From NCBI GenBank assembly GCA_943736015.1, contig OX031058.1, forward strand, positions 6,286,001 through 6,350,000: a DNA stretch of 64,000 bases. The letters run 5' to 3'. The notes below the pieces were generated by a model that saw nothing but the letters and a program-made list of their open reading frames with translations, did not search any database and was not told where the DNA came from. Positions 1 through 64,000 of this stretch are shown here, in pieces. A program made the translations under genes and the position numbers. This DNA comes from Tridacna crocea. Lineage: Eukaryota > Mollusca > Bivalvia > Cardiida > Cardiidae. Numbering within the stretch: position 1 is the first letter of the stretch; every line of letters begins with the position of its first letter.

Positions 1-145
1 CACCTATCCATGCTTTCCTGGAATTTCTCTTACCAGTACTCTGCACAATATTCTTTCCAAGCCACTGGCTGCTTTCCCACATAGCTATTGTCGAAACAAT
101 GATCAGCAGTGAGAGAGGAATGAATCCTGTCGCAACGTAAAGGGT
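1..145 (-). mobile_element. tRNA-type SINE (S2), 3' portion, cut by window edge
   Basis: Read on the minus strand this matches the 3' body of the S2 elements at 24690, 37255 and 62600: it carries GGAAAGAATATTGTGCAGAG and then AGGAAAGCATGGATAGGTG. The tRNA-like head is not visible in this copy. Confidence 0.6.
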
Positions 146-254
146 TAGAATAAAACTGAGAAGGGCTGGTGCCCACTGGCCCTGTGAGCCCTTAAATCAA
201 ACAGATTCTCTGCTGCTCTGTATCTCTTTACTACACAATACTGACTTTTTACTT

Positions 255-430
255 TTGAAAAGAAAATCCTTAAAAAGTATAGCTGGTAAAGGAAGGAATC
301 AATATTTTCTTCTTTTTTAACAATGTTTTCTACCCTTCCTAAAACAAAATTTCAATTTCTGAGTCACATTTAATTTGTCGCCTGCAAAATGTTTTCAACT
401 GAACAAGTCTAAAATTTTGTAAAGAATTAA
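255..430 (-). repeat. Family A TTAA element, degenerate
   Basis: The tail end has decayed and the left palindrome arm is barely recognisable. The right arm (ACAATGTTTTCTACCCTTCC) and the head (GCCTGCAAAATG to AAAGAATTAA) are clear. Confidence 0.6.
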
Positions 431-524
431 AATATTGTTATTCCTTACAAAATGACAGAGGGCTGGTTAGCAGTAAAAGAGTAACTGACTCTTCCATTTC
501 TCAGGTGGGATAGGGTTTTATAAA

Positions 525-761
525 TAACTCTTAGCCAAATGACAAAATTTTAGATTTGTCCAAATCGAAAGCATTTGCAGACGACAAAATAAAAGTGACT
601 GAAAATTTGAAATTTGTTTTGTGAAGGGAAGAAAACATTGTGGGAAAAGCAGAAAATGCTGGTTTCCAGCATGGTTTCCAGCATTTTCTCCTTTTCCCAC
701 AATGTTTTCCAAAAGCTTTTTCAGGGTCATCAAAAGTAGGGATTGTATGGTAATGGGTTAA
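525..761 (+). repeat. Family A TTAA element with duplicated loop
   Basis: This copy has a full head, palindrome and tail, ending in TTAA at 758. The palindrome centre carries a short tandem duplication (TTTCCAGCATGG repeated), so the usual 1-base loop is enlarged. Confidence 0.88.
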
Positions 762-1038
762 GAGGGCAAGAGATATTTTTTTAGTAAAGATAAGTGAACA
801 TACATAGAAATATTACTGAACTTATCTTATAGCAACCCTTTACTATACAGTCTGTTCTTCCACAATGTATTGTAACCTTTCACAGGCAAATCAATTGATT
901 TCAGACACATTTTATTTTTCAACAGGAATTAATCATGCTTTTAATTTAGTGTCTTTGTCTTGTTGGAATGGTCAACTATTTAATAGACCAATAGATTTTT
1001 TGGCTCCTCAACATTTAAATATCTGTGAACAACAAAAT

Positions 1039-1267
1039 TTAACCCTTTACCACACAACAAATTTTAAGAACTATCCAAATTGAAAGCATTTGCAGATGAC
1101 AATTTCTTATTGGCTGAAATGATGCAATTTTTATTTGATAGGGTAGAAAATGTTACGGGAAAAGGAGAAAATGCTAGTTACCAGCATTTTCTCCTTTTCC
1201 AACAATGTTTTCAAAAGGCTTCTATCTCAAGAGTGTTAAAAGTCGGCATTCTGTGGTAAAGGGTTAA
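1039..1267 (+). repeat. Family A TTAA element
   Basis: The copy is complete from TTAA (1039) to TTAA (1264). The head is diverged (ACAACAAATTTTAAGAAC). It shares its right-hand TTAA with the next copy. Confidence 0.85.
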
Positions 1268-1431
1268 ATCAAATCTGGCTCATGTGATAGGATCTGTCTA
1301 TTGAAAGGGTAGAAAACATTGTAGGAAAAGGAGAAAATGCTGGTTACCAGCATTTTCTCCTTTTCCTACAATGTTTTCAAATACCTTCTTCTCTAGGGTT
1401 GCCCAAACAGAAGATTGCTTGATAAAGAGTT
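1264..1431 (+). repeat. Family A element with perfect palindrome, head lost
   Basis: The palindrome at 1312-1378 has two perfect 33-base arms around a single T. Both arms carry the same departure from consensus: GTAGG on the left and CCTAC on the right, where the family has GTGGG/CCCAC. The head is replaced by unrelated sequence and the tail is diverged. Confidence 0.85.
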
Positions 1432-1789
1432 GTATGTCTTGTACTGAGGGTTTAATGCAAAGTTTTTTGTTTTCTTTTTCAGCGAATTTTGAGGAAGTAT
1501 CAATTAGTACTTGGAGTGAGTAATAACACAAGCAGGAAAACAGCATGTACATGTAATCTAAAGAACTACTTTGACAGGCTGTCGCTTTGGAGGTCAGAGC
1601 CCTTTCAGTGCTAAATCGCAATGGAGTTTGCTTCCGCAGACAGTGTAGAACGAGCAGTCTGATCTTGGATCTACTCTGTTCATTTTTTGGCTAGATATTC
1701 TGGTGAAAACAGCCTTGAAACTGCAATAAGTTTATATGCATCTTTAGAACTTGAAAATGTTGTTTCATTTATTTAGCAATGCACGGGTT

Positions 1790-2028
1790 TTGCACTGTTC
1801 TACATTATCCCAACTTTTAACAAACCTGTGAAAAAAACCTTTGAAAATATTGTGGGAAATGGAGAATGACATGCTGTTTCTACATGGTTATGAGCATTTT
1901 CTCCTTTTCCCACAACGTTTTCCACTACATCAAAGATGAATTCCATCATATGCGCCAAGTTTAAATTGTTGTCTGCAAACCCTTTCAATTTGGACACATC
2001 AAATTTTTTTTGTGTTGTAAAGAGTTAA
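1790..2028 (-). repeat. Family A TTAA element, diverged
   Basis: The tail is weak. The left arm holds an insertion near the centre (GACATGCTGTTTCTACATGG), and the right arm (CATTTTCTCCTTTTCCCACA) is intact. The head ends in TTAA at 2025. Confidence 0.75.
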
Positions 2029-2569
2029 AAAGACGAATGACAAATTTATTGTAAGAAAAAGGAGAGCCTAATTGACTAATTAGTGAGGAAAATAGAGCCT
2101 GGGACAGGAAGTTTATGACGAATCTGCGGAAAGAACTTTGTGTTAAATTTCAAAAGACTGTTTCAATTGTTACAATGTGATTACAATAGGAAATCTTAGG
2201 TAAGTTGATATTACTTTTGTTTCAATTGTTTCCTTACAAAGAACATACTAACCTACAAATGTGACCTCCATCGGAACATTGTGTGATAAGGAGTGATTGC
2301 TTGTAACATGCAATAATCATTATTCATTTTCTCTCAATTTTTTTTATTCCTCTGAAACAACTCGACATGATAATTTTGATTTTGTCAACTGTTTCTTGCC
2401 CGTTCTGCATGGAGTACCATATTTTGCATAAGTTTTGGGATACCCAAAGAAAGTGGGACACCATCAAAAATAGCAAAAGTGATGATTCTTTATGACCCAA
2501 ACATGAAATTTTGGGCCGTACTAAAAATTGCAAGGCAAGATCAGTATTTCTTTGTTCCAAAGAATTTGG

Positions 2570-2728
2570 CACCTCTGCTGAAGCATGTGAGAAAAGTAGT
2601 CGGTGGCTTTGGAAAGAAAGTAGTGTAAGTACCGGTGTGAGAAAACCAGGAAACACATGTGTGTCACCGACCGCCATGATATGACCTTAGCTGTTAAAGT
2701 GGCGTTAAACCCCAATACAACCAACCAA
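2570..2728 (+). mobile_element. SINE S1, 5'-truncated, with 13-bp target duplication
   Basis: The body runs from CACCTCTGCTGAAGCATGTG to the tail AATACAACCAACCAA. It is flanked on both sides by CCAAAGAATTTGG (2557-2569 and 2729-2741), a direct repeat typical of LINE-mediated retroposition. It lacks the tRNA-like head present at 30919, so it is a 5'-truncated insertion. Confidence 0.88.
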
Positions 2729-2741
2729 CCAAAGAATTTGG

Positions 2742-2907
2742 ACAGTGAATGTCTATTTTAAAAAAAATCTTTCAGTCCATTTGTTACCCTTTATTTAAAA
2801 TTATTTATTTCGCAAAGATTTATTTCTACACACGTAACGTCGTATTAGCATGCTTCCCAACCCTCCCAATTTCAGTGGGTCTTTCCTGATTAAAAAAAAA
2901 CCAAACT
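2742..2907. other. Short stretch without identified feature
   Basis: AT-rich sequence with short poly-A and poly-T runs. I see no repeat or coding signal. Confidence 0.5.
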
Positions 2908-3023
2908 GACAATATCTTCTACCGCATCAAAGTCAGAATTCTTCGTATTAACAAGATTTAAATTGTCTGCAGATACTTTGAATTTTGTCCAGGCCAAAAA
3001 TTTGTTGTTTGGTAAAGAGTTAA
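2908..3023 (-). repeat. Family A, head half only
   Basis: Only the sequence from the right palindrome arm outward remains (CTTCTACC, GTCTGCAGATAC, TTTGGTAAAGAGTTAA). The tail and left arm are absent. Confidence 0.7.
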
Positions 3024-3059
3024 CACATCTTTATCAAATTATCCAGTACTTATGCATGG

Positions 3060-3180
3060 GCACTGAAGTGTCTTGTCTTAGGCCACTCCCATGAAAATCC
3101 CAGTAGATTCAGTAAGGCTTGAATCTCAGGTGCCTCCAGGTTATGAGTCTTACACTTCATCACTGAGACATGTAGGACCC
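3060..3180 (-). mobile_element. tRNA-derived SINE head (minus strand)
   Basis: The reverse strand reads as a tRNA-like unit: a box-A-like TGTCTCAGTGATGAAG followed about 30 bases later by a box-B-like GAGATTCAAGCC. I could not fix a 3' end or target duplication. Confidence 0.5.
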
Positions 3181-3278
3181 TTTTAACGAGGGAAAGAAGC
3201 CTTTTGGAAAAAAAATGTGAGAGAATTCAATGCTGGTTTTCTTTTCTCAAAGTACAAATCCCTATCATCTGAACCCCA

Positions 3279-3507
3279 TTAACTCTTTACCACACCAGAA
3301 AATTTTAGACTGGTCCAAATTGAAAGCATCTGCAGACGACAAAATAAAGCTGACTAAAAAGTACAAATTTGTTCTGGGAAGGGTAGAAAACACTGTGGGA
3401 AAAGGAGAAAATGCTGGTTACCAGCATTTTTTCCTTTTCCCACAGCGTTTTCAAGAGGCTTCTTACTCAGGGGCGTCAAAAGTTGGGATTGTGTGGTAAT
3501 GGGTTAA
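3279..3507 (+). repeat. Family A TTAA element, CACTGTG variant
   Basis: Complete copy. The left arm has CACTGTGGG and the right arm CCCACAGCG, so the change relative to CATTGTG is nearly matched on both sides. The tail reads GGGATTGTGTGGTAATGGG. Confidence 0.9.
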
Positions 3508-3510
3508 GCT

Positions 3511-3584
3511 TTATTTGTTATCTACAGAATACTTTCCATAAATTTTGATCTGGTCCAAAATTTTGTTGTCTGATAAAGGGTTAA
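3511..3584 (-). repeat. Family A head fragment
   Basis: Only the outer head remains (CTGGTCCAAAATTTTGTTGT to AAAGGGTTAA). Confidence 0.65.
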
Positions 3585-3644
3585 TTTAGGCCTTGTACCC
3601 CACGATCCACGCTTTCAGTGTCCCAGAGAATGAAAGCTTAGTTT

Positions 3645-3806
3645 GAAAACATTGTGGGAAAGGTAGAAAATGGTGGTCACCAGCATTTTCTTTTTTTCCC
3701 AAAATGTTTTCTACCCACTCAAAAACCAATTTCTATTTACGAGTCAAATTATTCAAACACTTTCAATTTGGCCTAGGGTAAAATTTTAATGTTTAATAAA
3801 GGTTTA
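3645..3806 (-). repeat. Family A element, tail lost
   Basis: The palindrome is present with imperfect arms (centre GGTGGTCACCAG). The head is diverged and runs directly into the next copy at a mutated TTAA (GGTTTACC). Confidence 0.75.
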
Positions 3807-4024
3807 CCTCTTTACCAAATGACATAATTTTAGACTAGTCCAAATTGGAAGCATTTGCAGATGACAAAATTTACATTACTCAAAAGTTGAAATTTGGGTT
3901 GGGAAGGGTAGAAAACATTGTGGGGGAAAAGGAGAAAATGCTGGTTACCAGCATTTTCTCCGTTTCCCTCAATGTTTTCAGAAGGCTTCTTCCTCAGGGT
4001 CGGGATTGTTTGGTAAAGGGTTAA
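3804..4024 (+). repeat. Family A TTAA element
   Basis: The copy is head-to-head with the preceding one. The palindrome has an extra G run in the left arm (TGTGGGGGAAAAGG). Confidence 0.85.
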
Positions 4025-4456
4025 ATATAAACAACCATATTTCTTGGTCAGATTTATCATGAATGATGAGAGGGAGTTTGATTCATGATTGAATCATAAA
4101 AAATATGATTTTGACACAACAAAATAAACACTCTGTATCCATTCATCTTCCTTAAATACAATGCCGCCAGCAGATGACCTTTCTTGTCTGTTGGTAGACC
4201 ATCTACTCTATAGCAAAAGGATAGATTGCTCATAAAAGCAATTTCTCTTTTTAGTCCATTGTTTTACATGTATTCATGTTTTTGTGACCCTGCCATGTTA
4301 GATATCCATGTTATGTTCTCAAGAAGCAATGTGCTAGGGTTTAGGAATTCATACCTCTTGGTAAGAGAGATCAACTTTTGAGACCACCAACAGTCTATAG
4401 AGCTCCAGAAAAGAGGGAGTGACGGTATTCTAAAGTCATTATTAATTTTCTCATGG

Positions 4457-4530
4457 AAACCCATGTTGTGAGTACTCATTAGAATCACCTCAATGAGACG
4501 ATTCTAATGAGCACCCACAACATAGGGTTT
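4457..4530. repeat. Long inverted repeat, family F copy 1
   Basis: Arms 4457-4486 and 4500-4530 are complementary around ACTCATTAGAAT / ATTCTAATGAG with a ~13-base spacer. Weaker complementarity continues outward. The same palindrome recurs at 25949-26023 with related flanks, including an AGAGGGAGTGA motif, so it is a dispersed element. Confidence 0.75.
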
Positions 4531-5316
4531 AGTGGAAAATAATTAATATTTTCGATTTTGAAGTCAAAATCATCCTCCCCGCCACCCCCCCCCGTCTCAG
4601 CTCTGAGTCTAGATTCCGACTTGTACATTGTAGTCATATGGAAGTCTGCGCTTCAACTTCAAGTTTTGCAGTTGTGCTGTTTAGGGAAAGAAAAAGCAAA
4701 CAAAAGCCATGGACAAGGACACTTTGGCCTGACACCCTCGGTATGGGCTTTATACCTTTAGTTCTTCCGTCACGGGTACATCCTTATAACTGGGTCAACT
4801 TGAATATAGTGGAAGCAACCAGTGAAATCGGTCATTGGCATGTTGAATTTGTTCACAAGTTCGTGCACATTGTTTACTGTTACTACATGTATTTATATTT
4901 GAGATAAGTAAATTTAAAAACAAGAAAGGCTTGAAAAATAGATGCAAAGTTATTCATATATGCCTTCAAGCTTGCAAATGAAGTCATTACAACTGACATA
5001 AAAAGTTATCTAGTCAAAGTTGATGTTATCCCTATGCACCGTCTTCTTGCTAAGACCATATTGCACCAAAAGCTTTTCTACCAACTTTGATTACTGACAG
5101 ATTTATTTTGAAGCTTGTGATAGTATGTTTATTGATAATTCAAATATTTCTGTACATTTAGTTTTAGTAGGAACTGATATTTATTCTCGGAACAGAATCA
5201 CGACAGCTTACCACCTCACAGTCTGCCAATTTTGAAGAAGTTCAAGACATTGAAAGAAATGAAAAGCATGTATTAATATATATTCGGTGTGAAGACAGAA
5301 GGAAACAGAAGTCTGC
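4531..5316. other. Stretch without identified feature
   Basis: I see no recognisable gene or repeat. There is a C-run around 4577-4592, but nothing with the codon character of the DAAM exons. Confidence 0.5.
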
Positions 5317-5545
5317 TTAACCCATTACCACACAATCCCTACTTTTAACGACCCTGAAGAAAGAAGCCTTAGAAAACATTGTGGGAAAAGGAGAAAATGC
5401 TGCTAACCAGCATTTTCTCCTTTTCCCACAATGTTTTCTACCCCTCTCAAAACAAATTTCATATTTTCAGTCACTTTTATTTTGTCGTCTGCAAATACTT
5501 TTGATTTTGACAAGTCTAAAATATTATCGTTTGGTAAGGAGTTAA
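5317..5545 (-). repeat. Family A TTAA element
   Basis: Complete tail, palindrome and head. The centre is ATGCTGCTAACCAGCAT, with one mismatch next to the loop. Confidence 0.9.
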
Positions 5546-5838
5546 CCTGAATAATGCTTTTTTTTGTCTTAATTAAAGTTAGTTTGCTTAGTGGTTTAGC
5601 TTATTGAAAATTGATAAACATTAATAAAATACTGCCTAGAAGTGAACTTGAGACCATTTTGAATATGAGGGAAAAGTGTTGATACAGATTTGCCTCCAGG
5701 GGTGTTAATTATGTCTGAGTTGTTACTTGAATGATGAATTTGATGATGTGTGAAAGGTAAATATTGAAGGATGAACCATTACTAAAGTGTGTGATCAGTC
5801 ACTGTGAAATTTATTGTAAGTGTCTGTCTTCCTCATCT

Positions 5839-6068
5839 TCTGACTCTTTACCAAATGACAAAATTTTAAACTTGTCAAAATTTTAAGCAATTGCAGAAGA
5901 CAATTTGAAAGTGGCTCATTCAGGAAATGTTGTCTTTGATAGGGTAGAAAACATTGTGGGAAAAGGAGAAAATGCTGGTTACCAGCATTTTCTCCTTTTT
6001 CCACAATGTTTTAAAAAATTTTCTTTTTCATTGTTGTTAAAAGTCGGGATTGTGTGGGAAAGGGTTAA
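5839..6068 (+). repeat. Family A TTAA element
   Basis: The left TTAA has mutated to TGA. The palindrome at 5947-6012 is near perfect. The right TTAA (6065) is shared with the next, degenerate copy. Confidence 0.88.
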
Positions 6069-6490
6069 CTCCTTACCAGATTATGAAATTCTGGGACAAT
6101 CCATTATGAAAGCAATTAAATATGTCACAACGAATTAAATACGGTTCTAGTGATGGGGCTCCTCTTTAAAAGGTTAGAAGAACTTGTTGAAAAAGAGAAA
6201 ATGCTGCATATTCGTTTTTTTTTTATTTCTAACAATATGTTAGTTTAAATGTATTTATTTTACATTGGTCGAGAAACAAGGCCTTAACACTTGCACTAAT
6301 CTCTCTGGATTCTGCTCCATGGGTACTACTTCAGCACTAGTGGCTAATGTGTGGGTCAATGAAAAATCCATAAGTTGACACCCGCTTCCGGGTATCCAAC
6401 TCGGAACCTCAAGTTACGAGGCTGACACTCTGCCTACCACGGACACCACAATATGTTTAAAAGACTTTTCATCTTAGGGATCTTTTTAAC
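6065..6490 (+). repeat. Family A element split by a SINE
   Basis: A degenerate copy starts TTAACTCCTTACC at 6065. Its right palindrome arm is interrupted at 6242 by a minus-strand SINE and resumes at about 6448 with AATATGTTTAAAAGAC, then decays into a TTAACC at 6486. Confidence 0.7.
6242..6447 (-). mobile_element. tRNA-derived SINE with 10-bp target duplication
   Basis: The minus strand starts GTCCGTGGTAGGCAGAGTG (box A region) and has GAGGTTCCGAGTTGGATACC (box B region). The 206-bp body is flanked by ACAATATGTT at 6232-6241 and 6448-6457. The plus strand opens with an AT-rich run that corresponds to the SINE 3' tail. Confidence 0.82.
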
Positions 6491-6639
6491 CAGTTATACC
6501 AACCAATCCTAGGTTTTTATGACCATGAGCCAGATATTTTTTTTTTCTGAAACACTTTTTGGATACATAAGAAATTATTATATCCATTTAGAAACAACAA
6601 TTACCGTAATTGACTGAACTACATTCGAATTTCTTCATC

Positions 6640-6700
6640 TACACTTTTCAAGTTGGATTCTGGACAGTTCTAAACAATTTGCCTCCTGGTAAAGAGTTAA
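6640..6700 (-). repeat. Family A head fragment
   Basis: A diverged head end: CAAGTTGGATTCTGGACAG followed by CCTGGTAAAGAGTTAA. Confidence 0.5.
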
Positions 6701-6904
6701 AGCACCAAATTTCTTTTTTGGTGAAAGATGAAGGTGATAGTGTTTAACCAGGATCTTCATCCTTTCTAAAAAATATAAATGAGCCATGCTCTGTGAAAAG
6801 GGGAATAAATTCACCTGCAAAAAGTATATCGATCCATGTCAGCCTGCCCAGGGTGACATTGGGTCGAATTTTTTTGCAGTGGATATATATAGATTTTCTT
6901 CATT

Positions 6905-7126
6905 TTAACTTTTTACGAAACAACAAAATTTTAGACCGGTCCATATTGAAAGCACTTACAGATAACAAAATAAACACAACTCAAAAAATTAATGTTTTCC
7001 CCAGAATAGTAGAAAACATTGTGGGAAAAGGAGAAAATGCTGGTTACTAGCATTTTCTCCTTTTCTCACCATGTTTTTTTTTAAGGCTTCTATCTAAGGG
7101 CTGTAAAAATTTTGTGCAGTGTGATC
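6905..7126 (+). repeat. Family A TTAA element, tail decayed
   Basis: The head starts TTAACTTTTTACGAAACAAC. The palindrome is good (centre GGTTACTAG), and the tail past GGCTTCTATCTAAGG is diverged with no clear terminal TTAA. Confidence 0.82.
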
Positions 7127-7155
7127 TTGCTCTACACTGGAATTGAAGGTCTTTT

Positions 7156-7374
7156 TTAACCTTTTACTCCATAGACACTCATTTCTAGGCATGGCTTGTA
7201 GGAGCCTTTGGAAAACATTGTGGCAAAAGGTGAAATTGCTCGTCACTTTTGCTTTTGCCACAATGTTTTCTACACTATCAAAAGGTGTCATATATATATA
7301 AGAAACAGCTTCTTCCTTGTTATTTAGGGTCAATTAGAGATACTATAGAAATGCCTTATGGGGTAAAGGGTTAA
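7156..7374 (-). repeat. Family B TTAA element, damaged hairpin centre
   Basis: The copy runs from TTAA (7156) to TTAA (7371). The palindrome centre has lost the expected GACGAGCAATTTC, leaving GCTCGTCACTTTTGCTTTTG. The terminal part CCTTATGGGGTAAAGGG is conserved. Confidence 0.85.
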
Positions 7375-7654
7375 AGGTTATTGGTTATTTTTGTCCTCTA
7401 TCTATCCTTTTGATGTGGACGAGTCGGGAATACTGTAATGTGGTAAATAGTTAAAGCACCTTGTAAGTAATTAGTACAAACCATGTCAGTGACATATGAT
7501 TGACAGGTCATTATCATTTATAACAGAAGGACAATCTCATAAAAACACTGTGAGGGAGAAACAATTATAGTGGTCATTTATTTGGGACATGAAAAACATG
7601 ATTATCTTATTTTGTGTAGTTGGCATTTGACCTGCATAGCACTGACTTCATTAG

Positions 7655-7795
7655 TTGTATGGTCAGGTGGCAGGGACTTGGAAACTTGTTCGTGGCTGTG
7701 GTGAATCATGTCGCCTCAAGCCAAAGGCAAGGTGGCGACATGATTCAGCACTGCCGTGAACAATTTTCTAAGTCCCCTGCCACCTGATCGTACAA
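7655..7795. repeat. Long inverted repeat with ~60-bp arms
   Basis: Arm 7655-7714 is complementary to 7734-7795 (for example GGTCAGGTGGCAGGGACTT against AAGTCCCCTGCCACCTGATC), with about 19 bases between. This sequence is unrelated to families A-C and I found no target duplication. It looks like a foldback/MITE-type element. Confidence 0.8.
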
Positions 7796-8319
7796 CAAAT
7801 TTATTATACTTCAAATCATACAATTCCAATGTTTGTTAGGCAAATTTTACTTATTGTCTGTTTTAAAAAGATCGAATACGCTGACGAAGTATAGTACCTT
7901 CTGAGTACCACAATGGAATAAAAACTGACTTGACTGGGAAATGGCGTCACTGAAACCTTGATAATACATGCCAAAATGTGTAGCTTGGCACATAAGCTTG
8001 ATGTAAACCTTGAACACCGCCACCATTTTGGATGTTGTTTTAATAGTGTTAAGTCATGTATATGGGCTCCCAAAAGGGGAAACTGCTTTTTACTTTTGTT
8101 TTGCCAGGGAACATGATGTAAATTTTTGGTGCCAATTTCAATTTCTAATTTTTCCGAATTAGATCACGAGAAATCCGAATTAGATCACGAGAAATTTCTT
8201 TGCAGTATAATAAACTGTTTGGTTCATTATTCTTTTCACCACCATGAGATGAAATTGTTGTTGGAAAAAGAGAAAATGCTAATAATTAGCATCTTTAGGC
8301 TTTCCAACCTACTTTTGTA

Positions 8320-8527
8320 ACTTTTTATTCCTTTACCAGATAATCTGGACTTTGAATGACCCTGAGGAAGACAGCTGTTTAAAACATGGAGCAAAAAGGA
8401 GAAACAGTTTGTGACCATTTTCTTCTCTTCTCACTGTTTTCAACCCTCCACAAAACAAATTAAAATTTTCAGGTCACATTTATGTCGTCTGCAAATACTT
8501 TGAAACCGGAGAGATCTAATATTAAAT
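8320..8527 (-). repeat. Family A element, degenerate
   Basis: The tail (CCTTTACCAGATAATCTGG), broken palindrome (centre AACAGTTTGTGACCATTTTC) and head (TTTATGTCGTCTGCAAATAC) are in the expected order. A smaller decayed palindrome piece lies just upstream at about 8250-8310. Confidence 0.6.
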
Positions 8528-9007
8528 AATGTAGATGGATAAGTAAAGGACAATGCAGATTCAAAATCAGATCATGTGTTCTATGTGGTCTGATCTTTAT
8601 TTACTGTGTGCAAAAGCAACTAAACAGCGATCCATCAAGGTACAGGTTCTAGAAATATGAATGAAATATGAAAAAGTACATAACAATAGAGAAAAAGTGC
8701 AATCTCCTGTAATTGTGCTCAGACAACTCAGTCAGAATATATGGAGAGTTACCTACCATATTTGTATGGTTTCTTTTGGTTTTGATAGGTCAAGTAGCAA
8801 AGTTTGAAGTAAATATCTTCAAAAAAGTCAGTACAGATATCAGGATGTGTCAGTTTTTTTTGCATGTTTTCTATGAATAAAGCCCAGCTTACAAGTGTTG
8901 TTTCTGGTCTTGGGTCAGGTCACATTTTATGGGTTACTTTGCTTTGTTCTGACCAATCTTTTAGTCCTTTGACAATCATGTGTTTTAACTTCCCAAAGTA
9001 AGGTAAC
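8528..9007. other. Stretch without identified feature
   Basis: AT-rich sequence. It contains a short imperfect palindrome, AGATCATGTG...GTGGTCTGATCT, at about 8567-8600, related to the GATCAGACTGCAC palindromes further right. Confidence 0.45.
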
Positions 9008-9208
9008 TATTGAAAACACCGTAGGAAAAAGACAAAATGCTGGTAACCGGCATTTTCTCATTTTCTGGAATCAGCCTGTCTGTCGGTGTGTGTGTCCGTC
9101 CATGTGTCCGTCTGTGTACAAAATACTAGTAATTGCCTGTTTCTGTCAAAGCACTGGCTGGGGTATTAAGTCACATCCAGTGACAGCTCTTGTTTAGCAA
9201 AGGGTTAA
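9008..9208. repeat. Family A element split by a short Helentron-like insertion
   Basis: Both palindrome arms are present at 9008-9063 (centre GGTAACCGG). The sequence then breaks and resumes as AGCAAAGGGTTAA at about 9196-9208. The part between the arm and the terminus has been lost or replaced. Confidence 0.65.
9064..9194 (+). mobile_element. Short Helentron-like non-autonomous element
   Basis: The 131-bp insert carries a GTCCGTCC-type run near its left end and finishes GTGACAGCTCTTGTTT. This terminal motif recurs at 11281, 23309 (reverse), 27068, 46605 and 62142. It has no core repeat units and no target duplication. Confidence 0.55.
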
Positions 9209-9436
9209 TCTTTTACCATACAATGACGACTTTTGATGACCCTGAGAAAGAAGCCTTTTGAAAACATTGTGGGAAAAGGAGAAAATGCTGGTAACCAGTA
9301 TTTTCTCCTTTTCCCATAATGTTTTCTACCCTTCCCAAATCAAATTTAGATTTTACAGTCACATATTTATTTTGTCGTCTGCAAATGCTTTCAATTTGGA
9401 CCAGTCTATAAATTTTGTTGTTTGGTAAAAGGTTAA
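9205..9436 (-). repeat. Family A TTAA element
   Basis: Complete copy sharing its left TTAA with the split copy. The palindrome has a single arm mismatch (CCAGTATTTTC). Confidence 0.9.
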
Positions 9437-9655
9437 AAGACATTGGTCTTTTTGATCAGATATTACAAATAACTTTGTTATGCAAATCTTGTCCTTTTTC
9501 GTATGCAGGAATTGCTACGGGGGGGCGTGAATATTCAAATAGAGATCAGTCGTGATGGCTTTATTAACTGTTTTTGTTTTTAACGCTTTACTGTACAACC
9601 CTTTTCTGACTAATTGAAATCTTCCACTTTGAATTGATTTGTACATGTATTATCA

Positions 9656-9884
9656 TTATCTCTTTACCAAACGAAAAAATTTTAGAATGGTCCAAATTGA
9701 AAGCATTTGCAGACGACAAAATAAAGGTGACTCAAAAATTGAACCTTAATTTGGGAAGGCTAGAGAACATTGTGGGAAAGGGAGAAAATGCTGGTTACCA
9801 GCATTTTCTCCTTTTCCCACAATGTTTTCAAAAGGCTTCTTCCACAGGGTTGTTAAATGTCGGGATTGTTTAGTAAAGAGTTGA
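9656..9884 (+). repeat. Family A element
   Basis: Complete head, palindrome and tail. The terminal TTAA is mutated at both ends (TTAT and TTGA), so this is an older insertion. Confidence 0.87.
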
Positions 9885-10017
9885 CTGTTTTGTTTGTAAC
9901 TCTCTACTGTTCAATGTTTTTCAGACTAATTGAAATCCTCCACATTGAATTGAATGGTATGATATTTAGGTGCTAAAAACATCTTAATTCATTCATATCA
10001 CATCCACAGCTCATTTA

Positions 10018-11281
10018 TTATACGCCCGAAGGGTCGTATTATGTTATACCCCCAGTCGTCCGTCCGTTAGCAATTTCTTGTGTGCGCAACTCCTACAGTT
10101 TTCATCGGAATTATTTGAAACTTGCCACAATGAATCTCCATCATGTCTAGTTGTGCACCTGGGTCTTAGAATTTTGATCGCTGTTTTCGTTCCAAAATTA
10201 TCTGCCCTTGATTTCTGAAATAACCAACTTTTCACTTTGAATTTTTGTTCAGGCCATAACTTCCATACCATAAAAGGTATTAAATTGAAACTACATACAC
10301 TGATAGAACACATTATAGAGAAGTGCAGTGCACAAGAACCATAACTCTGCCACTTTTATTTTTTGAGTTACAGCCCTTTGTTAATTTTCAGTTTGAATTT
10401 TTGTCCAGGCCATAAGTTCTAGACTATAAAAGCTATTAACTTTGAACTTCATACACTGATAGATAACATTGTGGAGAAGTGCATCGCACATGAACCATAA
10501 CTCTGCCACTTTTATTTTTTGAGTTATTGCCCTTTGTTAATTTTCAGTTTGAATTTTTGTCCAGGCCATAACTTCCAAACTATAAAAGCTAATAACTTGC
10601 AACCTCATATAGTGATAGAACACTTTATGGAGAAGTGCATTGCACATGAACAATAACTCTGCGACCTTTATTTTTTTACTTATTGCCCTTTGTTAATTTT
10701 CAGTTTGAATTTTTGTCCAGGCCATAACTTCCAAACTATAAAAGCTAATAACTTGCAACTTCATACACCGATAGAACACATTATGGAGAAGTGCAGTGCA
10801 CATGAACCATAAGTCTGCGACTTTTATTTTTTTAGTTATTGCCCTTTGTTAATTTTTTAGTTTGAATTTTTGTCCAGGCAATAACTCCCAAACTTTAAAA
10901 CCTATCATCTTCAAACTTCAAAGACTTATAGAACACATTATAAAGAAGTGCACTGCACAAGAACCATAACTCTGCCATCCTTCTTTTTTTACTTATTGCC
11001 CTTTGTTAGTTTTCTCTTTGAATTTTCGTCTGGGCCATAATTTCTAAAATATAAAAGCCATGATCTTGAACCTTTCAAAACTGATAGAACACCTTTTGGA
11101 GAACAGCAATTTACAAAATTTGTAACTGTGCCACCCTTTCTTTTTTTAGTTATTGCCCTTTAATATTTTTCACATATCATGGAGATTAACTACTCTTCAT
11201 TCATGGCCCTTCCGTCATTTCAACTCATTTCACTGACAAGCCCCTTCGGGCGTATATGCGCCGCTTTGCGAAGCTCTTGTT
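10018..11281 (+). mobile_element. Helentron-like element with six 156-bp core repeats
   Basis: The left end TATACGCCCGAAGGG is matched in reverse by CCCTTCGGGCGTATA near the right end (about 11243), followed by a short hairpin and the 3' end GCTCTTGTT. GTCCGTCCG lies near the left end. The phrase AGGCCATAAC or a variant recurs at 10251, 10407, 10563, 10719, 10876 and 11032, a 156-157-bp period. The offset inverted repeats, 3' hairpin, T-rich target and lack of duplication fit known Helentron/HINE structure in bivalves. No helicase is encoded. Confidence 0.72.
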
Positions 11282-11325
11282 TATTTATATGTCCTGGACT
11301 TCACCACAGGGACTTGATCCAGTAA

Positions 11326-12452
11326 TTATACCCCCCACATCGTAGTGGAGGAGGGTATACTGGAATCGCCATGGCTGTCTGTCCATCTGTCTGTCCTCGG
11401 CAATACTCCTAGTTTTTCACGTACTGAACTCAAATTTACACACAGGGTTCCTATATACAGTGCACTCCGGATACAGGCTGAGATCGCGGGGACAAGAAGT
11501 ATTACCTCGTTGTAACCGGGTCTCGTTATAACCAAATCAGAAATTAAATATCGTAAGGATACAGACTTTCATACTTTTTACTTCATTTACACTGGAAGTA
11601 GCTAAATACCTTCTTTCTGAAGAGTATACAAAGACCGATAACTCTATCGATTTACTGTACAATGTAATGAATGTATTTACGAGATATTTACATGAATGTT
11701 AGCATTTTAAAGATTAAATTATACATTTATTTGAAGAATGCTGTTATTTTAGATTGCTTTTTATTGTTTTTGATTTTGTCCTCCAGTAATTGTTCACTAC
11801 TCGCTAAGTTTGAAAATGTGCGCGGATCAATGTCCGACTCGCACTCAAAGAACGAGCGTAAAGTTTTCAATTAATCCATCAGAACTAGTCAGTAATAAGC
11901 TACATGTATAAACTCCTAAAAAATTGTGATAACATTTAATCACCTACGGATCAATTTAGCCCGTAGCGCAAACGTATCCAATACGCGACAATAGTTAATG
12001 TTAAACAGTTAATCCGATAATTATTCAGTAATTGCTTTACATGGTGACAAACTAATGCAGATGACATATTTTATCAATGGACCTCGTTGTAAGGTGGGAA
12101 ATGTACATTGAGGGCCTTGACCATTTTTACGTTGTAGCCGATCTCGTTCTACATGGTATAAGATAAAAGAAAAAAAGAAGGGATTCTGCAGGGACTTAGC
12201 AAGGTTTATGTTATAAGCGGTATCTCGTTGAAACCGATCTCGTAATATGTGGAGCGGACTGTATCTATGAAGTTGTGCATGTGTGTTTTCATGACCCTGC
12301 TGCGATTTGTTACGGAATTATCTCCCCTTCAACTTTTTTCAACTCTTACTTTTATACTAAACCATTCTGCATTCTGTAACAAAGACTTGTTTTCTGACAA
12401 GGAGCTGGTGTGGGGGGGGGGCGGATAATCATGTTTAGTGATAGCTCTAGTT
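11326..12452 (+). mobile_element. Helentron-like element (CCCCCCACA type), interrupted
   Basis: The left end is TTATACCCCCCACATCGTAG with CTGTCCATCTGTCTGTCC downstream. Near the right end GTGTGGGGGGGGGG mirrors it, and the element finishes GTGATAGCTCTAGTT. Without the nested pogo-like insertion the element is only ~320 bp. Assignment rests on shared architecture, not on sequence identity to the TACGCCCG type. Confidence 0.6.
11458..12261. mobile_element. pogo/Tigger-like non-autonomous DNA transposon
   Basis: Termini are CAGTGCACTCCGG on the left and GGAGCGGACTG on the right, flanked by TA on both sides (456-457 and 262-263 of their lines). Removing it restores GGTTCCTATATCTATGAAG in the host element. 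Subterminal CTCGTTGTAACC / TCGTTATAACC motifs resemble Tigger ends, which is known family structure. The 804-bp interior shows no transposase reading frame. Confidence 0.75.
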
Positions 12453-12609
12453 TTTTTTTGTATCGTGTAAGTAAGTAAAGTCTATATCTACTTGCAAGAT
12501 CCCAAAATATTACTGGATGGAGTCCCTGTGGGGTTCACTAGGCCAGGGTTCTGAAGAGCTCTGCCCAGAATGATACACTTCATAAAAAAAATAGTGCTTC
12601 TATAAAGGT

Positions 12610-12843
12610 TTAACTCTTTACCACACAATCCCAACTTTTAAGGACCCTGAGATAGAAGCCTTTTGAAAACATTGTGGGAAAAGGAGAAAATGCTGGTAAC
12701 CAGCATTTTCACCTTTTCCCACAATGTTTTCTACACTCCCAAAATCAAAAATCAATTTTTGATTCACATTTATTTTGTCGTCTGCAAAATTAATGCTTTC
12801 AATTTGGAGTAGTCCAAAATTTTGTTGTTTGGTAAAGAGTTAA
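12610..12843 (-). repeat. Family A TTAA element
   Basis: Complete copy with one arm mismatch (CATTTTCACC). The head has a small insertion (TCTGCAAAATTAATGC). The TTAA at 12840 is shared with the next copy, placing the two head-to-head. Confidence 0.92.
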
Positions 12844-13071
12844 CTCGATCATTACTAAACAACAAGATTTTGGACTAGTTGAAATTGAAAGCATTTGCAG
12901 AAAACAAAATAAATGTGAATCAGAAATTGAATTTTTGAATTGGAAAGAGTAGAAAACATTGTGGGAAAAGGAGAAAATGCTGGTTACCGGCATTTTCTCA
13001 TTTTCCCACAATGTTTTCAAAGGCTTTCTTTCGCAGGGTCGTTAAGTCGCCATTGTGTGGCAAAGAGTTAA
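12840..13071 (+). repeat. Family A TTAA element
   Basis: Complete copy. The head is TTAACTCGATCATTACTAAA, an expanded version, and the palindrome centre is GGTTACCGG. Confidence 0.9.
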
Positions 13072-13074
13072 ACC

Positions 13075-13160
13075 CTGATTCTTTGAGTTACAAGTCCTGC
13101 ATTTCACCACTGGGCCATAGTTAGAACCCCATGTCATGCTCAAGAGACACCAAATGAGAA
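13075..13160 (-). mobile_element. Possible tRNA-like SINE fragment
   Basis: The reverse strand reads ATGGCCCAGTGGTGAAATG (box-A-like) and then an AATCAGGGTTTAAC stretch. It abuts the family A end; no tail or target duplication was found. Confidence 0.35.
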
Positions 13161-13427
13161 ATATTTTGAGGGAGCAGAAATACCTGTTTGAATTTGCATT
13201 TCAAACATTGTAGTTAAAAGAGTTAATGTCATAGCATAGAGTATTGTTTACCACAATGTTTTCAAAGCTTCAGTTGCTGTTTTGAGCCTTGGTATAGAAA
13301 ATATCAGACATTACCTCACTAACTATGCTAATTTCACACTGTAATGGCTGTCTATTCACTCTATAGTTGGAGGACCATTATGATGCCCAGCTGGTTGTTA
13401 ATTTGACATATTATTTATGAAGTGACC

Positions 13428-13683
13428 TCTTTTTCTGTACCAAACAACAAAATTTTAGACTGGTCCAAACTGAAAGCGTTTGCAAACAACAAAATAAACA
13501 TGCCTGGAAATTTGAAATTTGTTTCAGGAAGGGAAGAAAACATTGTGGGAAAGGAGAAAATGCTTGTAACCAGCATTTTCTCTTTTACTCAATATGCTTT
13601 CTAACCAATGACTGACAAATTTCTTGCTTTTAGTGACATTTATTTTGTCGTCTGGAAAAAGCTTTGATTTTATAAAAGGTTAA
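13428..13683. repeat. Rearranged family A element: head-palindrome-head
   Basis: The left part is a normal head (CAAACAACAAAATTTTAGAC, CAAACAACAAAATAAAC). After the palindrome the sequence is again head in reverse (GTGACATTTATTTTGTCGTC to AAAGGTTAA) instead of the usual tail. The whole unit is thus a large imperfect inverted repeat. Confidence 0.75.
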
Positions 13684-13740
13684 GATTTTGACTTGGAGTA
13701 AAGGGACCAAGGGTCACTCTTGTGCAACAATAAATTTTAA

Positions 13741-14277
13741 AGGTGGCCCTTCAGAGTTTGGGACGAAAATTTTACAAAAATACAAAAATATCATCCGTAT
13801 ACTCCCAAAGCCTTATAATCATCATTCGTAAAACCCCAGTAGTCGAAAACCATCCGACAACACGAGAAATTAGAGATTTACTACGGCCAAGGTCGACATA
13901 GACGGGAAACACGTTCTATTTTTACATGAATAACTCGCTCATTTACATACTGGAAATACACAGACAAAGCTTCAAACATAGCGTCCGAAGAAGATATTAT
14001 GAAAAATAATTACATGTTTGTTATGTAATGGAATTTAAGCGTCATTAGTCACATACCAGTCACTTAACATTCCCGCAATGCATTTTTTTATTTTTGGCGC
14101 GAAATCTAAAAACAGCTTAAGAGGCTACGTAGCCTTTTAAGAGAATACCATCCAAAATTTTTTTTGGTAATTTTATGATTCTTAATTATTGATGATTTGT
14201 ATTGTTTTTTCACATAAATTTCAGTGATATATATATTTTTTTATTTGGTGTGATGTGAAAATTCTAAGTACCCACCT
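13741..14277 (+). mobile_element. Family C TTAA element (AGGTGG termini)
   Basis: TTAA at 13737 and 14278 flank AGGTGGCCCTTCAGA on the left and TCTAAGTACCCACCT on the right, an imperfect terminal inverted repeat. The 537-bp body matches 53017-53537 in reverse and the short forms at 50282-50520. The TTAA target with AGG ends could be Kolobok- or piggyBac-type; I cannot decide. It inserted beside or into a family A copy. Confidence 0.8.
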
Positions 14278-14345
14278 TTAATTTGTCATCTGCAAATACT
14301 TTGGACATGGACAAGACCAAAATTTTGTTTTTTGATACAAGTTAA
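14278..14345 (-). repeat. Family A head fragment
   Basis: The sequence TTTGTCATCTGCAAATAC to ACAAGTTAA is a head end whose other half is missing; family C occupies the adjoining position. Confidence 0.7.
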
Positions 14346-14563
14346 CTCTTATCAAATGACAAAATTGTATACTGGTCAAAATTGAAAGTACTTGCAGACA
14401 ACATGTAACTCAGAAAATAAAATTTGTTTCCAGCCAGGTAGAAAACATTGTGGGAAAAGGTGAAAATGCTGGTTACCAGCATTTTCTCCTTTTCCCTCAA
14501 TGTTTTCAAAAGGTTTCTGTCTCAGGGTTGTGAAAAAGCAGAGATTGCTCGGTAAAGGATTAA
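14342..14563 (+). repeat. Family A TTAA element
   Basis: Complete copy sharing TTAA with the pieces on both sides (14342 and 14560). The left arm has GGTGAAAATG and the right arm CCCTCAATG, so the arms are not matched here. Confidence 0.88.
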
Positions 14564-14788
14564 CCCATTACCACACAATCCCTACTTTTGACGCCCCTGA
14601 GAAAGAAGCCTCTAGAAAACACTGTGGGAAAAGGAGAAAATGCTGATAACCAGCATTTTCTCCTTTTCCCACAGTGTTTTCTACCCTTCCCAAACCAAGT
14701 ATTAGCTTTTCAGTAACCTTTATTTTGTCGTCTGCAAATGCTTTCAATTTGGACAAGTGTATGATTTTCTTGTGTGGTAAAGAGTTAA
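14560..14788 (-). repeat. Family A TTAA element, CACTGTG/CACAGTG variant
   Basis: Both arms carry the variant base pair: ACACTGTGGG on the left and CCCACAGTGT on the right. The centre is CTGATAACCAG, with one mismatch. Confidence 0.92.
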
Positions 14789-15247
14789 GCATGAAATCAC
14801 TGTTGCAAGAGAAGTAAATGCTCTTTTAAAGGGTGATTTATCTTTTCTCACATATTATAAAGCCTATTAGCCATGGAACTTTGGTACTATAATACAGGTG
14901 ACAATGTTTTCAAGTTTATACCTTGTTTCCAAGATTTTATCACAAGTTTCTGTGTTACCCTTTCACTAGGAAAAGGAGGCTAATTTATTATGTCCAGCAG
15001 TGACATTTGATTTATTACAGAAGCCTTTTCAATGAAATAACCCACTTCAGATTCCAATTTATCTTTTTTAGGGTGGATACTTGTGGAGTATATAGGCCAG
15101 TGACCCTTTTGCTGATACTGGTGAGTTTTGATCATAATTATGTAAAATACGATTTGTCAGAATGATATTTTATCATTTGTATAAAATTGACATTTTTAGA
15201 TGTTTCAAAATATCAGGGACTGAAACTTAATTCAGATTTTCATCCAT
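14789..15247. other. Stretch without identified feature
   Basis: AT-rich, no gene or repeat recognised. Confidence 0.45.
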
Positions 15248-15275
15248 TAATCCTTTACCAAACAATCCTGAGGTT

Positions 15276-15500
15276 TTAACCCTTTACCACATGGTAAAAC
15301 TTTAAATCTATCCAAATTAAATGCATTTGCAGACGACAATTTCATAGTGGCTTAAACGATCCAATTTTCCTTTGAAAACTTTGTGAGAAATTTTAAGGAG
15401 AAAATGCTGGTAACCAGCATTTTCTCCTTTTCCCACAAAGTTTTCAAAAGGCTTCTCCCTCGGGGTCGTCAAAAGTTGTTATTGTGTGGTAAAGAGTTAA
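15276..15500 (+). repeat. Family A TTAA element
   Basis: Complete copy with an ACTTTGTGAG left arm and a CCCACAAAGT right arm, partly matched. It is preceded by a 28-bp tail-type fragment (15248-15275) sharing its TTAA. Confidence 0.85.
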
Positions 15501-15547
15501 TAAACCTGAAAAAGAAGGCCTTTGAAAGAATTGTGGGAAGTATGTTG

Positions 15548-15789
15548 TAATTCTGTCATTAGTGTAAATGCTATAATTTTGTCCTGGCAGTGAACACTAT
15601 AATTTTGTCCTTGGTGTAAACACTAATTTTGTCCTTGCTGTAAACAAGGTAATTTTGTCCTTGGTGTTAATACTAATTTTGTCCTTGGTGTAAACACTGT
15701 AATTTTGTCCTTGGTGTAAACACTAATTTTGTCCTTGGTATAAACTCTGTAATTTCGTCCTAAGTATCAACACTGTAATTCTGTCCTTA
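15548..15789 (+). repeat. Minisatellite, ~24-26-bp unit, about ten copies
   Basis: The unit is TAATTTTGTCCTTGGTGTAA followed by ACACT or ACACTG, in diverged head-to-tail copies. It lies between two broken family A pieces. The unit resembles the family A terminus (AATTTTGTCGTTTGGTAAA), so it may have expanded from one; that is inference. Confidence 0.85.
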
Positions 15790-15808
15790 AGATTTTTTTT
15801 ATTAATCT

Positions 15809-15912
15809 TTTACCAAACAACAATGCCAAGTTTTAACAACCTTATGGATGAAAGGTTTTGAACACCTTGCAAGAAAAGAAAGGTACTCTTTTACCAGCAT
15901 TTTCTCAATTAA
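15809..15912 (-). repeat. Family A tail fragment
   Basis: Starts TTAATCTTTTACCAAACAAC and includes a partial palindrome (ACCAGCATTTTCTCAATTAA), where it is cut by the TTAA of the next element. Confidence 0.6.
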
Positions 15913-16137
15913 CCCTTTACCCCATAAGGCATTTTTATGGTATCTCTAATTGACCCTATATAACAGGAAGGATGAAGCCGTTTCTTATACGTATATGACA
16001 CCTTTTGATAGTGTGGAAAACATTGTGGCAAAAGGTGAAATTGCTCGTGACGAGCAATTTCACCTTTTGCCACAATGTTTTCCAAAGGCTCCTACAAGCA
16101 ATGTGTTGAAATGAGTATCTATGGAGTAAAGGGTTAA
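15909..16137 (+). repeat. Family B TTAA element, perfect palindrome
   Basis: Termini are TTAACCCTTTACCCCATAAG and GGAGTAAAGGGTTAA. The palindrome arms AAACATTGTGGCAAAAGG... are perfectly complementary around GCTCGTGACGAGC. Confidence 0.93.
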
Positions 16138-16362
16138 GAGAAATATGATTTTTTTTTCACCTGCTTAAAGATCAATATACATGTACATGTGATTTGTAAA
16201 GGAATTTATTTTTCTGTTAACACAGATTTCCCAGTCTGGTCAAATAAATCTTTCATAGATATAGTCAGAAAAGCATGTGTACTGATAAGCCTGACTGTTT
16301 TACATGTGGCTTGATGGATGGGCACAATGGGCCAATCATTTAGTACCAGGGTTGACCATAGA

Positions 16363-16592
16363 GTAACTCTTTACCACACAATCCCGACTTTTAGCCACCC
16401 TGAGAAATAAGCCTTTTGAAAACATTATAGGAAAAGGAGAAAATGCTGATAGCCAGCATTTTCTCTTTTTCCACACAATGTTTTCTACCCTGTCAGAGGC
16501 CTTAAGCTCATTTTCTCATTTTTCCGACAATGTTACCAAAAGTCTTCTTTCCCAGGGTCGTGAAAACCAGGCATTGTTTTGTAAAGGGTTAA
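16363..16592. repeat. Rearranged family A element: tail-palindrome-tail
   Basis: The left end is a tail (CTTTACCACACAATCCCGAC). After the palindrome and a short head remnant (TTCTACCCTGTCAG) the right end is again a tail (CTTCTTTCCCAGGGTCGTGA to TAAAGGGTTAA), including a second, partial arm. Confidence 0.72.
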
Positions 16593-17434
16593 ACAAGCTA
16601 GAATGAAAACAGATTATGTGACTGTGAAATTTAAAGTATTACAGTCTTATTTCTAGACTAAAAGTATACAGTCTTATTTCTAGACTAATAGTATCAGTTG
16701 CCCAAGTGGCAAATGTAGATAAAGATTGAACATGCAGTCTTATCTTTGATTTACACTTTCACTTCTCAGGACAAAGGTAATCTGGAAACTGCAACTTTTT
16801 TGGGGGTCTTTTTAGGGAATGTCTTTGGGCAAGAGACCTCAGAGACTTAATTTAAAATGTGCTTGGCAAACGCAGGACAGTCACAGTCATGAATAAGCAA
16901 GCTGTTGATATGATAAAACTGAAATAGTTTTTGAAGTGGCCTGCAACAATCAATCACTTACTCTGAAAAGCACAATTGACCCATACACTGTGAAAAAAGT
17001 ATGGACACAATCGTGTCAGCTTCCACAATATTATGCGCAGGCTGACATGGGTTGATCTTTTTTTTTTATGATTCAGTTTTGTGTAAGGTAAAGAACCAAG
17101 CTACATCTGATTTATTTGTTTGTTAGACAAAATGAATTTTATGGACCCTAAATTATGTGATGACTTTCTTGGTGCACTGCGTCAGAGAGATACATTAAGC
17201 AATTCCGTTTGCCAGTACGTGGTTCATACATCTATTGTTTGGAATCATACAGAATAGGAATCAATGACATTTGTGTCAATGACATCGGCAGGAAATACTG
17301 AATTGCATGAAAAGTGGTCCACTTAAAGCTCTCGTGCTGTTGGTCATGGTTTTCCTGTAGTGCTTGCGCATTTTCAGCATAGCACATGTATGGTAATTGA
17401 TGAAATAAGGAACTTACAGTAATTATGGTACTTT
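16593..17434. other. Stretch without gene; short GTCAGC palindrome
   Basis: No gene recognised. There is a short inverted motif, GTGTCAGCTTCC...GCAGGCTGACATG, at about 17017-17053, related to those at 38619 and 56782. Confidence 0.45.
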
Positions 17435-17460
17435 AAGCTTTTACCAAACAATTTTGTGTT

Positions 17461-17633
17461 TTAACTCTTTACCAAACGACAAAATTTTAGCCTTGTCCAA
17501 AGTGAAAACATTTGTAGACGACAATTTCAGTGTGGCTCAAATGGTGTAATTTAGAAAACATTGTGGGAAAAGGAAAAAATCCTGGTTACTAAGGCTTCTT
17601 TTCCAGGAGTGTCAAAAGCCGGTAAAGGGTTAA
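17461..17633 (+). repeat. Family A element with one palindrome arm deleted
   Basis: The head and left arm are intact up to CCTGGTTACT; the right arm is missing and the tail resumes at AAGGCTTCTT. Both TTAA ends remain. Confidence 0.85.
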
Positions 17634-17830
17634 TGACCTTGAGAAAGAACACTTGAAACCCCTGCTTATAAGCTGCATTTTCTCTTTTTCACATATCAAT
17701 TTATTCTCTTTTAAAAGCATTTTGTTATCAATTTTAATAAATTTGATTTAATTTCATTATTCTTTTATCATTGGCAAATGCTTCCAAATTTGGACAAGTC
17801 TGAAATTTGGTCATCTAGTGAAGGGGTTTA
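17630..17830 (-). repeat. Family A element, degenerate
   Basis: The tail remnant GACCTTGAGAAAGAAC, a weak palindrome and a head (GGCAAATGCTTCCAAATTTG) are in order. The last bases are GTTTA instead of TTAA. Confidence 0.6.
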
Positions 17831-17924
17831 TTTGTTTGTTCAATTGTTTGTATGATGTTCAATACCTTTAAAACATGAATTAGTTGAATCATACTGTGGC
17901 CACTGTGCACATATCCATATTTTA

Positions 17925-18490
17925 CTATAGTTCCTTTTACTTAGGACTTCAAACCGTACTAAGTGCAGTGTAGAAGAACCATGACTATTCCCACTATGTT
18001 TAGAGTTATTGCCCTTTGTAAGTTTTAACTTGGTTTTTTTTTGTCCAGGGCATAAATTTTGGCGTTATTAACCATTGTAAATTTTAACTTGGAAATTTTT
18101 GTCTGGGGCATAACTTCCAAAGGAAAAAAAACTATACAGATAGCCCATTTAGAAGAAGTGCCATGTACAAGAACCATAATCTATCCCAACTATTTTTAGA
18201 GTTATTGCCCTTTATAAATTTTAACTTCAGATTGTTGTTTGTGGCATAACTTCCAAAGTATAAAACCTAGTGACTTCAAACCTTATATACAGATAGACCA
18301 AATAAATGAGAAAAGCAGTGTACATCAAGAAACATTACTCTATTCCCACAAATTTTAGATTTACTTCACTTTGTGAATTTTAAATTTTGTTTTTGGTCTG
18401 GAGCATGGTAGTTACTCATAAAATGACACTGGGTGTTCTGTGACAAAGGGCTTTGTGGGGGACTATGCAGCACTTTTGTGACAGTTCTAG
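17925..18490 (+). mobile_element. Degenerate Helentron-like repeat block
   Basis: Repeated phrases GAGTTATTGCCCTTTGTAAG and GGCATAACTTCCAAAG plus AAGTGCAGTGTAGAAGAACC resemble the core unit of the element at 10018. The right end is GTGACAGTTCTAGTTT. The left terminus was not found and the periodicity is lost. Confidence 0.6.
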
Positions 18491-19164
18491 TTTCATTCTT
18501 TCCTATTTACATGTATACTAAGCTGTGTTATAAAAAAAAATAGGGCATAATGACAAACTCAAACACAAAATTTGAAACTATTCAATCTGATTTTAACAAT
18601 TTTGCCATTACTGTATTATTAATGTTTGATTTATAGATCATTTATATTGACAGGGACTTTAACTCCACTATTCCAAGAATTATGCCCCTTCCCTTTCTTT
18701 AATTTTTTGAACATTGGCAAATGCAGCTTGGTAGACAGGACCAAACACAAGTATCCTGTTTCACCCCCACCCTCCTTTCCCCCGACCAACCATTTACTGA
18801 CAGCCAAATCTGACTTTCCTAAACAGAGACCTGTTCACGGAGCATAATCCGTCTGGCTCTTAGTTACTTCAAGGTCGCTAAAACGCATGATTGTATGGCA
18901 AAGGGTCAAAATATCTGGAAATGGTGCACAAGATTATTAGATTATTGCATGAGCCTCTAAATAATCAATCAGTTTCTTGTCTAAACTCCGAGGAGAAACA
19001 CGCTTTTCTATTTTTGGAATACTCCAGTGGGATTTTAAGATGGAATCTATTTTTCTGAGATTCTCTGGTCGCAATCAATCACAGTTCTGTAAAAGTGTAC
19101 AATATCAGTACAAAATTGTCTGACTCAAGGATATTTTTAGCCATTGTCTGGGATATCGTTTTCT
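18491..19164. other. Stretch without identified feature
   Basis: I see nothing I can name; a C-rich patch at about 18756-18785 stands out. Confidence 0.45.
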
Positions 19165-19393
19165 TTAACCCTTTACCAAACAGTCTCGGGTTTTCTCGAC
19201 CCTGAGAAAGAAGCCTTCTGAAAACATTGTGGGAAAAGGAGAAAATGCTGGTAACCAGCATTTTCTCCTTTCCCCACAATGTTTTCTACCCTTCCCAAAA
19301 CTAGTTTCAATTTTTGAGTTACTTTAACTTTGTCATCAGCAAATCCTTCCAATTTGGACTAGTCTAAAACTATATTGTTTGGTAAAGACTTAA
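19165..19393 (-). repeat. Family A TTAA element
   Basis: Complete. The palindrome is near perfect with one change in the right arm (TCCTTTCCCC). It shares TTAA 19390 with the next piece. Confidence 0.92.
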
Positions 19394-19474
19394 TCTTTTA
19401 CCAAAGGACACAATTTTAGACTGATCCAAATTGATAGCAGTTGCAAATGAAAATAAATTCTTCTTAATCCTTAA
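19390..19474 (+). repeat. Family A head fragment between two TTAA
   Basis: Only the head (TTACCAAAGGACACAATTTT to TTGCAAATGAAAATAAATTC) remains, bounded by the TTAA of both neighbours. Confidence 0.75.
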
Positions 19475-19698
19475 CCCTTTACCACACAGTGCCGACTTTT
19501 GATGACCCTTGAAGGAAGCCTTTTGAAAATATTGTGGGAAAAGAAGAAATTGCTGGTAACCAGCATTTTCTCCTTTTCCCACAATGTTTTCTGCCCTATT
19601 TGATACATATTTCAAATTTTCAGTCACTTTAATTTTAAAGTCTGCAAATGCTTTAAATTTGGACAAGTTTAAAATTTTGTCATTTGGTAAAGAGTTAA
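19471..19698 (-). repeat. Family A TTAA element
   Basis: Complete copy with a diverged left arm (AAATTGCTGGT). A head fragment follows at about 19699-19790. Confidence 0.9.
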
Positions 19699-20101
19699 GT
19701 CACAATTATATTTTCGTCTGCAAATTCATGCTGTCAGTTTCAGGACTACTCTGAAACTTAGTTGTTTGGTCACAAAGAGCTACTGGATATTCAGTGAATG
19801 GCCTCAGTCCTGGATTTCATTTTTGAAAAAAGAAGATCAATAAACTGGCTGGGAACATAATTCCAATAATTCCAATACTTCCCCATCCGTGTTAGAACAA
19901 ACTCAAAGGCAGTCTGTATGTGCATGTGAGAGGGGGGGAAACACACGCAAATATTGTCTTTCATGTGCCCAGCGTATTTATAATGGGCTTGTGTTTTATA
20001 TGGTCTGGGGTATTTATAAGGAATTGTATCAGTGACTAATGATGTGGATTTGGAGTTAAAGTGAATGCATTTAGGTATCTTTTTGTCTTATTTTCAATTA
20101 A

Positions 20102-20280
20102 AGTTTTTACTCGTAATTGCATGACAAAACTATAGACTTATCCAAATTGGAAATATTTGCAGATGACAGTTTTAACATGGCCCAATTGATGGAATTTGCA
20201 TTTGAATGGGTAGACACTGTGAGCCAAGGTGAAAATGCTGGTTGCCTTCTACAGGCTTGTAAAAATTGGTAAAGGGTTAA
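20102..20280 (+). repeat. Family A element lacking right palindrome arm
   Basis: The head is diverged. The left arm reads GAGCCAAGGTGAAAATGCTG. After GGTTGCC the sequence passes directly into the tail (TTCTACAGGCTTG) and ends TAAAGGGTTAA. Confidence 0.72.
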
Positions 20281-20460
20281 AGTTTTAAACCAATTTCCTT
20301 AAAATATGAGATATGAGAATTTCAAAAACGTGCATTTAGAATACAGATGATCGTTATGAATTATTCTAAAGATTGAAGCAAGAAATCCATGGGAAATCAT
20401 TGTAACCAAAGGAAAATTATTGCTTATTATGTGATTTCTTCTTTTACCAGTAATTTTTAC

Positions 20461-20682
20461 TATTTTCCAAACAACCGAGTTTTAAGAAGCTTGAAGAAGC
20501 CCTGTGAAAACATTGCGGGAGAAGGAGAAAATGCTGGTAAACCAGCATTTTCTCCTTTCCCCACAATGTTTTCTGCCATTTCAAAGATTAATATTATCAT
20601 ATCATGGTTATATCTAATTTTTTGTCTGTAAATGCTTTGAGTTTGGACAAGTCTAAATTTCTGTCGTTTGGTAAAGAGTTGA
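20461..20682 (-). repeat. Family A element
   Basis: The palindrome centre is GGTAAACCAG (one extra base). The left arm has GCGGGAGAAGG. The head ends AAAGAGTTGA (mutated TTAA). Confidence 0.82.
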
Positions 20683-20730
20683 TAGCAATCGGTTGTAAAA
20701 TGAAAATCCTCCTCCTTGGGAGCAAATAAG

Positions 20731-20872
20731 TTAACTCGATACCAAACACCATTTTTTGACTACCGATAGTTATATTTGAAAGCATTTACAGAAAACAAAA
20801 TAAAATTTACTAAAAAATTGCAAATTAATTTGGAAAGGTTTGAAAACATTCTGGTTTATGTAGTAAAGAGTA
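20731..20872 (+). repeat. Family A element, palindrome deleted
   Basis: The head is intact to GGTTTGAAAACATT, then the sequence jumps to a terminal CTGGTTTATGTAGTAAAGAG. The whole palindrome and most of the tail are gone. Confidence 0.7.
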
Positions 20873-21195
20873 AAGTATTTTGTAATGCTAAAGATCTGTC
20901 AATTTTCAAAGTTCCGATAGTACTGTGCACAAATGGTATATCAGGTCCATTCCTATAGACAACCTGGTTGTTACTGTGTGACTTCACTGTGAAGACACTG
21001 CAGGACTCATAGAATGAGAATATTAGACACTGCAAGACAATAACATCTAAAGATCTTCATCAAGATCTTTGTTCTTGGTGTTTGTAAATTTTTTGCAGGT
21101 ATTTGTGTTTCATTTCTTCACAAAAACTTGAATTTAGGGCATCCATATGAACTATCTTATTGAAATTCATGCAACCATTATATTCTCCTGATCAT

Positions 21196-21310
21196 GCAAT
21201 ATTTTCTTCCTTTCTAAAGTCAATTTTTAATTTTTTAGTCTCTTGCTGTCTTGTCTTTACAAGCTTTCAATTTGGTTGAGTCTAAAATTTTGTTGTGTGG
21301 TAAAGAGTTT
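21196..21310 (-). repeat. Family A head half
   Basis: The sequence runs from CAATATTTTCTTCCTTTC to TGTGTGGTAAAGAGTT; the tail side is absent. Confidence 0.65.
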
Positions 21311-21379
21311 TTCAGTCCATTGATTTAATTGGTCTTAGTATCTCTGTTAGGTCATTATCAATAGTCCCTGCATGATTCA

Positions 21380-21580
21380 TCAACCCTTTACTAGATGGCA
21401 ATACATGTGCCAGACTTGAGTCCAAATAGGAAAGCATTTACAGACAACAACAATAATGTCAGAAAACAATGTGGTAAAAGGAAACAGTGCTTGTTGCCAT
21501 AATTATTTTCTTCTTTTCCCAATTTTTCCAAAGCTTTCTTCTCGGTAGCTAAAAAACAGGATTGTTTGGTAGAGGATTAA
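21380..21580 (+). repeat. Family A element, degenerate
   Basis: The head (ACAGACAACAACAATAATGT) is shortened, the palindrome poor (GCTTGTTGCCATAATTATTT), and the tail ends GTAGAGGATTAA. Confidence 0.65.
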
Positions 21581-21848
21581 CCTATAAGGTACCTGTCACA
21601 ACAGTTGTAGTTGCCTTTGGTGCTTTTATAGATTGAATTCAGGCTGCACAAAGCGTGCAGCCTGATTGTTAATCTACACAGTCCACTTCGCTGAAACACT
21701 GTAGACAAAAGCAAGAATGAAAATGAAGTTGTTCAGGATGTATTTCTATGATGAAAAATGTCTGATAGGTTTATTCCGCACTCTAAGGATAAATGGGTAT
21801 TGAGTTTATTGATTTCACCAATAAGGTAATATTCAAAATGAAAATGCA

Positions 21849-22210
21849 TTCCATCTGTTTAGGTTGTTGTGGAGGAAATTTAGCAGCACTTTACTTCCTG
21901 CAAACATTTCTCGTATTGCAGATTACCACTTGAAGCTCATTCGGGTAGCTCATTGATTAGCTATTGGATTTGCATCATCATCAGGTGCCCTGATAATGAT
22001 GTTAGCTGTGAAAAATGGCCCTAAACTCATTCCATCTGTTTAGGTTGTTGTGGAGGAAATTTAGCAGCACTTTACTTCCTGCAAACATTTCTCGTATTGC
22101 AGCTTACCACTTGAAGCTCATTCGGGTAGCTCATTGATTAGCTATTGGATTTGCATCATCATCAGGTGCCCTGATAATGATGTGAGCTGTGAAAAATGGC
22201 CCTAAACTCC
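21849..22210 (+). repeat. Recent 181-bp tandem duplication
   Basis: The block starting TTCCATCTGTTTAGG at 21849 is repeated starting at 22030, with about two differences over 181 bases (GCAGATTACC against GCAGCTTACC; GATGTTAGC against GATGTGAGC). Each copy contains a small hairpin, CATCATCATCAGG...CCCTGATAATGATG. Confidence 0.93.
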
Positions 22211-22237
22211 AATATAAACAAACAAATCGCAGATAAA

Positions 22238-22421
22238 GCTTTTAAAAAATTTGTCAGAAAAGAAGTAAATGCTGGTAATTAGCATTTTCTTCTTTTCCCA
22301 GGCCATTTTCTACCTTAATATCAAAGATTAAAAGCCATTGGTTCAGTGATATTCAATTTGTTGTCTGCAGATTGTTTTCAATTTGTACAAGTCTAGAATA
22401 CTGTTGTTTGGTAAAGAGTTA
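22238..22421 (-). repeat. Family A element, tail lost
   Basis: The palindrome has arms AGAAGTAAATGCTGG / GCATTTTCTTCTTTTCCC and the head ends TTTGGTAAAGAGTTA. Confidence 0.75.
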
Positions 22422-22614
22422 TGCAGTATACGGAGTTGAACTTTTGAAGGATATTATTTCTGGGAAGTATTATTGTGCAATTTGCAGAAAAGAATTTGAC
22501 AATGATTTCCTGTATTTTGCTAGAGGTGTAATATGCCACGTAATGCCAAGAAATGTTGCATTCAGATTGATTTGAATCTGTTCACATGATGATATCTGAG
22601 TGAAGGAAAAGTGT

Positions 22615-22810
22615 TTAACCCATTACCACACAATCCCTACTTTTAACGACCCTGAGAAAGAAGCCTTTGGAAAACATTGTGGGAAAAGGAGAAAATGCTA
22701 GCTTCTACTATTTCAAATACAGTTTCTGCTTTTTCAACCACATATAAATTGTCTTCAGCAATTTTTTTTTTCGGACTTATCCAAAGTTGTGTCATTTGGT
22801 AAAGAGTTTA
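22615..22810 (-). repeat. Family A element, right arm lost
   Basis: The tail and left arm are intact to GAGAAAATGCTAGC. The right arm has gone, and a head with a long T-run follows to AAAGAGTTTA. Confidence 0.78.
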
Positions 22811-23250
22811 GATAAAAAAAAAACACAGAATTGTTTGGTAAAGCTCATCTATACAGCCAGGAGGTATTGTATCAAGTGTCGTGATGAAATAACAATTGTA
22901 TCAGCCAACAATTGTTTAAAATGTGTAATTTTTTTGTCCAAGTTACTGACTTGCAGCTTTTGTTATGTTTTTCAATACATTGAAACCTGAATCTTTTTTA
23001 TGTTTTGGCAAAATTTCAGATTTGTACATCTGAAACAAGATGAGTCATTGTATTCCTGATAGTCAACAACTCTGCATTTTTGGTGCATTATGAATGTGCA
23101 GGCTTTTGACCTGCTTTTTGATACTGATAACAAATTAATAAATAGAAATCTGTGATTGGTCAAAAATGCAGACAGGTTTATTGTGAGGGCTCCAGGTGCC
23201 CATTTTCTAGCTAGTTTATGCTATCTTTTGTTTAAAGATTCTTGTTATGC

Positions 23251-23771
23251 CTCAACCCTTTACCACACAATCTGGACTTTTAACACCCCTGTGAAAGAAG
23301 CCTTTTGAAACAAGAGCCGTGGTAGACACATTGTGCATCCCCAGCAGGTCTCATTTTAGGAATGTGGATGTGTCAGTAAATGGTTAGTCATGGGAGAAAA
23401 GAGTGGGGGTGAAATTTTGATGAAAACTGAAGGAGATATTAAAAAAAAATATTGAATTTCACAAGAAACCCCCGTTTCCTATGATATAGTGTCACACTGG
23501 AAAACTGGAAAAAGTTCATTGGCGCAATATCATAAAGAGTTCATGTATGGAGTTTCATCTAATTTGCTCCAGGGGTATAGGAGAAATGGCTACGGATAGG
23601 CAGACGGACGGACGGACAGACAAAGGGGCAACTCTATGGGAGCATAAAAGGTGGGAAAGGACAGAATGCTAGTAACCAGACTTAAACAGTTACTTAGGAC
23701 TTAATTATTTTTACCTGCAGAAGCTTTCAGTTTGGACTAGTCTAAAATTTTGTTGTTTGGTGACAGGTTAA
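23251..23771 (-). repeat. Family A element split by a Helentron-like insertion
   Basis: The tail (CCCTTTACCACACAATCTGG to GCCTTTTGAAA) breaks at 23309 and resumes at about 23647 with GGTGGGAAAGG. The head is intact to GACAGGTTAA. Confidence 0.8.
23309..23646 (-). mobile_element. Helentron-like element, minus strand
   Basis: Read in reverse it begins TTATGCTCCCATAGAGTTGC, carries GTCTGTCCGTCCGTCCGTC soon after, and ends ACCACGGCTCTTGTTT. These are the same landmarks as the elements at 9064 and 10018. It has no 156-bp repeats. Confidence 0.65.
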
Positions 23772-24111
23772 TTGACATCTTCAAGCTGCAAAAGAAAAGC
23801 AAGTATTTTCTTAGCCAATCAAATGGGTAGACTTGGAGTGTTCGAGCATATCTGTTTCTTGGCCAGGCAAGAGACGCCAAGAAAAGAAATGGTAAATTAA
23901 AATCAATGTTTATGAATAATTCACATTCACAGGAGATAAATATGCTGTTGTACAGATTCTCAGACTGATGTTCTCGTTATAAATGTCAGAATGCTGCAGA
24001 TTTTCTCTTGCCATTTTGATTATGGTATCTTGGCTGTAGCAGACCCAATATTTCAGTCTCGAGGCTGTATTTATCAACACTCATTCTGATTCTGAATGGG
24101 GAATAAAACAG

Positions 24112-24340
24112 TTAACCTTTTACAATACAATCCTGACTTTTAACAACCCTAAGAAAGAAGCCTTCTGAAAACATGTGGGAAAAGGAGAAAATGCTGGGAA
24201 CCAGCATTTTCTCCTTTTCCCACAATGTTTTCTACCCTTCACAAAACAAATTTCAAATTTTCAGTCACCTTCATTTCGTCATCTGCAAATGCTGTCGATT
24301 TGAACAAACCTAAAATTTGTTGTTTGGTAATGAGTTTTAA
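24112..24340 (-). repeat. Family A TTAA element
   Basis: Complete. The centre is CTGGGAACCAG and the left arm lacks two bases (AACATGTGGG). Confidence 0.9.
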
Positions 24341-24689
24341 GCCAAATCAGAAAGTTTATTCCTGTGCAGTTTTAGAATTCTCCAAAATTAGAGTGTAGTT
24401 TAGAATTCTTGTTGAAAATTTAACCAGACCTCAAAGTAGATAACATAGATGGATTGATCTTAATGAATAATTCAGATACACAGATATTTTGTTAAAGATA
24501 GATTTTGAAGACATTCCTTGTTAGGAAAAAGTTTCAAAGATGATATTAATCAATGAAGTCCAATGCCCTCCTTTGTCTCTGTTTATAGTATTGTGCTATC
24601 TTGGCAGAGACCTGGGATCATATTCACCACCCATTCCTAAGAATGTTCTTTGTCTTATTCTGCAAGACTTTCCAAATTTGCTGAATACG

Positions 24690-25010
24690 GACCCTGGTAG
24701 CTTAGTCAGTAGCGTACAGGACTAGAGAACAAGAGGTCACGGGTAAAATCCCTGGCTTAGCCAGTTTCTTTCCACAGATTTACAACAGTTATTGAGACAA
24801 GATGATAATCATTCCTCTATCAGTGCTTACCATGGTTTAGATGATGGTAATATGGAAAGGCAGCCACAGTGGCATGGAAAGAATATGTGTGGAGCACTAG
24901 TAAAAGAAACCTCAGGAAAGTATGGATAGGTGCACTGGCCACTGTAATAATATTGAAAATGGTATAAAACAGAATTGAATCAATCAACCAATTGTGCAGT
25001 CTGATATTAA
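24690..25010 (+). mobile_element. tRNA-derived SINE S2, near full length
   Basis: The head has box A (TGGTAGCTTAGTCAGTAG) and box B (GGTCACGGGTAAAATCCC) about 30 bases apart. The body contains GGCATGGAAAGAATATGTG and CAGGAAAGTATGGATAGGTG and ends ATTGAATCAATCAACCAA. It has no introns or coding content. An active tRNA gene is unlikely given the head mismatches and attached body. Confidence 0.75.
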
Positions 25011-25055
25011 GAACCCTTTTGAACATTTAGCTACCAAATGTACAGGAAATGCTAT

Positions 25056-25286
25056 TTGATTTAGCAAACAAAAGAATTTTAAACATGTCCAGATTGAAAG
25101 CAGTTGCAAATCACAATAATTATGTATGTGGCTGTAAACATGAAAATTGTTTTTTCTTCATGTAAACGACACAGTCAGAAAAGGAGAAATGCTGGTTTAT
25201 TATCATCATTTCCTCCTTTTCCCACAATGTTTTTAAAAGGCTTCCTCCTTTAAAGGTTGTCAAAACTCAGAATTATGTGGTAAATT
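25056..25286 (+). repeat. Family A element, diverged
   Basis: The head is decayed. The palindrome keeps GAAAAGGAGAAATGCTGG and TTTCCTCCTTTTCCCACAAT. The TTAA ends are lost. Confidence 0.7.
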
Positions 25287-25422
25287 TGGCTAAATCTTTG
25301 ATGCAACTGATAATAAATATCGTAAACTCATGAAGTTCTGAAGCTGGCTTTAGTTGCTTCTGTATAGATCACAGAGTTAGATCTTGCATCTTCACCACCC
25401 ACTCATTTGCCAGATATTCCGA

Positions 25423-25651
25423 TTAACCCTTTACCCCATAAGGCATTTCTATGGTATCTCTAATTGACCCTAAATAACAGCAAGGATAAAGCTGTTTCTT
25501 ATGTGTATATGACACCCTTTGATAGCATAGAAAACATTGTGGCAAAAGGTGAAATTGCTCGTTACGAGCAATTTTACCTTTTGCCTCAATGTTTTCCAAA
25601 GGCTCCTACAAGCAATGCTTAGAAATGAGTATCTGTGGAGTAAAGGGTTAA
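25423..25651 (+). repeat. Family B TTAA element
   Basis: Complete. The palindrome centre GCTCGTTACGAGC is intact. The right arm has two changes (ATTTTACC, TGCCTCAATG). It shares TTAA 25648 with a family A copy. Confidence 0.93.
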
Positions 25652-25879
25652 CCCTAATACCACACAATCCTTACTTTGAATAACCCTGTGAAAGAAGCCA
25701 TTTTAAAACATCTTTGGGAAAAGGAGAAAATGCTGGTAACCAGCATTTTCTCCTTTTCCCACAATGTTTTTTACCCTGCTGGGAACAAAATTCAATTTTT
25801 GAGTTAAAGTTTATTTTGTTATCTGCAAGTGCTTTAAATTTGGACCAGTCTAAAACTTTAACGTTTCGTAAAGATTTAA
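25648..25879 (-). repeat. Family A TTAA element
   Basis: Complete. The left arm is altered outside the core (AAAACATCTTTGGG), and the right arm is consensus with TTTTTTACC. Confidence 0.9.
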
Positions 25880-25948
25880 ACACCCTCAGAGGTCCTGATA
25901 GGAAGGTGATTTTGATTTCATAATTGAAAATATTGATAATTCTTCACT

Positions 25949-26023
25949 AAACCTTATGTTATGGGTATTCATTAGAATCGTCTCACCAAGAAGATTCTAA
26001 TGAGTACCCTTGACATACGGTTT
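25949..26023. repeat. Long inverted repeat, family F copy 2
   Basis: Arms 25949-25984 and 25992-26023 share the ATTCATTAGAATCG / GATTCTAATGAGTACCC core with the copy at 4457. The flank CACTCCCTCTTATCTGGAGC is the reverse of the flank of copy 1, so the two lie in opposite orientation. Confidence 0.72.
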
Positions 26024-26251
26024 TGAAGAGAAATAACAGATTTAGAATGCCATCACTCCCTCTTATCTGGAGCTCTGAACCTTGAAATTGCAATATCTGA
26101 AAATTTCAGCAACTGAAAATGTTGGTTCATTTTTTTTGCACTAAAAACAGTCAAATCATTTTCCACAGAGTCACAAGTTTCAACAGCCTTTAGGTAAAAG
26201 CCTTTTGAAAATGTAGTTTTATAAAGGAGAAAATGCTAATAGCCAACATTT

Positions 26252-27068
26252 TAAGCTCATTTGAGCACAACATGCTCTAAATGAGCTTTTGTGATAATGC
26301 TGTGTGAGGAGTCTATAGTGCGGTGTGTGTCGTTCTTCATCTACTTTTATCTTGTGTACGGTCTCGCTGAGAGGCGTAACTTTTAATCCAAAATTCACTG
26401 ATACATGGTCAGAATATTTGGCTTGATGATATCTTGGCCAAGTTTGATGGGTCATTGACATGTCAAAAACTGGGTCATTGGGTCAAATAATAAGATGAGA
26501 TTGAAAATGGATCACATTAGGTCTAAAAGTAGGTCGCCATATCAATTCTTTGAAAAATCTTGTGTACATTCTAGAGGCCACATTTTCTGTCCAATACTCA
26601 TGAAAGGTGTTCAGAATCTTTGTTTTAATAATATGTACAACAGACAGTAAAATGGGCTATTTTTGGCTTAAATCTTTACCACACAATCCCAACTTTTAAC
26701 GACCTTGAGAAAGAAAGCCTTTGAAAACATCATGGGAAAAGGAGAAAATTCTGGTAAACAGCATTTTCTCCTTTTCCCACAATGTTTTCTACCCTTTCCA
26801 GGACAAATTTCAATTTTTGATTCACATTTATTTTGTCGTCTGCAAATGGTTTTAATTTGGACTAGTTCAATATTTTGTCGTTTGGTAAAGAGTTAAAAGG
26901 AGGTCAGTAAGACAAATTCTAGAAAAGCTTGTGTGCACGCTTGTGGCCAAATTTTCATTTTACTTCTTCACGACTGTTTGCCATAATATCTGGGCAGAGA
27001 TTGGAAATTTCATGTTTGGTCAAAAGGCTCAGGTGAGCAACTCCAGGGTCATCTTGGCCCTCTTGTTT
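26252..27068 (+). mobile_element. Helentron-like element (AAGCTCATTTGAGC type)
   Basis: The left end is AAGCTCATTTGAGCACAAC...AAATGAGCTTTTGTG, a short hairpin. The right end has CTCAGGTGAGCAACTCCAGG, mirroring the left, then ATCTTGGCCCTCTTGTTT. The offset inverted ends and CTCTTGTTT terminus repeat the plan of the TACGCCCG elements. Without the nested family A copy it is about 590 bp. Confidence 0.65.
26668..26896 (-). repeat. Family A TTAA element nested inside the Helentron-like element
   Basis: Complete with TTAA at both ends (26668 and 26893). The palindrome has AAATTCTGGTAAACAGCAT at the centre. It is younger than its host element. Confidence 0.92.
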
Positions 27069-27188
27069 CCTTTTCCCACCATGTTTTTTACCCTTCTCAA
27101 AACAAAATTTCAATTTTTGAGTCGTGTTTATTTACCAGTAGTTGTCTACAAATGCTTTGAATTGGGGCTGGTCTAAAATTTGTAGAGT

Positions 27189-27417
27189 TTAACTCATTAC
27201 CAAATGACAATATTTTAGACTTGTCCAAATCGAAAGCATTTAGGAGACGGCAAAATAAAAGTGACTGAAAATTGGAAATTTGTTTTGTGAAGGGTAGAAA
27301 ACATTGTGGGAAAAGGAGAAAATGCTGGTTACCAGCATTTTCTCCTTTTCCCATAATGTATTCTAAAGGCTTCTTTCTTACGGTCGTCAAAAGTAGGGAT
27401 TGTTCGGTAATGGGTAT
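27189..27417 (+). repeat. Family A TTAA element
   Basis: Complete copy. The right arm reads CCCATAATGTATTC. The right TTAA is mutated (GGGTATATTAA), next to a further copy. Confidence 0.88.
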
Positions 27418-27418
27418 A

Positions 27419-27662
27419 TTAATAAACCATTTATCAAATGACAAAATTTTAGACTTGTCCAAAGTGAATCTTTTGCAGAAACAAAATTCAATTTTATTCA
27501 GGTGATGTGATTTGCCTTTTAAAGAGTAGAAAACATTATGGGAAAAGGAGAAAATGCTGGTTACTAGTTAGCAGCATTTTTTTCATTTTTCCATATTTTT
27601 TTTCAAGTTTTCTTTCTTTCACAGGGTCTTAAAAGACTCGGGTATTATATGAAAAAGAGTTC
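27419..27662 (+). repeat. Family A element, diverged right half
   Basis: The head is TTAATAAACCATTTATCAAA. The palindrome centre is expanded (GGTTACTAGTTAGCAGCAT) and the right arm T-rich. The tail is poor. Confidence 0.75.
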
Positions 27663-28072
27663 CAGATTTCCATGCAATGGGTTTTTTACTGTGATGATTA
27701 TTCTCAGTGTGTAGCAAGTCTTTCAACAGGGCTTATCAGCTAAACAGGCTTTTGTAGCAGTAATAATGTGCAAAGGATTGATAGAAATTTGTCTCGTGTT
27801 TCACTTCACTGATAGATATTGTCAGAAACGGCAAAAAGTTTACAAAGAATCAGATAAATATTTGGGTGAAAAACTTGATATTGTATTTTGTGGAAAAGTC
27901 AAGGCTTCGGCTCATGTAAACAATTACGAATTTGACCTGAAAGAATTGTGCCAAATTTTCTATTTTCCCAAGGAAAATAATTTTGGAATTTTTGGTTTTA
28001 TTACTTTGACCATAGTTATGTCAGACTACAAGAGAACTGCTACAACTGTAATGTATGAAAGGAGACATTGGC
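27663..28072 (+). other. Repeat-free stretch with an unassigned reading frame
   Basis: A frame opens at ATG 27766 and stays open into the next family A copy, ending at 28164. About 100 codons of it are outside repeats. It is lysine- and tyrosine-rich with no domain I recognise, no clear splice sites, and AT-driven composition. It is most likely chance. Confidence 0.3.
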
Positions 28073-28307
28073 TTAACCCAATTTACCACACAATCCCTAC
28101 TTTTGACAACCCTGGGAAAGAAACCTGTAGAAAACATTGTGGGAAAAGGAGAAAATGCTGGTAACCAGCATTTTCTCCTTTTCCCACTATGTTTTCTACC
28201 CTTCACAAAACAAATTTCAAATCTTTGGTCACTTTTATTTTGTCGTCTACAAAATAATGCTTTCGATGTGGACAAACCTAAAATTTTGTTGTTTGTTAAT
28301 GAGTTAA
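28073..28307 (-). repeat. Family A TTAA element
   Basis: Complete. The right arm has CCCACTATG. A small insertion sits in the head (CTACAAAATAATGC). Confidence 0.9.
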
Positions 28308-28535
28308 CCCATTACCAAACAATCCCAGGTTTCCACGACCTGTGGAAAAGTCCTGGCCTTTTGAAAACATTATGGGAAAGGAGAAAATACTGGTAACCAG
28401 CATTTTCTCCATTTTCCACAATGTTTTCCACCCTGTCAAATGACAATTGCACCATTTCAACCACACTGAAATTGTCGTCTGCAATTGCTTTCATTTCGGA
28501 CAGAGCTAATATTTCATCATCTGGTTATGGGTTAA
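28304..28535 (-). repeat. Family A TTAA element
   Basis: Complete, diverged head (AACCACACTGAAATTGTCGT). It is tail-to-head with the previous copy and shares TTAA 28304. Confidence 0.88.
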
Positions 28536-28567
28536 AATAATTTTGCAAATAATGAGCAGGTAACAGG

Positions 28568-28988
28568 TTAACTTTTATCTTCGTGAGCCAAGGTTACAAT
28601 CACTATGTGGATCTTACCTTGGCTGATGAGCCTGATTTTGAGATTCCTATGATGTGCCCTCTATTGGATGCTGGTTATTATCCCCCTTTACATCATATTT
28701 CTGAAAGCCAATGAAATATCTTTTACAAACCACTTATAAATACAAATATTCAACATGAAGCAGACATCCATTTGGGTTTCCATGTATACCATCTATTCGA
28801 AAGGGTGTGACCTTATTCTATTTTTATCAAAGATGAAATGCTATGAGCAATTTTATTCGTTGTAGTTAGAACTGGCTGCATCCAATAAAAAAGCATATGG
28901 GGTGGGGGGGAATGTAAAAATCAAGCTCGATCCGCCGAGGGTAAAGTAGCATAGTGAATCATTGGCCTTGGCTTGCGAAGATGGTTAA
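28568..28988. mobile_element. TTAA element D with ~80-bp imperfect inverted ends
   Basis: The left end TTAACTTTTATCTTCGTGAG (then CCAAGGTTACAATCACTATG) is mirrored by CATAGTGAATCATTGGCCTT GGCTTGCGAAGATGGTTAA on the right. Complementarity continues inward (TGAGCCTGATTTT / AAAAATCAAGCTCGATCC). It is a fourth TTAA-bounded family in the window, seen once. Confidence 0.72.
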
Positions 28989-29170
28989 CTTTAAGGACAA
29001 CAAACCTATAGACTTGCACAAATTGCAAGCATAAATCATTTTGCAGAGGACAAATTCAATAGCTGAAATAACGGTTTAAATTTTTCAAAACTAGCAGAAA
29101 TAGATTGTGAGAAAATGTTGGTTACCATCATTTTCGCCTTTTCCAACAATATTTTTTTCTACCCTTTGAA
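28985..29170 (+). repeat. Family A element, degenerate
   Basis: The head (CAAACCTATAGACTTGCAC, TTTTGCAGAGGACAAATTC) and a weak palindrome (GAGAAAATGTTGGTTACCAT) are visible; the tail is lost. Confidence 0.6.
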
Positions 29171-29278
29171 ACACGATCCCCATCTTTTGTGCGACATATT
29201 ATTTTGTTTATGGCATTTTTTTTTTTAAGGAATAAAAAAATTCTGTTGTAGGAAATCTAAAGTATATGGTTTGTTAAG

Positions 29279-29501
29279 CACTAGACCCTTTACCATATAA
29301 TCCAAAGGTTCAAAACAAAGGATTTTAAAAACAATGTAGGAAAAGCAGAAAGTCCTGATAATCAGTATTTTCTCCTTTTCCCACAATAAATTTTCCCTAT
29401 CAGCTATCAAAAACAAGAATTTCAATCACATTGAATTTGTCAGGTGAAATTTTTGCTTTCAGTTTGGTTCAGTCCAATATTTTGTCATTGGGTAAAGCAT
29501 T
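29279..29501 (-). repeat. Family A element, diverged
   Basis: The tail is CCCTTTACCATATAATCC. The left arm is changed (AGCAGAAAGTCCTGATAATC) and the right arm near consensus. Terminal TTAA is lost on both sides. Confidence 0.72.
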
Positions 29502-29640
29502 CACCATCCTTTGATAGACTAAAATTTATCATTAAAGCCATAGAAACATGCCAGTCTGCACTTAAAATCTCATAAATACTTCAAGTTCCCAGTCTTTTTC
29601 ATAACTAGACCACAGCTGATTATGTCATAACAACAGGTTT

Positions 29641-29783
29641 TTTAACTCTTTACAAAACAACAGAACTTTACACATGTTCATAATTATTTAACTCTTTACC
29701 ACACAATCAAGGGATTTACCAACCATGATGAGGAAAGCTTTTGAACATACACCATCATCAGTATCATATTCACCTTATTGTCT
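29641..29783. repeat. Two family A end fragments
   Basis: A head fragment (TTAACTCTTTACAAAACAAC, about 29643-29691) abuts a tail fragment (TTAACTCTTTACCACACAAT, 29688 on). Neither has a palindrome. Confidence 0.6.
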
Positions 29784-30011
29784 TTAACCCTTTGCCCCAT
29801 AAGGCATTTCTGTTGTATCTCTAATTGAACCTTAATAAACCAAGGATGAAGCTGTTTCTTATGTGTATATGACATCTTTTGATAGCATAGAAAACATAAA
29901 GGCCAAAGGTGAAATTGCTCGTCACGAGCAATTTCACCTTTTGCCACAATGTTTTCCAAAGGCTTCTACATGCAATGCATACAAATGAGTATCTATGGAG
30001 TAAAGGGTTAA
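29784..30011 (+). repeat. Family B TTAA element
   Basis: Complete. The left arm is altered (ACATAAAGGCCAAAGG), the right arm consensus. It is followed by a short family A head piece (30008-30064). Confidence 0.92.
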
Positions 30012-30060
30012 AATGCTTTCAGTATGGACAGGCCTAAAGTTTATGTTTTGTGGCAAAGGG

Positions 30061-30277
30061 TTAATGGTTTACCTTATGACAAAATTTTAGTCCCGTCCAA
30101 AATGAAAGCATTTGCATATGAAAATTTAAATGAGGCTCAAATAGTGCAATTGTGTAGTGATAGGGTAGAAAACATTGTGGAAAAAGGAGAAAATGCTGGT
30201 TACCTTTTCCCACAATGTTTTCAAAGGGCTTCTTTCCCAGGGTCGTCAAAAGTAGGGATTGTGTGGTAATGGGTTAT
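30061..30277 (+). repeat. Family A element with deletion inside the palindrome
   Basis: The left arm is complete to GCTGGTTACC, then jumps to TTTTCCCACAATGTTTTC, so about 12 bases of the right arm are missing. The head and tail are normal. Confidence 0.87.
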
Positions 30278-30344
30278 TTAAAGCATTTGAAACCATTTTT
30301 GAAGTAGCCAGGAGGTGACCAACCCTCAGTTATCGTTATACACT

Positions 30345-30573
30345 TTAACTCATTACCATACAACGAAATTTTAGACTTATTCAAATCAAAAGCATTTGCA
30401 GACAACAAGGTAAAAGTGACTGAAAATTTGAAATTTGTTTTGTGAAGGGTAGAAAACATTGTGGGAAAAGGAGAAAATGCTGGTTACCAGCATTTTATCC
30501 TTTTCCCAAAATGTTTTCTAAAGGTTTCTTTCTCAGGGGCATCAAAAGTAGGGATTGAGTGGTAGTGGGTTAA
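30345..30573 (+). repeat. Family A TTAA element
   Basis: Complete; right arm ATTTTATCCTTTTCCCAAAATG. It shares TTAA 30570 with the next copy in the same orientation. Confidence 0.92.
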
Positions 30574-30810
30574 CCCTTTACCAAACGACAAAGTTTAAAC
30601 TTGTCCAGAATGAAAGCAGTTGCAGACAACAAAAAAAAAACAAAAAGAATATGTAACTCAAAAATTTGAAATTTGTTTCCATCAGGGTAGAAAACATTAT
30701 GGGAAAAGAAGAAAATGCTGGTTACCAGCATTTTTTCCTTTTCCCACAATGTTTTCAAAGGCTTCTTTCTCAGGGTCGTCAAAAGTAGGGCTTGTGTGGT
30801 AATGGGTTAA
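30570..30810 (+). repeat. Family A TTAA element
   Basis: Complete. The head carries an A-run expansion (GACAACAAAAAAAAAACAAA). The palindrome is GGGAAAAGAAGAAAATGC / GCATTTTTTCCTTTTCCC, partly matched. Confidence 0.92.
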
Positions 30811-30918
30811 AGTCCGGCATAAAACACCATAATTCAATGTGCAAGTAAGAACAATTATTATGGAAAGGGCATAAAACAAATAAAAATTTGTGAGACCAGT
30901 TGCTTCATATAATGAGAA

Positions 30919-31191
30919 GCCCACCCGGGTGGCTCGACAGACAGTGCTGAGCGTGTCGGACTCATGACCTGGTGGTTGTGAGATTGATACCCAGTTGAGA
31001 CAAACTTTCTTTCTGGCGGATTTTTGCCTCTCACCTCTGCTGAAGCATGTGAGAAAAGTAGTTGATGTCTTTGGAAAGAAAGTTGTGTTAGTACTGGTAT
31101 GAGAAAGCCAGGAAACACATGCACGTCACCTACTGCCATGATATGACCTTAGCTGTTAAAGTGGCTTTAAACCCAAATACAACCAACCAAA
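30919..31191 (+). mobile_element. SINE S1, full length, with 14-bp target duplication
   Basis: TCATATAATGAGAA (30905-30918) and TCATGTAATGAGAA (31192-31205) flank a 273-bp body. It opens with a tRNA-like head (GTGGCTCGACAGACAGTGC; GGTTGTGAGATTGATACCC) and continues into the body shared with 2570, 38042 and 58175, ending CAAATACAACCAACCAA. This is the best reference copy for S1 here. Confidence 0.88.
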
Positions 31192-31205
31192 TCATGTAAT
31201 GAGAA

Positions 31206-31780
31206 AACCTAGGTCCTAATTAGCCTTGCCAACCTAAGATTATTTTCTTATCCCAATAGGCTTATTTATCTTGTATAGAAAAGTCCTCCCCATTCTCTTG
31301 TCCTTTACGTTTGTCATTCTAAAATTCAGAATTGGGAGGGAAAAAACACTAATTATGTGTATAGTTCCCCTGGTAGCAAGAAATCTGAGAGGTCTTAGTT
31401 GTAAGTCAAAAGATTTATTTCTTATTTCAGTCCTTGCACATGGCTTAGACTGCCTAAGTCTCGACCCTTTTTTTTGTCTTGTATAAAACAGAGAAATATT
31501 ATCTGGTAATTCTATCTGATAACTAAATTTAGGAATTGTCCAAATTTGAAGATTTTGACAAGGTTGCTTAATGGTGACATTGCATTTGAAATGATAACCA
31601 AGAGGGCCACTATGGCCCTGTATCGTTCCACTGGCTAATAAATGATAACACTCCAAGCCAGACATTACAGTACTTGGCCAATTTGTTTCAAACATGAAGA
31701 CAAACTACTTTTTTATAAAATCCTACCATAAAGTTACGACCCCCAGGCCACAAAGCTATAATTACCAGTACTTTAATTAC
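31206..31780 (-). other. Stretch with an unassigned 151-codon open frame
   Basis: A minus-strand frame is open from 31695 to 31240. The plus strand is also open for 71 codons in the same region, which suggests composition rather than coding. I see no domain or splice structure. A GAGGGCCACTATGGCCCTG palindrome lies at about 31602. Confidence 0.3.
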
Positions 31781-31924
31781 CATTTAATAACATTAAGAAA
31801 AAAACTTTTTGAAAACATTGGTAACCAGCATTTTCTCTTTTTTTCTGACAATGTTTTCTATAACCTTCCCAAAACAATTTTAATTTTTGAGTCATGAATG
31901 TATAATTTGTTGTCTTCAGTTTAA
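31780..31924 (-). repeat. Family A element, left arm deleted
   Basis: After TTTTTGAAAACATT the sequence jumps to GGTAACCAGCATTTTC; the right arm and a shortened head follow. Confidence 0.75.
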
Positions 31925-32172
31925 CTCTGTACCAAACGACAAAATTTTAGACTTGTCCAAATTGAAAGCATTTGTAGACGGCAAAATAAATATGACTCAA
32001 AAATTTCAACTAGACTTTAGAAGAGTGGAAATCATTGTGGGAAAAGGAGAAAATACTGATTTCTCTATGAGAAATAGATATTATTCTGCAGGGTAATTAG
32101 CCGTTTTCCTCTGTTTTCAAAATTGAATGCTTTCTTCCTAAGAGTTGTTTAATATCTAGCTGTGCTAAAGAG
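31921..32172 (+). repeat. Family A element, palindrome disrupted
   Basis: The head and left arm are near consensus to GAGAAAATACTGATT. The right half is then replaced by unrelated sequence, and a tail remnant ends GTGCTAAAGAG. Confidence 0.75.
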
Positions 32173-32224
32173 AATACAGGTTTGATATGCCTTTAGTATG
32201 GGATCTTCACTCATGTCCTCTTAG

Positions 32225-34669
32225 CAGGGCTTTCATTAAGAGCCAGGGGCCAGGGATTTCACCCGTCTATTTTGACCCAACTCCCCCCCCGGCTACTTTT
32301 ACAAAAAATAGCCAATGGTGTTTTTTTTTTTTTGGTTAGCTGTCTTTCATAGTGGTGGGCTGATGATCAACTTTAGTTGAAAGTCAGTTGGTTTTGCCTT
32401 CCGGTTCTGGTTATAGATTGAAAATCCCGAAATCGATTGTAGTTGATTCCTGAACTGAAGCTTGGTCCCAAAACTTGAATTCTGGTTTTCAGCCCTTGGT
32501 TTTTTGACTTACAGATATCACACTCTTGGATTCAACATAGTGGATAACAAACATGAAAATTGGCCAGAAAAAACGAGAAAGAAATTTTTGTTCATGGATG
32601 TCTTGACAAAACTCGGCAAGCTAATCTCAATTGATCCCTGAGCCCAGATTTTGACACTTGGAAATTCGAAATGACCTGTCTTTGACACTGAAAAATATCT
32701 GCCTAAATGTCAATCTGACATAAAATTATTATCTAGAGCTTCATTATAACCTACCTTGTGCGCATCCAGCAGAAATATAGGCTAAACATGATCAGTATAA
32801 AATGCGAAGGACATGCGCATGATAAATGTGTTAGTCCTCTTATCTACATTAAAGTGACAGATTTTAAAGTTACCTGCTATTCAAAACTGATGTCTAATCA
32901 TAATTATAGTAATACTTCTCCAAAAAATTAACAGTCACAAAAAAATAGATCGCCAAAACAACATGAAAATGCATGACACTACAATGAGCAGCATGGCATC
33001 GTCCGATCAGAGGGACCTCAAACTATCTTCTCATCTTTAGTAATGAATTTGAACAGGGAATTTACACAAATCTTTGAATAAAACAATAAGTGGAAGCTGA
33101 AATTCTGTTCATGAGTGAAAAAAAAAGTTTTATGAAATGAAAATATAGATCTAAAGTAAGGGGTGGGGTCAGGGGGAGAGGGGCTTCTCCATGTTTCTAA
33201 AAGGGAGGGATACAAGAAATGGCACCCTATGCCTGCAAACACCTAATTTTCGTTTTGGCTGGGGGCCTTCAGCCCCTGGACCCCTGACAGGGGGTGCTGC
33301 CCCCGTGGTGACCCCACTGGGGGAGGACCCAAGACTAGACTGGTTACCGCCCCTGATACACTACGTGTATAGGGACCGGTACAGGCTAAATCGAAACGGG
33401 GCGAATTCTGCCCGTATTATGCGAGGTAACTGTGCAAGTAGTAACTTAGAGTAGCGTCTCTTGATTTTTGTGTGTATGTTTTTGGTGGATGTAAAAAGCA
33501 ATAGCTATGAAAATAATTTTCGATATTACTGTCTTTTAAAGTGATTGTTTTGTGATCATAATATAATTACTTATGCACGGTATCATTTCAACAAACGATA
33601 GGTGAATGTCTAAAATTTGATAGAAAAAAAATGTTAATGATTATAAGAGTATTATTTGATTATTATGTTTATAATAAAAGCTAAATTAATGAATACATGA
33701 AAAATTTTCAAGTGCTGATGTTGAACTTTTACTAAAAAAATTAACATCAAAATAAAAAATATAATGCACAAGATTGTACTTGATAAAGCAGAAAGGGTAA
33801 TAAGATAATCAATTATCTTATAAATTGAATTGTAGGTTACAATTCTCAAAGATTAAAGTCTGTTGTCCCTTTGAAGAAGCCTGCAGAGATAAGCCTAGGG
33901 GCAATAAAACACATGTGGTGTCTAATCATCATTTAATTCTCCCTTAACATTTAATTTCTTTGTTTTGTAAGGAATAAAGAAGCATGTTTCAACATTTACT
34001 AACAAGTGTTTGGGGGAAAAAAATTAAAAGGGGGGAAAATTGCTTGCCGAATATTTATGTATTACTCAGTTGTTCAGATGTCTAATAGTCAAAAAATTAA
34101 ATGAATAAAGAATTTAGAGAGGATTTGAAATAAAAGTATCTAATTAACCCATTACCAGACGACCAAATTTTAGACTAGTCCAAATTGAAACAAATTGCAG
34201 ACGACATTTTAAAGAGCATTTAAATTGAAAATAAGTACTATATAGGGTAGAAAAATTTGTGAGAAAAGGAGAAATTGCTTGTTACATGTAGTTTCTCCTT
34301 TTCTCACAATGGAATGTTCAGATTTCCCTCTTCTTTTTATCTAAAAAAAAAATGATCATTCTAGATGGAAAAGGTCCTTTTATCTGAAAGTTATAAATTA
34401 TGCTCTATGAATACCTGTATTCTATTATTTATTAATAACATAATAATCAAAATAAGAATGAAATAAAGTCAACTGAGCACATTGTCAGGTTACTCGATAT
34501 ATGTTTCGAGCCGTTTCATTGGCCGTATCAATTATCCAATCACAGGGCACGGTACGATTAGCTTGTGCCTGTTGTAATACACGGTATACAACGGTGGCCA
34601 GTTCAACCCAAGACCCCCCTTCTACTTTTAGAAAGTACCCTTCTACTTTAAACCTTATTGAAAGCCCTG
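32225..34669. mobile_element. hAT-like non-autonomous DNA transposon
   Basis: Termini are CAGGGCTTTCATTAAG on the left and CTTATTGAAAGCCCTG on the right, flanked by TCTTAG (32219-32224 and 34670-34675). CAGGG ends are typical of hAT. The 6-bp duplication is shorter than the usual 8, so other superfamilies remain possible. The 2.4-kb interior holds a GC-rich block (33170-33400, with GGGGCCTTCAGCCCCTGGAC) and a nested family A copy. No transposase frame remains. Confidence 0.7.
34144..34330 (+). repeat. Family A element nested in the hAT-like element
   Basis: TTAACCCATTACCAGACGAC head; palindrome core GTGAGAAAAGGAGAAATTGC / TTTCTCCTTTTCTCACAATG. Both arms share the variant GAGAAAAGG / CCTTTTCTC where the family has GGGAAAAGG. 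The tail is decayed. Confidence 0.78.
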
Positions 34670-34675
34670 TCTTAG

Positions 34676-35249
34676 TCCATTAGATTGGGGGGGGGGGTCC
34701 AATCACCTTTTGGTTTACCCAATCAGAAGTTGTGTTTCTTGTTTTAGCCACTCAGAAGTGGTGTTCCTTTCAGTTGTAGAAAATGCCTGAGAATAAGAAT
34801 GTTCTGAAGAATGTTCAGTAAATTCTGTCCTAGATTATTAGGTATTATAAAGATCCAGCGTCACCCTCCTAGACATTTCTTTTCACACTCTTTACTGTTA
34901 TTAAACTGACACCTCCAGAACAGTTTCCATAGCAACATTAAGTATAGCCCTATGTGATCTCTTTTTTATTGTCTTCCATGATGTCCTTAGAAATAATGGC
35001 CATTACTGAAGTACCATCAATGCTAATCATTAGGAGCTGAGTCCAGATTTAAATTACTTTTTCCATTTTTGCAGTGTTTTATAGGATTGCAAAGACCTTT
35101 GGCATTAAAGTAGAATGACAATGTCAGATTCACAGGCTTAATATCCTTTCAAGATATTATTTTACTCTGCACAATTTATTATAAATTTTAAAAATCCCAA
35201 GTTGGTAGACACATCATTCAAGCAACACACATGGGCATCCTACAGATGT
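34676..35249. other. Stretch without identified feature
   Basis: A G-run at 34687-34697 is followed by ordinary AT-rich sequence. No gene or repeat seen. Confidence 0.45.
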
Positions 35250-35385
35250 CTTGCAATTATAAATGCAGACAACATAAACTAAAATTTTAGATAAGGTAGT
35301 CAGCATTCAGGACACTAGCATATTTTTCCTTCCGTCAATGTTTTTCTGAAAAGCTTCCTCTCCAGGGTTGTTAATAAACATATGG
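35250..35385 (+). repeat. Family A element, highly degenerate
   Basis: AATGCAGACAACATAAACTA and the tail-like TGAAAAGCTTCCTCTCCAGG are in the expected order; the palindrome is unrecognisable. Confidence 0.4.
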
Positions 35386-36244
35386 CTGGAAAATAGCGCT
35401 GGTCTGAGGTCAGGAACCTTCTGGAAAGGAGATCGGACCCGCAGAAACAAGTCAGAAGGACCTGTCGGAATGGAGGTCAGATTTGTTCAGTCTTCAAAGT
35501 AAAAAGCATGATTGATGCAACCGTTCAACTGAGTTGCTCCATAAGAAGACTAACACAATATAAATTATTTCAGATTTCATCATAATTATGCTAAATGTGT
35601 TAATTGTTTGATACACCCTTCCTCAACTGAAGCCACAAGAGTGAAAGCAAATTGAAATGGTAACAATTTTATGTCATTTCCTGAAATACCACTACCCAAG
35701 TAGGCCTTTACCTCGGACCCTCCTGTTATAAGGGCCAAAAGCTTCGGGATCCACCTGCTATTATCACTTTTTTTCAGCCCTTTGCACAGGATTGATTGGT
35801 AAAGGTTTGAAAAATAACCAAGTGTTTTGTACAGCTTTCATTTATCTGGCTCTAATTACTGCTCATGCTATTTGAAGAATGGCAATTTCAATACCAACAA
35901 AGCATGCAATCAGAGCATGTTATCTGGCACTTCAAGTACTCCTTCTCCTGGAAGCCCATCTAGTAACAAGCTAATAAGCCTGTAATTGACCTTGGACATT
36001 TGAACCCATGAACTCTTACAGTGGAGGCCGGTACCATATTGATTGACACAGTCATTGTTCCTACTGTTTAGCATTCTGGTTCCATTCAACAAGCAAGTTG
36101 AACACTTAGTCCAATAACAGTATCAATTTGTCCCATTATTTTTGTTCAGTATGATGCCTTGCTTTAACCTGTGCTCTCTGTTAGTGCTTTGTAATTTTAA
36201 TACTTGAAAAAAATTGTAGGAAGATAGAATTGAGCTTCACAGAA
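35386..36244. other. Stretch without identified feature
   Basis: No convincing gene or repeat. An isolated GCAGAAACAAGTCAGAAGGA region is slightly richer in GC. Confidence 0.45.
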
Positions 36245-36462
36245 TTAACATTTTAGCACATGATAAGGTTTGACTGGTGCAAATTAAAAGCATTTGCAGA
36301 CTTCAAACTAAATACAATTCAAAATATGAAATTGATAGATAGGTAGAAAACACAGTGGGAAAAGGAGAAAATTACCTATATTTATTCCTTCTCCTTCAAG
36401 GTTTTCAAAAGCCTTTCTTCTTGGGGTCGTTATAAGTTGATAATGTGTGGTAAAAGGTTGAA
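36245..36462 (+). repeat. Family A element, diverged
   Basis: The left arm has ACACAGTGGGAAAAGGAG and the right arm is short (CCTTCTCCTTCAAGG). The tail ends GTGTGGTAAAAGGTTGAA. Confidence 0.75.
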
Positions 36463-37117
36463 TAACTGAATACCGAATGTATACATAACAATCTATTTGC
36501 TAGTCAGACAGCAGCTCATAATGTCAATTGTCTCTGAGTGTTTGAAAACTTACAATGTTACCATTATTCATTGGCTTCCTGTCCTGTGCAACCAGATCTT
36601 GATCGATGCTGGCTGTTAAAGTAACTGAGGTTGTGACAGACAAATAAAGGATACTTAGTTATATATTGATTTATTTCCGAGATAGTTGACCTAAGAGATC
36701 ATGATATTGAGGATGCAGTCCACCCATATTGCAACTGCAAGCAGCCAAATTATTGAGTTTCAAACTGTTGCAGATGCATTATGGGATATTTGCTGAGGCT
36801 CAATTGCCAATCCTCTCATGCAAATATTGATATTCTTTCTGGGACAAAAATTGGAAACTTGTAAAACTGATTAGGTTGGGCTGTAACTTAATTTTGTATT
36901 TTGTTACCACAAGAACATTTCCTGCACATGCATCGTATGCTGTCAAATCCTACATATTGATTACCATTTTCACAAGAAACTTTCCATCCTAATTTGCCAT
37001 TTCGTGATAATGTTGGAATGATCATTAAATTTTGATAATGCAGATGCAAATGAAATTAGATGGAACATGATGCTTTCAATCTGTCACTTTTTGTCTATCT
37101 GTCTTTGCTAAACCCAA
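36463..37117. other. Stretch without identified feature
   Basis: AT-rich; no gene or repeat recognised. Confidence 0.45.
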
Positions 37118-37250
37118 CAGCCCAGTTGGTAATAATTTTAGGGCTTGAGACCAGCATGTGGATGTTTCAAATCCCAAGCTGACAGCAAATTTCTTTCCAA
37201 GGATTAAAATCCTATTGCGTCAGGATTCATTCCTCTCTCACCCCCGATTT
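37118..37250 (+). mobile_element. tRNA-derived SINE head
   Basis: AGCCCAGTTGGTAATAATTT (box A) and GATGTTTCAAATCCCAAGC (box B) form a tRNA-like head. The body then runs into a poly-T where the next SINE starts. Confidence 0.6.
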
Positions 37251-37254
37251 TTTT

Positions 37255-37555
37255 TGCGGAGCCCCAGTGGCATGGTCAGTAGTGGCCAGGACTGGAGAAT
37301 AGGGGGTTGTAAGTTTGATCCTTGGCTCAGCCAATTTGTTTCAGAGGATTGATAATAGCCATTGTGACAGATTTCGATTCCTCTCCCACTGCTGACCATT
37401 GTTTACACAAGGATCATGTGGGGAAGCAGACCGTGGCTTTGAAAGAAAATTGTGTAGACTACTGGTGACAGACTCCAGGAAAGCATGGATAGGAGCACTG
37501 GATTCTTTGATTTAACTGAAATAATGTTGAAAACAATCAATCAGTCAATTTTTTT
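37255..37555 (+). mobile_element. tRNA-derived SINE S2
   Basis: Head GTGGCATGGTCAGTAGTGG and GTAAGTTTGATCCTTGG; body GTGGCTTTGAAAGAAAATTG and CCAGGAAAGCATGGATAGGA; tail CAATCAATCAGTCAA followed by a T-run. Poly-T on both sides may be the target duplication. Confidence 0.72.
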
Positions 37556-37884
37556 TTTTCTAACAATGATTAATGGGAAAGCAGCGAATGGCAGGAATAT
37601 TTTGCATAGGCGTAGCCAGGATTAAAATATTTATATGTATAGTGAGTAACGAAATGCCGATAATTAGCACGAAGCGGGGAGGGGTAGGCATTTATTGTAA
37701 TGCATGGAAGAATTACCTTGTCATCGGTGCATCAGTTTATCCCTGCTAATTAGTTTGAAAAGGCACCCAGATCTGAAGAAAAACATTAAAACATGTAGAT
37801 ATGATATTGTGATTTATAGCTTTGGTCGTGTAATTTGTTTCGCATATGCGTATTGTGTGAAGAGTGAGCTACGCCATTGTTTTG

Positions 37885-37985
37885 TTGAGCACTGGTAAAA
37901 AAAAATCAGGAAAGCATGGATAGGTGCACTGGCCATTGAGGTATGAATGAAATGATATTGAAAATGGTATTAAATACCATGCAAA
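37885..37985 (+). mobile_element. SINE S2, 3' fragment
   Basis: Only the 3' part is present: CAGGAAAGCATGGATAGGTG to ATATTGAAAATGGTATTAAA. Confidence 0.6.
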
Positions 37986-38041
37986 CAGACAAAAGTAAGC
38001 TGTCTGTCTGACAAAATGGCATCCACTCTCAAACACTAATT

Positions 38042-38176
38042 GAAAAGTAGTCGGTGGCTTTAGAAAGAAAGTAGAGTAAGTACCGGTGTGAGAAAGCCAG
38101 GAAACGCATGTCACTGATCGCCATGATATGACCTTAGCTGTTAAAGTGGCATTAAACCCCAATACAACCAACCAAA
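38042..38176 (+). mobile_element. SINE S1, 5'-truncated, with 13-bp target duplication
   Basis: A perfect direct repeat TCAAACACTAATT (38029-38041 and 38177-38189) flanks the 135-bp 3' part of S1, from GAAAAGTAGTCGGTGGC to CAATACAACCAACCAAA. Confidence 0.9.
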
Positions 38177-38364
38177 TCAAACACTAATTAACTTATATAG
38201 CTGTGAAAACCATGTTTTATACCCCACATAAGTGATATTGCAAAATTTGTAAAATGAAGAAAAGGAGCCTCTGGTTATAAAAGCAGTTTCGTACATGTAT
38301 TTACTTCACTTGTTCCGTCTTCTATAAAAAAAGATATTTGACTCATGCCCTGTGAAAAGAAGAA

Positions 38365-38593
38365 TTAACTCTTTACCAGAAAATCCCGACTTTTAACGAC
38401 CATGAGAAAGAATCCTTTTGAAAACATTGTTGGAAAAGGAGAAAATGCTGGTAACCAGCATTTTCTCCTTTTCCCACAGTGTTTTTTACTCTATCATGGA
38501 CAAATTCTGCCATTTGAGCCACACTGAAACTGTCATCTGCAAATGCTTTCAATTTGGACCAGTCTATAATTTTGTCGTTTGGTAAAGAGTTAA
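38365..38593 (-). repeat. Family A TTAA element
   Basis: Complete. Arms TTGTTGGAAAAGG / CCTTTTCCCACAGTG differ. The head carries GAGCCACACTGAAACTGTCA. Confidence 0.92.
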
Positions 38594-38681
38594 TGCATCT
38601 GCAAAGTTAATAGTTTAGACCAGGTCAGTCTCACTGTGCAGGCTGACCTGATTCGAAACTTTTTTGCTATTCATAATACCC

Positions 38682-39836
38682 CCATTCCACTAGGCCGCGA
38701 TCTATGGCGCTCTGTGTGCTCATACAGAGCGCCGTAGATCGCCTCAGATCGCTGCCGGATCGGTGATTATGAGGACACTCCTGCTCAGATAACCAGATGA
38801 CGCTCTGCTGGCGATCAAGTAACGACCATCGAGATCCGATAGCGATTGGACTATACATAGTCACTTTTGTAGCTTTGTTAGGTGTTGCCACCTTATACGA
38901 CCTGTTTTTGCTCTGTTAGCGACCCGAGGCTTTGACCCTCCTTTCGCTCCTTCCCCTGGGTGGCATACTGTAGTTGACTAAAGAATTTACACCAGGTGGT
39001 CTCCAGATGCGAAATGATGATATGATGACTTTGTCGGATTAAGGTCCCTCTGTGCTCGAGGCATATATGGCATGGACCATTAGAGAAAAAGAATTGGATA
39101 AAAGGAATCCGTGTACAAGCCCCAAGCTCTTCTTCGAATATACCTCCTTGGTTCTTTAACGTGCCCAGTGTAAAGCACCGACACACGTGAGACTACCTCT
39201 GGATTCCAAACCAGTCCACCTTGGGAAACACAAGGTGTCTGAGAAAGATCCTGGTTGGGCAGAGTATCGAACCTTGGGCCTCAAGATTGAAAGTCCAGTG
39301 TTTTACCACTGCACTACCAGTCTGAGAGACACACTCTGTTATGCTAAGTCCTCCAAAAGCGCGATCAGAGCGCCATCATATCGCCACTTGATCGTAACGG
39401 AGCGCTATCCTATTGCCACTTGATCATAACAGAGCGCTATCATATCGCCACTTGATCTTATGGGAGAGCGATCATATCACCACTTGATCGCAACGGAGCC
39501 CTGCTGCATCTCTACTGGTCGCTATCGGATCACATAGGAGCATAATGACCAGCATACTGAATGAACATTTGCGCTCTTGAGCGATCTGGTAGCGCTCCAT
39601 TTACGATGTTTATGTTCAAGTTGCGTTTCGATAGCGATTAAGTAGCGATGTGACGGCGTTCTGAACAGAGCGCCACGGATCTTTGTGCAAGGGAGTAGAC
39701 TGGTAGCGATCCAGGCGATCTTGGCGATCCGTTAAAGATCTGTTAGCGTTGTTAGCGTTGTTGGCCTTGTTGGCGCTCTGCATGGCGATCTACGGCGCTG
39801 CATGAGAGTGCCGTGGATTGCGGCCTAGTGGAATGG
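38682..39836. mobile_element. Inverted-repeat element E, rich in GATCGC-type motifs
   Basis: The left end CCATTCCACTAGGCCGCGAT is mirrored by the right end ATTGCGGCCTAGTGGAATGG. Just inside the left end is a second palindrome (GGCGCTCTGT...ACAGAGCGCC). The interior is GC-richer than the surroundings and full of short AGCGAT / GATCGC / ATATCGCCACTTGATC repeats, the last in tandem at 39375-39500. A SINE is inserted in it. I found no target duplication and no reading frame, so the superfamily is undetermined. Confidence 0.72.
39083..39335 (-). mobile_element. tRNA-derived SINE inside element E
   Basis: The reverse strand reads CTGGTAGTGCAGTGGTAAAA (box A) and CCAAGGTTCGATACTCTGC (box B), close to real tRNA promoters. 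A body with GGTGCTTTACACTGGGCACG follows. The 3' limit is approximate. Confidence 0.68.
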
Positions 39837-39987
39837 TGAAATAAGTTTTCTGTATTTCAACAGACCCTACTACTTCATGATTCAGCAAGTCTATAAATAA
39901 GTTAGGTCCTTATAATATGACCGTCTGCTAGGTATTATGCATGAAAAATGATACATTATTTTTAAAAGCTCTTTACGAGACAATATT

Positions 39988-40217
39988 TTAACTCTATACC
40001 AAATGACAAAATTTTAGACTGGTCCAAGTTGAAAGCATGTGCATACAACATAATAAATGTAACTCAAAAAATAAAATTCGTGGCCAGCAGGGCAGAAAAC
40101 AATGTGGGAAAAGGAGAAAATGCTGGTAACCAGCATTTTCTCCTTTTCCCACATTGTTTTGAAAAGGTGTCTGTCTTAGGGTCATAAAAACCAGGGATTT
40201 GTTTGTTGAAGGGTTAA
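39988..40217 (+). repeat. Family A TTAA element, matched arm variant
   Basis: Arms 40096-40127 and 40129-40160 are perfectly complementary around a single A. Both carry the same change: ACAATGTGGG left and CCCACATTGT right (family: ACATTGTGGG). It follows a 20-bp end fragment. Confidence 0.92.
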
Positions 40218-40391
40218 ATTGGTCTTAACTGAAAGCATTCTGTAAGACAGATCGTTAAATTTACCTGAAATGATGGTTATAGTTATCTGTGAAAGTGTTG
40301 AAACTTTACTTGTGGGAAAAGGAGAAAACGGTTTTCACAAGGCTGTTTCCTTCGGGTTGTTTTGGCTCGAGATTGTGTAGTAAAGGGTTAA
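40214..40391 (+). repeat. Family A element, right arm lost
   Basis: Diverged head. The left arm TGTGGGAAAAGGAGAAAAC runs directly into a tail beginning GGTTTTCACAAGGC. TTAA ends are present. Confidence 0.75.
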
Positions 40392-40493
40392 GCTGTCGCC
40401 AATGTATAATTTTTTGAATGTCTTACATGTGTTTGAGATTTGAATACCTGCAACTGTCAAAATACAACACTCGTGATGGAATATCATGTTACA

Positions 40494-40723
40494 TTAATCC
40501 TGTACCAAACAATCCCAAGTTTTAACCACTCAAGGAAACAAGGCTTTTGAAAATATTGTGGGAAAAGGGGAAAATACTGGATAACAGCATTTTCTTCCCT
40601 TTCTCACAACTTTTTATATCCTTTCTGAAACAAATTCTAGCATTCAGACCACACTTAACTCTTCGTCTTCAAATACTTTCAATTTGGACAAGTCTAAATA
40701 TTTGTCATTTGTTAACAAATTAA
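40494..40723 (-). repeat. Family A TTAA element, diverged
   Basis: Complete layout, centre ATACTGGATAACAGCAT. The head end is altered (TTTGTTAACAAATTAA). Confidence 0.82.
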
Positions 40724-40949
40724 AGGTATCTTGGCACACAAGATCATGACAAAAACACAAGATTGATATTTCAAAATAAATACATCATGACAAGTGCCCT
40801 AAATTTTCATAAAAGAGGCTGGTCAAGTGGTCATTTTCAGGTCAAGTAGGACATCAATTATCATATAAATTTAAATCAGTCTAAATATTTTACATACCTC
40901 AATACCCAGCAGCAAACCACATTGAAAGCATGAAGGAAGGTTTGATGTG

Positions 40950-41030
40950 TGATTTACCAAACACCAGTAATTTCTCCTTTGGCCAGGATATTTTCAAAAG
41001 CTTTCTTTTAGGTATATAAATCACAGATGG
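40950..41030 (+). repeat. Family A remnant
   Basis: CCAGTAATTTCTCCTTTGGC and TTTTCAAAAGCTTTCTTTTA are right-arm and tail remnants; no TTAA. Confidence 0.45.
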
Positions 41031-41062
41031 TGTAGGTGTTGTACGTAGTTGTGAGGTAGAGC

Positions 41063-41321
41063 CATCCTCGGATACCCCGGGGTCTCCCTATTTGCTACGC
41101 TACATCGACCCCTGGGACAATTGACTAATAAAACTTTGAATCGGCCGCTGAAAATCGATACGAAACGTCATAGCGTACAGTCCACTCACCCATCACAAAA
41201 TGATGATGGAACCAATGAAAAGCCAGCATTCGGCCAGCGGTAAAGCGAGGGAAATTCAATTAATTGTCCCAGGGGTCGATGTAGCGTAGCAAATAGGGAG
41301 ACCCCGGGGTATCCAAGGATG
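41063..41321. mobile_element. MULE-like MITE with 9-bp target duplication
   Basis: A perfect direct repeat AGGTAGAGC (41054-41062 and 41322-41330) flanks a 259-bp element. Its ends are inverted over ~55 bases: CATCCTCGGATACCCCGGGG on the left, CCCCGGGGTATCCAAGGATG on the right, continuing through CTCCCTATTTGCTACGCTAC. A 9-bp duplication is characteristic of Mutator-like elements. The interior is non-coding. Confidence 0.88.
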
Positions 41322-41509
41322 AGGTAGAGCATAGGCCTGGTAACAATAAGGTCCCTAGTTAGATACCCTGGAGCAGGTGTCAAGTTTGGGATTTTTCATT
41401 GGCCCACACATTCGGCGCAAGTACTGGTGTAGTTCCCAGGTAGCAAAATCGAGAGAGATTAATTTAATTTGTCAGAACTTGTTTCTCAATCGATGTAAAA
41501 TGAATATGT

Positions 41510-41730
41510 TTAACTCATTTCCAAACGACAAAATTTTAGACTGGTCCAAATTGAAAGCATTTGCAGACGACAAAATAAAAGTGACTGAAAATCTGAAATT
41601 TGTTTTGTGAAGAGTAGAAAACATGGTGGGAAAAGGAGAAAATCCTGGTTACCAGCATTTTGTCCTTTTCCCACAGTGTTTTCTAAAGGCTTCTTCCTCG
41701 GGGGCGTCAAAAATAGGGATAATGGGTTAA
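41510..41730 (+). repeat. Family A TTAA element
   Basis: Complete. Arms are AAACATGGTGGG and CCCACAGTGTTTTC. The tail lacks the GTGTGG segment (ATAGGGATAATGGGTTAA). Confidence 0.88.
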
Positions 41731-41764
41731 ACAACAGGACTAGTCCTGGTAGCTAGCTAGAGAT

Positions 41765-42001
41765 TTGACTTTTTTACCAAACCACAAAAACTTACACCTG
41801 TCCAATTTCACAGCATTTGCCGACTAGAAATAAAATATCTACATGTCAGTGTATGTTGGAATTTGTTAGTGAAATGGTAGAAAACGTTTTGGAAAAGGGA
41901 AGAAATGCTGGTAACCAGCATTTTCTCCTCCCACATTGTTTTCAACTGCCTTCTTCCTGAGGCTGGCCCCTTAAAACAAGGAAGTTTGTGTTAGAGGGTT
42001 A
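41765..42001 (+). repeat. Family A element, diverged
   Basis: The left arm has AACGTTTTGGAAAAGGG; the right arm lacks the inner T-run (TTTCTCCTCCCACATTG). It joins the next copy tail-to-tail through a mutated TTAA (GGTTACC). Confidence 0.78.
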
Positions 42002-42208
42002 CCCCTTACCACATAGTCTGGAGTTTTAACAACCCTGAGAAAGAAGCCTTTTGAAAACATCGTGGGAAAAGGAGAACATGCTGGTAACCAGCATGTTCTT
42101 CTTTTCCCACAATGTTTTCTACCCATTCAAAGACAAATTCAATCATTGGAGCCATGTTTTAATTGTTGAATGCAAATGCTTTGAAATTTGTTGTATGGTA
42201 AAGAATAA
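41999..42208 (-). repeat. Family A element, matched GAACATG variant
   Basis: Palindrome 42053-42119: the left arm has GAACATGCTGGT and the right arm ACCAGCATGTTC, so the inner A-to-C change is mirrored by T-to-G. Other arm positions do not match (GGAG / CTTC). Confidence 0.82.
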
Positions 42209-43279
42209 ATTGAATTACAGGATTAGATTGCAGATGCTGCATATGATATAATGGGCAATCAATATCTCTGTTCACATCATTCCTGAAACTGTGTGAGAAA
42301 ATTTTAGCGGTAGAAATTTTTGTTATCTTGTTTGATTGCCTTCCATTTTGAGGTTCAAAATACTATGTAACGGTATACTAAGATGAAAAAAAAAAATGCA
42401 GGGTAACCTTTCAAGGTAGCTTACAGGTGTATAACTTGATTGCGAATTCTAAGTTATGATTTTATGTTTACCACTGATCAGTTCTGAATATTTTGATGAA
42501 ATTCCATTTCGGTGCAGCCAAAAGGAAATGAGAAAATGGCTTCTTATTGACAGTACCCCCTTCTTAGTGAAAAAAAGTAGTGACTGACTGCATATGGAGA
42601 CTCAAAGCTTGTTCAATATCTCGTATGGTACCCTGTGTTTCTTTTTCGTCCTAGTATATTTCATAGGTAAAAGCTGAAGAAGAATAATGAAAGTGTTAGG
42701 GTACACTTATGCTTTACTGTCTATATAGTGAATTGATATCGGCAGTATAATTGAGTAAAAACCAGAGCCTTTGATTGCAATTGGTCAGATTATTATCCCA
42801 AGCTATTCAAATCATACTACATCTACGATCAGACTAAAATGTTCTTTGTTGACCGATTTAGACCTACACTGAATCAACTAAAACAAACTGACGTGTGCCT
42901 GTCAATTATAATAAATAAAAGGGATAGCTGTTGTATATTTTTAGTGCTATTTACAATATTTCGAAATTTGAAGCGGTAGTGATGGTTGTGAGGGTATGCT
43001 GTGACATTATGAGGTGAACGCTATTCTACAGGGAAATCACAAAACTGATATTATACATCATCATAAATATGTTTGAAAACTCCCAGAAATGAACATATTT
43101 TGAATGGATGAAACATTGCACCATGAAATATGGGATGCCTTTACCTGTTGTCTGCTTTTACTAACTTGCCATTTTGTTGGCCAGTTGGATTTTGTAGGAT
43201 GGTCATTTTATTGATACTGTTGGATGCAAGTCATATGGGCGCTTGTGTGGGATGGACATACTGTATTTTGAAAACCTTT
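42209..43279. other. Repeat-poor stretch without identified gene
   Basis: About 1.07 kb with no family A/B/C sequence. I found no coding exon with plausible splice sites. Confidence 0.5.
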
Positions 43280-43508
43280 TTAACTCTTTACTCCATAAGG
43301 CATTTCTATGATATCTCTAATTGACCCGAAATAACAGCAAGGATGAGGCCATTTCCTATGTGTATATGACACCTTTTGATAGCATAGAAAACATTGTGGC
43401 AAAAGGTGAAATTGCTCGCCACGAGCAATTTCACCTTTTGCCACAATGTTTTCAAAAGCCTCCTACAGGCAATGTGTAGAAATGAGTATCTATGGAGTAA
43501 AGGGTTAA
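43280..43508 (+). repeat. Family B TTAA element
   Basis: Complete. The centre is GCTCGCCACGAGC, with perfect outer arms. Confidence 0.94.
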
Positions 43509-44399
43509 ACAATGATTGTATCAATACATGTAGGTTAAATTGGTATTGCTGGTTTGAGGACAGAACAGATCAAGATCAGACTGCACTGATTCAATCCTTG
43601 CAGCAATTATCCTAGCAGCAATTATATATTCTAGAAGCAGAGGCGTAGCTGGCCCAAAATGAGGTGTACCCAAAGTAACACCAAAGGTCCTTCTGAAGGC
43701 GCTCAAAGTGGAAAGAGAGACGGAGGATTTCATGTTAGGGCCGGGAGGGAGGGGGGAAAGAGGGGTTTACCCCATAGTTTTTTTTTTTTATTCAAAGAGC
43801 TATTTTTGGCATCTGAGGACGATTCTTTTGCAAAATTTTGCAAATTTTTCGTTCACCAACACTCTTTCTAAGTCGCCAAGTCGCCTTCATCTTTCAAAAA
43901 ACGAAATTTGTTTCTACCAATTTTCTTTTTAGCAACTTAGACAGATGGATCATTTTGCAATGATTTTCATCCAGCCCTCCTCAAGATTCAATTCAGAACT
44001 TGGCTGAGGATTGGATATCAGTCACACAATTGACCTTTCTGCCGATTTTGATAGACTGGTCTACCAACGTCCTATCCGCCAATGAAAATGCAGCATTGGG
44101 TGTCACTAAACAAAAAAGTCTGACACAATTTCTGGTTAGCTTGACAGGCTCGACAATATAGCGCATTATTAAGGGGGTGTGCCAAACTCGCATTTACGGA
44201 AAGGTCAATTCCTTGGGTACAACACTTCATTGGTCAGCCGCTTGGAATGCACAGCGGGGCCCAAGGCCATTATAAAAAAAAAGTACCAATTTATTTTGTA
44301 CATGTATCTATAAGGTGCATATCAAGCTTTCATTAGCATTCCAGTTGATAGCAAGACGACAGTAGGGTTAAAAAAAATCCGCTCTGCTTGTCATTACTA
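43509..44399. other. Stretch with a TE-like fragment but no gene
   Basis: GCAGAGGCGTAGCTGGCCC at about 43637, followed by a G-rich patch (43738-43770), resembles the end of a hAT-type element, but I did not find a matching opposite end. AGATCAGACTGCACTG at about 43573 belongs to the GATCAGACTGCAC motif family. Confidence 0.4.
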
Positions 44400-44672
44400 G
44401 GAACAATTTACTGAGGGCAAGTGGATTACCGTTATTTGTCTTGCTGTAGGACGAGTGCAAAGTGGTAGGAGGACAAGTAAGAGTTCTGAAATTTTTTGGA
44501 CCCTGAACAGCAGAATTTTTTGTCATGGCCAAATAGCAGATTGAGTGCTATGGGCTTACTCTGCAATGCTTTGCCAAAGAACACTCTCATGCCATCAATA
44601 GCGTAATGGGGAATCAAACTAGGATTGTCTTGTCATGTGCTCAAATAGATAGTTACTGAGCCATTGAGGACC
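44400..44672 (-). mobile_element. tRNA-derived SINE (minus strand)
   Basis: The reverse strand shows CAATGGCTCAGTAACTATC (box A) and CCTAGTTTGATTCCCC (box B) spaced as in a tRNA. The 3' body is unlike S1 or S2 and its limit is a guess. Confidence 0.5.
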
Positions 44673-44758
44673 CCTGTTTACTTGATGTGAAGCAGTGAGT
44701 AAGGTATAAATTAAAAAGGCCAGGTTGGGTTTCATGTAGCTTTTTTATGTTAACCTTT

Positions 44759-44988
44759 TTAACACTTTACTAAACAATCCCTTGTTTTTACGACCCTGGA
44801 AAACAGGCATTTGAAAACATTGTGGGAAAAGGAGAAAATGCTGGTAACCAGCATTTTCTCCTTTTCCCACAATGTTTTCTGCCCCATTAGAGAGCTCAAG
44901 TTTATTTACACAGTTTCGGATCAGTTATTGTCTGCAGATGTTTCTGAAATATATAGAGTCCAAAATTCGACGTTTGGGAAAGGGTTAA
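44759..44988 (-). repeat. Family A TTAA element, perfect palindrome
   Basis: Complete, consensus arms around GGTAACC. The head is diverged (CAAGTTTATTTACACAGTTT). Shares TTAA 44985. Confidence 0.92.
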
Positions 44989-45189
44989 CAATTTATCACA
45001 CTGTCCCATTTAGTTCTAACATTACCCTGTACTTAACAGCTTTTGAAAACATTTTGGGAAAAGGAGAAAATGCTTGTAAAATGCTTGTTTTCTATCCTTT
45101 CAGGGACAAATACTGTCAGATAAGCCCTGTTTACCTTATTGTCCTCAAATACTTTTCATATGAACTTATGTTGTTCGGTAAAGGGTTCA
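44985..45189 (-). repeat. Family A element, right arm lost
   Basis: The left arm reaches GAGAAAATGCTTGTAAAATGC and then jumps to TTTTCTATCCTTTCAGG; the head ends TAAAGGGTTCAA. Confidence 0.78.
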
Positions 45190-45814
45190 AGGGTCAAATA
45201 AAGTTTCAGTTTGGACATAACACCAAAATGAGTGTGATTTCAAGTTGCATTTGTCAAGAATTTTGGGCACACCAGACAGTGTATACTAGATCTAATACTA
45301 CAATTTTTAGCAATCTAAACCTATCTACCCTAGCTGCAGTTGTTAGCCCAAGTTACGAAAGGTATGTAAAGGGTAAAATCTCTGATGCATGGCCAATTTC
45401 AAGGCATTTTGATATTCTTTTTTTCTTTCGTTTATAACAACAGATGCCATTGTTATGGTCAATTGCCACTTTGTTTTTTGACAGAATTGTTCGAAACATT
45501 TTTGAAATAGCTGTTTAATGTGTAAATGTTGCACTGGGTGCATTTTCCCCCACAGAAATGTGTCAGGTTGAAAATTAATATCAATGGGCTTTTAGTTATA
45601 CTTCACCTGTATATTAGTATGAAGGTAAAAATTCACAAGTTCTACCCTTTACACATTAAAATTATGATGTCCTTTTTGTACTATAGCATGGGACTGACAA
45701 TTCTTAATTTTTCTTTTCCATATAATGTAGATCAAGATTGACGGAACAAGTTTCACAGGCAGATCTTGAGTCTAATATCTTGAATCTACTGTTTTAAAGC
45801 CAATTTTTATACGT
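45190..45814. other. Stretch without identified feature
   Basis: No repeat or gene recognised. An open frame from the family A copy runs to 45437 but shows no domain. Confidence 0.45.
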
Positions 45815-46605
45815 TATACGCTCGTCGAAGACGGGACGTATTATGGGATCACCCGTGGCGGGCGGGCGGGCGTCCAGGCGTCCGGGCGGGCGGGCGGCGT
45901 CCAGTTCTTTGTCCGGAGCATATCTCCAAAACTATACTAGCTAGGGTTATGAAATTTCATGGGTGGATACATCTCATCGAGGGGGAGTGCAGTGCACAAG
46001 AATCATAACTCTTGCTCGCTTAATTTTTGAGTTATTGCCCTTTGTTGTTTTTCATACTTGAATTTTGTCCGGAGCATATCTCCAAAACTATACTAGCTAG
46101 GGTTATGAAATTTTATGGGTGGATAGATCTCATTGACGGGGAGTGCAGTGCACAGGAATCATAACTCTTGCTCGCTTATTTTTGAGTTATTGCCCATTGT
46201 CGTTTTTCATACTTGAATTATGTCCGCAGCATATCTCCAAAACTATACTAGCTAGGGTTATGAAATTTCATGGCTGGATAGATCTTACCGAGGGTGTGTG
46301 CAGTGCACAAGAATCATAACTCTTGCTTGCTTAATTTTTGAGTTATTGCCCTTTGTCGTTTTTCATACTTGATTTTTGTACGGAGCATATCTCCAAAACT
46401 ATAGTAGCTAGGGTTATGAAATTTCATGGGTGGATAGATCTCATCCATGGGGAGTGCAGTGCACAGGAATCACAACTCTTGCTTGCTTTATTTTTGAGTT
46501 ATTGCCCTTTGTTGTTTTTCATACTTGAATTTTGTCCGGTGCATGCCCCACCTTTACAACTTGGGGTAAGACGGGCGTATCTTGCGACAATTTGCCGCTC
46601 TTGTT
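45815..46605 (+). mobile_element. Helentron-like element with four 156-bp core repeats
   Basis: The left end TATACGCTCGTCGAAGACGG (a hairpin) is mirrored by AAGACGGGCGTAT near the right end, which then reads CTTGCGACAATTTGCCGCTC TTGTT. A GGGCGGGCG run lies near the left end. Core units start GTCCGGAGCATATC at 45911, 46067, 46222, 46378 and 46534, the last truncated. The core unit differs in sequence from the 10018 element but has the same period and shares GAGTTATTGCCCTTTGT. Confidence 0.74.
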
Positions 46606-46809
46606 CTTCTTCATATTCTGAAGAAAAGAGTCTAAAATTGAAATACTCAGCTTTTCATTGACATTGTATCATGACTATGTAAATGTTACTTTTTTTCATT
46701 GTAATTTCATAGGTTAAGATGAATTTAAATCTATTCTGGAGGTAATAATAATGGTCTAAACTTTGGCCTTTTACTGACTGTTAATGAAGCCACATTATTT
46801 AAAATGTCT

Positions 46810-47038
46810 TTAAACCATTACCACACAATCCCTACTTTTGACGCCCCTGAGAAAGAAGCCTTTTGAAAACACTATAGGAAAAAGAGAAAATGCTGGTTAC
46901 CAGCATGTTGTCCTTTTCCCACAGTGTTTTCTATCCTTTGCAGAACAAATTTCTATTTTTTAGTCACCTTTATTTTGTCGTCTGCAAAGGATTTCATTTT
47001 GGACCAGTCAAAAATTTTGTCGTTTGGTAAAGAGTTAA
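46810..47038 (-). repeat. Family A TTAA element
   Basis: Complete. The left arm is ACACTATAGGAAAAAGAG, the right arm GCATGTTGTCCTTTTCCCAC. Shares TTAA 47035. Confidence 0.9.
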
Positions 47039-47264
47039 ACCCTTCACCACATAATCCCAAGTTTTAACGACTGAGAAAGAAAGCTTTTGAAACATTGTTA
47101 GGTAAAAGGAGAAAATGCTGGATGCCAGTATTTTCTCTTTTTCCAACAATGTTTTCTTACCTTTTACAGATAAATGATATTACTTATGCCAAATTTATCA
47201 TGTCCTTTCGAAATGCTTCCAATTTGGATCTGTCAGATATTTTGTAGTCTGGTAAAGGGGTAAC
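47035..47264 (-). repeat. Family A TTAA element
   Basis: Same orientation as the preceding copy. Centre GCTGGATGCCAGTAT. The head ends AAAGGGGTAA (mutated TTAA). Confidence 0.87.
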
Positions 47265-48358
47265 CATGATATAGTATATGTGTCATTCATTTAACACACA
47301 TTCCAATTTATTCTAATTTCACTTCTAAATTCCAATTGCTAGATTTGTCATTTAATTGGCTGAAATTGAATATCTTCGCCAATGGTATTGTCTTTGGTCT
47401 TTGAATTTGGAATGAAAATAAAAATTAAAAATCTAAAATTATGGTGAAAGTATTACCAGGTATGTCAAAACATTTTACAGTAGTTTGTGTTAAGGATTAA
47501 CCCTTGATGTGGCCGTAAAAGATGAAAAAATGAGGTGGACAGTTTTATTTGTGGAAATAAAGAACGTAGGCAATTATATTCTTATTGAAGTTGGAGAAGA
47601 TCAACTGACATTTATACTTGACTTGGTGAATCAAAGATTGGACTTCAAACTCTTTGAAGTCTGATCTTCACCTGAATCAACTAGAGCATTGTAGGAATTA
47701 ACTGGTAGGTGAAGGGTCAACCCTTAGAGATTTACTCACAAATAATGAATTGCTTCTGTGGACATTGCAGAACAAGATCAGACTGCACATTCTGTGCAGT
47801 CTGATCTTGATCTAAATTGTATACTATTGTGCAACATTCTGCCTGAAAACTTTGAATTGTAATGTTTTAGCTGCTTTTCCAGTATTCAAAAGTTCATTTT
47901 GTTTATGTCAAAGCTCGAAGGATTAATAACAGTGAAATATTATACTACATTTGATAAACTAGCCAAGTATTTAGGTTTATTTAAAGGGACTGGTTTTGTT
48001 ATTTATTATGTTTATATTGTAAGGAAGTGTTCTAGTTTGGATGTAAAACCTTTTTTTGGTTACAAGTTTTGCTTGTAGTTTTTTGCCTGAAAGACACTGG
48101 TACATAATCTTTTGTATTTCATTTTGGATTTGTATTGTTTTATGGATCTAGCTTTTTGTTTTGTGAAAATTACAAACAGTAACTCTCACAGTGCTTTTCA
48201 TAGTTTTACATTCCTTTGTGGTAAGTGACTAGATTAAGATCAGACTGCACAAAAATGGTCTGATCTTTGTTGAAGTATTCTGTCTACTTTTCCAATGGAA
48301 CTAGAGCATGCAACTTTGAAATTATCTGGACTGAAAATGTGTGTAAGGCTAATTCAGT
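47265..48358. other. Repeat-poor stretch with GATCAGACTGCAC hairpins
   Basis: A perfect hairpin lies at 47773-47809: CAAGATCAGACTGCACA, three-base loop, TGTGCAGTCTGATCTTG. Related hairpins are at 47634-47668 (AAGATTGGACTTCAAA / TTTGAAGTCTGATCTT) and about 48236-48270. No gene recognised. Confidence 0.65.
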
Positions 48359-48432
48359 AAAATTACCAGCATTTTCTCCTATTCCCGTAATGTTTTCAAA
48401 AGGTTTTTGAAACCTGGAATTATTTGGTAAAG
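48359..48432 (+). repeat. Family A, right-arm and tail half only
   Basis: ACCAGCATTTTCTCCTATTC through TTATTTGGTAAAG; left half absent. Confidence 0.65.
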
Positions 48433-49273
48433 ATTCTAAAATTCTCTTTAATATTTTTGTCAGTTGTAGAGACTCTTTCGTTGACTAGTACAAAGCATGA
48501 GGTTAATATACTGACTTTGTCACATATTTTGTGGTTCGTAATTTGAAAAGTGACCAAGATTAAAAGCGTAGTGGAAAGTACAGTGTACATGTAGTCTCAA
48601 TAATGAGACGCTCCGGTGATTTTTTTCATATTTGGACATTTACTGTACACCGTACCGTCTCAAGTCTATCGTAAATTTTCCGGTAGCAAATATAGAGCGC
48701 TATACTGACTTTCGGTTTCGTCAGTTTTATCTATATTGCAGCGAAATGCAAATAACATTTAGTAATAAACATGACCAAGAACAAATTGTTAAACTATTCA
48801 TGACTTAAAGAGCTTATAGAAATCGTTTATAACATCTTTATCACGGAAAAAACACTGACGAAATTTATCATGCGTGGTGGCCATTTTGTATGTTTTCGGG
48901 AATGTAAACATCTCAAGTTACTGATGAAATGCACAGTATTTTCTCACGATTAGCTTTTAAATTGAAAATATTTGTATGTGAAAACGAAAGAATATTGAAT
49001 ACGCAAGAAACAGGTATGTTTAAATCTAGTTTTGTGCTCTATTTGCGAATATATGGAAGTTCAAACTTGCGCACAAAATCTGTGTGGAACTTTCAACTGA
49101 TTTTGTCCGGATTGTCTCTGTACCCAGAGGCGACCAGTCAAAAAGTAACATCGCCTTTGGGGACAGTTATCTGTACTAAGTGTACATGTTGTTAACAATC
49201 AATTGATGACGATATTTCATTTGTGTTTGTAAGTTGATGTTAATCTTTTGTATTCTTCCTAGAAAAGAAGAAT
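48433..49273 (+). other. Repeat-poor region; possible 5' exon, not proven
   Basis: This stretch has few repeats, more CpG than its surroundings, and a consensus donor CAG|GTATGT at 49013/49014. An 88-codon frame (ATG 48929 to 49195) crosses that donor and shows no domain I recognise. It could be a non-coding first exon of DAAM or simply unique intron sequence. Confidence 0.25.
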
Positions 49274-49501
49274 TTCACTCCTTTAATTACAAAACACTTT
49301 TAGAGTGATCCAAACTGAAAGTATTTGTAGACAACAAATTGAATATTATGGCCTAATAAATGAAGGAATTTTGTAGGAGGATAGAAAACATTAAAGGGAA
49401 GGGGAAAATGATAAGTACTAGCATTTTCTCCTATTCACACAAGATTTACAAATTCCTCCCACTTAAGGATTGTTCAATTCTTGATCATGTGGTAATGGTT
49501 T
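49274..49501 (+). repeat. Family A element, degenerate
   Basis: Head AATTACAAAACACTTTTAGA, palindrome with ACATTAAAGGGAAGGGG and CATTTTCTCCTATTCACACA. The right end abuts the next copy through TTTGATAA. Confidence 0.7.
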
Positions 49502-49708
49502 GATAATTTACCAGACGACGAAATTTTACTCCTGTCCAAATTGAAAGATTTTTCGCACTAAGAATCTTTGATTTGATAGGGTAGAAAATAGAATAGGAAA
49601 AGGAAAAATACTTTTTACCAGTTTAACTAGCGTCTTCGTCTTTTCCTGCAATATTTCCAAATGCCAAACCTTGAGGGTCATTCTTAAAACAGGTGACTTT
49701 TCGGTTAC
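49500..49708 (+). repeat. Family A element, degenerate
   Basis: The head is good (ACCAGACGACGAAATTTTAC). The palindrome is poor (GGAAAAATACTTTTTACCAG) and the tail heavily changed. Confidence 0.65.
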
Positions 49709-49711
49709 GAG

Positions 49712-49936
49712 TAAACCCACACAATCCCGACCTTTAACGACCTTGACGAAGAAGGCTTTTGAAAACAATGTGGGAAAAGGAGAAAATGCTGGTAACCAGC
49801 ATTTTCTCCTTTTCCCACAATGTTTTCTACCTTTTTAAAGACCACTTCCAGCATTTGAGCCATCATTTTAATTTGTCGTCTGCTAGTACTTTGGATTTGG
49901 ACAAGTACAAAATTTTGTCGTGTGGTAAAGGGTTAA
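49712..49936 (-). repeat. Family A TTAA element
   Basis: The left end is truncated (TAAACCCACACAATCCCGAC). The palindrome is near perfect: AACAATGTGGG left, CCCACAATGTT right. The head ends TAAAGGGTTAA. Confidence 0.9.
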
Positions 49937-50281
49937 ACAAATCTTTTCTTTGATGGCTGTTTATTTTGCATGCATTAAAATTTATTTCAGAAGATGGGGT
50001 AGATGATAAGAAAATTAATCTTTATAAAATATCTCGACATAAATTTACACTTTTAATTTCATCCATTTGCCTTTTCTAAAGGAAAGTTGATCATTTTGAA
50101 ATATCCCCACATTAATTTTCAGTTATTTTGATACATTTTCTGCTTTTTTATGACCATCATATGTAAGTAAACATGATGTTAAACAGGATGGTTTTGGTCT
50201 TTGAAGTTAATTTTTCTCTTCGTTTTCAGACTGCAGAATTTAAGACTCTAATTTTCAAAGGTTTCTTACGAGAAGCATTAA

Positions 50282-50520
50282 AGGTGGGTACTTAGAATTT
50301 TCACATCACACCAAATCAAAAAACATATATATTTGTAAATTTTTCATCCCAAATTCTGAAGGGCCACCTTTAAAGGTGGCCCTTCAGATTTTGGGACAAA
50401 AATTTTACAAAAATGCTTATTCCAAGAAACACCACCTTTAAAGGTGGCCCTTCAGATTTTGGGACAAAAATTTTACAAAAATGCATATTCCAAAACAGTC
50501 TCGATTTTTATAGGGATTAC
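50282..50520. repeat. Array of three internally deleted family C elements
   Basis: TTAA 50278, 50370 and 50438 separate AGGTGGGTACTT...GGGCCACCT (50282-50369), AGGTGGCCCTTC...ACACCACCT (50374-50437) and a third copy from 50442 whose right end is lost at the AG repeat. Neighbouring copies share one TTAA. Confidence 0.82.
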
Positions 50521-50521
50521 T

Positions 50522-50526
<5 letters not shown>

Positions 50527-50574
<48 letters not shown>
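50527..50574 (+). repeat. (AG)n microsatellite
   Basis: About 24 uninterrupted AG units, interrupting a family C copy. Confidence 0.97.
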
Positions 50575-50577
<3 letters not shown>

Positions 50578-50760
50578 CTGAAATATTTGTGGAAAAAGTA
50601 GAAAATAATGGTAAGCAGCATTTACGAATTGTCCAATAATGTTTTCTACCATTTTAAACAACTTCAGTTCATTTGTACCACATCCAGATTTGTGGGAAAA
50701 GGAGAAAGTTCATTTGTACCACATCCAGATTTGTTGGAAAAAGAGAAAATTCTGGTAACT
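50575..50760 (-). repeat. Degenerate family A piece with a 41-bp tandem duplication
   Basis: Palindrome traces (ATTTGTGGAAAAAGTAG, CAATAATGTTTTCTACC) precede two copies of AGTTCATTTGTACCACATCC (50666 and 50707). Each is followed by GATTTGTKGGAAAAAGAG-like arm sequence. Confidence 0.6.
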
Positions 50761-50880
50761 CAAGCCTTTCAAACTCAAATCACACCAATATTGCCCATTT
50801 CCATCAATCTTTGTGGCTTCACACAGTGCCTATATGATTATCATACACATTCGTGGCTGCTATAGCCTTCATGATACTGT

Positions 50881-51109
50881 TTAACTCATTACCAAACGAC
50901 AATATTTTAGGCTTGTCCAAACCGAAAGCATTTGCAGACGACAAAGGACTTAAGGTGAATGAAAATTTGATTTTTTTTTTGTGAAGAGCAGAAAACATTG
51001 TGGGAAAAGGAGAAAATGCTGGTTACCAGCATTTTCTCCTTTTCCCACAATGTTTTCTAGAGGCTTCTTCCTCATGGTCGTCAAAAGGAGGGATTGTGTG
51101 GTAATGGGA
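50881..51109 (+). repeat. Family A TTAA element, perfect palindrome
   Basis: Consensus arms, perfect on both sides of GGTTACC and extending to GCAGAAAAC / GTTTTCTAG. The right TTAA is mutated (GGGATGA). The head has an insertion (AAAGGACTTAAGGTGAATG). Confidence 0.92.
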
Positions 51110-51412
51110 TGACACCGTTGTACCGCAAGTTTTGAAATTCACTAGCCTATAGCTTGTAGACATGTGATAGCAATTAGCATGGCCCCAGGTTGTTCGTCTT
51201 ATAGAGGCCAAATGATGATCGTAAAGACAACATATGATTTTTGAATGTCAATTCGGCCCAAAAATTGTGGGTGCTCTTACAGCCCCTACTAATCTATTAA
51301 GATGAAGGTGCACACTGCTTTTGCAATTTCTGTGCAGGCATTTGTATGATTTTTGAAAGATTCCCATATGATTTCTGTATGGGCTTACCCCTTATCCATC
51401 CATTAGTTTGAT
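51110..51412. other. Stretch without identified feature
   Basis: No gene or repeat recognised. Confidence 0.45.
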
Positions 51413-51641
51413 TTAACCCTATACTCCATAGATACTCATTTCTTCACATTGTTTGTAGGAGCCTTTAGAAAACATTGTGGCAAAAGGTGAAATTGCTCGT
51501 GACGAGCAATTTCACCTTTTGCAACAATGTTTTCTATGCTATCAAAAGGTGTCATATACACATAAGCAACGGCTTCATCCTTGCTGTTATTGAGGGTCAA
51601 TTAGAGATACCATAGAAATACCTTATGGGGTAAAGGGTTAA
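51413..51641 (-). repeat. Family B TTAA element
   Basis: Complete; centre GCTCGTGACGAGC. The right arm has TTTTGCAACAATG, one mismatch. Confidence 0.94.
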
Positions 51642-51698
51642 GTTTGATGAGAATGAATAAGTGGGTAGGTCCCTTTAATCCTTTAACACCTGTCTTGG

Positions 51699-51930
51699 TT
51701 TGACTTATTACCAGATGACATAATTTTAGGCTTGTCCAAATTGAAAGCATTTTGCAGAGGAAAGAATAAAACTGACCGAAAAGTTGAAATTTCTTTTATG
51801 AAGGGTAGAAAACATTGAGGGAAAAGGAGAAAATGCTGGTTACCAGCATTTTCTCCTTTTCCCTCAATGTTTTCAATAGGCCTTTTTCCTCAAGGTCGTT
51901 AAAGGTCATCATTGTGTGGTAAAGGGTTAA
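51699..51930 (+). repeat. Family A element with perfect GAGGG/CCCTC palindrome
   Basis: Arms 51808-51840 and 51842-51874 are perfectly complementary around one T. Both carry GAGGG / CCCTC in place of GTGGG / CCCAC. The left TTAA is mutated to TTGA, the right intact. Confidence 0.93.
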
Positions 51931-52248
51931 AAGAGAACCTACATAAGAAGGGGAGGTAACCATCAAAAGAGTTTTGACGCAGTACTGCCCCATTTTTTGA
52001 CTTTCACTGACGATAAAGCACAAATACAGCAGAGTCTTGGCACCCACATGTGTTGCTCTTGTTTTGTGATAAAAGAGTACAGGGGTAACTCGCAGCTCTT
52101 ATTGTATTTCAGTATTTTTTATGTTGTACCAGAATGATGCTGGGTGAGGTGGGCAAAAAAACGTCAAGAGTGAGAAAATTAACGAGTACAAGCATTTGGA
52201 AAAGCAGTGTAATGATACATTTCATGGCGTGAAATGTTGCTAATGAGT
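51931..52248. other. Stretch without identified feature
   Basis: No gene seen. TGTTGCTCTTGTTTTGTGAT at about 52050 matches the Helentron-like 3' motif but nothing else around it fits. Confidence 0.35.
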
Positions 52249-52460
52249 TTAATCCTTTAGCACACAATTAGGAGTTTTTGAACAACCTTGAAGGGAAAAA
52301 AGCTTTGAAAATATAATGGGAAAAGGAGAAAATGCTGGCAACCAGCATTTTCTCCTATGTTCAGAATGTTTTCTATTCCTCCCCAAAAATTTTGATTTAG
52401 TTTCAATTTTTGCTTTTTTTTAGGACAAGTCTTGATTTTTATCATTTGGTAAAGAGTTAA
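52249..52460 (-). repeat. Family A TTAA element, shortened head
   Basis: Left arm ATATAATGGGAAAAGGAG, right arm CCTATGTTCAGAATG. The head lacks the GTCGTCTGC segment. Confidence 0.82.
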
Positions 52461-52635
52461 GTGCATATCCACATGTCGTGTGATGTAAGAAATTTGGTAA
52501 ATTTTTTTTTCAAGTTTTACTGATGGAAAAAAGATATTTTCTACAGTGTTCATGTGAACATTTTTTCTCTATCCAACTTGTGATAATTCAAACAGGGTTA
52601 GTAAACTCTTCAAACATTAATTTTATTTATGCAGG

Positions 52636-52888
52636 TTAATGAAACTTGAGACTTGTCCAAAGTGAGCAGTTGCAGACAATATTATAAAATAAGGCCTAAA
52701 TAATTTGGTTGTTAGTGGAAGTTTAGAAAACACAGAGAAAAGGAGAAAATGCTCGAAGTCATAAATTTCTCCTTTTGCCACAAAGCTTTCCACCCTTTAA
52801 AATAAAATTTTCATAACAATATATCGTTGTCTGCAATTTAGGCTTTGAATTTGGACAAAGCTATAATTATGTCATCAGGTAGAGTTAA
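52636..52888. repeat. Rearranged family A element: head-palindrome-head
   Basis: TTAATGAAACTTGAGACTTG head, broken palindrome (ACACAGAGAAAAGGAG / TCTCCTTTTGCCACAAAG), then a second head in reverse (ATCGTTGTCTGC, GAATTTGGACAAAGC, AGAGTTAA). Same arrangement as 13428-13683. Confidence 0.72.
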
Positions 52889-53012
52889 CTTTTTTACAAT
52901 GCAACCCTGAGTTTTAATAACCCTGAGGTAAATTGCCTTTGAAAACATTGAGGGGAAAGGTGAAAATGATAGTAACCAGCATTTTCTCCTTTCCAAAAAA
53001 GTGTTCTTTAGT
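52885..53012 (-). repeat. Family A element cut by family C
   Basis: Tail and palindrome (AACATTGAGGGGAAAGG, centre AGTAACCAG) are present. The head is missing where family C starts at 53013. Confidence 0.75.
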
Positions 53013-53016
53013 TTAA

Positions 53017-53537
53017 AGGTCATCACACCTAATCAAAAAATATATATATCACTGAAATTTATTTGAAAAAAACAATACAAATCATCAATGATTAAGAATC
53101 ATAAATTTCCCCCAATTTTTTTTGATGGTATTCCCTTAAAAAGCTACGTAGCCTCTTAAGCTATTTTTAGATTTCGCGCCAAAAATTAAATAAATGCATT
53201 GTGGTAATGTTAAGTGACTGGCACATGACTAATGACGCTTAAATTCCATTACATAACAAACATGTAATTATTTTTCATAATATTTTCTTCGGACGCTATG
53301 TTTGAAGCTTCGTCTGTGTATTTCCGGTATGTAAATGAGTGAGTTGTTCATGTAAAAATACAACATGTTTTCCATCGATGTCGACCTTGGCCGTTGTAAA
53401 TCTCTTAATTTCTCGTATTCTCGGATGGTTTTCGACTACTGGGGTTTTATGAATGACGGTTATAAGGCTTTGGGAGTATAAGGATGATATTTGTGTATTT
53501 TTGTAAAATTTTCGTCCCAAATTCTGAAGGGCCACCT
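53017..53537 (-). mobile_element. Family C TTAA element, minus strand
   Basis: Flanked by TTAA at 53013 and 53538. The reverse complement matches 13741-14277 along its length, including CCCCAGTAGTCGAAAACCAT. It has a short deletion beside the left end (AGGTCATCACACC). A minus-strand frame of 87 codons lies here, but the same region is broken by stops in the other copy, so I do not call it coding. Confidence 0.82.
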
Positions 53538-53541
53538 TTAA

Positions 53542-54174
53542 AGAGGCCTTTACACTCATTTTCAGCCAGTTTTAACTCATTTTGTCATTATTTTATCAAA
53601 CTATAGTCATTCTTATATTGTCATGCCCAATTATAGCACCAGTGGTGGTTGCAAGGTTGCTTAGATTACGGTCGATAGGAAATGCATTTAGCTGAGTTGC
53701 GGCCTTCCATGTAAACATACTCGTCGTTTCTGCTTTTTGAATCGAAGATTTTCTATAACTGTTATACACCCGGGTAGATTCATATGATGATCATGCTTTC
53801 TGTCACATGACTATATCTGACCTTCACTCTGCATCTAATGAGGTAAATAAAGGAAAATGGACGCTTGTCTGTTGCAGCCTCGATTTCAAGGCCTATATGC
53901 AGATTACACTGTATCTGACTCTAGGCGAAAACCAACGATAAATTTCTGTGACGCACCACCATTGTTTACAGTTTCGATCATCAGCCAGTTTTCTTCTGAC
54001 CAGTGTTCGGTTTCTAATTCAAATTTCCATGTTTCTTTTTTTCAATTACACCACATAATTATGTCAGTAATTTATCCATGTTTACACAAAGGACTGGTTT
54101 CTGTACCATTCTACGTTGTTTGAAATTTAACAGTGTTTTTGCTCACAGGCTGCAGACGGGCATCTTTAAGAGAC
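53542..54174 (+). other. Repeat-poor region; possible exon, not proven
   Basis: Unique-looking sequence with moderate CpG, a donor-like GAG|GTAAAT at 53842/53843, and an 88-codon frame from ATG 53857 to 54123 whose product I do not recognise. It is a candidate upstream exon region only by elimination. Confidence 0.22.
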
Positions 54175-54287
54175 ACATCTCACCATTTAAACCACAATGA
54201 ATTAATTTGTTGTCTACAAATGCTTTGAATTTGGACAAGTCTAAAATTTTCCTATCTGGTAAAGAGAGTATTGTTTGGCAAAGAGTC
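54175..54287 (-). repeat. Family A head half
   Basis: CACAATGAATTAATTTGTTG through CTATCTGGTAAAGAG, followed by a second terminal remnant (TTTGGCAAAGAG). Confidence 0.65.
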
Positions 54288-54567
54288 GTACCTCTGAAGC
54301 TCCCAAAATTAAAAACATAATTCTGCAGTAGGGATTAGGATTTCATTCCTGGGGTGTTACAAGAAATTACTTGGCCATAAAACAGACATAGTTGAAAGAG
54401 TTGGAAAACCGTTCACTTGAGTTCCCTGTTTATAATTATTATGATTGCTTTTACTGGGTGTCTATTTGTAATGGGATCTTATATGTGCGTACTTATTGAC
54501 CTGTTTTAGTTTGTTATTTAGTCATCATAATTACCAAATATGAGATCACAAATTCTAAATGGGTTTT

Positions 54568-54776
54568 TTCACTCTTCACTACCAATCAACAAAATGGACT
54601 GGACCAAATTGAAAGCATCTGTAGACAACAGATTAAATGTAGCTCAGATGATATTTTCTGTATCTGATAGAAAACATTGATGATTAAAATGGAGAAAACG
54701 CTGATAACCAGCATTTTCTCTTTAACCAGAGTTTTTTAAAATCTTGTTAAAACTGGGACTGTGTGGTAAAGGTTTA
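54568..54776 (+). repeat. Family A element, diverged
   Basis: Head CACTACCAATCAACAAAATG; palindrome core AAAATGGAGAAAACGCTGAT. Tail end GGGACTGTGTGGTAAAGG. A separate tail fragment follows at 54812-54876. Confidence 0.72.
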
Positions 54777-54987
54777 CGGAGGTCTGAAAAGTTTCCTTGA
54801 GTGAAAACAAACAATGTCTTCAAAAGGCTTCTTTCTCAAGGTCGTCAAAAGTAGGGATTGTGTGGTAATGGGTTAAGAACTTTATGTATTCATACTTGGC
54901 TGATTAGGGTGGCTTGCATAATACAGGTGGCCACTTAGGTAGGATAATGCACTTTCAAATATATGATGGCAGAAGTACCCATTGTTG

Positions 54988-55107
54988 TTAACCCTTTCCC
55001 AGACAAGCCCTGGTTTTTACGTGTCTGCAGTAAAAGTCTTATGAAAACACTGTGGGAAAAGGGGAAATTACTCGTAACGAGCAATTTGTCGTTTGGGAAA
55101 GGGTTAA
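54988..55107. repeat. Short A/B hybrid TTAA element
   Basis: A 120-bp unit with TTAA at both ends. The left part is family A (ACACTGTGGGAAAAGGGG). The centre is family B (ACTCGTAACGAGCAATTTG). The right end is a family A head terminus (TCGTTTGGGAAAGGGTTAA). Confidence 0.72.
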
Positions 55108-55155
55108 TAGAAGTTTACTTCAAGAAGAAATAAGTCATCTGTAGGAGTTCAGAAG

Positions 55156-55340
55156 TTAATCCCTTACCAAACAATCTTGTGTCTGAAAGTATTGTTGAAA
55201 AATCAGCAAATGCTGGCAAAAGCTGTATTTTCTCCTTTTCCCCACTATGTTTTCTACTTTTCCCAAAAAACAAATTTTCAATTATTTCAAATTTACGTTG
55301 TCAGACAAGTCTGAATTCTATTAGTCTGGTAATGAGTTAA
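55156..55340 (-). repeat. Family A TTAA element, shortened
   Basis: Tail shortened. Palindrome imperfect (AAATGCTGGCAAAAGCTG). The head lost its GCATTTGCAGACGAC counterpart. Shares TTAA 55337. Confidence 0.8.
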
Positions 55341-55568
55341 CTAATGTTACCACACAATTCTGTCTTTTAATAACCCTGAAAAAGAAGCATATAGAAAACA
55401 TTGTGGGAAAAGGAGAAAATGCTGGTAACCAGGATTTTCTCCTTTACCCACAATATTTTCTACCCTTTCAAAGTCAGAAATCATATTAAAAAGATTTCAT
55501 TTGTTGTCTGCATACGCTTTTAATGAATTTGGTCCAGTCCAAAAAATTGTCATTTGGTAAAGAGTTAA
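55337..55568 (-). repeat. Family A TTAA element
   Basis: Complete. The right arm has CAGGATTTTCTCCTTTACCC; the head is extended (ACGCTTTTAATGAATTTGG). Confidence 0.88.
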
Positions 55569-56885
55569 GTAACAATTATTGAAGTACATTAGTCATCATT
55601 CTCTCTTATCTGTCCCAGCATGCACTAGTTGTAGCCCAGCCTGTAACCTGCTGTCTTGATTCATTTATATCTGTGTTAGTTGTAGGATCAAATTCCAGAC
55701 TCGTCTTTAAAAGTCATGTTCAAGGTTTGAAATCAGCGCTACCAGTAGACATACAGTCTGGTCTTCATACCGAAAATTCAAGAAGTTTTAAGACATGTTT
55801 TTTGTTGTATTTGTGGAAGACAATACCAGTATGAAGTCAATATTAAATTTTGAAAGCCAAAGGAAATAAACCCAATTAAACTCAATTTTTTTCTGAGGCA
55901 AATGAAATTTTTGTTAGTACTCCGATATGTAATTGGAAATTGCATGCTAAAATACACTGGGTGAGGTCATGAGGTCACTGATCGTGGAAATAAGAATTTT
56001 TGATTGAAATAGCTCCACTTGATCATAGCCTTCTATTGGGGCAATGATACAAAATTTTTGTACTGATTGCTTGGTCCTGAACTTTTTCATTCCAAAACAA
56101 GTTCATCCGATGGCTTGTTTATCCTGATTGTGCGCTACTCCATTTTATTGGGCATGAATATTTATACAACAAATTAATTGATTGTAATTATCGGAATTAA
56201 ATGTTCACGGCCAAAGATATTTCTAAATCATAGTTTTCAGGTACAAACTTAACTTTATTTCATATATTCATATGGTTCTCTCTCTACCCATCATGCATCA
56301 TACTCCTAACTCATCCTAATGATGAAAGGCAGACCACCAATACACAAAATTAGCCTTACTTTGTCAAATCATTTGCTTAGTTAGTTGACTTTCAAGTCAT
56401 TATTTGATCATATATCTCTCTTTTGAAATTATTAATTCCATGCAACAGCTTCTTTGACAAATACCACTTCAGCATTTTCAACGCTTTGATTAGAAATGGG
56501 TTTTTAGACTGTATACTTAGGCAAATGAGAAAAGTTTGGATCTGCCCATTCTGAAAGTGTTTGCTGACGAGAGATTTTTGGAAGTCTTTGAAACAGAAAA
56601 CATTTCATCATTGCCCTGGGAAATGGGAGCCAAATGCATCTCAGTGATCCATAGTATGGAGCAAGGCATCAAATAATTTTGGATCCATAATATCCACCAC
56701 TATCTATAACAATCAACTTTATCATGAGGTAGACTAGTCCTTGGTCATACAGAAAATTGAGCAATAGGGAAAGTTTCAGCCCAGGTCAGCCTGTGTGGAG
56801 TGTGCAGACTGACCTGAATTGATAGCTTTTGCAGATGCATACAGCCCACTTTTCACAGAGCGCGACTCAATTGTAGGAAATGCTA
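55569..56885. other. Longest repeat-poor stretch; one short palindrome
   Basis: About 1.3 kb without family A-C. The inverted motif CAGGTCAGCCTG...GCAGACTGACCTG lies at 56782-56816. No gene recognised. Confidence 0.5.
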
Positions 56886-57114
56886 TTAACTCATTACCAC
56901 ACAAGAAAATTTTAGACCGGTCCAAATTGAAAGCATTTGCAGACGAAAAAATAAAGGTGACTGAAAAATAGAAATTTGCTCTGAAAAGGGTAGAAAACAC
57001 TGTGGGAAAAGGAGAAAATGCTGGTTACCAGCATTTTCTCCTTTTCCCACAGTGTTTTCAAAAGGCTTCTTTCTCGGGGGCGTCAAAAGTAGGGATTGAG
57101 TGGTAATGGGTTAA
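56886..57114 (+). repeat. Family A TTAA element, perfect CACTGTG palindrome
   Basis: Arms from 56993 to 57060 are perfectly complementary and carry CACTGTGGG / CCCACAGTG. Shares TTAA 57111 with the next copy. Confidence 0.94.
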
Positions 57115-57315
57115 CTCATTACCAAAAGACAGCATTTGCAGAAGATAAAATAAATGTGACTGATAATTTGAAATTTGATATGTGGAGGGTAGAAAACAAT
57201 GTGAGAAAAGGAGAAAATGCTGGTTACCAGCATTTTCTCCTTTTCCCACAATGTTTTCTAAAAGCTTCCGAGCCTCAGGGTGATCAAAAGTAGGGATTGT
57301 GTGGCAATGGGTTAA
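57111..57315 (+). repeat. Family A TTAA element, shortened head
   Basis: The head lacks AAATTTTAGACTGGTCC and passes from ACCAAAAGAC to AGCATTTGCAG. Palindrome near perfect (CAATGTGAG left). Confidence 0.9.
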
Positions 57316-57476
57316 GCAGCAGTTTCTACTTTTTGCACAATGTTTGCAACAGGTTTCTTTGCTGGAAATGGTTTGAAACAGAGAAATTTTTTATCAAGGG
57401 TTTTTAAAAAAATGCTAAAATAACTCATGTACCCAACAAGCAATTTTAGCTTTGTCCACAATGTCGTAACATGTGT

Positions 57477-57615
57477 TAGCCCTTTTACACACAATCCTGA
57501 CTTCACGACTCTCAGTCTCTGGGAATGAAGCCTTTTCGTAACTAGCATTTTCTCCTTTTTCCACACTGTTTTCTACCCTTCCCAGAACAGTTAGATGTTT
57601 TAGTGATATATCTGA
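57477..57615 (-). repeat. Family A element, left arm and outer head lost
   Basis: Tail CCCTTTTACACACAATCCTG, then only TAACTAGCATTTTCTCC and CCACACTGTTTTCTACCC. Confidence 0.7.
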
Positions 57616-58049
57616 AATAATGTTGAAAGTGGGATAAAGCACCAAATCGGCAGTTGCTAATATCTTTTAAGTTTAACAGCTTAGTGTGTTTCTGTGAATG
57701 TGACAAAAACACTATTGAGACAGCAATCTCTGGTTTGCCTAATAAGTTAACAATGTACAGGAAATTTGTAAGATGTTAACATGTTCTCATTGGTATTATT
57801 TGTTAAAGCTACAGTAGATGCCTGGTTTGGGAAGGGTTTTAAGAGAAAAAAATCCATTATTTATCATTGTTGTTTTTTTTTAGAGGTTGGAGCAGCGAGG
57901 TCATTACTTTAATTGATGTCTTGTGAGTGTGTAATACATAAATGAATCACCTCTGTTGATTGTAGCAGAGGCTCAGAGAGTTTGTGTTCATTTCTGTTCT
58001 CAAGATTATTTTAGTAATTATCCATTATTCTTAGAGTTCAAGCTTTGGT

Positions 58050-58174
58050 GGAGTTTCTGGTTAACAGCATTTTTGTTTTTTTCCACAATGTCTTCGACCC
58101 TATCAAATCTTTTGATCCATTGTGCAATTTGTCATTCTCTGCAAATGCTTTGGATTTGAACGAGTCTACAATTC
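58050..58174 (-). repeat. Family A right half, interrupted by a SINE
   Basis: GGTTAACAGCATTTTTG right arm and head to GAGTCTACAATTCGTTG, where the SINE begins. TTGGTTAGCAAAGATTTA beyond the SINE may be the terminal part. Confidence 0.65.
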
Positions 58175-58438
58175 GTTGGTGCCCTACCAAGTAATTCAGT
58201 GGTTAGTGTATCCAACTTGTGACCTAGTGATTTAAGTTCGATACCTGGATGAGGCAAACTCTCTATCCGTGATTTTGGCCTCTCACGTCAGATGCCTGTG
58301 AGAAAAGTAGTAACTTTGGAAGGAAGTTGTATCAGTGCTCGTGTGAGAAAGCCAAGAAACACATGCAAAGGTGCACTGAACATCATGATACGACCTGAGC
58401 TGTTAGAACTGTGTTAAACTCCATACAATTCATCAACA
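58175..58438 (+). mobile_element. SINE S1, full length
   Basis: The tRNA-like head is clear: TAATTCAGTGGTTAGTGTAT (box A) and TTAAGTTCGATACCTGG (box B). The body matches 30919 (CCTGTGAGAAAAGTAG; GTGAGAAAGCCAAGAAACAC). TACAATTC lies on both sides, but on the right it may be part of the SINE tail. Confidence 0.8.
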
Positions 58439-58623
58439 ACTTTGTTGGTTAGCAAAGATTTACAGGTTAAGTTTATTGCATACAAAATATTGATGGATAG
58501 ATTGATGGGTTGAAAAGGGTTTTACCACACTTCATTAAAACATTGTATGGAAAGGAGAAAAGGTCTTGTTAGAGACATTTCATCGGTTTTCAATGGTGGT
58601 TTTTCCAGCTTTGATGGATTTAA

Positions 58624-58655
58624 GGATGGATGGATGGACAGATGGATGGATGGCA
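58624..58655 (+). repeat. (GGAT)n-like microsatellite
   Basis: An interrupted GGATGGATGGAC run. Confidence 0.8.
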
Positions 58656-58699
58656 TAATAATTTTACAGCCGAGATCTGATCCAATATTTTTCTTTTCA

Positions 58700-58862
58700 T
58701 ACTTTACTCTTTTATCATAGGATTTCGACTTTTACAACAAAACAAAGTTCTTGAAAATGTTTGAGGAATTTAAATACAAATTCCATTATTCCAGTTATAT
58801 TTAATTTGCCAGTGGTTGGAGTTTTGACCAGTCTAAAATATTTTCTTTCAGTAAAGTTTTTA
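58700..58862 (-). repeat. Family A element, highly degenerate
   Basis: Tail-like TTTATCATAGGATTTCGAC and head-like TTGACCAGTCTAAAATATTT without a palindrome. Confidence 0.5.
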
Positions 58863-59067
58863 AGCCTTTACTGCACAATGCCCCTTTTTAACAACCTGTA
58901 GCAAAGCCTTAGAAACCACTGTGGTAACCAGCATTTTCTCCTTTTCCCACAGTGTTTTCTACCGTACCAAAATGGCACCATTTCAGTCACATTGCAATTA
59001 CATGTCATCTGCAAATCCTTTGAATTTGGATAAGTGGCTAGAATTTTGTTCTCTGATAAAGGATTAA
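58860..59067 (-). repeat. Family A element with left palindrome arm deleted
   Basis: GAAACCACTGTGG jumps directly to TAACCAGCATTTTCTCC, so the inner left arm is gone. The right arm and head are complete. Confidence 0.85.
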
Positions 59068-59203
59068 AAAGCTATCTGTTTTTAGAATCAACCCACAAAC
59101 AAAAAAAAAAATCATTACAAGAAGATCATTTAAATTAGCCATAAAAAGACAACTTGTCTTTGTCATTTTTATGTTAATTTTGAACAGGTTGTTTTTTAAT
59201 ACC

Positions 59204-59353
59204 TTTGCCGTTTACCAAACAAACAGATGTTTTACGGACCCTTAGGAAGGAGTGTTTTGAAAACATTATGGGAATAGCAGAAAATGCTGGTAACCAGCAT
59301 TTACTATTTCCTTTCCACAAAATGCTGGAGAAAAGAAAATGTATTGCTGTTAA
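59204..59353 (-). repeat. Family A element, head lost
   Basis: Tail GTTTACCAAACAAACAGATG and palindrome (GGGAATAGCAGAAAATGC) end in ATGCTGGAGAAAAGAAAATG instead of a head. Confidence 0.7.
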
Positions 59354-59578
59354 CCCATTACCACACGAGAAAAATTTAGACTGGTCCAAATTGAAAGCAT
59401 TTGCAGACGACAAAATAAAGGGGACTGAAAAATTGAAATTTGTTCTAGGAAGGGTAGAAAACACTGTGGGAAAGGGAGAAAATGCTGGTTACCAGCATTT
59501 TCTTCTTTTCCCACAGTGTTTTCAAAAGGCTTTTTTCTCAGGGGCATCAAAAGTAGGGATTGTGTGGTAATGGGTTAA
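59350..59578 (+). repeat. Family A TTAA element, CACTGTG variant
   Basis: Complete. CACTGTGGG / CCCACAGTG matched arms with two inner mismatches. Very close to the copy at 56886. Confidence 0.93.
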
Positions 59579-59729
59579 GAAACATTTCCTCCATTTTCTG
59601 ACCTGCTTTAGAGAGCCTTCTTCTTTAGAGTTGTTTCAAACAGCATTGCATAGTAAAGTGTTATCACATTTTTTAAGACACTGATGGAAGTTTGAAAACA
59701 TGGGTCTGAACTGTTCTACCACAAATATT

Positions 59730-60056
59730 TTAACCCTTTACTATCCTGAGGGCTGATAGGTCATACATGGCTCTAAGACATGCAGCCTGGGGGTCCTGGG
59801 TTTGAACCTCACTGGAAGGTCACATTTTGTCTAGGTAGTGTCCTTGGGCAACTCTCTCAAGAATCAATTTAGTCACAGTTTTAACAAACTTGATAAAGGC
59901 TTTTGAAAAAATTGTGGGAAAAGCAGAAAATGCTAGCAGAACTTGTATTTTCTCCTTTATCTACAATGTTTTCGAACCTTCTAAAGATGATACTGTCAAT
60001 TTGGGCCACAATTGGTTTATCCTCTGCAAATACTTCCAAATTATTACATGTATTAA
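59730..60056 (-). repeat. Family A element split by a SINE
   Basis: The tail starts TTAACCCTTTACTATCC and is broken after ~12 bases. It resumes at about 59879 with TTTTAACAAACTTGATAAAG and continues through a poor palindrome to TTAA 60053. Confidence 0.72.
59742..59878 (+). mobile_element. tRNA-derived SINE, short
   Basis: Box-B-like GTCCTGGGTTTGAACCTC with an upstream GGCTGATAGGTCATAC region. The body has GTGTCCTTGGGCAACTC, a phrase common to animal SINE bodies. Confidence 0.6.
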
Positions 60057-60283
60057 CCTTTTACCAAACATTCCCTGGTTTTTACAACCCTGAGATAGAA
60101 GCCTTTTGAAAACATGGTGGTAAAAGGAAAAAATGCTGGTAACCAGCATTTTCTCCTTTTCCCACAATGTTTTCTACCCTGTTAGAAACAAATTCCAATT
60201 TTTGAGTTTAGTTGATTTTGTCATCTGCATTAGTGCTTTAAATTTGGACCAGTCGTAAATTTGGTTGTTTGGTAAAGGGTTAA
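60053..60283 (-). repeat. Family A TTAA element
   Basis: The last transposon before the DAAM exon. Left arm changed (ATGGTGGTAAAAGG), right arm consensus. Confidence 0.92.
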
Positions 60284-60384
60284 TCAAATCTAAATTAATT
60301 CGGTCTTGTCTCAGAGGATAACATAAAGTTTTGACTGAATTTTATTGTTCTATGTTCAGCTTTAAGCATAATAAGCTAATATCT

Positions 60385-60403
60385 ACATACACTCTATTTT
60401 CAG
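60385..60403 (+). promoter_or_regulatory. DAAM: Splice acceptor before the first coding exon of DAAM
   Basis: ACACTCTATTTTCAG is a pyrimidine-rich tract ending in CAG at 60401-60403. It implies a spliced non-coding 5' exon upstream. The exon then starts ATGAACAGTTAA, a four-codon upstream ORF (60404-60415) that ends before the DAAM start codon and might lower translation. Confidence 0.75.
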
Positions 60404-60451
60404 ATGAACAGTTAACTACAAGCAAGTGAAAATATCAACTAGTTTCGAATA

Positions 60452-60607
60452 ATGCCAAGTAAACAGACATTTTGTTGGTGTTTTGGTGGCCGGCCTCCAG
60501 ATATTAAATATGGAATTGACAGCGGAACACCCCTCAAATCCATGGCACTGGATATCCCTATGCCGGCTGATGAGAACGAACTCAATGCAAAGTTTGAAGA
60601 GCTTGTG
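60452..60607 (+). CDS. DAAM: DAAM formin, first coding exon (N-terminus)
   Basis: The 52 codons begin MPSKQTFCWCFGGRPPDIKY and end NELNAKFEELV, followed by donor GTAAGA. The short basic/Cys-rich start, the RPPDIKY stretch, and the D/E-rich lead into FEELV match the N-terminus of Dishevelled-associated activator of morphogenesis. DAAM proteins link Wnt/planar polarity signalling and Rho GTPases to actin filament assembly through C-terminal FH1-FH2 domains, and act in the cytoplasm. The exon covers the region just before the GTPase-binding domain. I chose this start because it is the first ATG in frame after the acceptor and matches the usual length ahead of the GBD. The exon ends in phase 0. 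Confidence 0.93.
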
Positions 60608-60651
60608 GTAAGACATGCCTTTACTTAGCTCCTAGTGTTCAGAAAGCCACT

Positions 60652-62267
60652 TTAACCCTATACCACACAATGGCTACTTTTGACGACCCTCAGAAAAAAG
60701 CCTGTAGAAAACATTGTGGAAAAAGGAGAAAATGCTGGTATCCAGCATTTTCTCCTTTTTATACGCCCGTCGAAGACGGGACGTATTATGGGATCACCAG
60801 TGGCGGGCGGGCGTCCGGGCGGGCGGGCGGCGTCCAGTTCTTTGTCCGGAGCATATCTCCAAAACTATTCTAGCTAGGGTTATGAAATTTCATGGGTGGA
60901 TAGATCTCATCGAGGGGGAGTGCAGTGCGCAGGAATCATAACTCTTGCTTGCTTAATTTTTGAGTTATTGCCCTTTGTTTTTCATACTTGAATTTTGTCT
61001 GGAGCATATCTCCAAAACTATACTACCTAGGGTTATGAAATTTTATGGGTGAATAGATCTCATCGAGGGGGAGTGCAGTGCGCAGGAATTATAACTCTAG
61101 CTTGCTTAATTTTTGAGTTATTGCCCTTTGTTGTTTTTCATACTTGATTTTTGTCCGGAGCATATCTCAAAAGGTATACTAGCTAGGGTTATGAAATTTC
61201 ATGGGTGGATAGATCTCAGAGAGGGGGAGTGCAGTGCGCAGGAATCATAACTCTAGCTTGCTTAATTTTTGAGTTATTGCCCTTTGTTGTTTTTCATACT
61301 TGAATTTTGTCCGGAGCATATCTCCAAAACTATACTAGCTAGGGTTATGAAATTTCATGGGTGGATAGATCTCATCAAGGGGGAGTGCAGTGCACAGGAA
61401 TCATAACTCTTGCTCACTTAATTTTTGAGTTATTGCCCTTTGTCGTTTTCCATACTTGAATTTTGTCCGGAGCATATCTCCAAAACTATACTAGCTAGGG
61501 TTATGAAATTTCATGGGTGGATAGATCTCACTGAGGGGGAGTGCAGTGCGCAGGAATCATAACTCTTGCTTGCTTAATTTTTTAGTTATTGCCCTTTGTC
61601 GTTTTCCATACTTGAATTTTGTCCGGAGCATATCTCCAAAACTATACTAGCTAGGGTTATGAAATTTCATGGGTGGATAGATCTTATCGAGGGGGAGTGC
61701 AGTGTACAGGAATCATAACTCTAGCTTGCTTAATTCTTGAGTTATTGCCCTTTGTTGTTTTTCATACTTGAATTTTGTCCGGAGCATATCTCCAAAACTA
61801 TACTACCTACGGTTATGAAATTTCATGGGTGGATAGATCTCAAATAGGGGCAGTGCAGTGCAGAGGAATCATAATCCTTGCTTGCTTAAGTTTTGAGTTA
61901 TTGCCCTTTGTTGTTTTTCATACTTCAATTTTGTCCAGAGCATATCTCCAGAACTATACTAGCTAGGGTTATGAAATTTCATAGCTGGATAGATCTCATC
62001 AAGGGGGAGTGCAGTGCACAGGAATCATAACTCTTGCTCGCTTTATTTTTGTTTTTCATACTTGAATTTTGTCCAGTGCATGCCCCAGCTTTACAACTTG
62101 GGGTCAGACGGGAGTATCTTGCGACATTTTGCCGCTCTTGTTCCACTATGTTTTCTACCTTTCCCAAATTAAATTTTGATTCTTCATGCAGTCAAATTTA
62201 TTTTTGTCATCTGCAAATGCTTTCAATTTGGACCAGTCTATAAATTTGTCTTTTGGCAAAGAGTTAA
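60652..62267 (-). repeat. Family A element split by a Helentron-like element
   Basis: Tail and nearly all of the palindrome (centre GGTATCCAG) run to TTTTCTCCTTTT at 60759. The copy resumes with CCACTATGTTTTCTACC at 62143 and ends TTAA 62264. It starts only 45 bases after the DAAM splice donor. Confidence 0.88.
60760..62142 (+). mobile_element. Helentron-like element with eight 156-bp core repeats
   Basis: Left end TATACGCCCGTCGAAGACGG, with GGGCGTCCGGGCGGGCGGG beyond. GTCAGACGGGAGTAT mirrors it near the right end, then TTGCGACATTTTGCCGCTC and TTGTT. GTCCGGAGCATATC or variants start at 60844, 60997, 61153, 61309, 61465, 61621, 61777, 61933 and 62071 (truncated). Core units are more alike than in the 10018 element, so this array is younger. 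It inserted in the T-run of a family A arm without target duplication, which gives both element ends precisely. Confidence 0.8.
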
Positions 62268-62366
62268 AGCCCATAAGAAGTGTGTATTTTAGCTGAGATT
62301 AGACATACTATGCAGTCTGATCTAGATCCTGTCACTGGCTGAAAGGTCAGCTGGTAGCATTCATGA

Positions 62367-62595
62367 CTTGCCCATTACCACACAATCCCTACTTTTGACA
62401 CCCCTGAGAAAGAAACCTTTAGAAAACATGGTTGGAAAAGGAGAAAATGCTGGTAACCAGCATTTTCTCCTTTTCCCACTATGTTTTAAACCCTTCACAA
62501 AACAAATTTCAAAATTTCAGTCACTTTCATTTTGTCGTCTGCAAATGCTTTCGATTTGGACAAGCCTAAAATATTGTCGTTTGGTAATGAATTAA
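62367..62595 (-). repeat. Family A element in DAAM intron
   Basis: Left TTAA mutated. Arms AACATGGTTGGAAAAGG / CCTTTTCCCACTATG. Head consensus to GGTAATGAATTAA. Confidence 0.9.
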
Positions 62596-62599
62596 TACA

Positions 62600-62846
62600 G
62601 GAGGTCTCTGACCTGATCCAAGGCTGGGTCATTTTCTCTCACTGAGCATTGATGATGGTCATTGCAACAGGATTCATTCATGTCTCACCCCTCACCAGTG
62701 TTTGGACAATTATAGTTCTGTGTGAAAGCAGCCGGTGGCATGGAAAGAATATTGTGCAGAGTACTCGGGTAAAAGAAACTTCAGGCAGGGATGGATGGAT
62801 GCATGCAGTGTTGCCGAGATATTTCTGAATTACATTGAAAATTGTG
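62600..62846 (+). mobile_element. SINE S2, 5'-truncated
   Basis: Starts within the body (CTGATCCAAGGCTGGGTC); carries GGCATGGAAAGAATATTGTG and CAGGCAGGGATGGATGGATG; ends ACATTGAAAATTGTGTT at the next TTAA. Confidence 0.65.
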
Positions 62847-63075
62847 TTAACTCTTTACCAAAAGAAAAAAATGTTGGACTGGTCCAAATAAAAGGCATTT
62901 GCATATGACAACTTAAAGATGGCTTTAGAGCTGAAACTTGTCCTTCATAGAGTAGAAAAAATTGTTGGAAAAGGAGAAAATGTTGGCAACCAGCATTTTC
63001 TCCTTTTTCCACTGTTTTGTAATTAGGCTCCTTTTCAAGGGTCGCTAAAGCCCGGATAGTTTGGTAAAAAGTTAA
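62847..63075 (+). repeat. Family A TTAA element in DAAM intron
   Basis: Complete. Left arm AAAATTGTTGGAAAAGG, centre TTGGCAACCAG, right arm ending CCACTGTTTTG. Confidence 0.9.
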
Positions 63076-63572
63076 ACACCACAGGCTCAATCACAATACA
63101 GAGTTATAACTGTCTCGAAGATAGATACTTTTGAACACATTTTGGGGAGAAAAGAAAATGCTTAAAACCAGCATTTCATGTGTTTCATTTCTATCTCTGT
63201 AACATAGCAATAGCTGTCAAAAGTGAACAAAGCCAGTGTGAAAATGCATTGAAATTTAATCATACCATAAATTTTACAAGTCTGGAAAGTTTTATGAAGA
63301 TGACTATCTGTTATTGTTCATTTGGTCCAAGTGTTAGTCGCTGGCACAGAAAGTTATTTCAAACTAAGGTAAAAAGTTGTCAGGTCACTCTATCTTTGGT
63401 TTACCTTTTTTCTGACATTGAAATTTATTTTTCATCCAGCTACTAAACACTTAGACCAATCACACAATAACAGATATCTTCTATAATTTTTATTGGTTTG
63501 TTTTTAATTTAAAAGTTTTTTTATTGCATGCATTCTTTTTTTGCAGCCATTGGGCCTTTCAAGAAGGAAATC

Positions 63573-63661
63573 ATCACCAGCATTTTCTCCTTTTCCCATG
63601 ATGTTTTGTAAAGACTTTTTCCTCAGGGTTGTTAAAACCCGGAAATGTTTGGTAAAGGCTA
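63573..63661 (+). repeat. Family A right half, adjacent to DAAM second coding exon
   Basis: CACCAGCATTTTCTCC through GTTTGGTAAAGGCTAA; the left half is missing. It lies about 115 bases before the exon. Confidence 0.7.
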
Positions 63662-63775
63662 AATATGTCACTATGACAAATCTATGTCATTTTCGTTGGT
63701 ACAAGTTGTATTTCAGGAGAGGTTATTGTTAATTATTATGTACACACCTATTGCGTTCTTGTTTATATCTTACAG

Positions 63776-63865
63776 GCGGAGCTGGACCTTGACAAGCCGC
63801 ATCGTGATGCACTATTTAACCTTACCCCAGAGAAAAAATGGCAAATTTACTGCAGTAAAAAACAG
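63776..63865 (+). CDS. DAAM: DAAM formin, second coding exon (start of GTPase-binding domain)
   Basis: Thirty codons, phase 0 at both ends, flanked by TTACAG and GTAGGC. The product contains [13 protein letters not shown] and [12 protein letters not shown]. The EKKW(Q/x)IYCSKK block is a hallmark of the DAAM GTPase-binding domain; Rho-family GTPases bind this region and relieve autoinhibition by the C-terminal DAD. FMNL formins have a related but different EKKW block, and the IYCSK ending favours DAAM. Together with the previous exon this gives 82 residues of a protein usually near 1,050-1,100. The rest lies beyond the window. Confidence 0.95.
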
Positions 63866-64000
63866 GTAGGCAATCACACCATGATAAATGACTATGACAT
63901 GTAAGGAGTGAGATGCTCTCTCATTTACACTACTACAGATTAATTCTCGGTCAACCTTTGCCTTTACCAGCTTTTTTAGATCTACCAAAAAGTACTACAT
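63866..64000 (+). other. DAAM: DAAM next intron, start
   Basis: GTAGGC donor, then AT-rich sequence to the window end; no repeat recognised. Confidence 0.85.

Follow-up and report, generated by a model that had tools for sequence, protein, structure and literature searches.

A palindromic repeat crowding a 64-kb window of the Tridacna crocea genome belongs to a genome-wide MITE family of putative piggyBac type

Why should one short palindromic repeat fill so much of a single stretch of the Tridacna crocea genome, and what carries it from place to place? The stretch in question – 64,000 nucleotides of contig OX031058.1 (assembly GCA_943736015.1, positions 6,286,001 to 6,350,000), hereafter the window – was described in an initial annotation as densely repeated, and the existence of the palindromic family is confirmed. 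A search with a profile built from an alignment of 33 window copies recovered 127 non-overlapping pieces of one family (223..63660, both strands), which cover 20,851 of the 64,000 bp, or 32.6%; the reversed window gave no match. The share had been put by hand at a quarter to a third, in agreement with this measurement, while the accompanying count of 90–100 pieces had the right order of size and was somewhat low. Near-full-length copies make up 57 of the 127 pieces, the others being 23 left ends, 26 right ends and 21 internal pieces. The consensus is 229 bp long (~230 bp had been proposed) and, as first described, copies end in TTAA: among the 57 near-full copies the exact tetranucleotide stands at the left end of 37, at the right end of 37 and at both ends of 28. 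The terminal motif is CYCWTTACC, with the left end mostly CTC and the right end, read inwards, CCC; the ends are not strictly of the CCYTTTACC type proposed earlier. Length, 13-nt terminal repeats, TTAA and abundance (106 near-full copies in 200 kb) are those of a MITE. When the inner part of the copy at 3279..3507 was used to search the same genome, the top-ranking other copies shared 95% identity with that window copy (among 40 scored of 4,215 candidates), and a search of Rfam returned nothing at gathering score.

Near-full copies with TTAA at both termini occur on the forward strand at 1039..1267, 15276..15500, 39988..40217, 59350..59578 and 62847..63075, and on the reverse strand at 5317..5545, 9205..9436, 12610..12843, 19165..19393, 19471..19698, 26668..26896, 38365..38593, 40494..40723, 44759..44988, 46810..47038, 52249..52460, 58860..59067 and 60053..60283; an internally deleted copy at 17461..17633 (forward) likewise has TTAA at both termini. 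Others, equally bounded, lie against one another. The forward copy at 14342..14563 has its right TTAA in common with the reverse copy at 14560..14788, the two standing head-to-head; the copies at 28073..28307 and 28304..28535 (both reverse) adjoin, as do those at 30345..30573 and 30570..30810 (both forward). One long tandem satellite of which the copies are parts – the reading that the annotation had named as fatal to its own – could account for the 26 pairs in the window that abut within 8 bp, but it is excluded by the mixture of strands (55 forward, 72 reverse), by a tandem-repeat finder that found no array of the 229-bp unit in the window, and by the existence of empty target sites.

At least two of these empty sites are clean and carry a single TTAA, which bears out the proposed TTAA target and its duplication. 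Junction-spanning matches were returned for 29 of 103 copies in the empty-site search, many of them because the flanks fall in other copies of the family. In a set of 163 near-full copies TTAA is found at both ends of 78 (35 of the 49 least diverged versus 22 of the 67 most diverged). The CC[C/T]T end motif of the piggyBac superfamily (PMC2872659) compares with a right end that reads CCCWTT inwards; the left end has CTCWTT both in the main subfamily and in the candidate partner element described below, and CCCTTT in three of the five subfamilies. Since the ends and a subterminal motif are common to an element of the same genome that encodes a piggyBac transposase, we assign the family, by sequence comparison, to the piggyBac-type MITEs, as the annotation had suggested. 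A Kolobok (T2-MITE-like) family would also target TTAA, and Kolobok is nearly confined to bivalves among the molluscs studied in PMC10294476. However, the ends of Kolobok elements and T2-MITEs begin with purines, AG or AGGRR (PMC6004289), whereas the ends of the present MITEs begin with CY and lack the terminal RR, and the element with matching ends encodes a piggyBac-type transposase. We have dropped the Kolobok identity as extremely improbable.

Before a dense repeat window is put down to a local cause, it should be set against the rest of its genome. We sampled 20 stretches of 10 kb, on 13 of the 31 contigs of the 1.05-Gb genome, at round coordinates fixed before their content was seen. The family covers on average 19.3% of this DNA (bootstrap about 15–25%; range 2.8–43%) with a profile derived from window copies, and 19.9% with a second profile built from the 163 copies; the same stretches, reversed, gave no match. 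Extrapolation yields about 0.56 million near-full copies in the genome. The family saturates the genome, and the window happens to lie toward the dense end of it.

The annotation had favoured bursts of local hopping, or tolerance inside a large 5′ intron of DAAM, and some observations would fit an unusually dense cluster tolerated within an intron: the window stands above the sample mean, five of six 10-kb bins have at least 30% coverage, and the 26 abutting pairs are more than a uniform null predicts (mean 3.1, 95% range 0–7). They fall below, however, a null in which copies insert into any TTAA (mean 39, range 30–48), a model that counts TTAAs beside older copies and ignores later decay; moreover, three of the 20 stretches are denser than the window average, and the 20 together, on 13 contigs, have 19.3% coverage. 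We therefore regard a local burst as highly improbable. As to the gene, the frame at 63677-63904, which may belong to DAAM, has a weak match to a diaphanous formin domain (Drf_GBD, E 0.0011, below the Pfam cut-off) and gave no matches against PDB sequences.

A central issue is the source of the enzyme. The annotation had called for a search for a long element with the same ends and a transposase gene, and such an element exists in this genome. Matches to the transposase domain DDE_Tnp_1_7 (PF13843) number at least 118, with 116 of 196 candidates scored and some matches being several pieces of one gene; none of the 118 listed lies inside the window, where the annotation had seen no partner transposase, and one group among them (L028/L036/L040) belongs to a 7.2-kb piggyBac element that is the likely partner. 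The open frame of its 486-aa transposase, which has an upstream exon, matches PF13843 at E 1.8e-88 and piggyBat chain 9c0f at E 1.9e-39. The element ends in TTAACTCATTACCAC and TTAACCCATTACC. Its C15 and C3 copies are 99.64% identical over 7,223 columns; the likeness begins at TTAACTCATTACCAC and stops at GGTAATGGGTTAA, and the DNA outside is unrelated. Six near-identical left ends are present in the genome.

Two features tie the MITEs to this element. The first is the ends themselves: the near-full copy at 56886..57114 (forward, TTAA at both termini) has the left end TTAACTCATTACCAC. The second is the subterminal motif AGGGGCGTCAAAAG, which recurs every 35 bp near the right end of the partner, at 25, 60, 95 and 130 bp from it with 0, 0, 2 and 3 mismatches respectively. 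With at most three mismatches the motif is found in 76 of the 163 near-full MITEs, and in 71 of those 76 it lies precisely 25 bp from the end; the window copy at 3279..3507 (forward, TTAA at both termini) carries it in the right arm. Set against the partner model are a left end that reads CTC rather than CCY, a left arm that has only its first 15 nt in common with the partner, and the 87 of 163 copies in which the motif is absent at that threshold.

The ends of other piggyBac families in the genome matched the MITEs less well than those of the L028/L036/L040 group, and these families were set aside: L023 (ends CCCATTTATGCC), L025, L032 and L033 (CCCTTTATATAC, seen in L031 at a single end), L026 (CCCTTTCAGYGC), L027 and L029 (CCCTWGTCATGC), and L030, which had two similarly scoring candidates for its end pair (CCCTCTAGA among them). 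Eight further places (L021, L022, L024, L034, L035, L037, L038 and L039) showed no clean end pair within the 4 kb examined; by kinship L035 goes with L029, L037 and L039 with L026, L038 with L025, and L021 with L024.

Might the MITEs have been moved mainly by another piggyBac lineage, extinct or unsampled, to which the 7.2-kb element is merely a relative? Most of them are old (median K2P to the overall consensus 0.18), the DNA was examined around 20 of the transposase places, and the subfamilies ending in CCCTTTCCC have no exact match to the partner ends and no partner among the transposase ends determined. Against this stand the matching ends of the 7.2-kb element and its motif at the same distance, and no other determined ends fit as well. 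Another lineage as the main mover is, on balance, unlikely; the age of the MITEs nonetheless means that most would have been moved by ancestors of the 7.2-kb element or by lost sisters. Our preferred reading, to which we give a probability of roughly 85%, is that one superfamily of non-autonomous piggyBac MITEs, about 229 bp long, spread through the genome by insertion into TTAA, with the 7.2-kb element as the likely source of enzyme: its transposase, or that of extinct sisters, would bind the common ends and move the MITEs.

The palindrome is a separate matter. That an internal palindrome of ~67 bp exists was correctly noted: the core is 67 bp long, all 33 of its 33 pairs are complementary in the consensus of the main subfamily, and it stands at the centre of all five subfamilies compared. 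It is also the most conserved part of the element, at 0.88 compared with 0.755 for the arms and 0.81–0.82 for the terminal 20 nt, and remains so when copies are defined by their arms. Between two subfamilies whose arms are 76–78% identical the core is unchanged at 67 of 67 positions. Where it does change, it tends to change in matched pairs, as in the near-full copy at 15909..16137 (forward, TTAA at both termini), whose variant palindrome has symmetric changes in both arms. In an analysis restricted to the 154 unique cores among 186, and to 27 of the 33 pairs, compensated double changes number 50, versus a mean of 17.6 and a maximum of 28 in 500 shuffles and 5–20 when partners are slid; these are counts of copies, not events, and one pair gives 13 of the 50. 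Another count gave 73 compensated cells, 17 of them from one pair. Among the 186 arm-defined cores, 37 are without a long hairpin. The core palindrome had no matches in viral contigs.

Such matched changes would also be produced by arm-to-arm correction, through cruciform- or hairpin-templated repair, and a lower mutation rate would make the core slow, with no role in amplification in either case. Core divergence is about half that of the arms, and the difference holds at all depths, even among the closest pairs when the binning is unbiased (0.054 versus 0.10–0.12, n=12). However, correction in an unbiased form would give symmetry but not slow change, and the core is invariant between the two subfamilies with diverged arms. 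A low mutation rate, for its part, is opposed by the closest bin of pairs sorted by arm distance, where divergence is equal (0.047 and 0.048, n=15) as expected if decay after insertion were the same, albeit with a binning biased toward that very result. We consider explanations of this kind somewhat unlikely. The alternative that we set beside them, at even odds, is that the palindrome is retained because a good source copy must carry it intact, as a DNA hairpin or cruciform or as a hairpin RNA. A bolder version, which we put forward tentatively as possible rather than probable, is that the palindrome is a working cis structure, thanks to which an element of 229 bp would have multiplied until it filled roughly one-fifth of a gigabase genome, for instance through cruciform-aided excision or synapsis, re-replication after excision, or a hairpin RNA that alters the element's own silencing.

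The nearest precedent that we found is the CMITEs of the coral Acropora. As described in PMC2872659, these piggyBac-like MITEs resemble the present family in TTAA duplication, partly in their CCCTTT-type ends, in sharing a genome with a piggyBac-like element whose ends are similar, and in an internal region that varies less from family to family than the terminal repeats do. They differ in size and number: about 100 bp and an estimated 1,600 or so copies in A. millepora, against 229 bp and the number extrapolated above. Unlike the coral description, the conserved inner region here is palindromic, and its changes come as matched pairs; the text of PMC2872659 contains none of 'palindrom', 'hairpin' and 'secondary structure'. 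The coral work does remark, leaving the point open, that transposition may depend in some way on the internal region, and the compensated changes turn that remark into a testable structural claim. If the palindrome is such a working structure, these MITEs and the CMITEs would together form a piggyBac MITE class marked by a structured core for amplification.

Other systems offer partial parallels. Pokey and mPok of Daphnia likewise comprise a piggyBac transposon with its own MITEs, but Pokey targets ribosomal DNA (PMC4912750, PMC3849761) whereas the present insertions are dispersed. The T2-MITEs of Xenopus combine a TTAA target with long-lived MITE families, as here, but have AGGRR ends and a Kolobok transposase (PMC6004289). 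In the rice weevil, as here, a MITE (TE2641_SO2_FAM0704) ranks first in abundance among the families of a genome rich in DNA transposons; it makes up 1.3% of that genome (PMC8576890), the only single-family figure that we found, and the roughly 19% of sampled DNA occupied here lies far above it. Among the papers listed in searches of the open-licence PMC literature, none was seen to describe this family or a piggyBac MITE with a palindromic core, though an account of the family may stand in the paper on the host's genome. A candidate partner with an open frame and near-identical copies in the same genome makes MITE, partner, empty sites and palindrome variants directly testable.

A scan for long hairpins that used no profile found 168 in 264 kb (the window and the 20 stretches) versus none in one Markov control. 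A few of the 168 belong to another palindromic repeat, distinct from the MITE family.

The dense palindromic MITE family that the initial annotation described was recovered as 127 non-overlapping pieces making up 32.6% of the window, using a search profile built from 33 copies that gave 0 matches in the reversed window. The consensus, 229 bp in length with a central 67-bp palindrome, has TTAACTCTTTACC as its left end and GGTAAAGGGTTAA or GGTAATGGGTTAA as its right. The view that this is a purely local cluster must be abandoned: in twenty 10-kb stretches placed at round coordinates on 13 contigs the family averages 19.3% of the sequence (SD 11.9, range 2.8–43%; bootstrap on the mean about 14.5–25%), with 215 pieces, 106 of them near-full copies, and no match in the reversed control of the same sample. 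Extrapolated to the genome (1.05 Gb in 31 contigs, nearly all of it in 18 contigs of 40–77 Mb) this amounts to ~1.1 million pieces (0.82–1.45 million), 0.56 million near-full copies (0.41–0.71 million) and ~200 Mb of family DNA. The six full 10-kb bins of the window (bases 6,286,001–6,350,000 of contig C3) comprise 18–41% family DNA, and the window's average density is exceeded by 3 of the 20 sample stretches; there may be a mild regional excess. Excerpts of two genome accounts put the commonest TE family in the rice weevil, itself a MITE, at 1.3% of the genome (PMC8576890) and, in the disco clam, all MITEs at 1.6% and PiggyBac at 0.0% (PMC11373642).

Insertion at TTAA, suspected from the outset, is upheld by two clean empty sites, each with one TTAA. 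The flanks of 103 copies were joined and matched against the window and fetched stretches of the genome; junction-spanning matches were obtained for 29, many of them trivial (flanks within other family copies), and at least two among the matches listed are clean. At the first, a copy (L013:3731–3959) lies inside a 156-bp satellite array whose adjacent units are without it (89–90% identity over ~245 bp); at the second, a copy (L019:367–595) lies inside a dispersed repeat, a relative of which (L003:2006–2250, 93%) has none. Exact TTAA is found on both sides of 28 of 57 near-full window copies and of 78/163 near-full copies from window and sample together, declining from 35/49 in the least diverged class through 21/47 to 22/67 in the most diverged, as expected if ends decay after insertion. 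A single TTAA is frequently common to abutting copies. The 26 abutting pairs in the window exceed the 3.1 of a uniform null and fall below the 39 (range 30–48) of a TTAA-insertion null that ignores decay. One copy (L005:239–467) is inserted at a TTAA in the middle of another copy's palindrome.

We assign the family to the piggyBac MITEs, with CCY holding at the two ends only in part, the left end reading CTC in both the main subfamily and the candidate partner. The inner part of the element is more conserved than its terminal repeats, as in the coral CMITEs, also piggyBac MITEs, for whose internal region the authors, in the excerpted account, propose a role in transposition and leave the question open (PMC2872659). 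Relative to what that excerpt describes, the present family shows this pattern in a different animal, has far more copies, and brings in a palindrome with matched changes.

A search of the genome with PF13843 gave at least 118 matches, some being fragments of a single gene, and the DNA around 20 of these places was examined. Several other piggyBac families among them were rejected as partner, their ends being of a different CCC-type. The candidate partner, a 7.2-kb element, is 99.64% identical between copies on contigs C15 and C3 (7,223 aligned columns); similarity starts exactly at TTAACTCATTACCAC and stops at GGTAATGGGTTAA, with unrelated DNA outside on either side, and its left end occurs at six near-identical and three diverged or partial places. 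On the minus strand a frame at L028:1156–2616 specifies 486 aa from ATG and matches DDE_Tnp_1_7 (E 1.8e-88) and, among PDB entries, piggyBat transposase 9c0f (E 1.9e-39) and transposase 6x67 (E 2.5e-36), the latter of which we take to be T. ni piggyBac. Its aspartates in SVDE, YFDN and GGVDLHD align with those of piggyBat in the 9c0f alignment and are presumably the catalytic residues. An acidic frame upstream, in which Pfam found nothing convincing, looks like a putative first exon. The partner carries at least three nested near-full MITEs of its own kind, common to both copies compared (loci L028 and L040, with flanking L041–L046). Two other piggyBac loci, L021 and L024, share 94–96% identity over most of 4 kb; no element ends were found within the 4 kb examined.

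Judged from sequence, the strongest tie between MITE and partner is the shared spacing of a motif, AGGGGCGTCAAAAG. Near the partner's right end it is repeated at 130, 95, 60 and 25 bp (a 35-bp period) with 3, 2, 0 and 0 mismatches. At up to three mismatches it is present in the last 62 nt of 76 of 163 near-full MITEs, exactly 25 bp from the end in 71 of the 76 and without mismatch in 15; the other 87 fall short of this threshold. Matches on either strand number 30 in the real window versus 2 in a shuffled one. Likeness between the left arms of MITE and partner extends over the first 15 nt only.

No part of the element is as well conserved as the palindrome, which scores 0.88; the arms reach 0.755 and the terminal 20 nt 0.81–0.82. 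That this is not merely a search artefact follows from copies defined by arm matches alone, in which median identity to the consensus is 92.5% for the core and 78% and 80% for the arms, and a long hairpin is present in 149 of 186 cores (0/186 when shuffled). Five subfamily consensuses, representing 102/163 copies, retain 33 of 33 pairs in four cases and 32 in one; two have palindromes identical at 67/67 positions though their arms are only 76% and 78% identical, and in one the six positions that depart from the main subfamily form three matched pairs. Among 154 unique cores and 27 pairs we counted 50 double changes that preserve pairing, 29 that break it and 509 single changes. Preserving changes averaged 17.6 over 500 shuffles, with none above 28, and numbered 5–20 with partners slid by 1–3 positions. 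A separate count (163 copies, 33 pairs) gave 73 compensated changes versus 21 shuffled (maximum 33); both counts are of cells, not independent events, a single pair supplying 13 of the compensated cells in the first and 17 in the second. Folded as RNA, the consensus reaches -51.7 kcal/mol (z -15).

The simplest reading is that retention of the palindrome is needed in copies that give rise to new copies: only those keeping it would act as sources. Arm-to-arm correction may also shape the palindrome, possibly alongside such retention, and accounts for its symmetry; if unbiased, it leaves unexplained the lower palindrome rate, pairwise divergence being about half that of the arms at all depths when bins are drawn from separate columns. 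It may also be that the palindrome simply has lower mutation. With bins drawn from arm distance itself, which favours equality, palindrome and arms are equal in the closest bin (0.047 vs 0.048, n=15). By eye, hairpins also occur within long inner inverted arms at another piggyBac locus (L030:975–1040 and 3083–3120), with base GAAAACATTGTG as in the MITE palindrome and a different inside. A second palindromic repeat family, its core containing ACACAACTTCTGATTGGC and unrelated in sequence to the MITE, is present at L003:5505–5626, L017:8966–9085 and L017:1497–1576.

K2P distances of near-full copies to the overall consensus range from 0.06 to 0.60 (median 0.18), one subfamily (n=5) lies on average 4.3% (minimum 1.8%) from its own consensus, and the two partner copies compared differ by 0.4%. 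Together these divergences point to long amplification of the MITE, in waves, and to recent movement of the candidate enzyme source.

Several further features mark the window. The 156-bp satellite forms arrays at 10229–11172, 45908–46544 and 60841–62051, with related arrays in L002 and L013 that recur among the empty-site matches. A 181-bp tandem duplication (98% match) lies at 21847–22209 and a 26-bp minisatellite at 15546–15788. Finally, a frame at 63677–63904 with a weak Drf_GBD match (E 0.0011, below the cut-off) is consistent with a formin exon, e.g. of DAAM.
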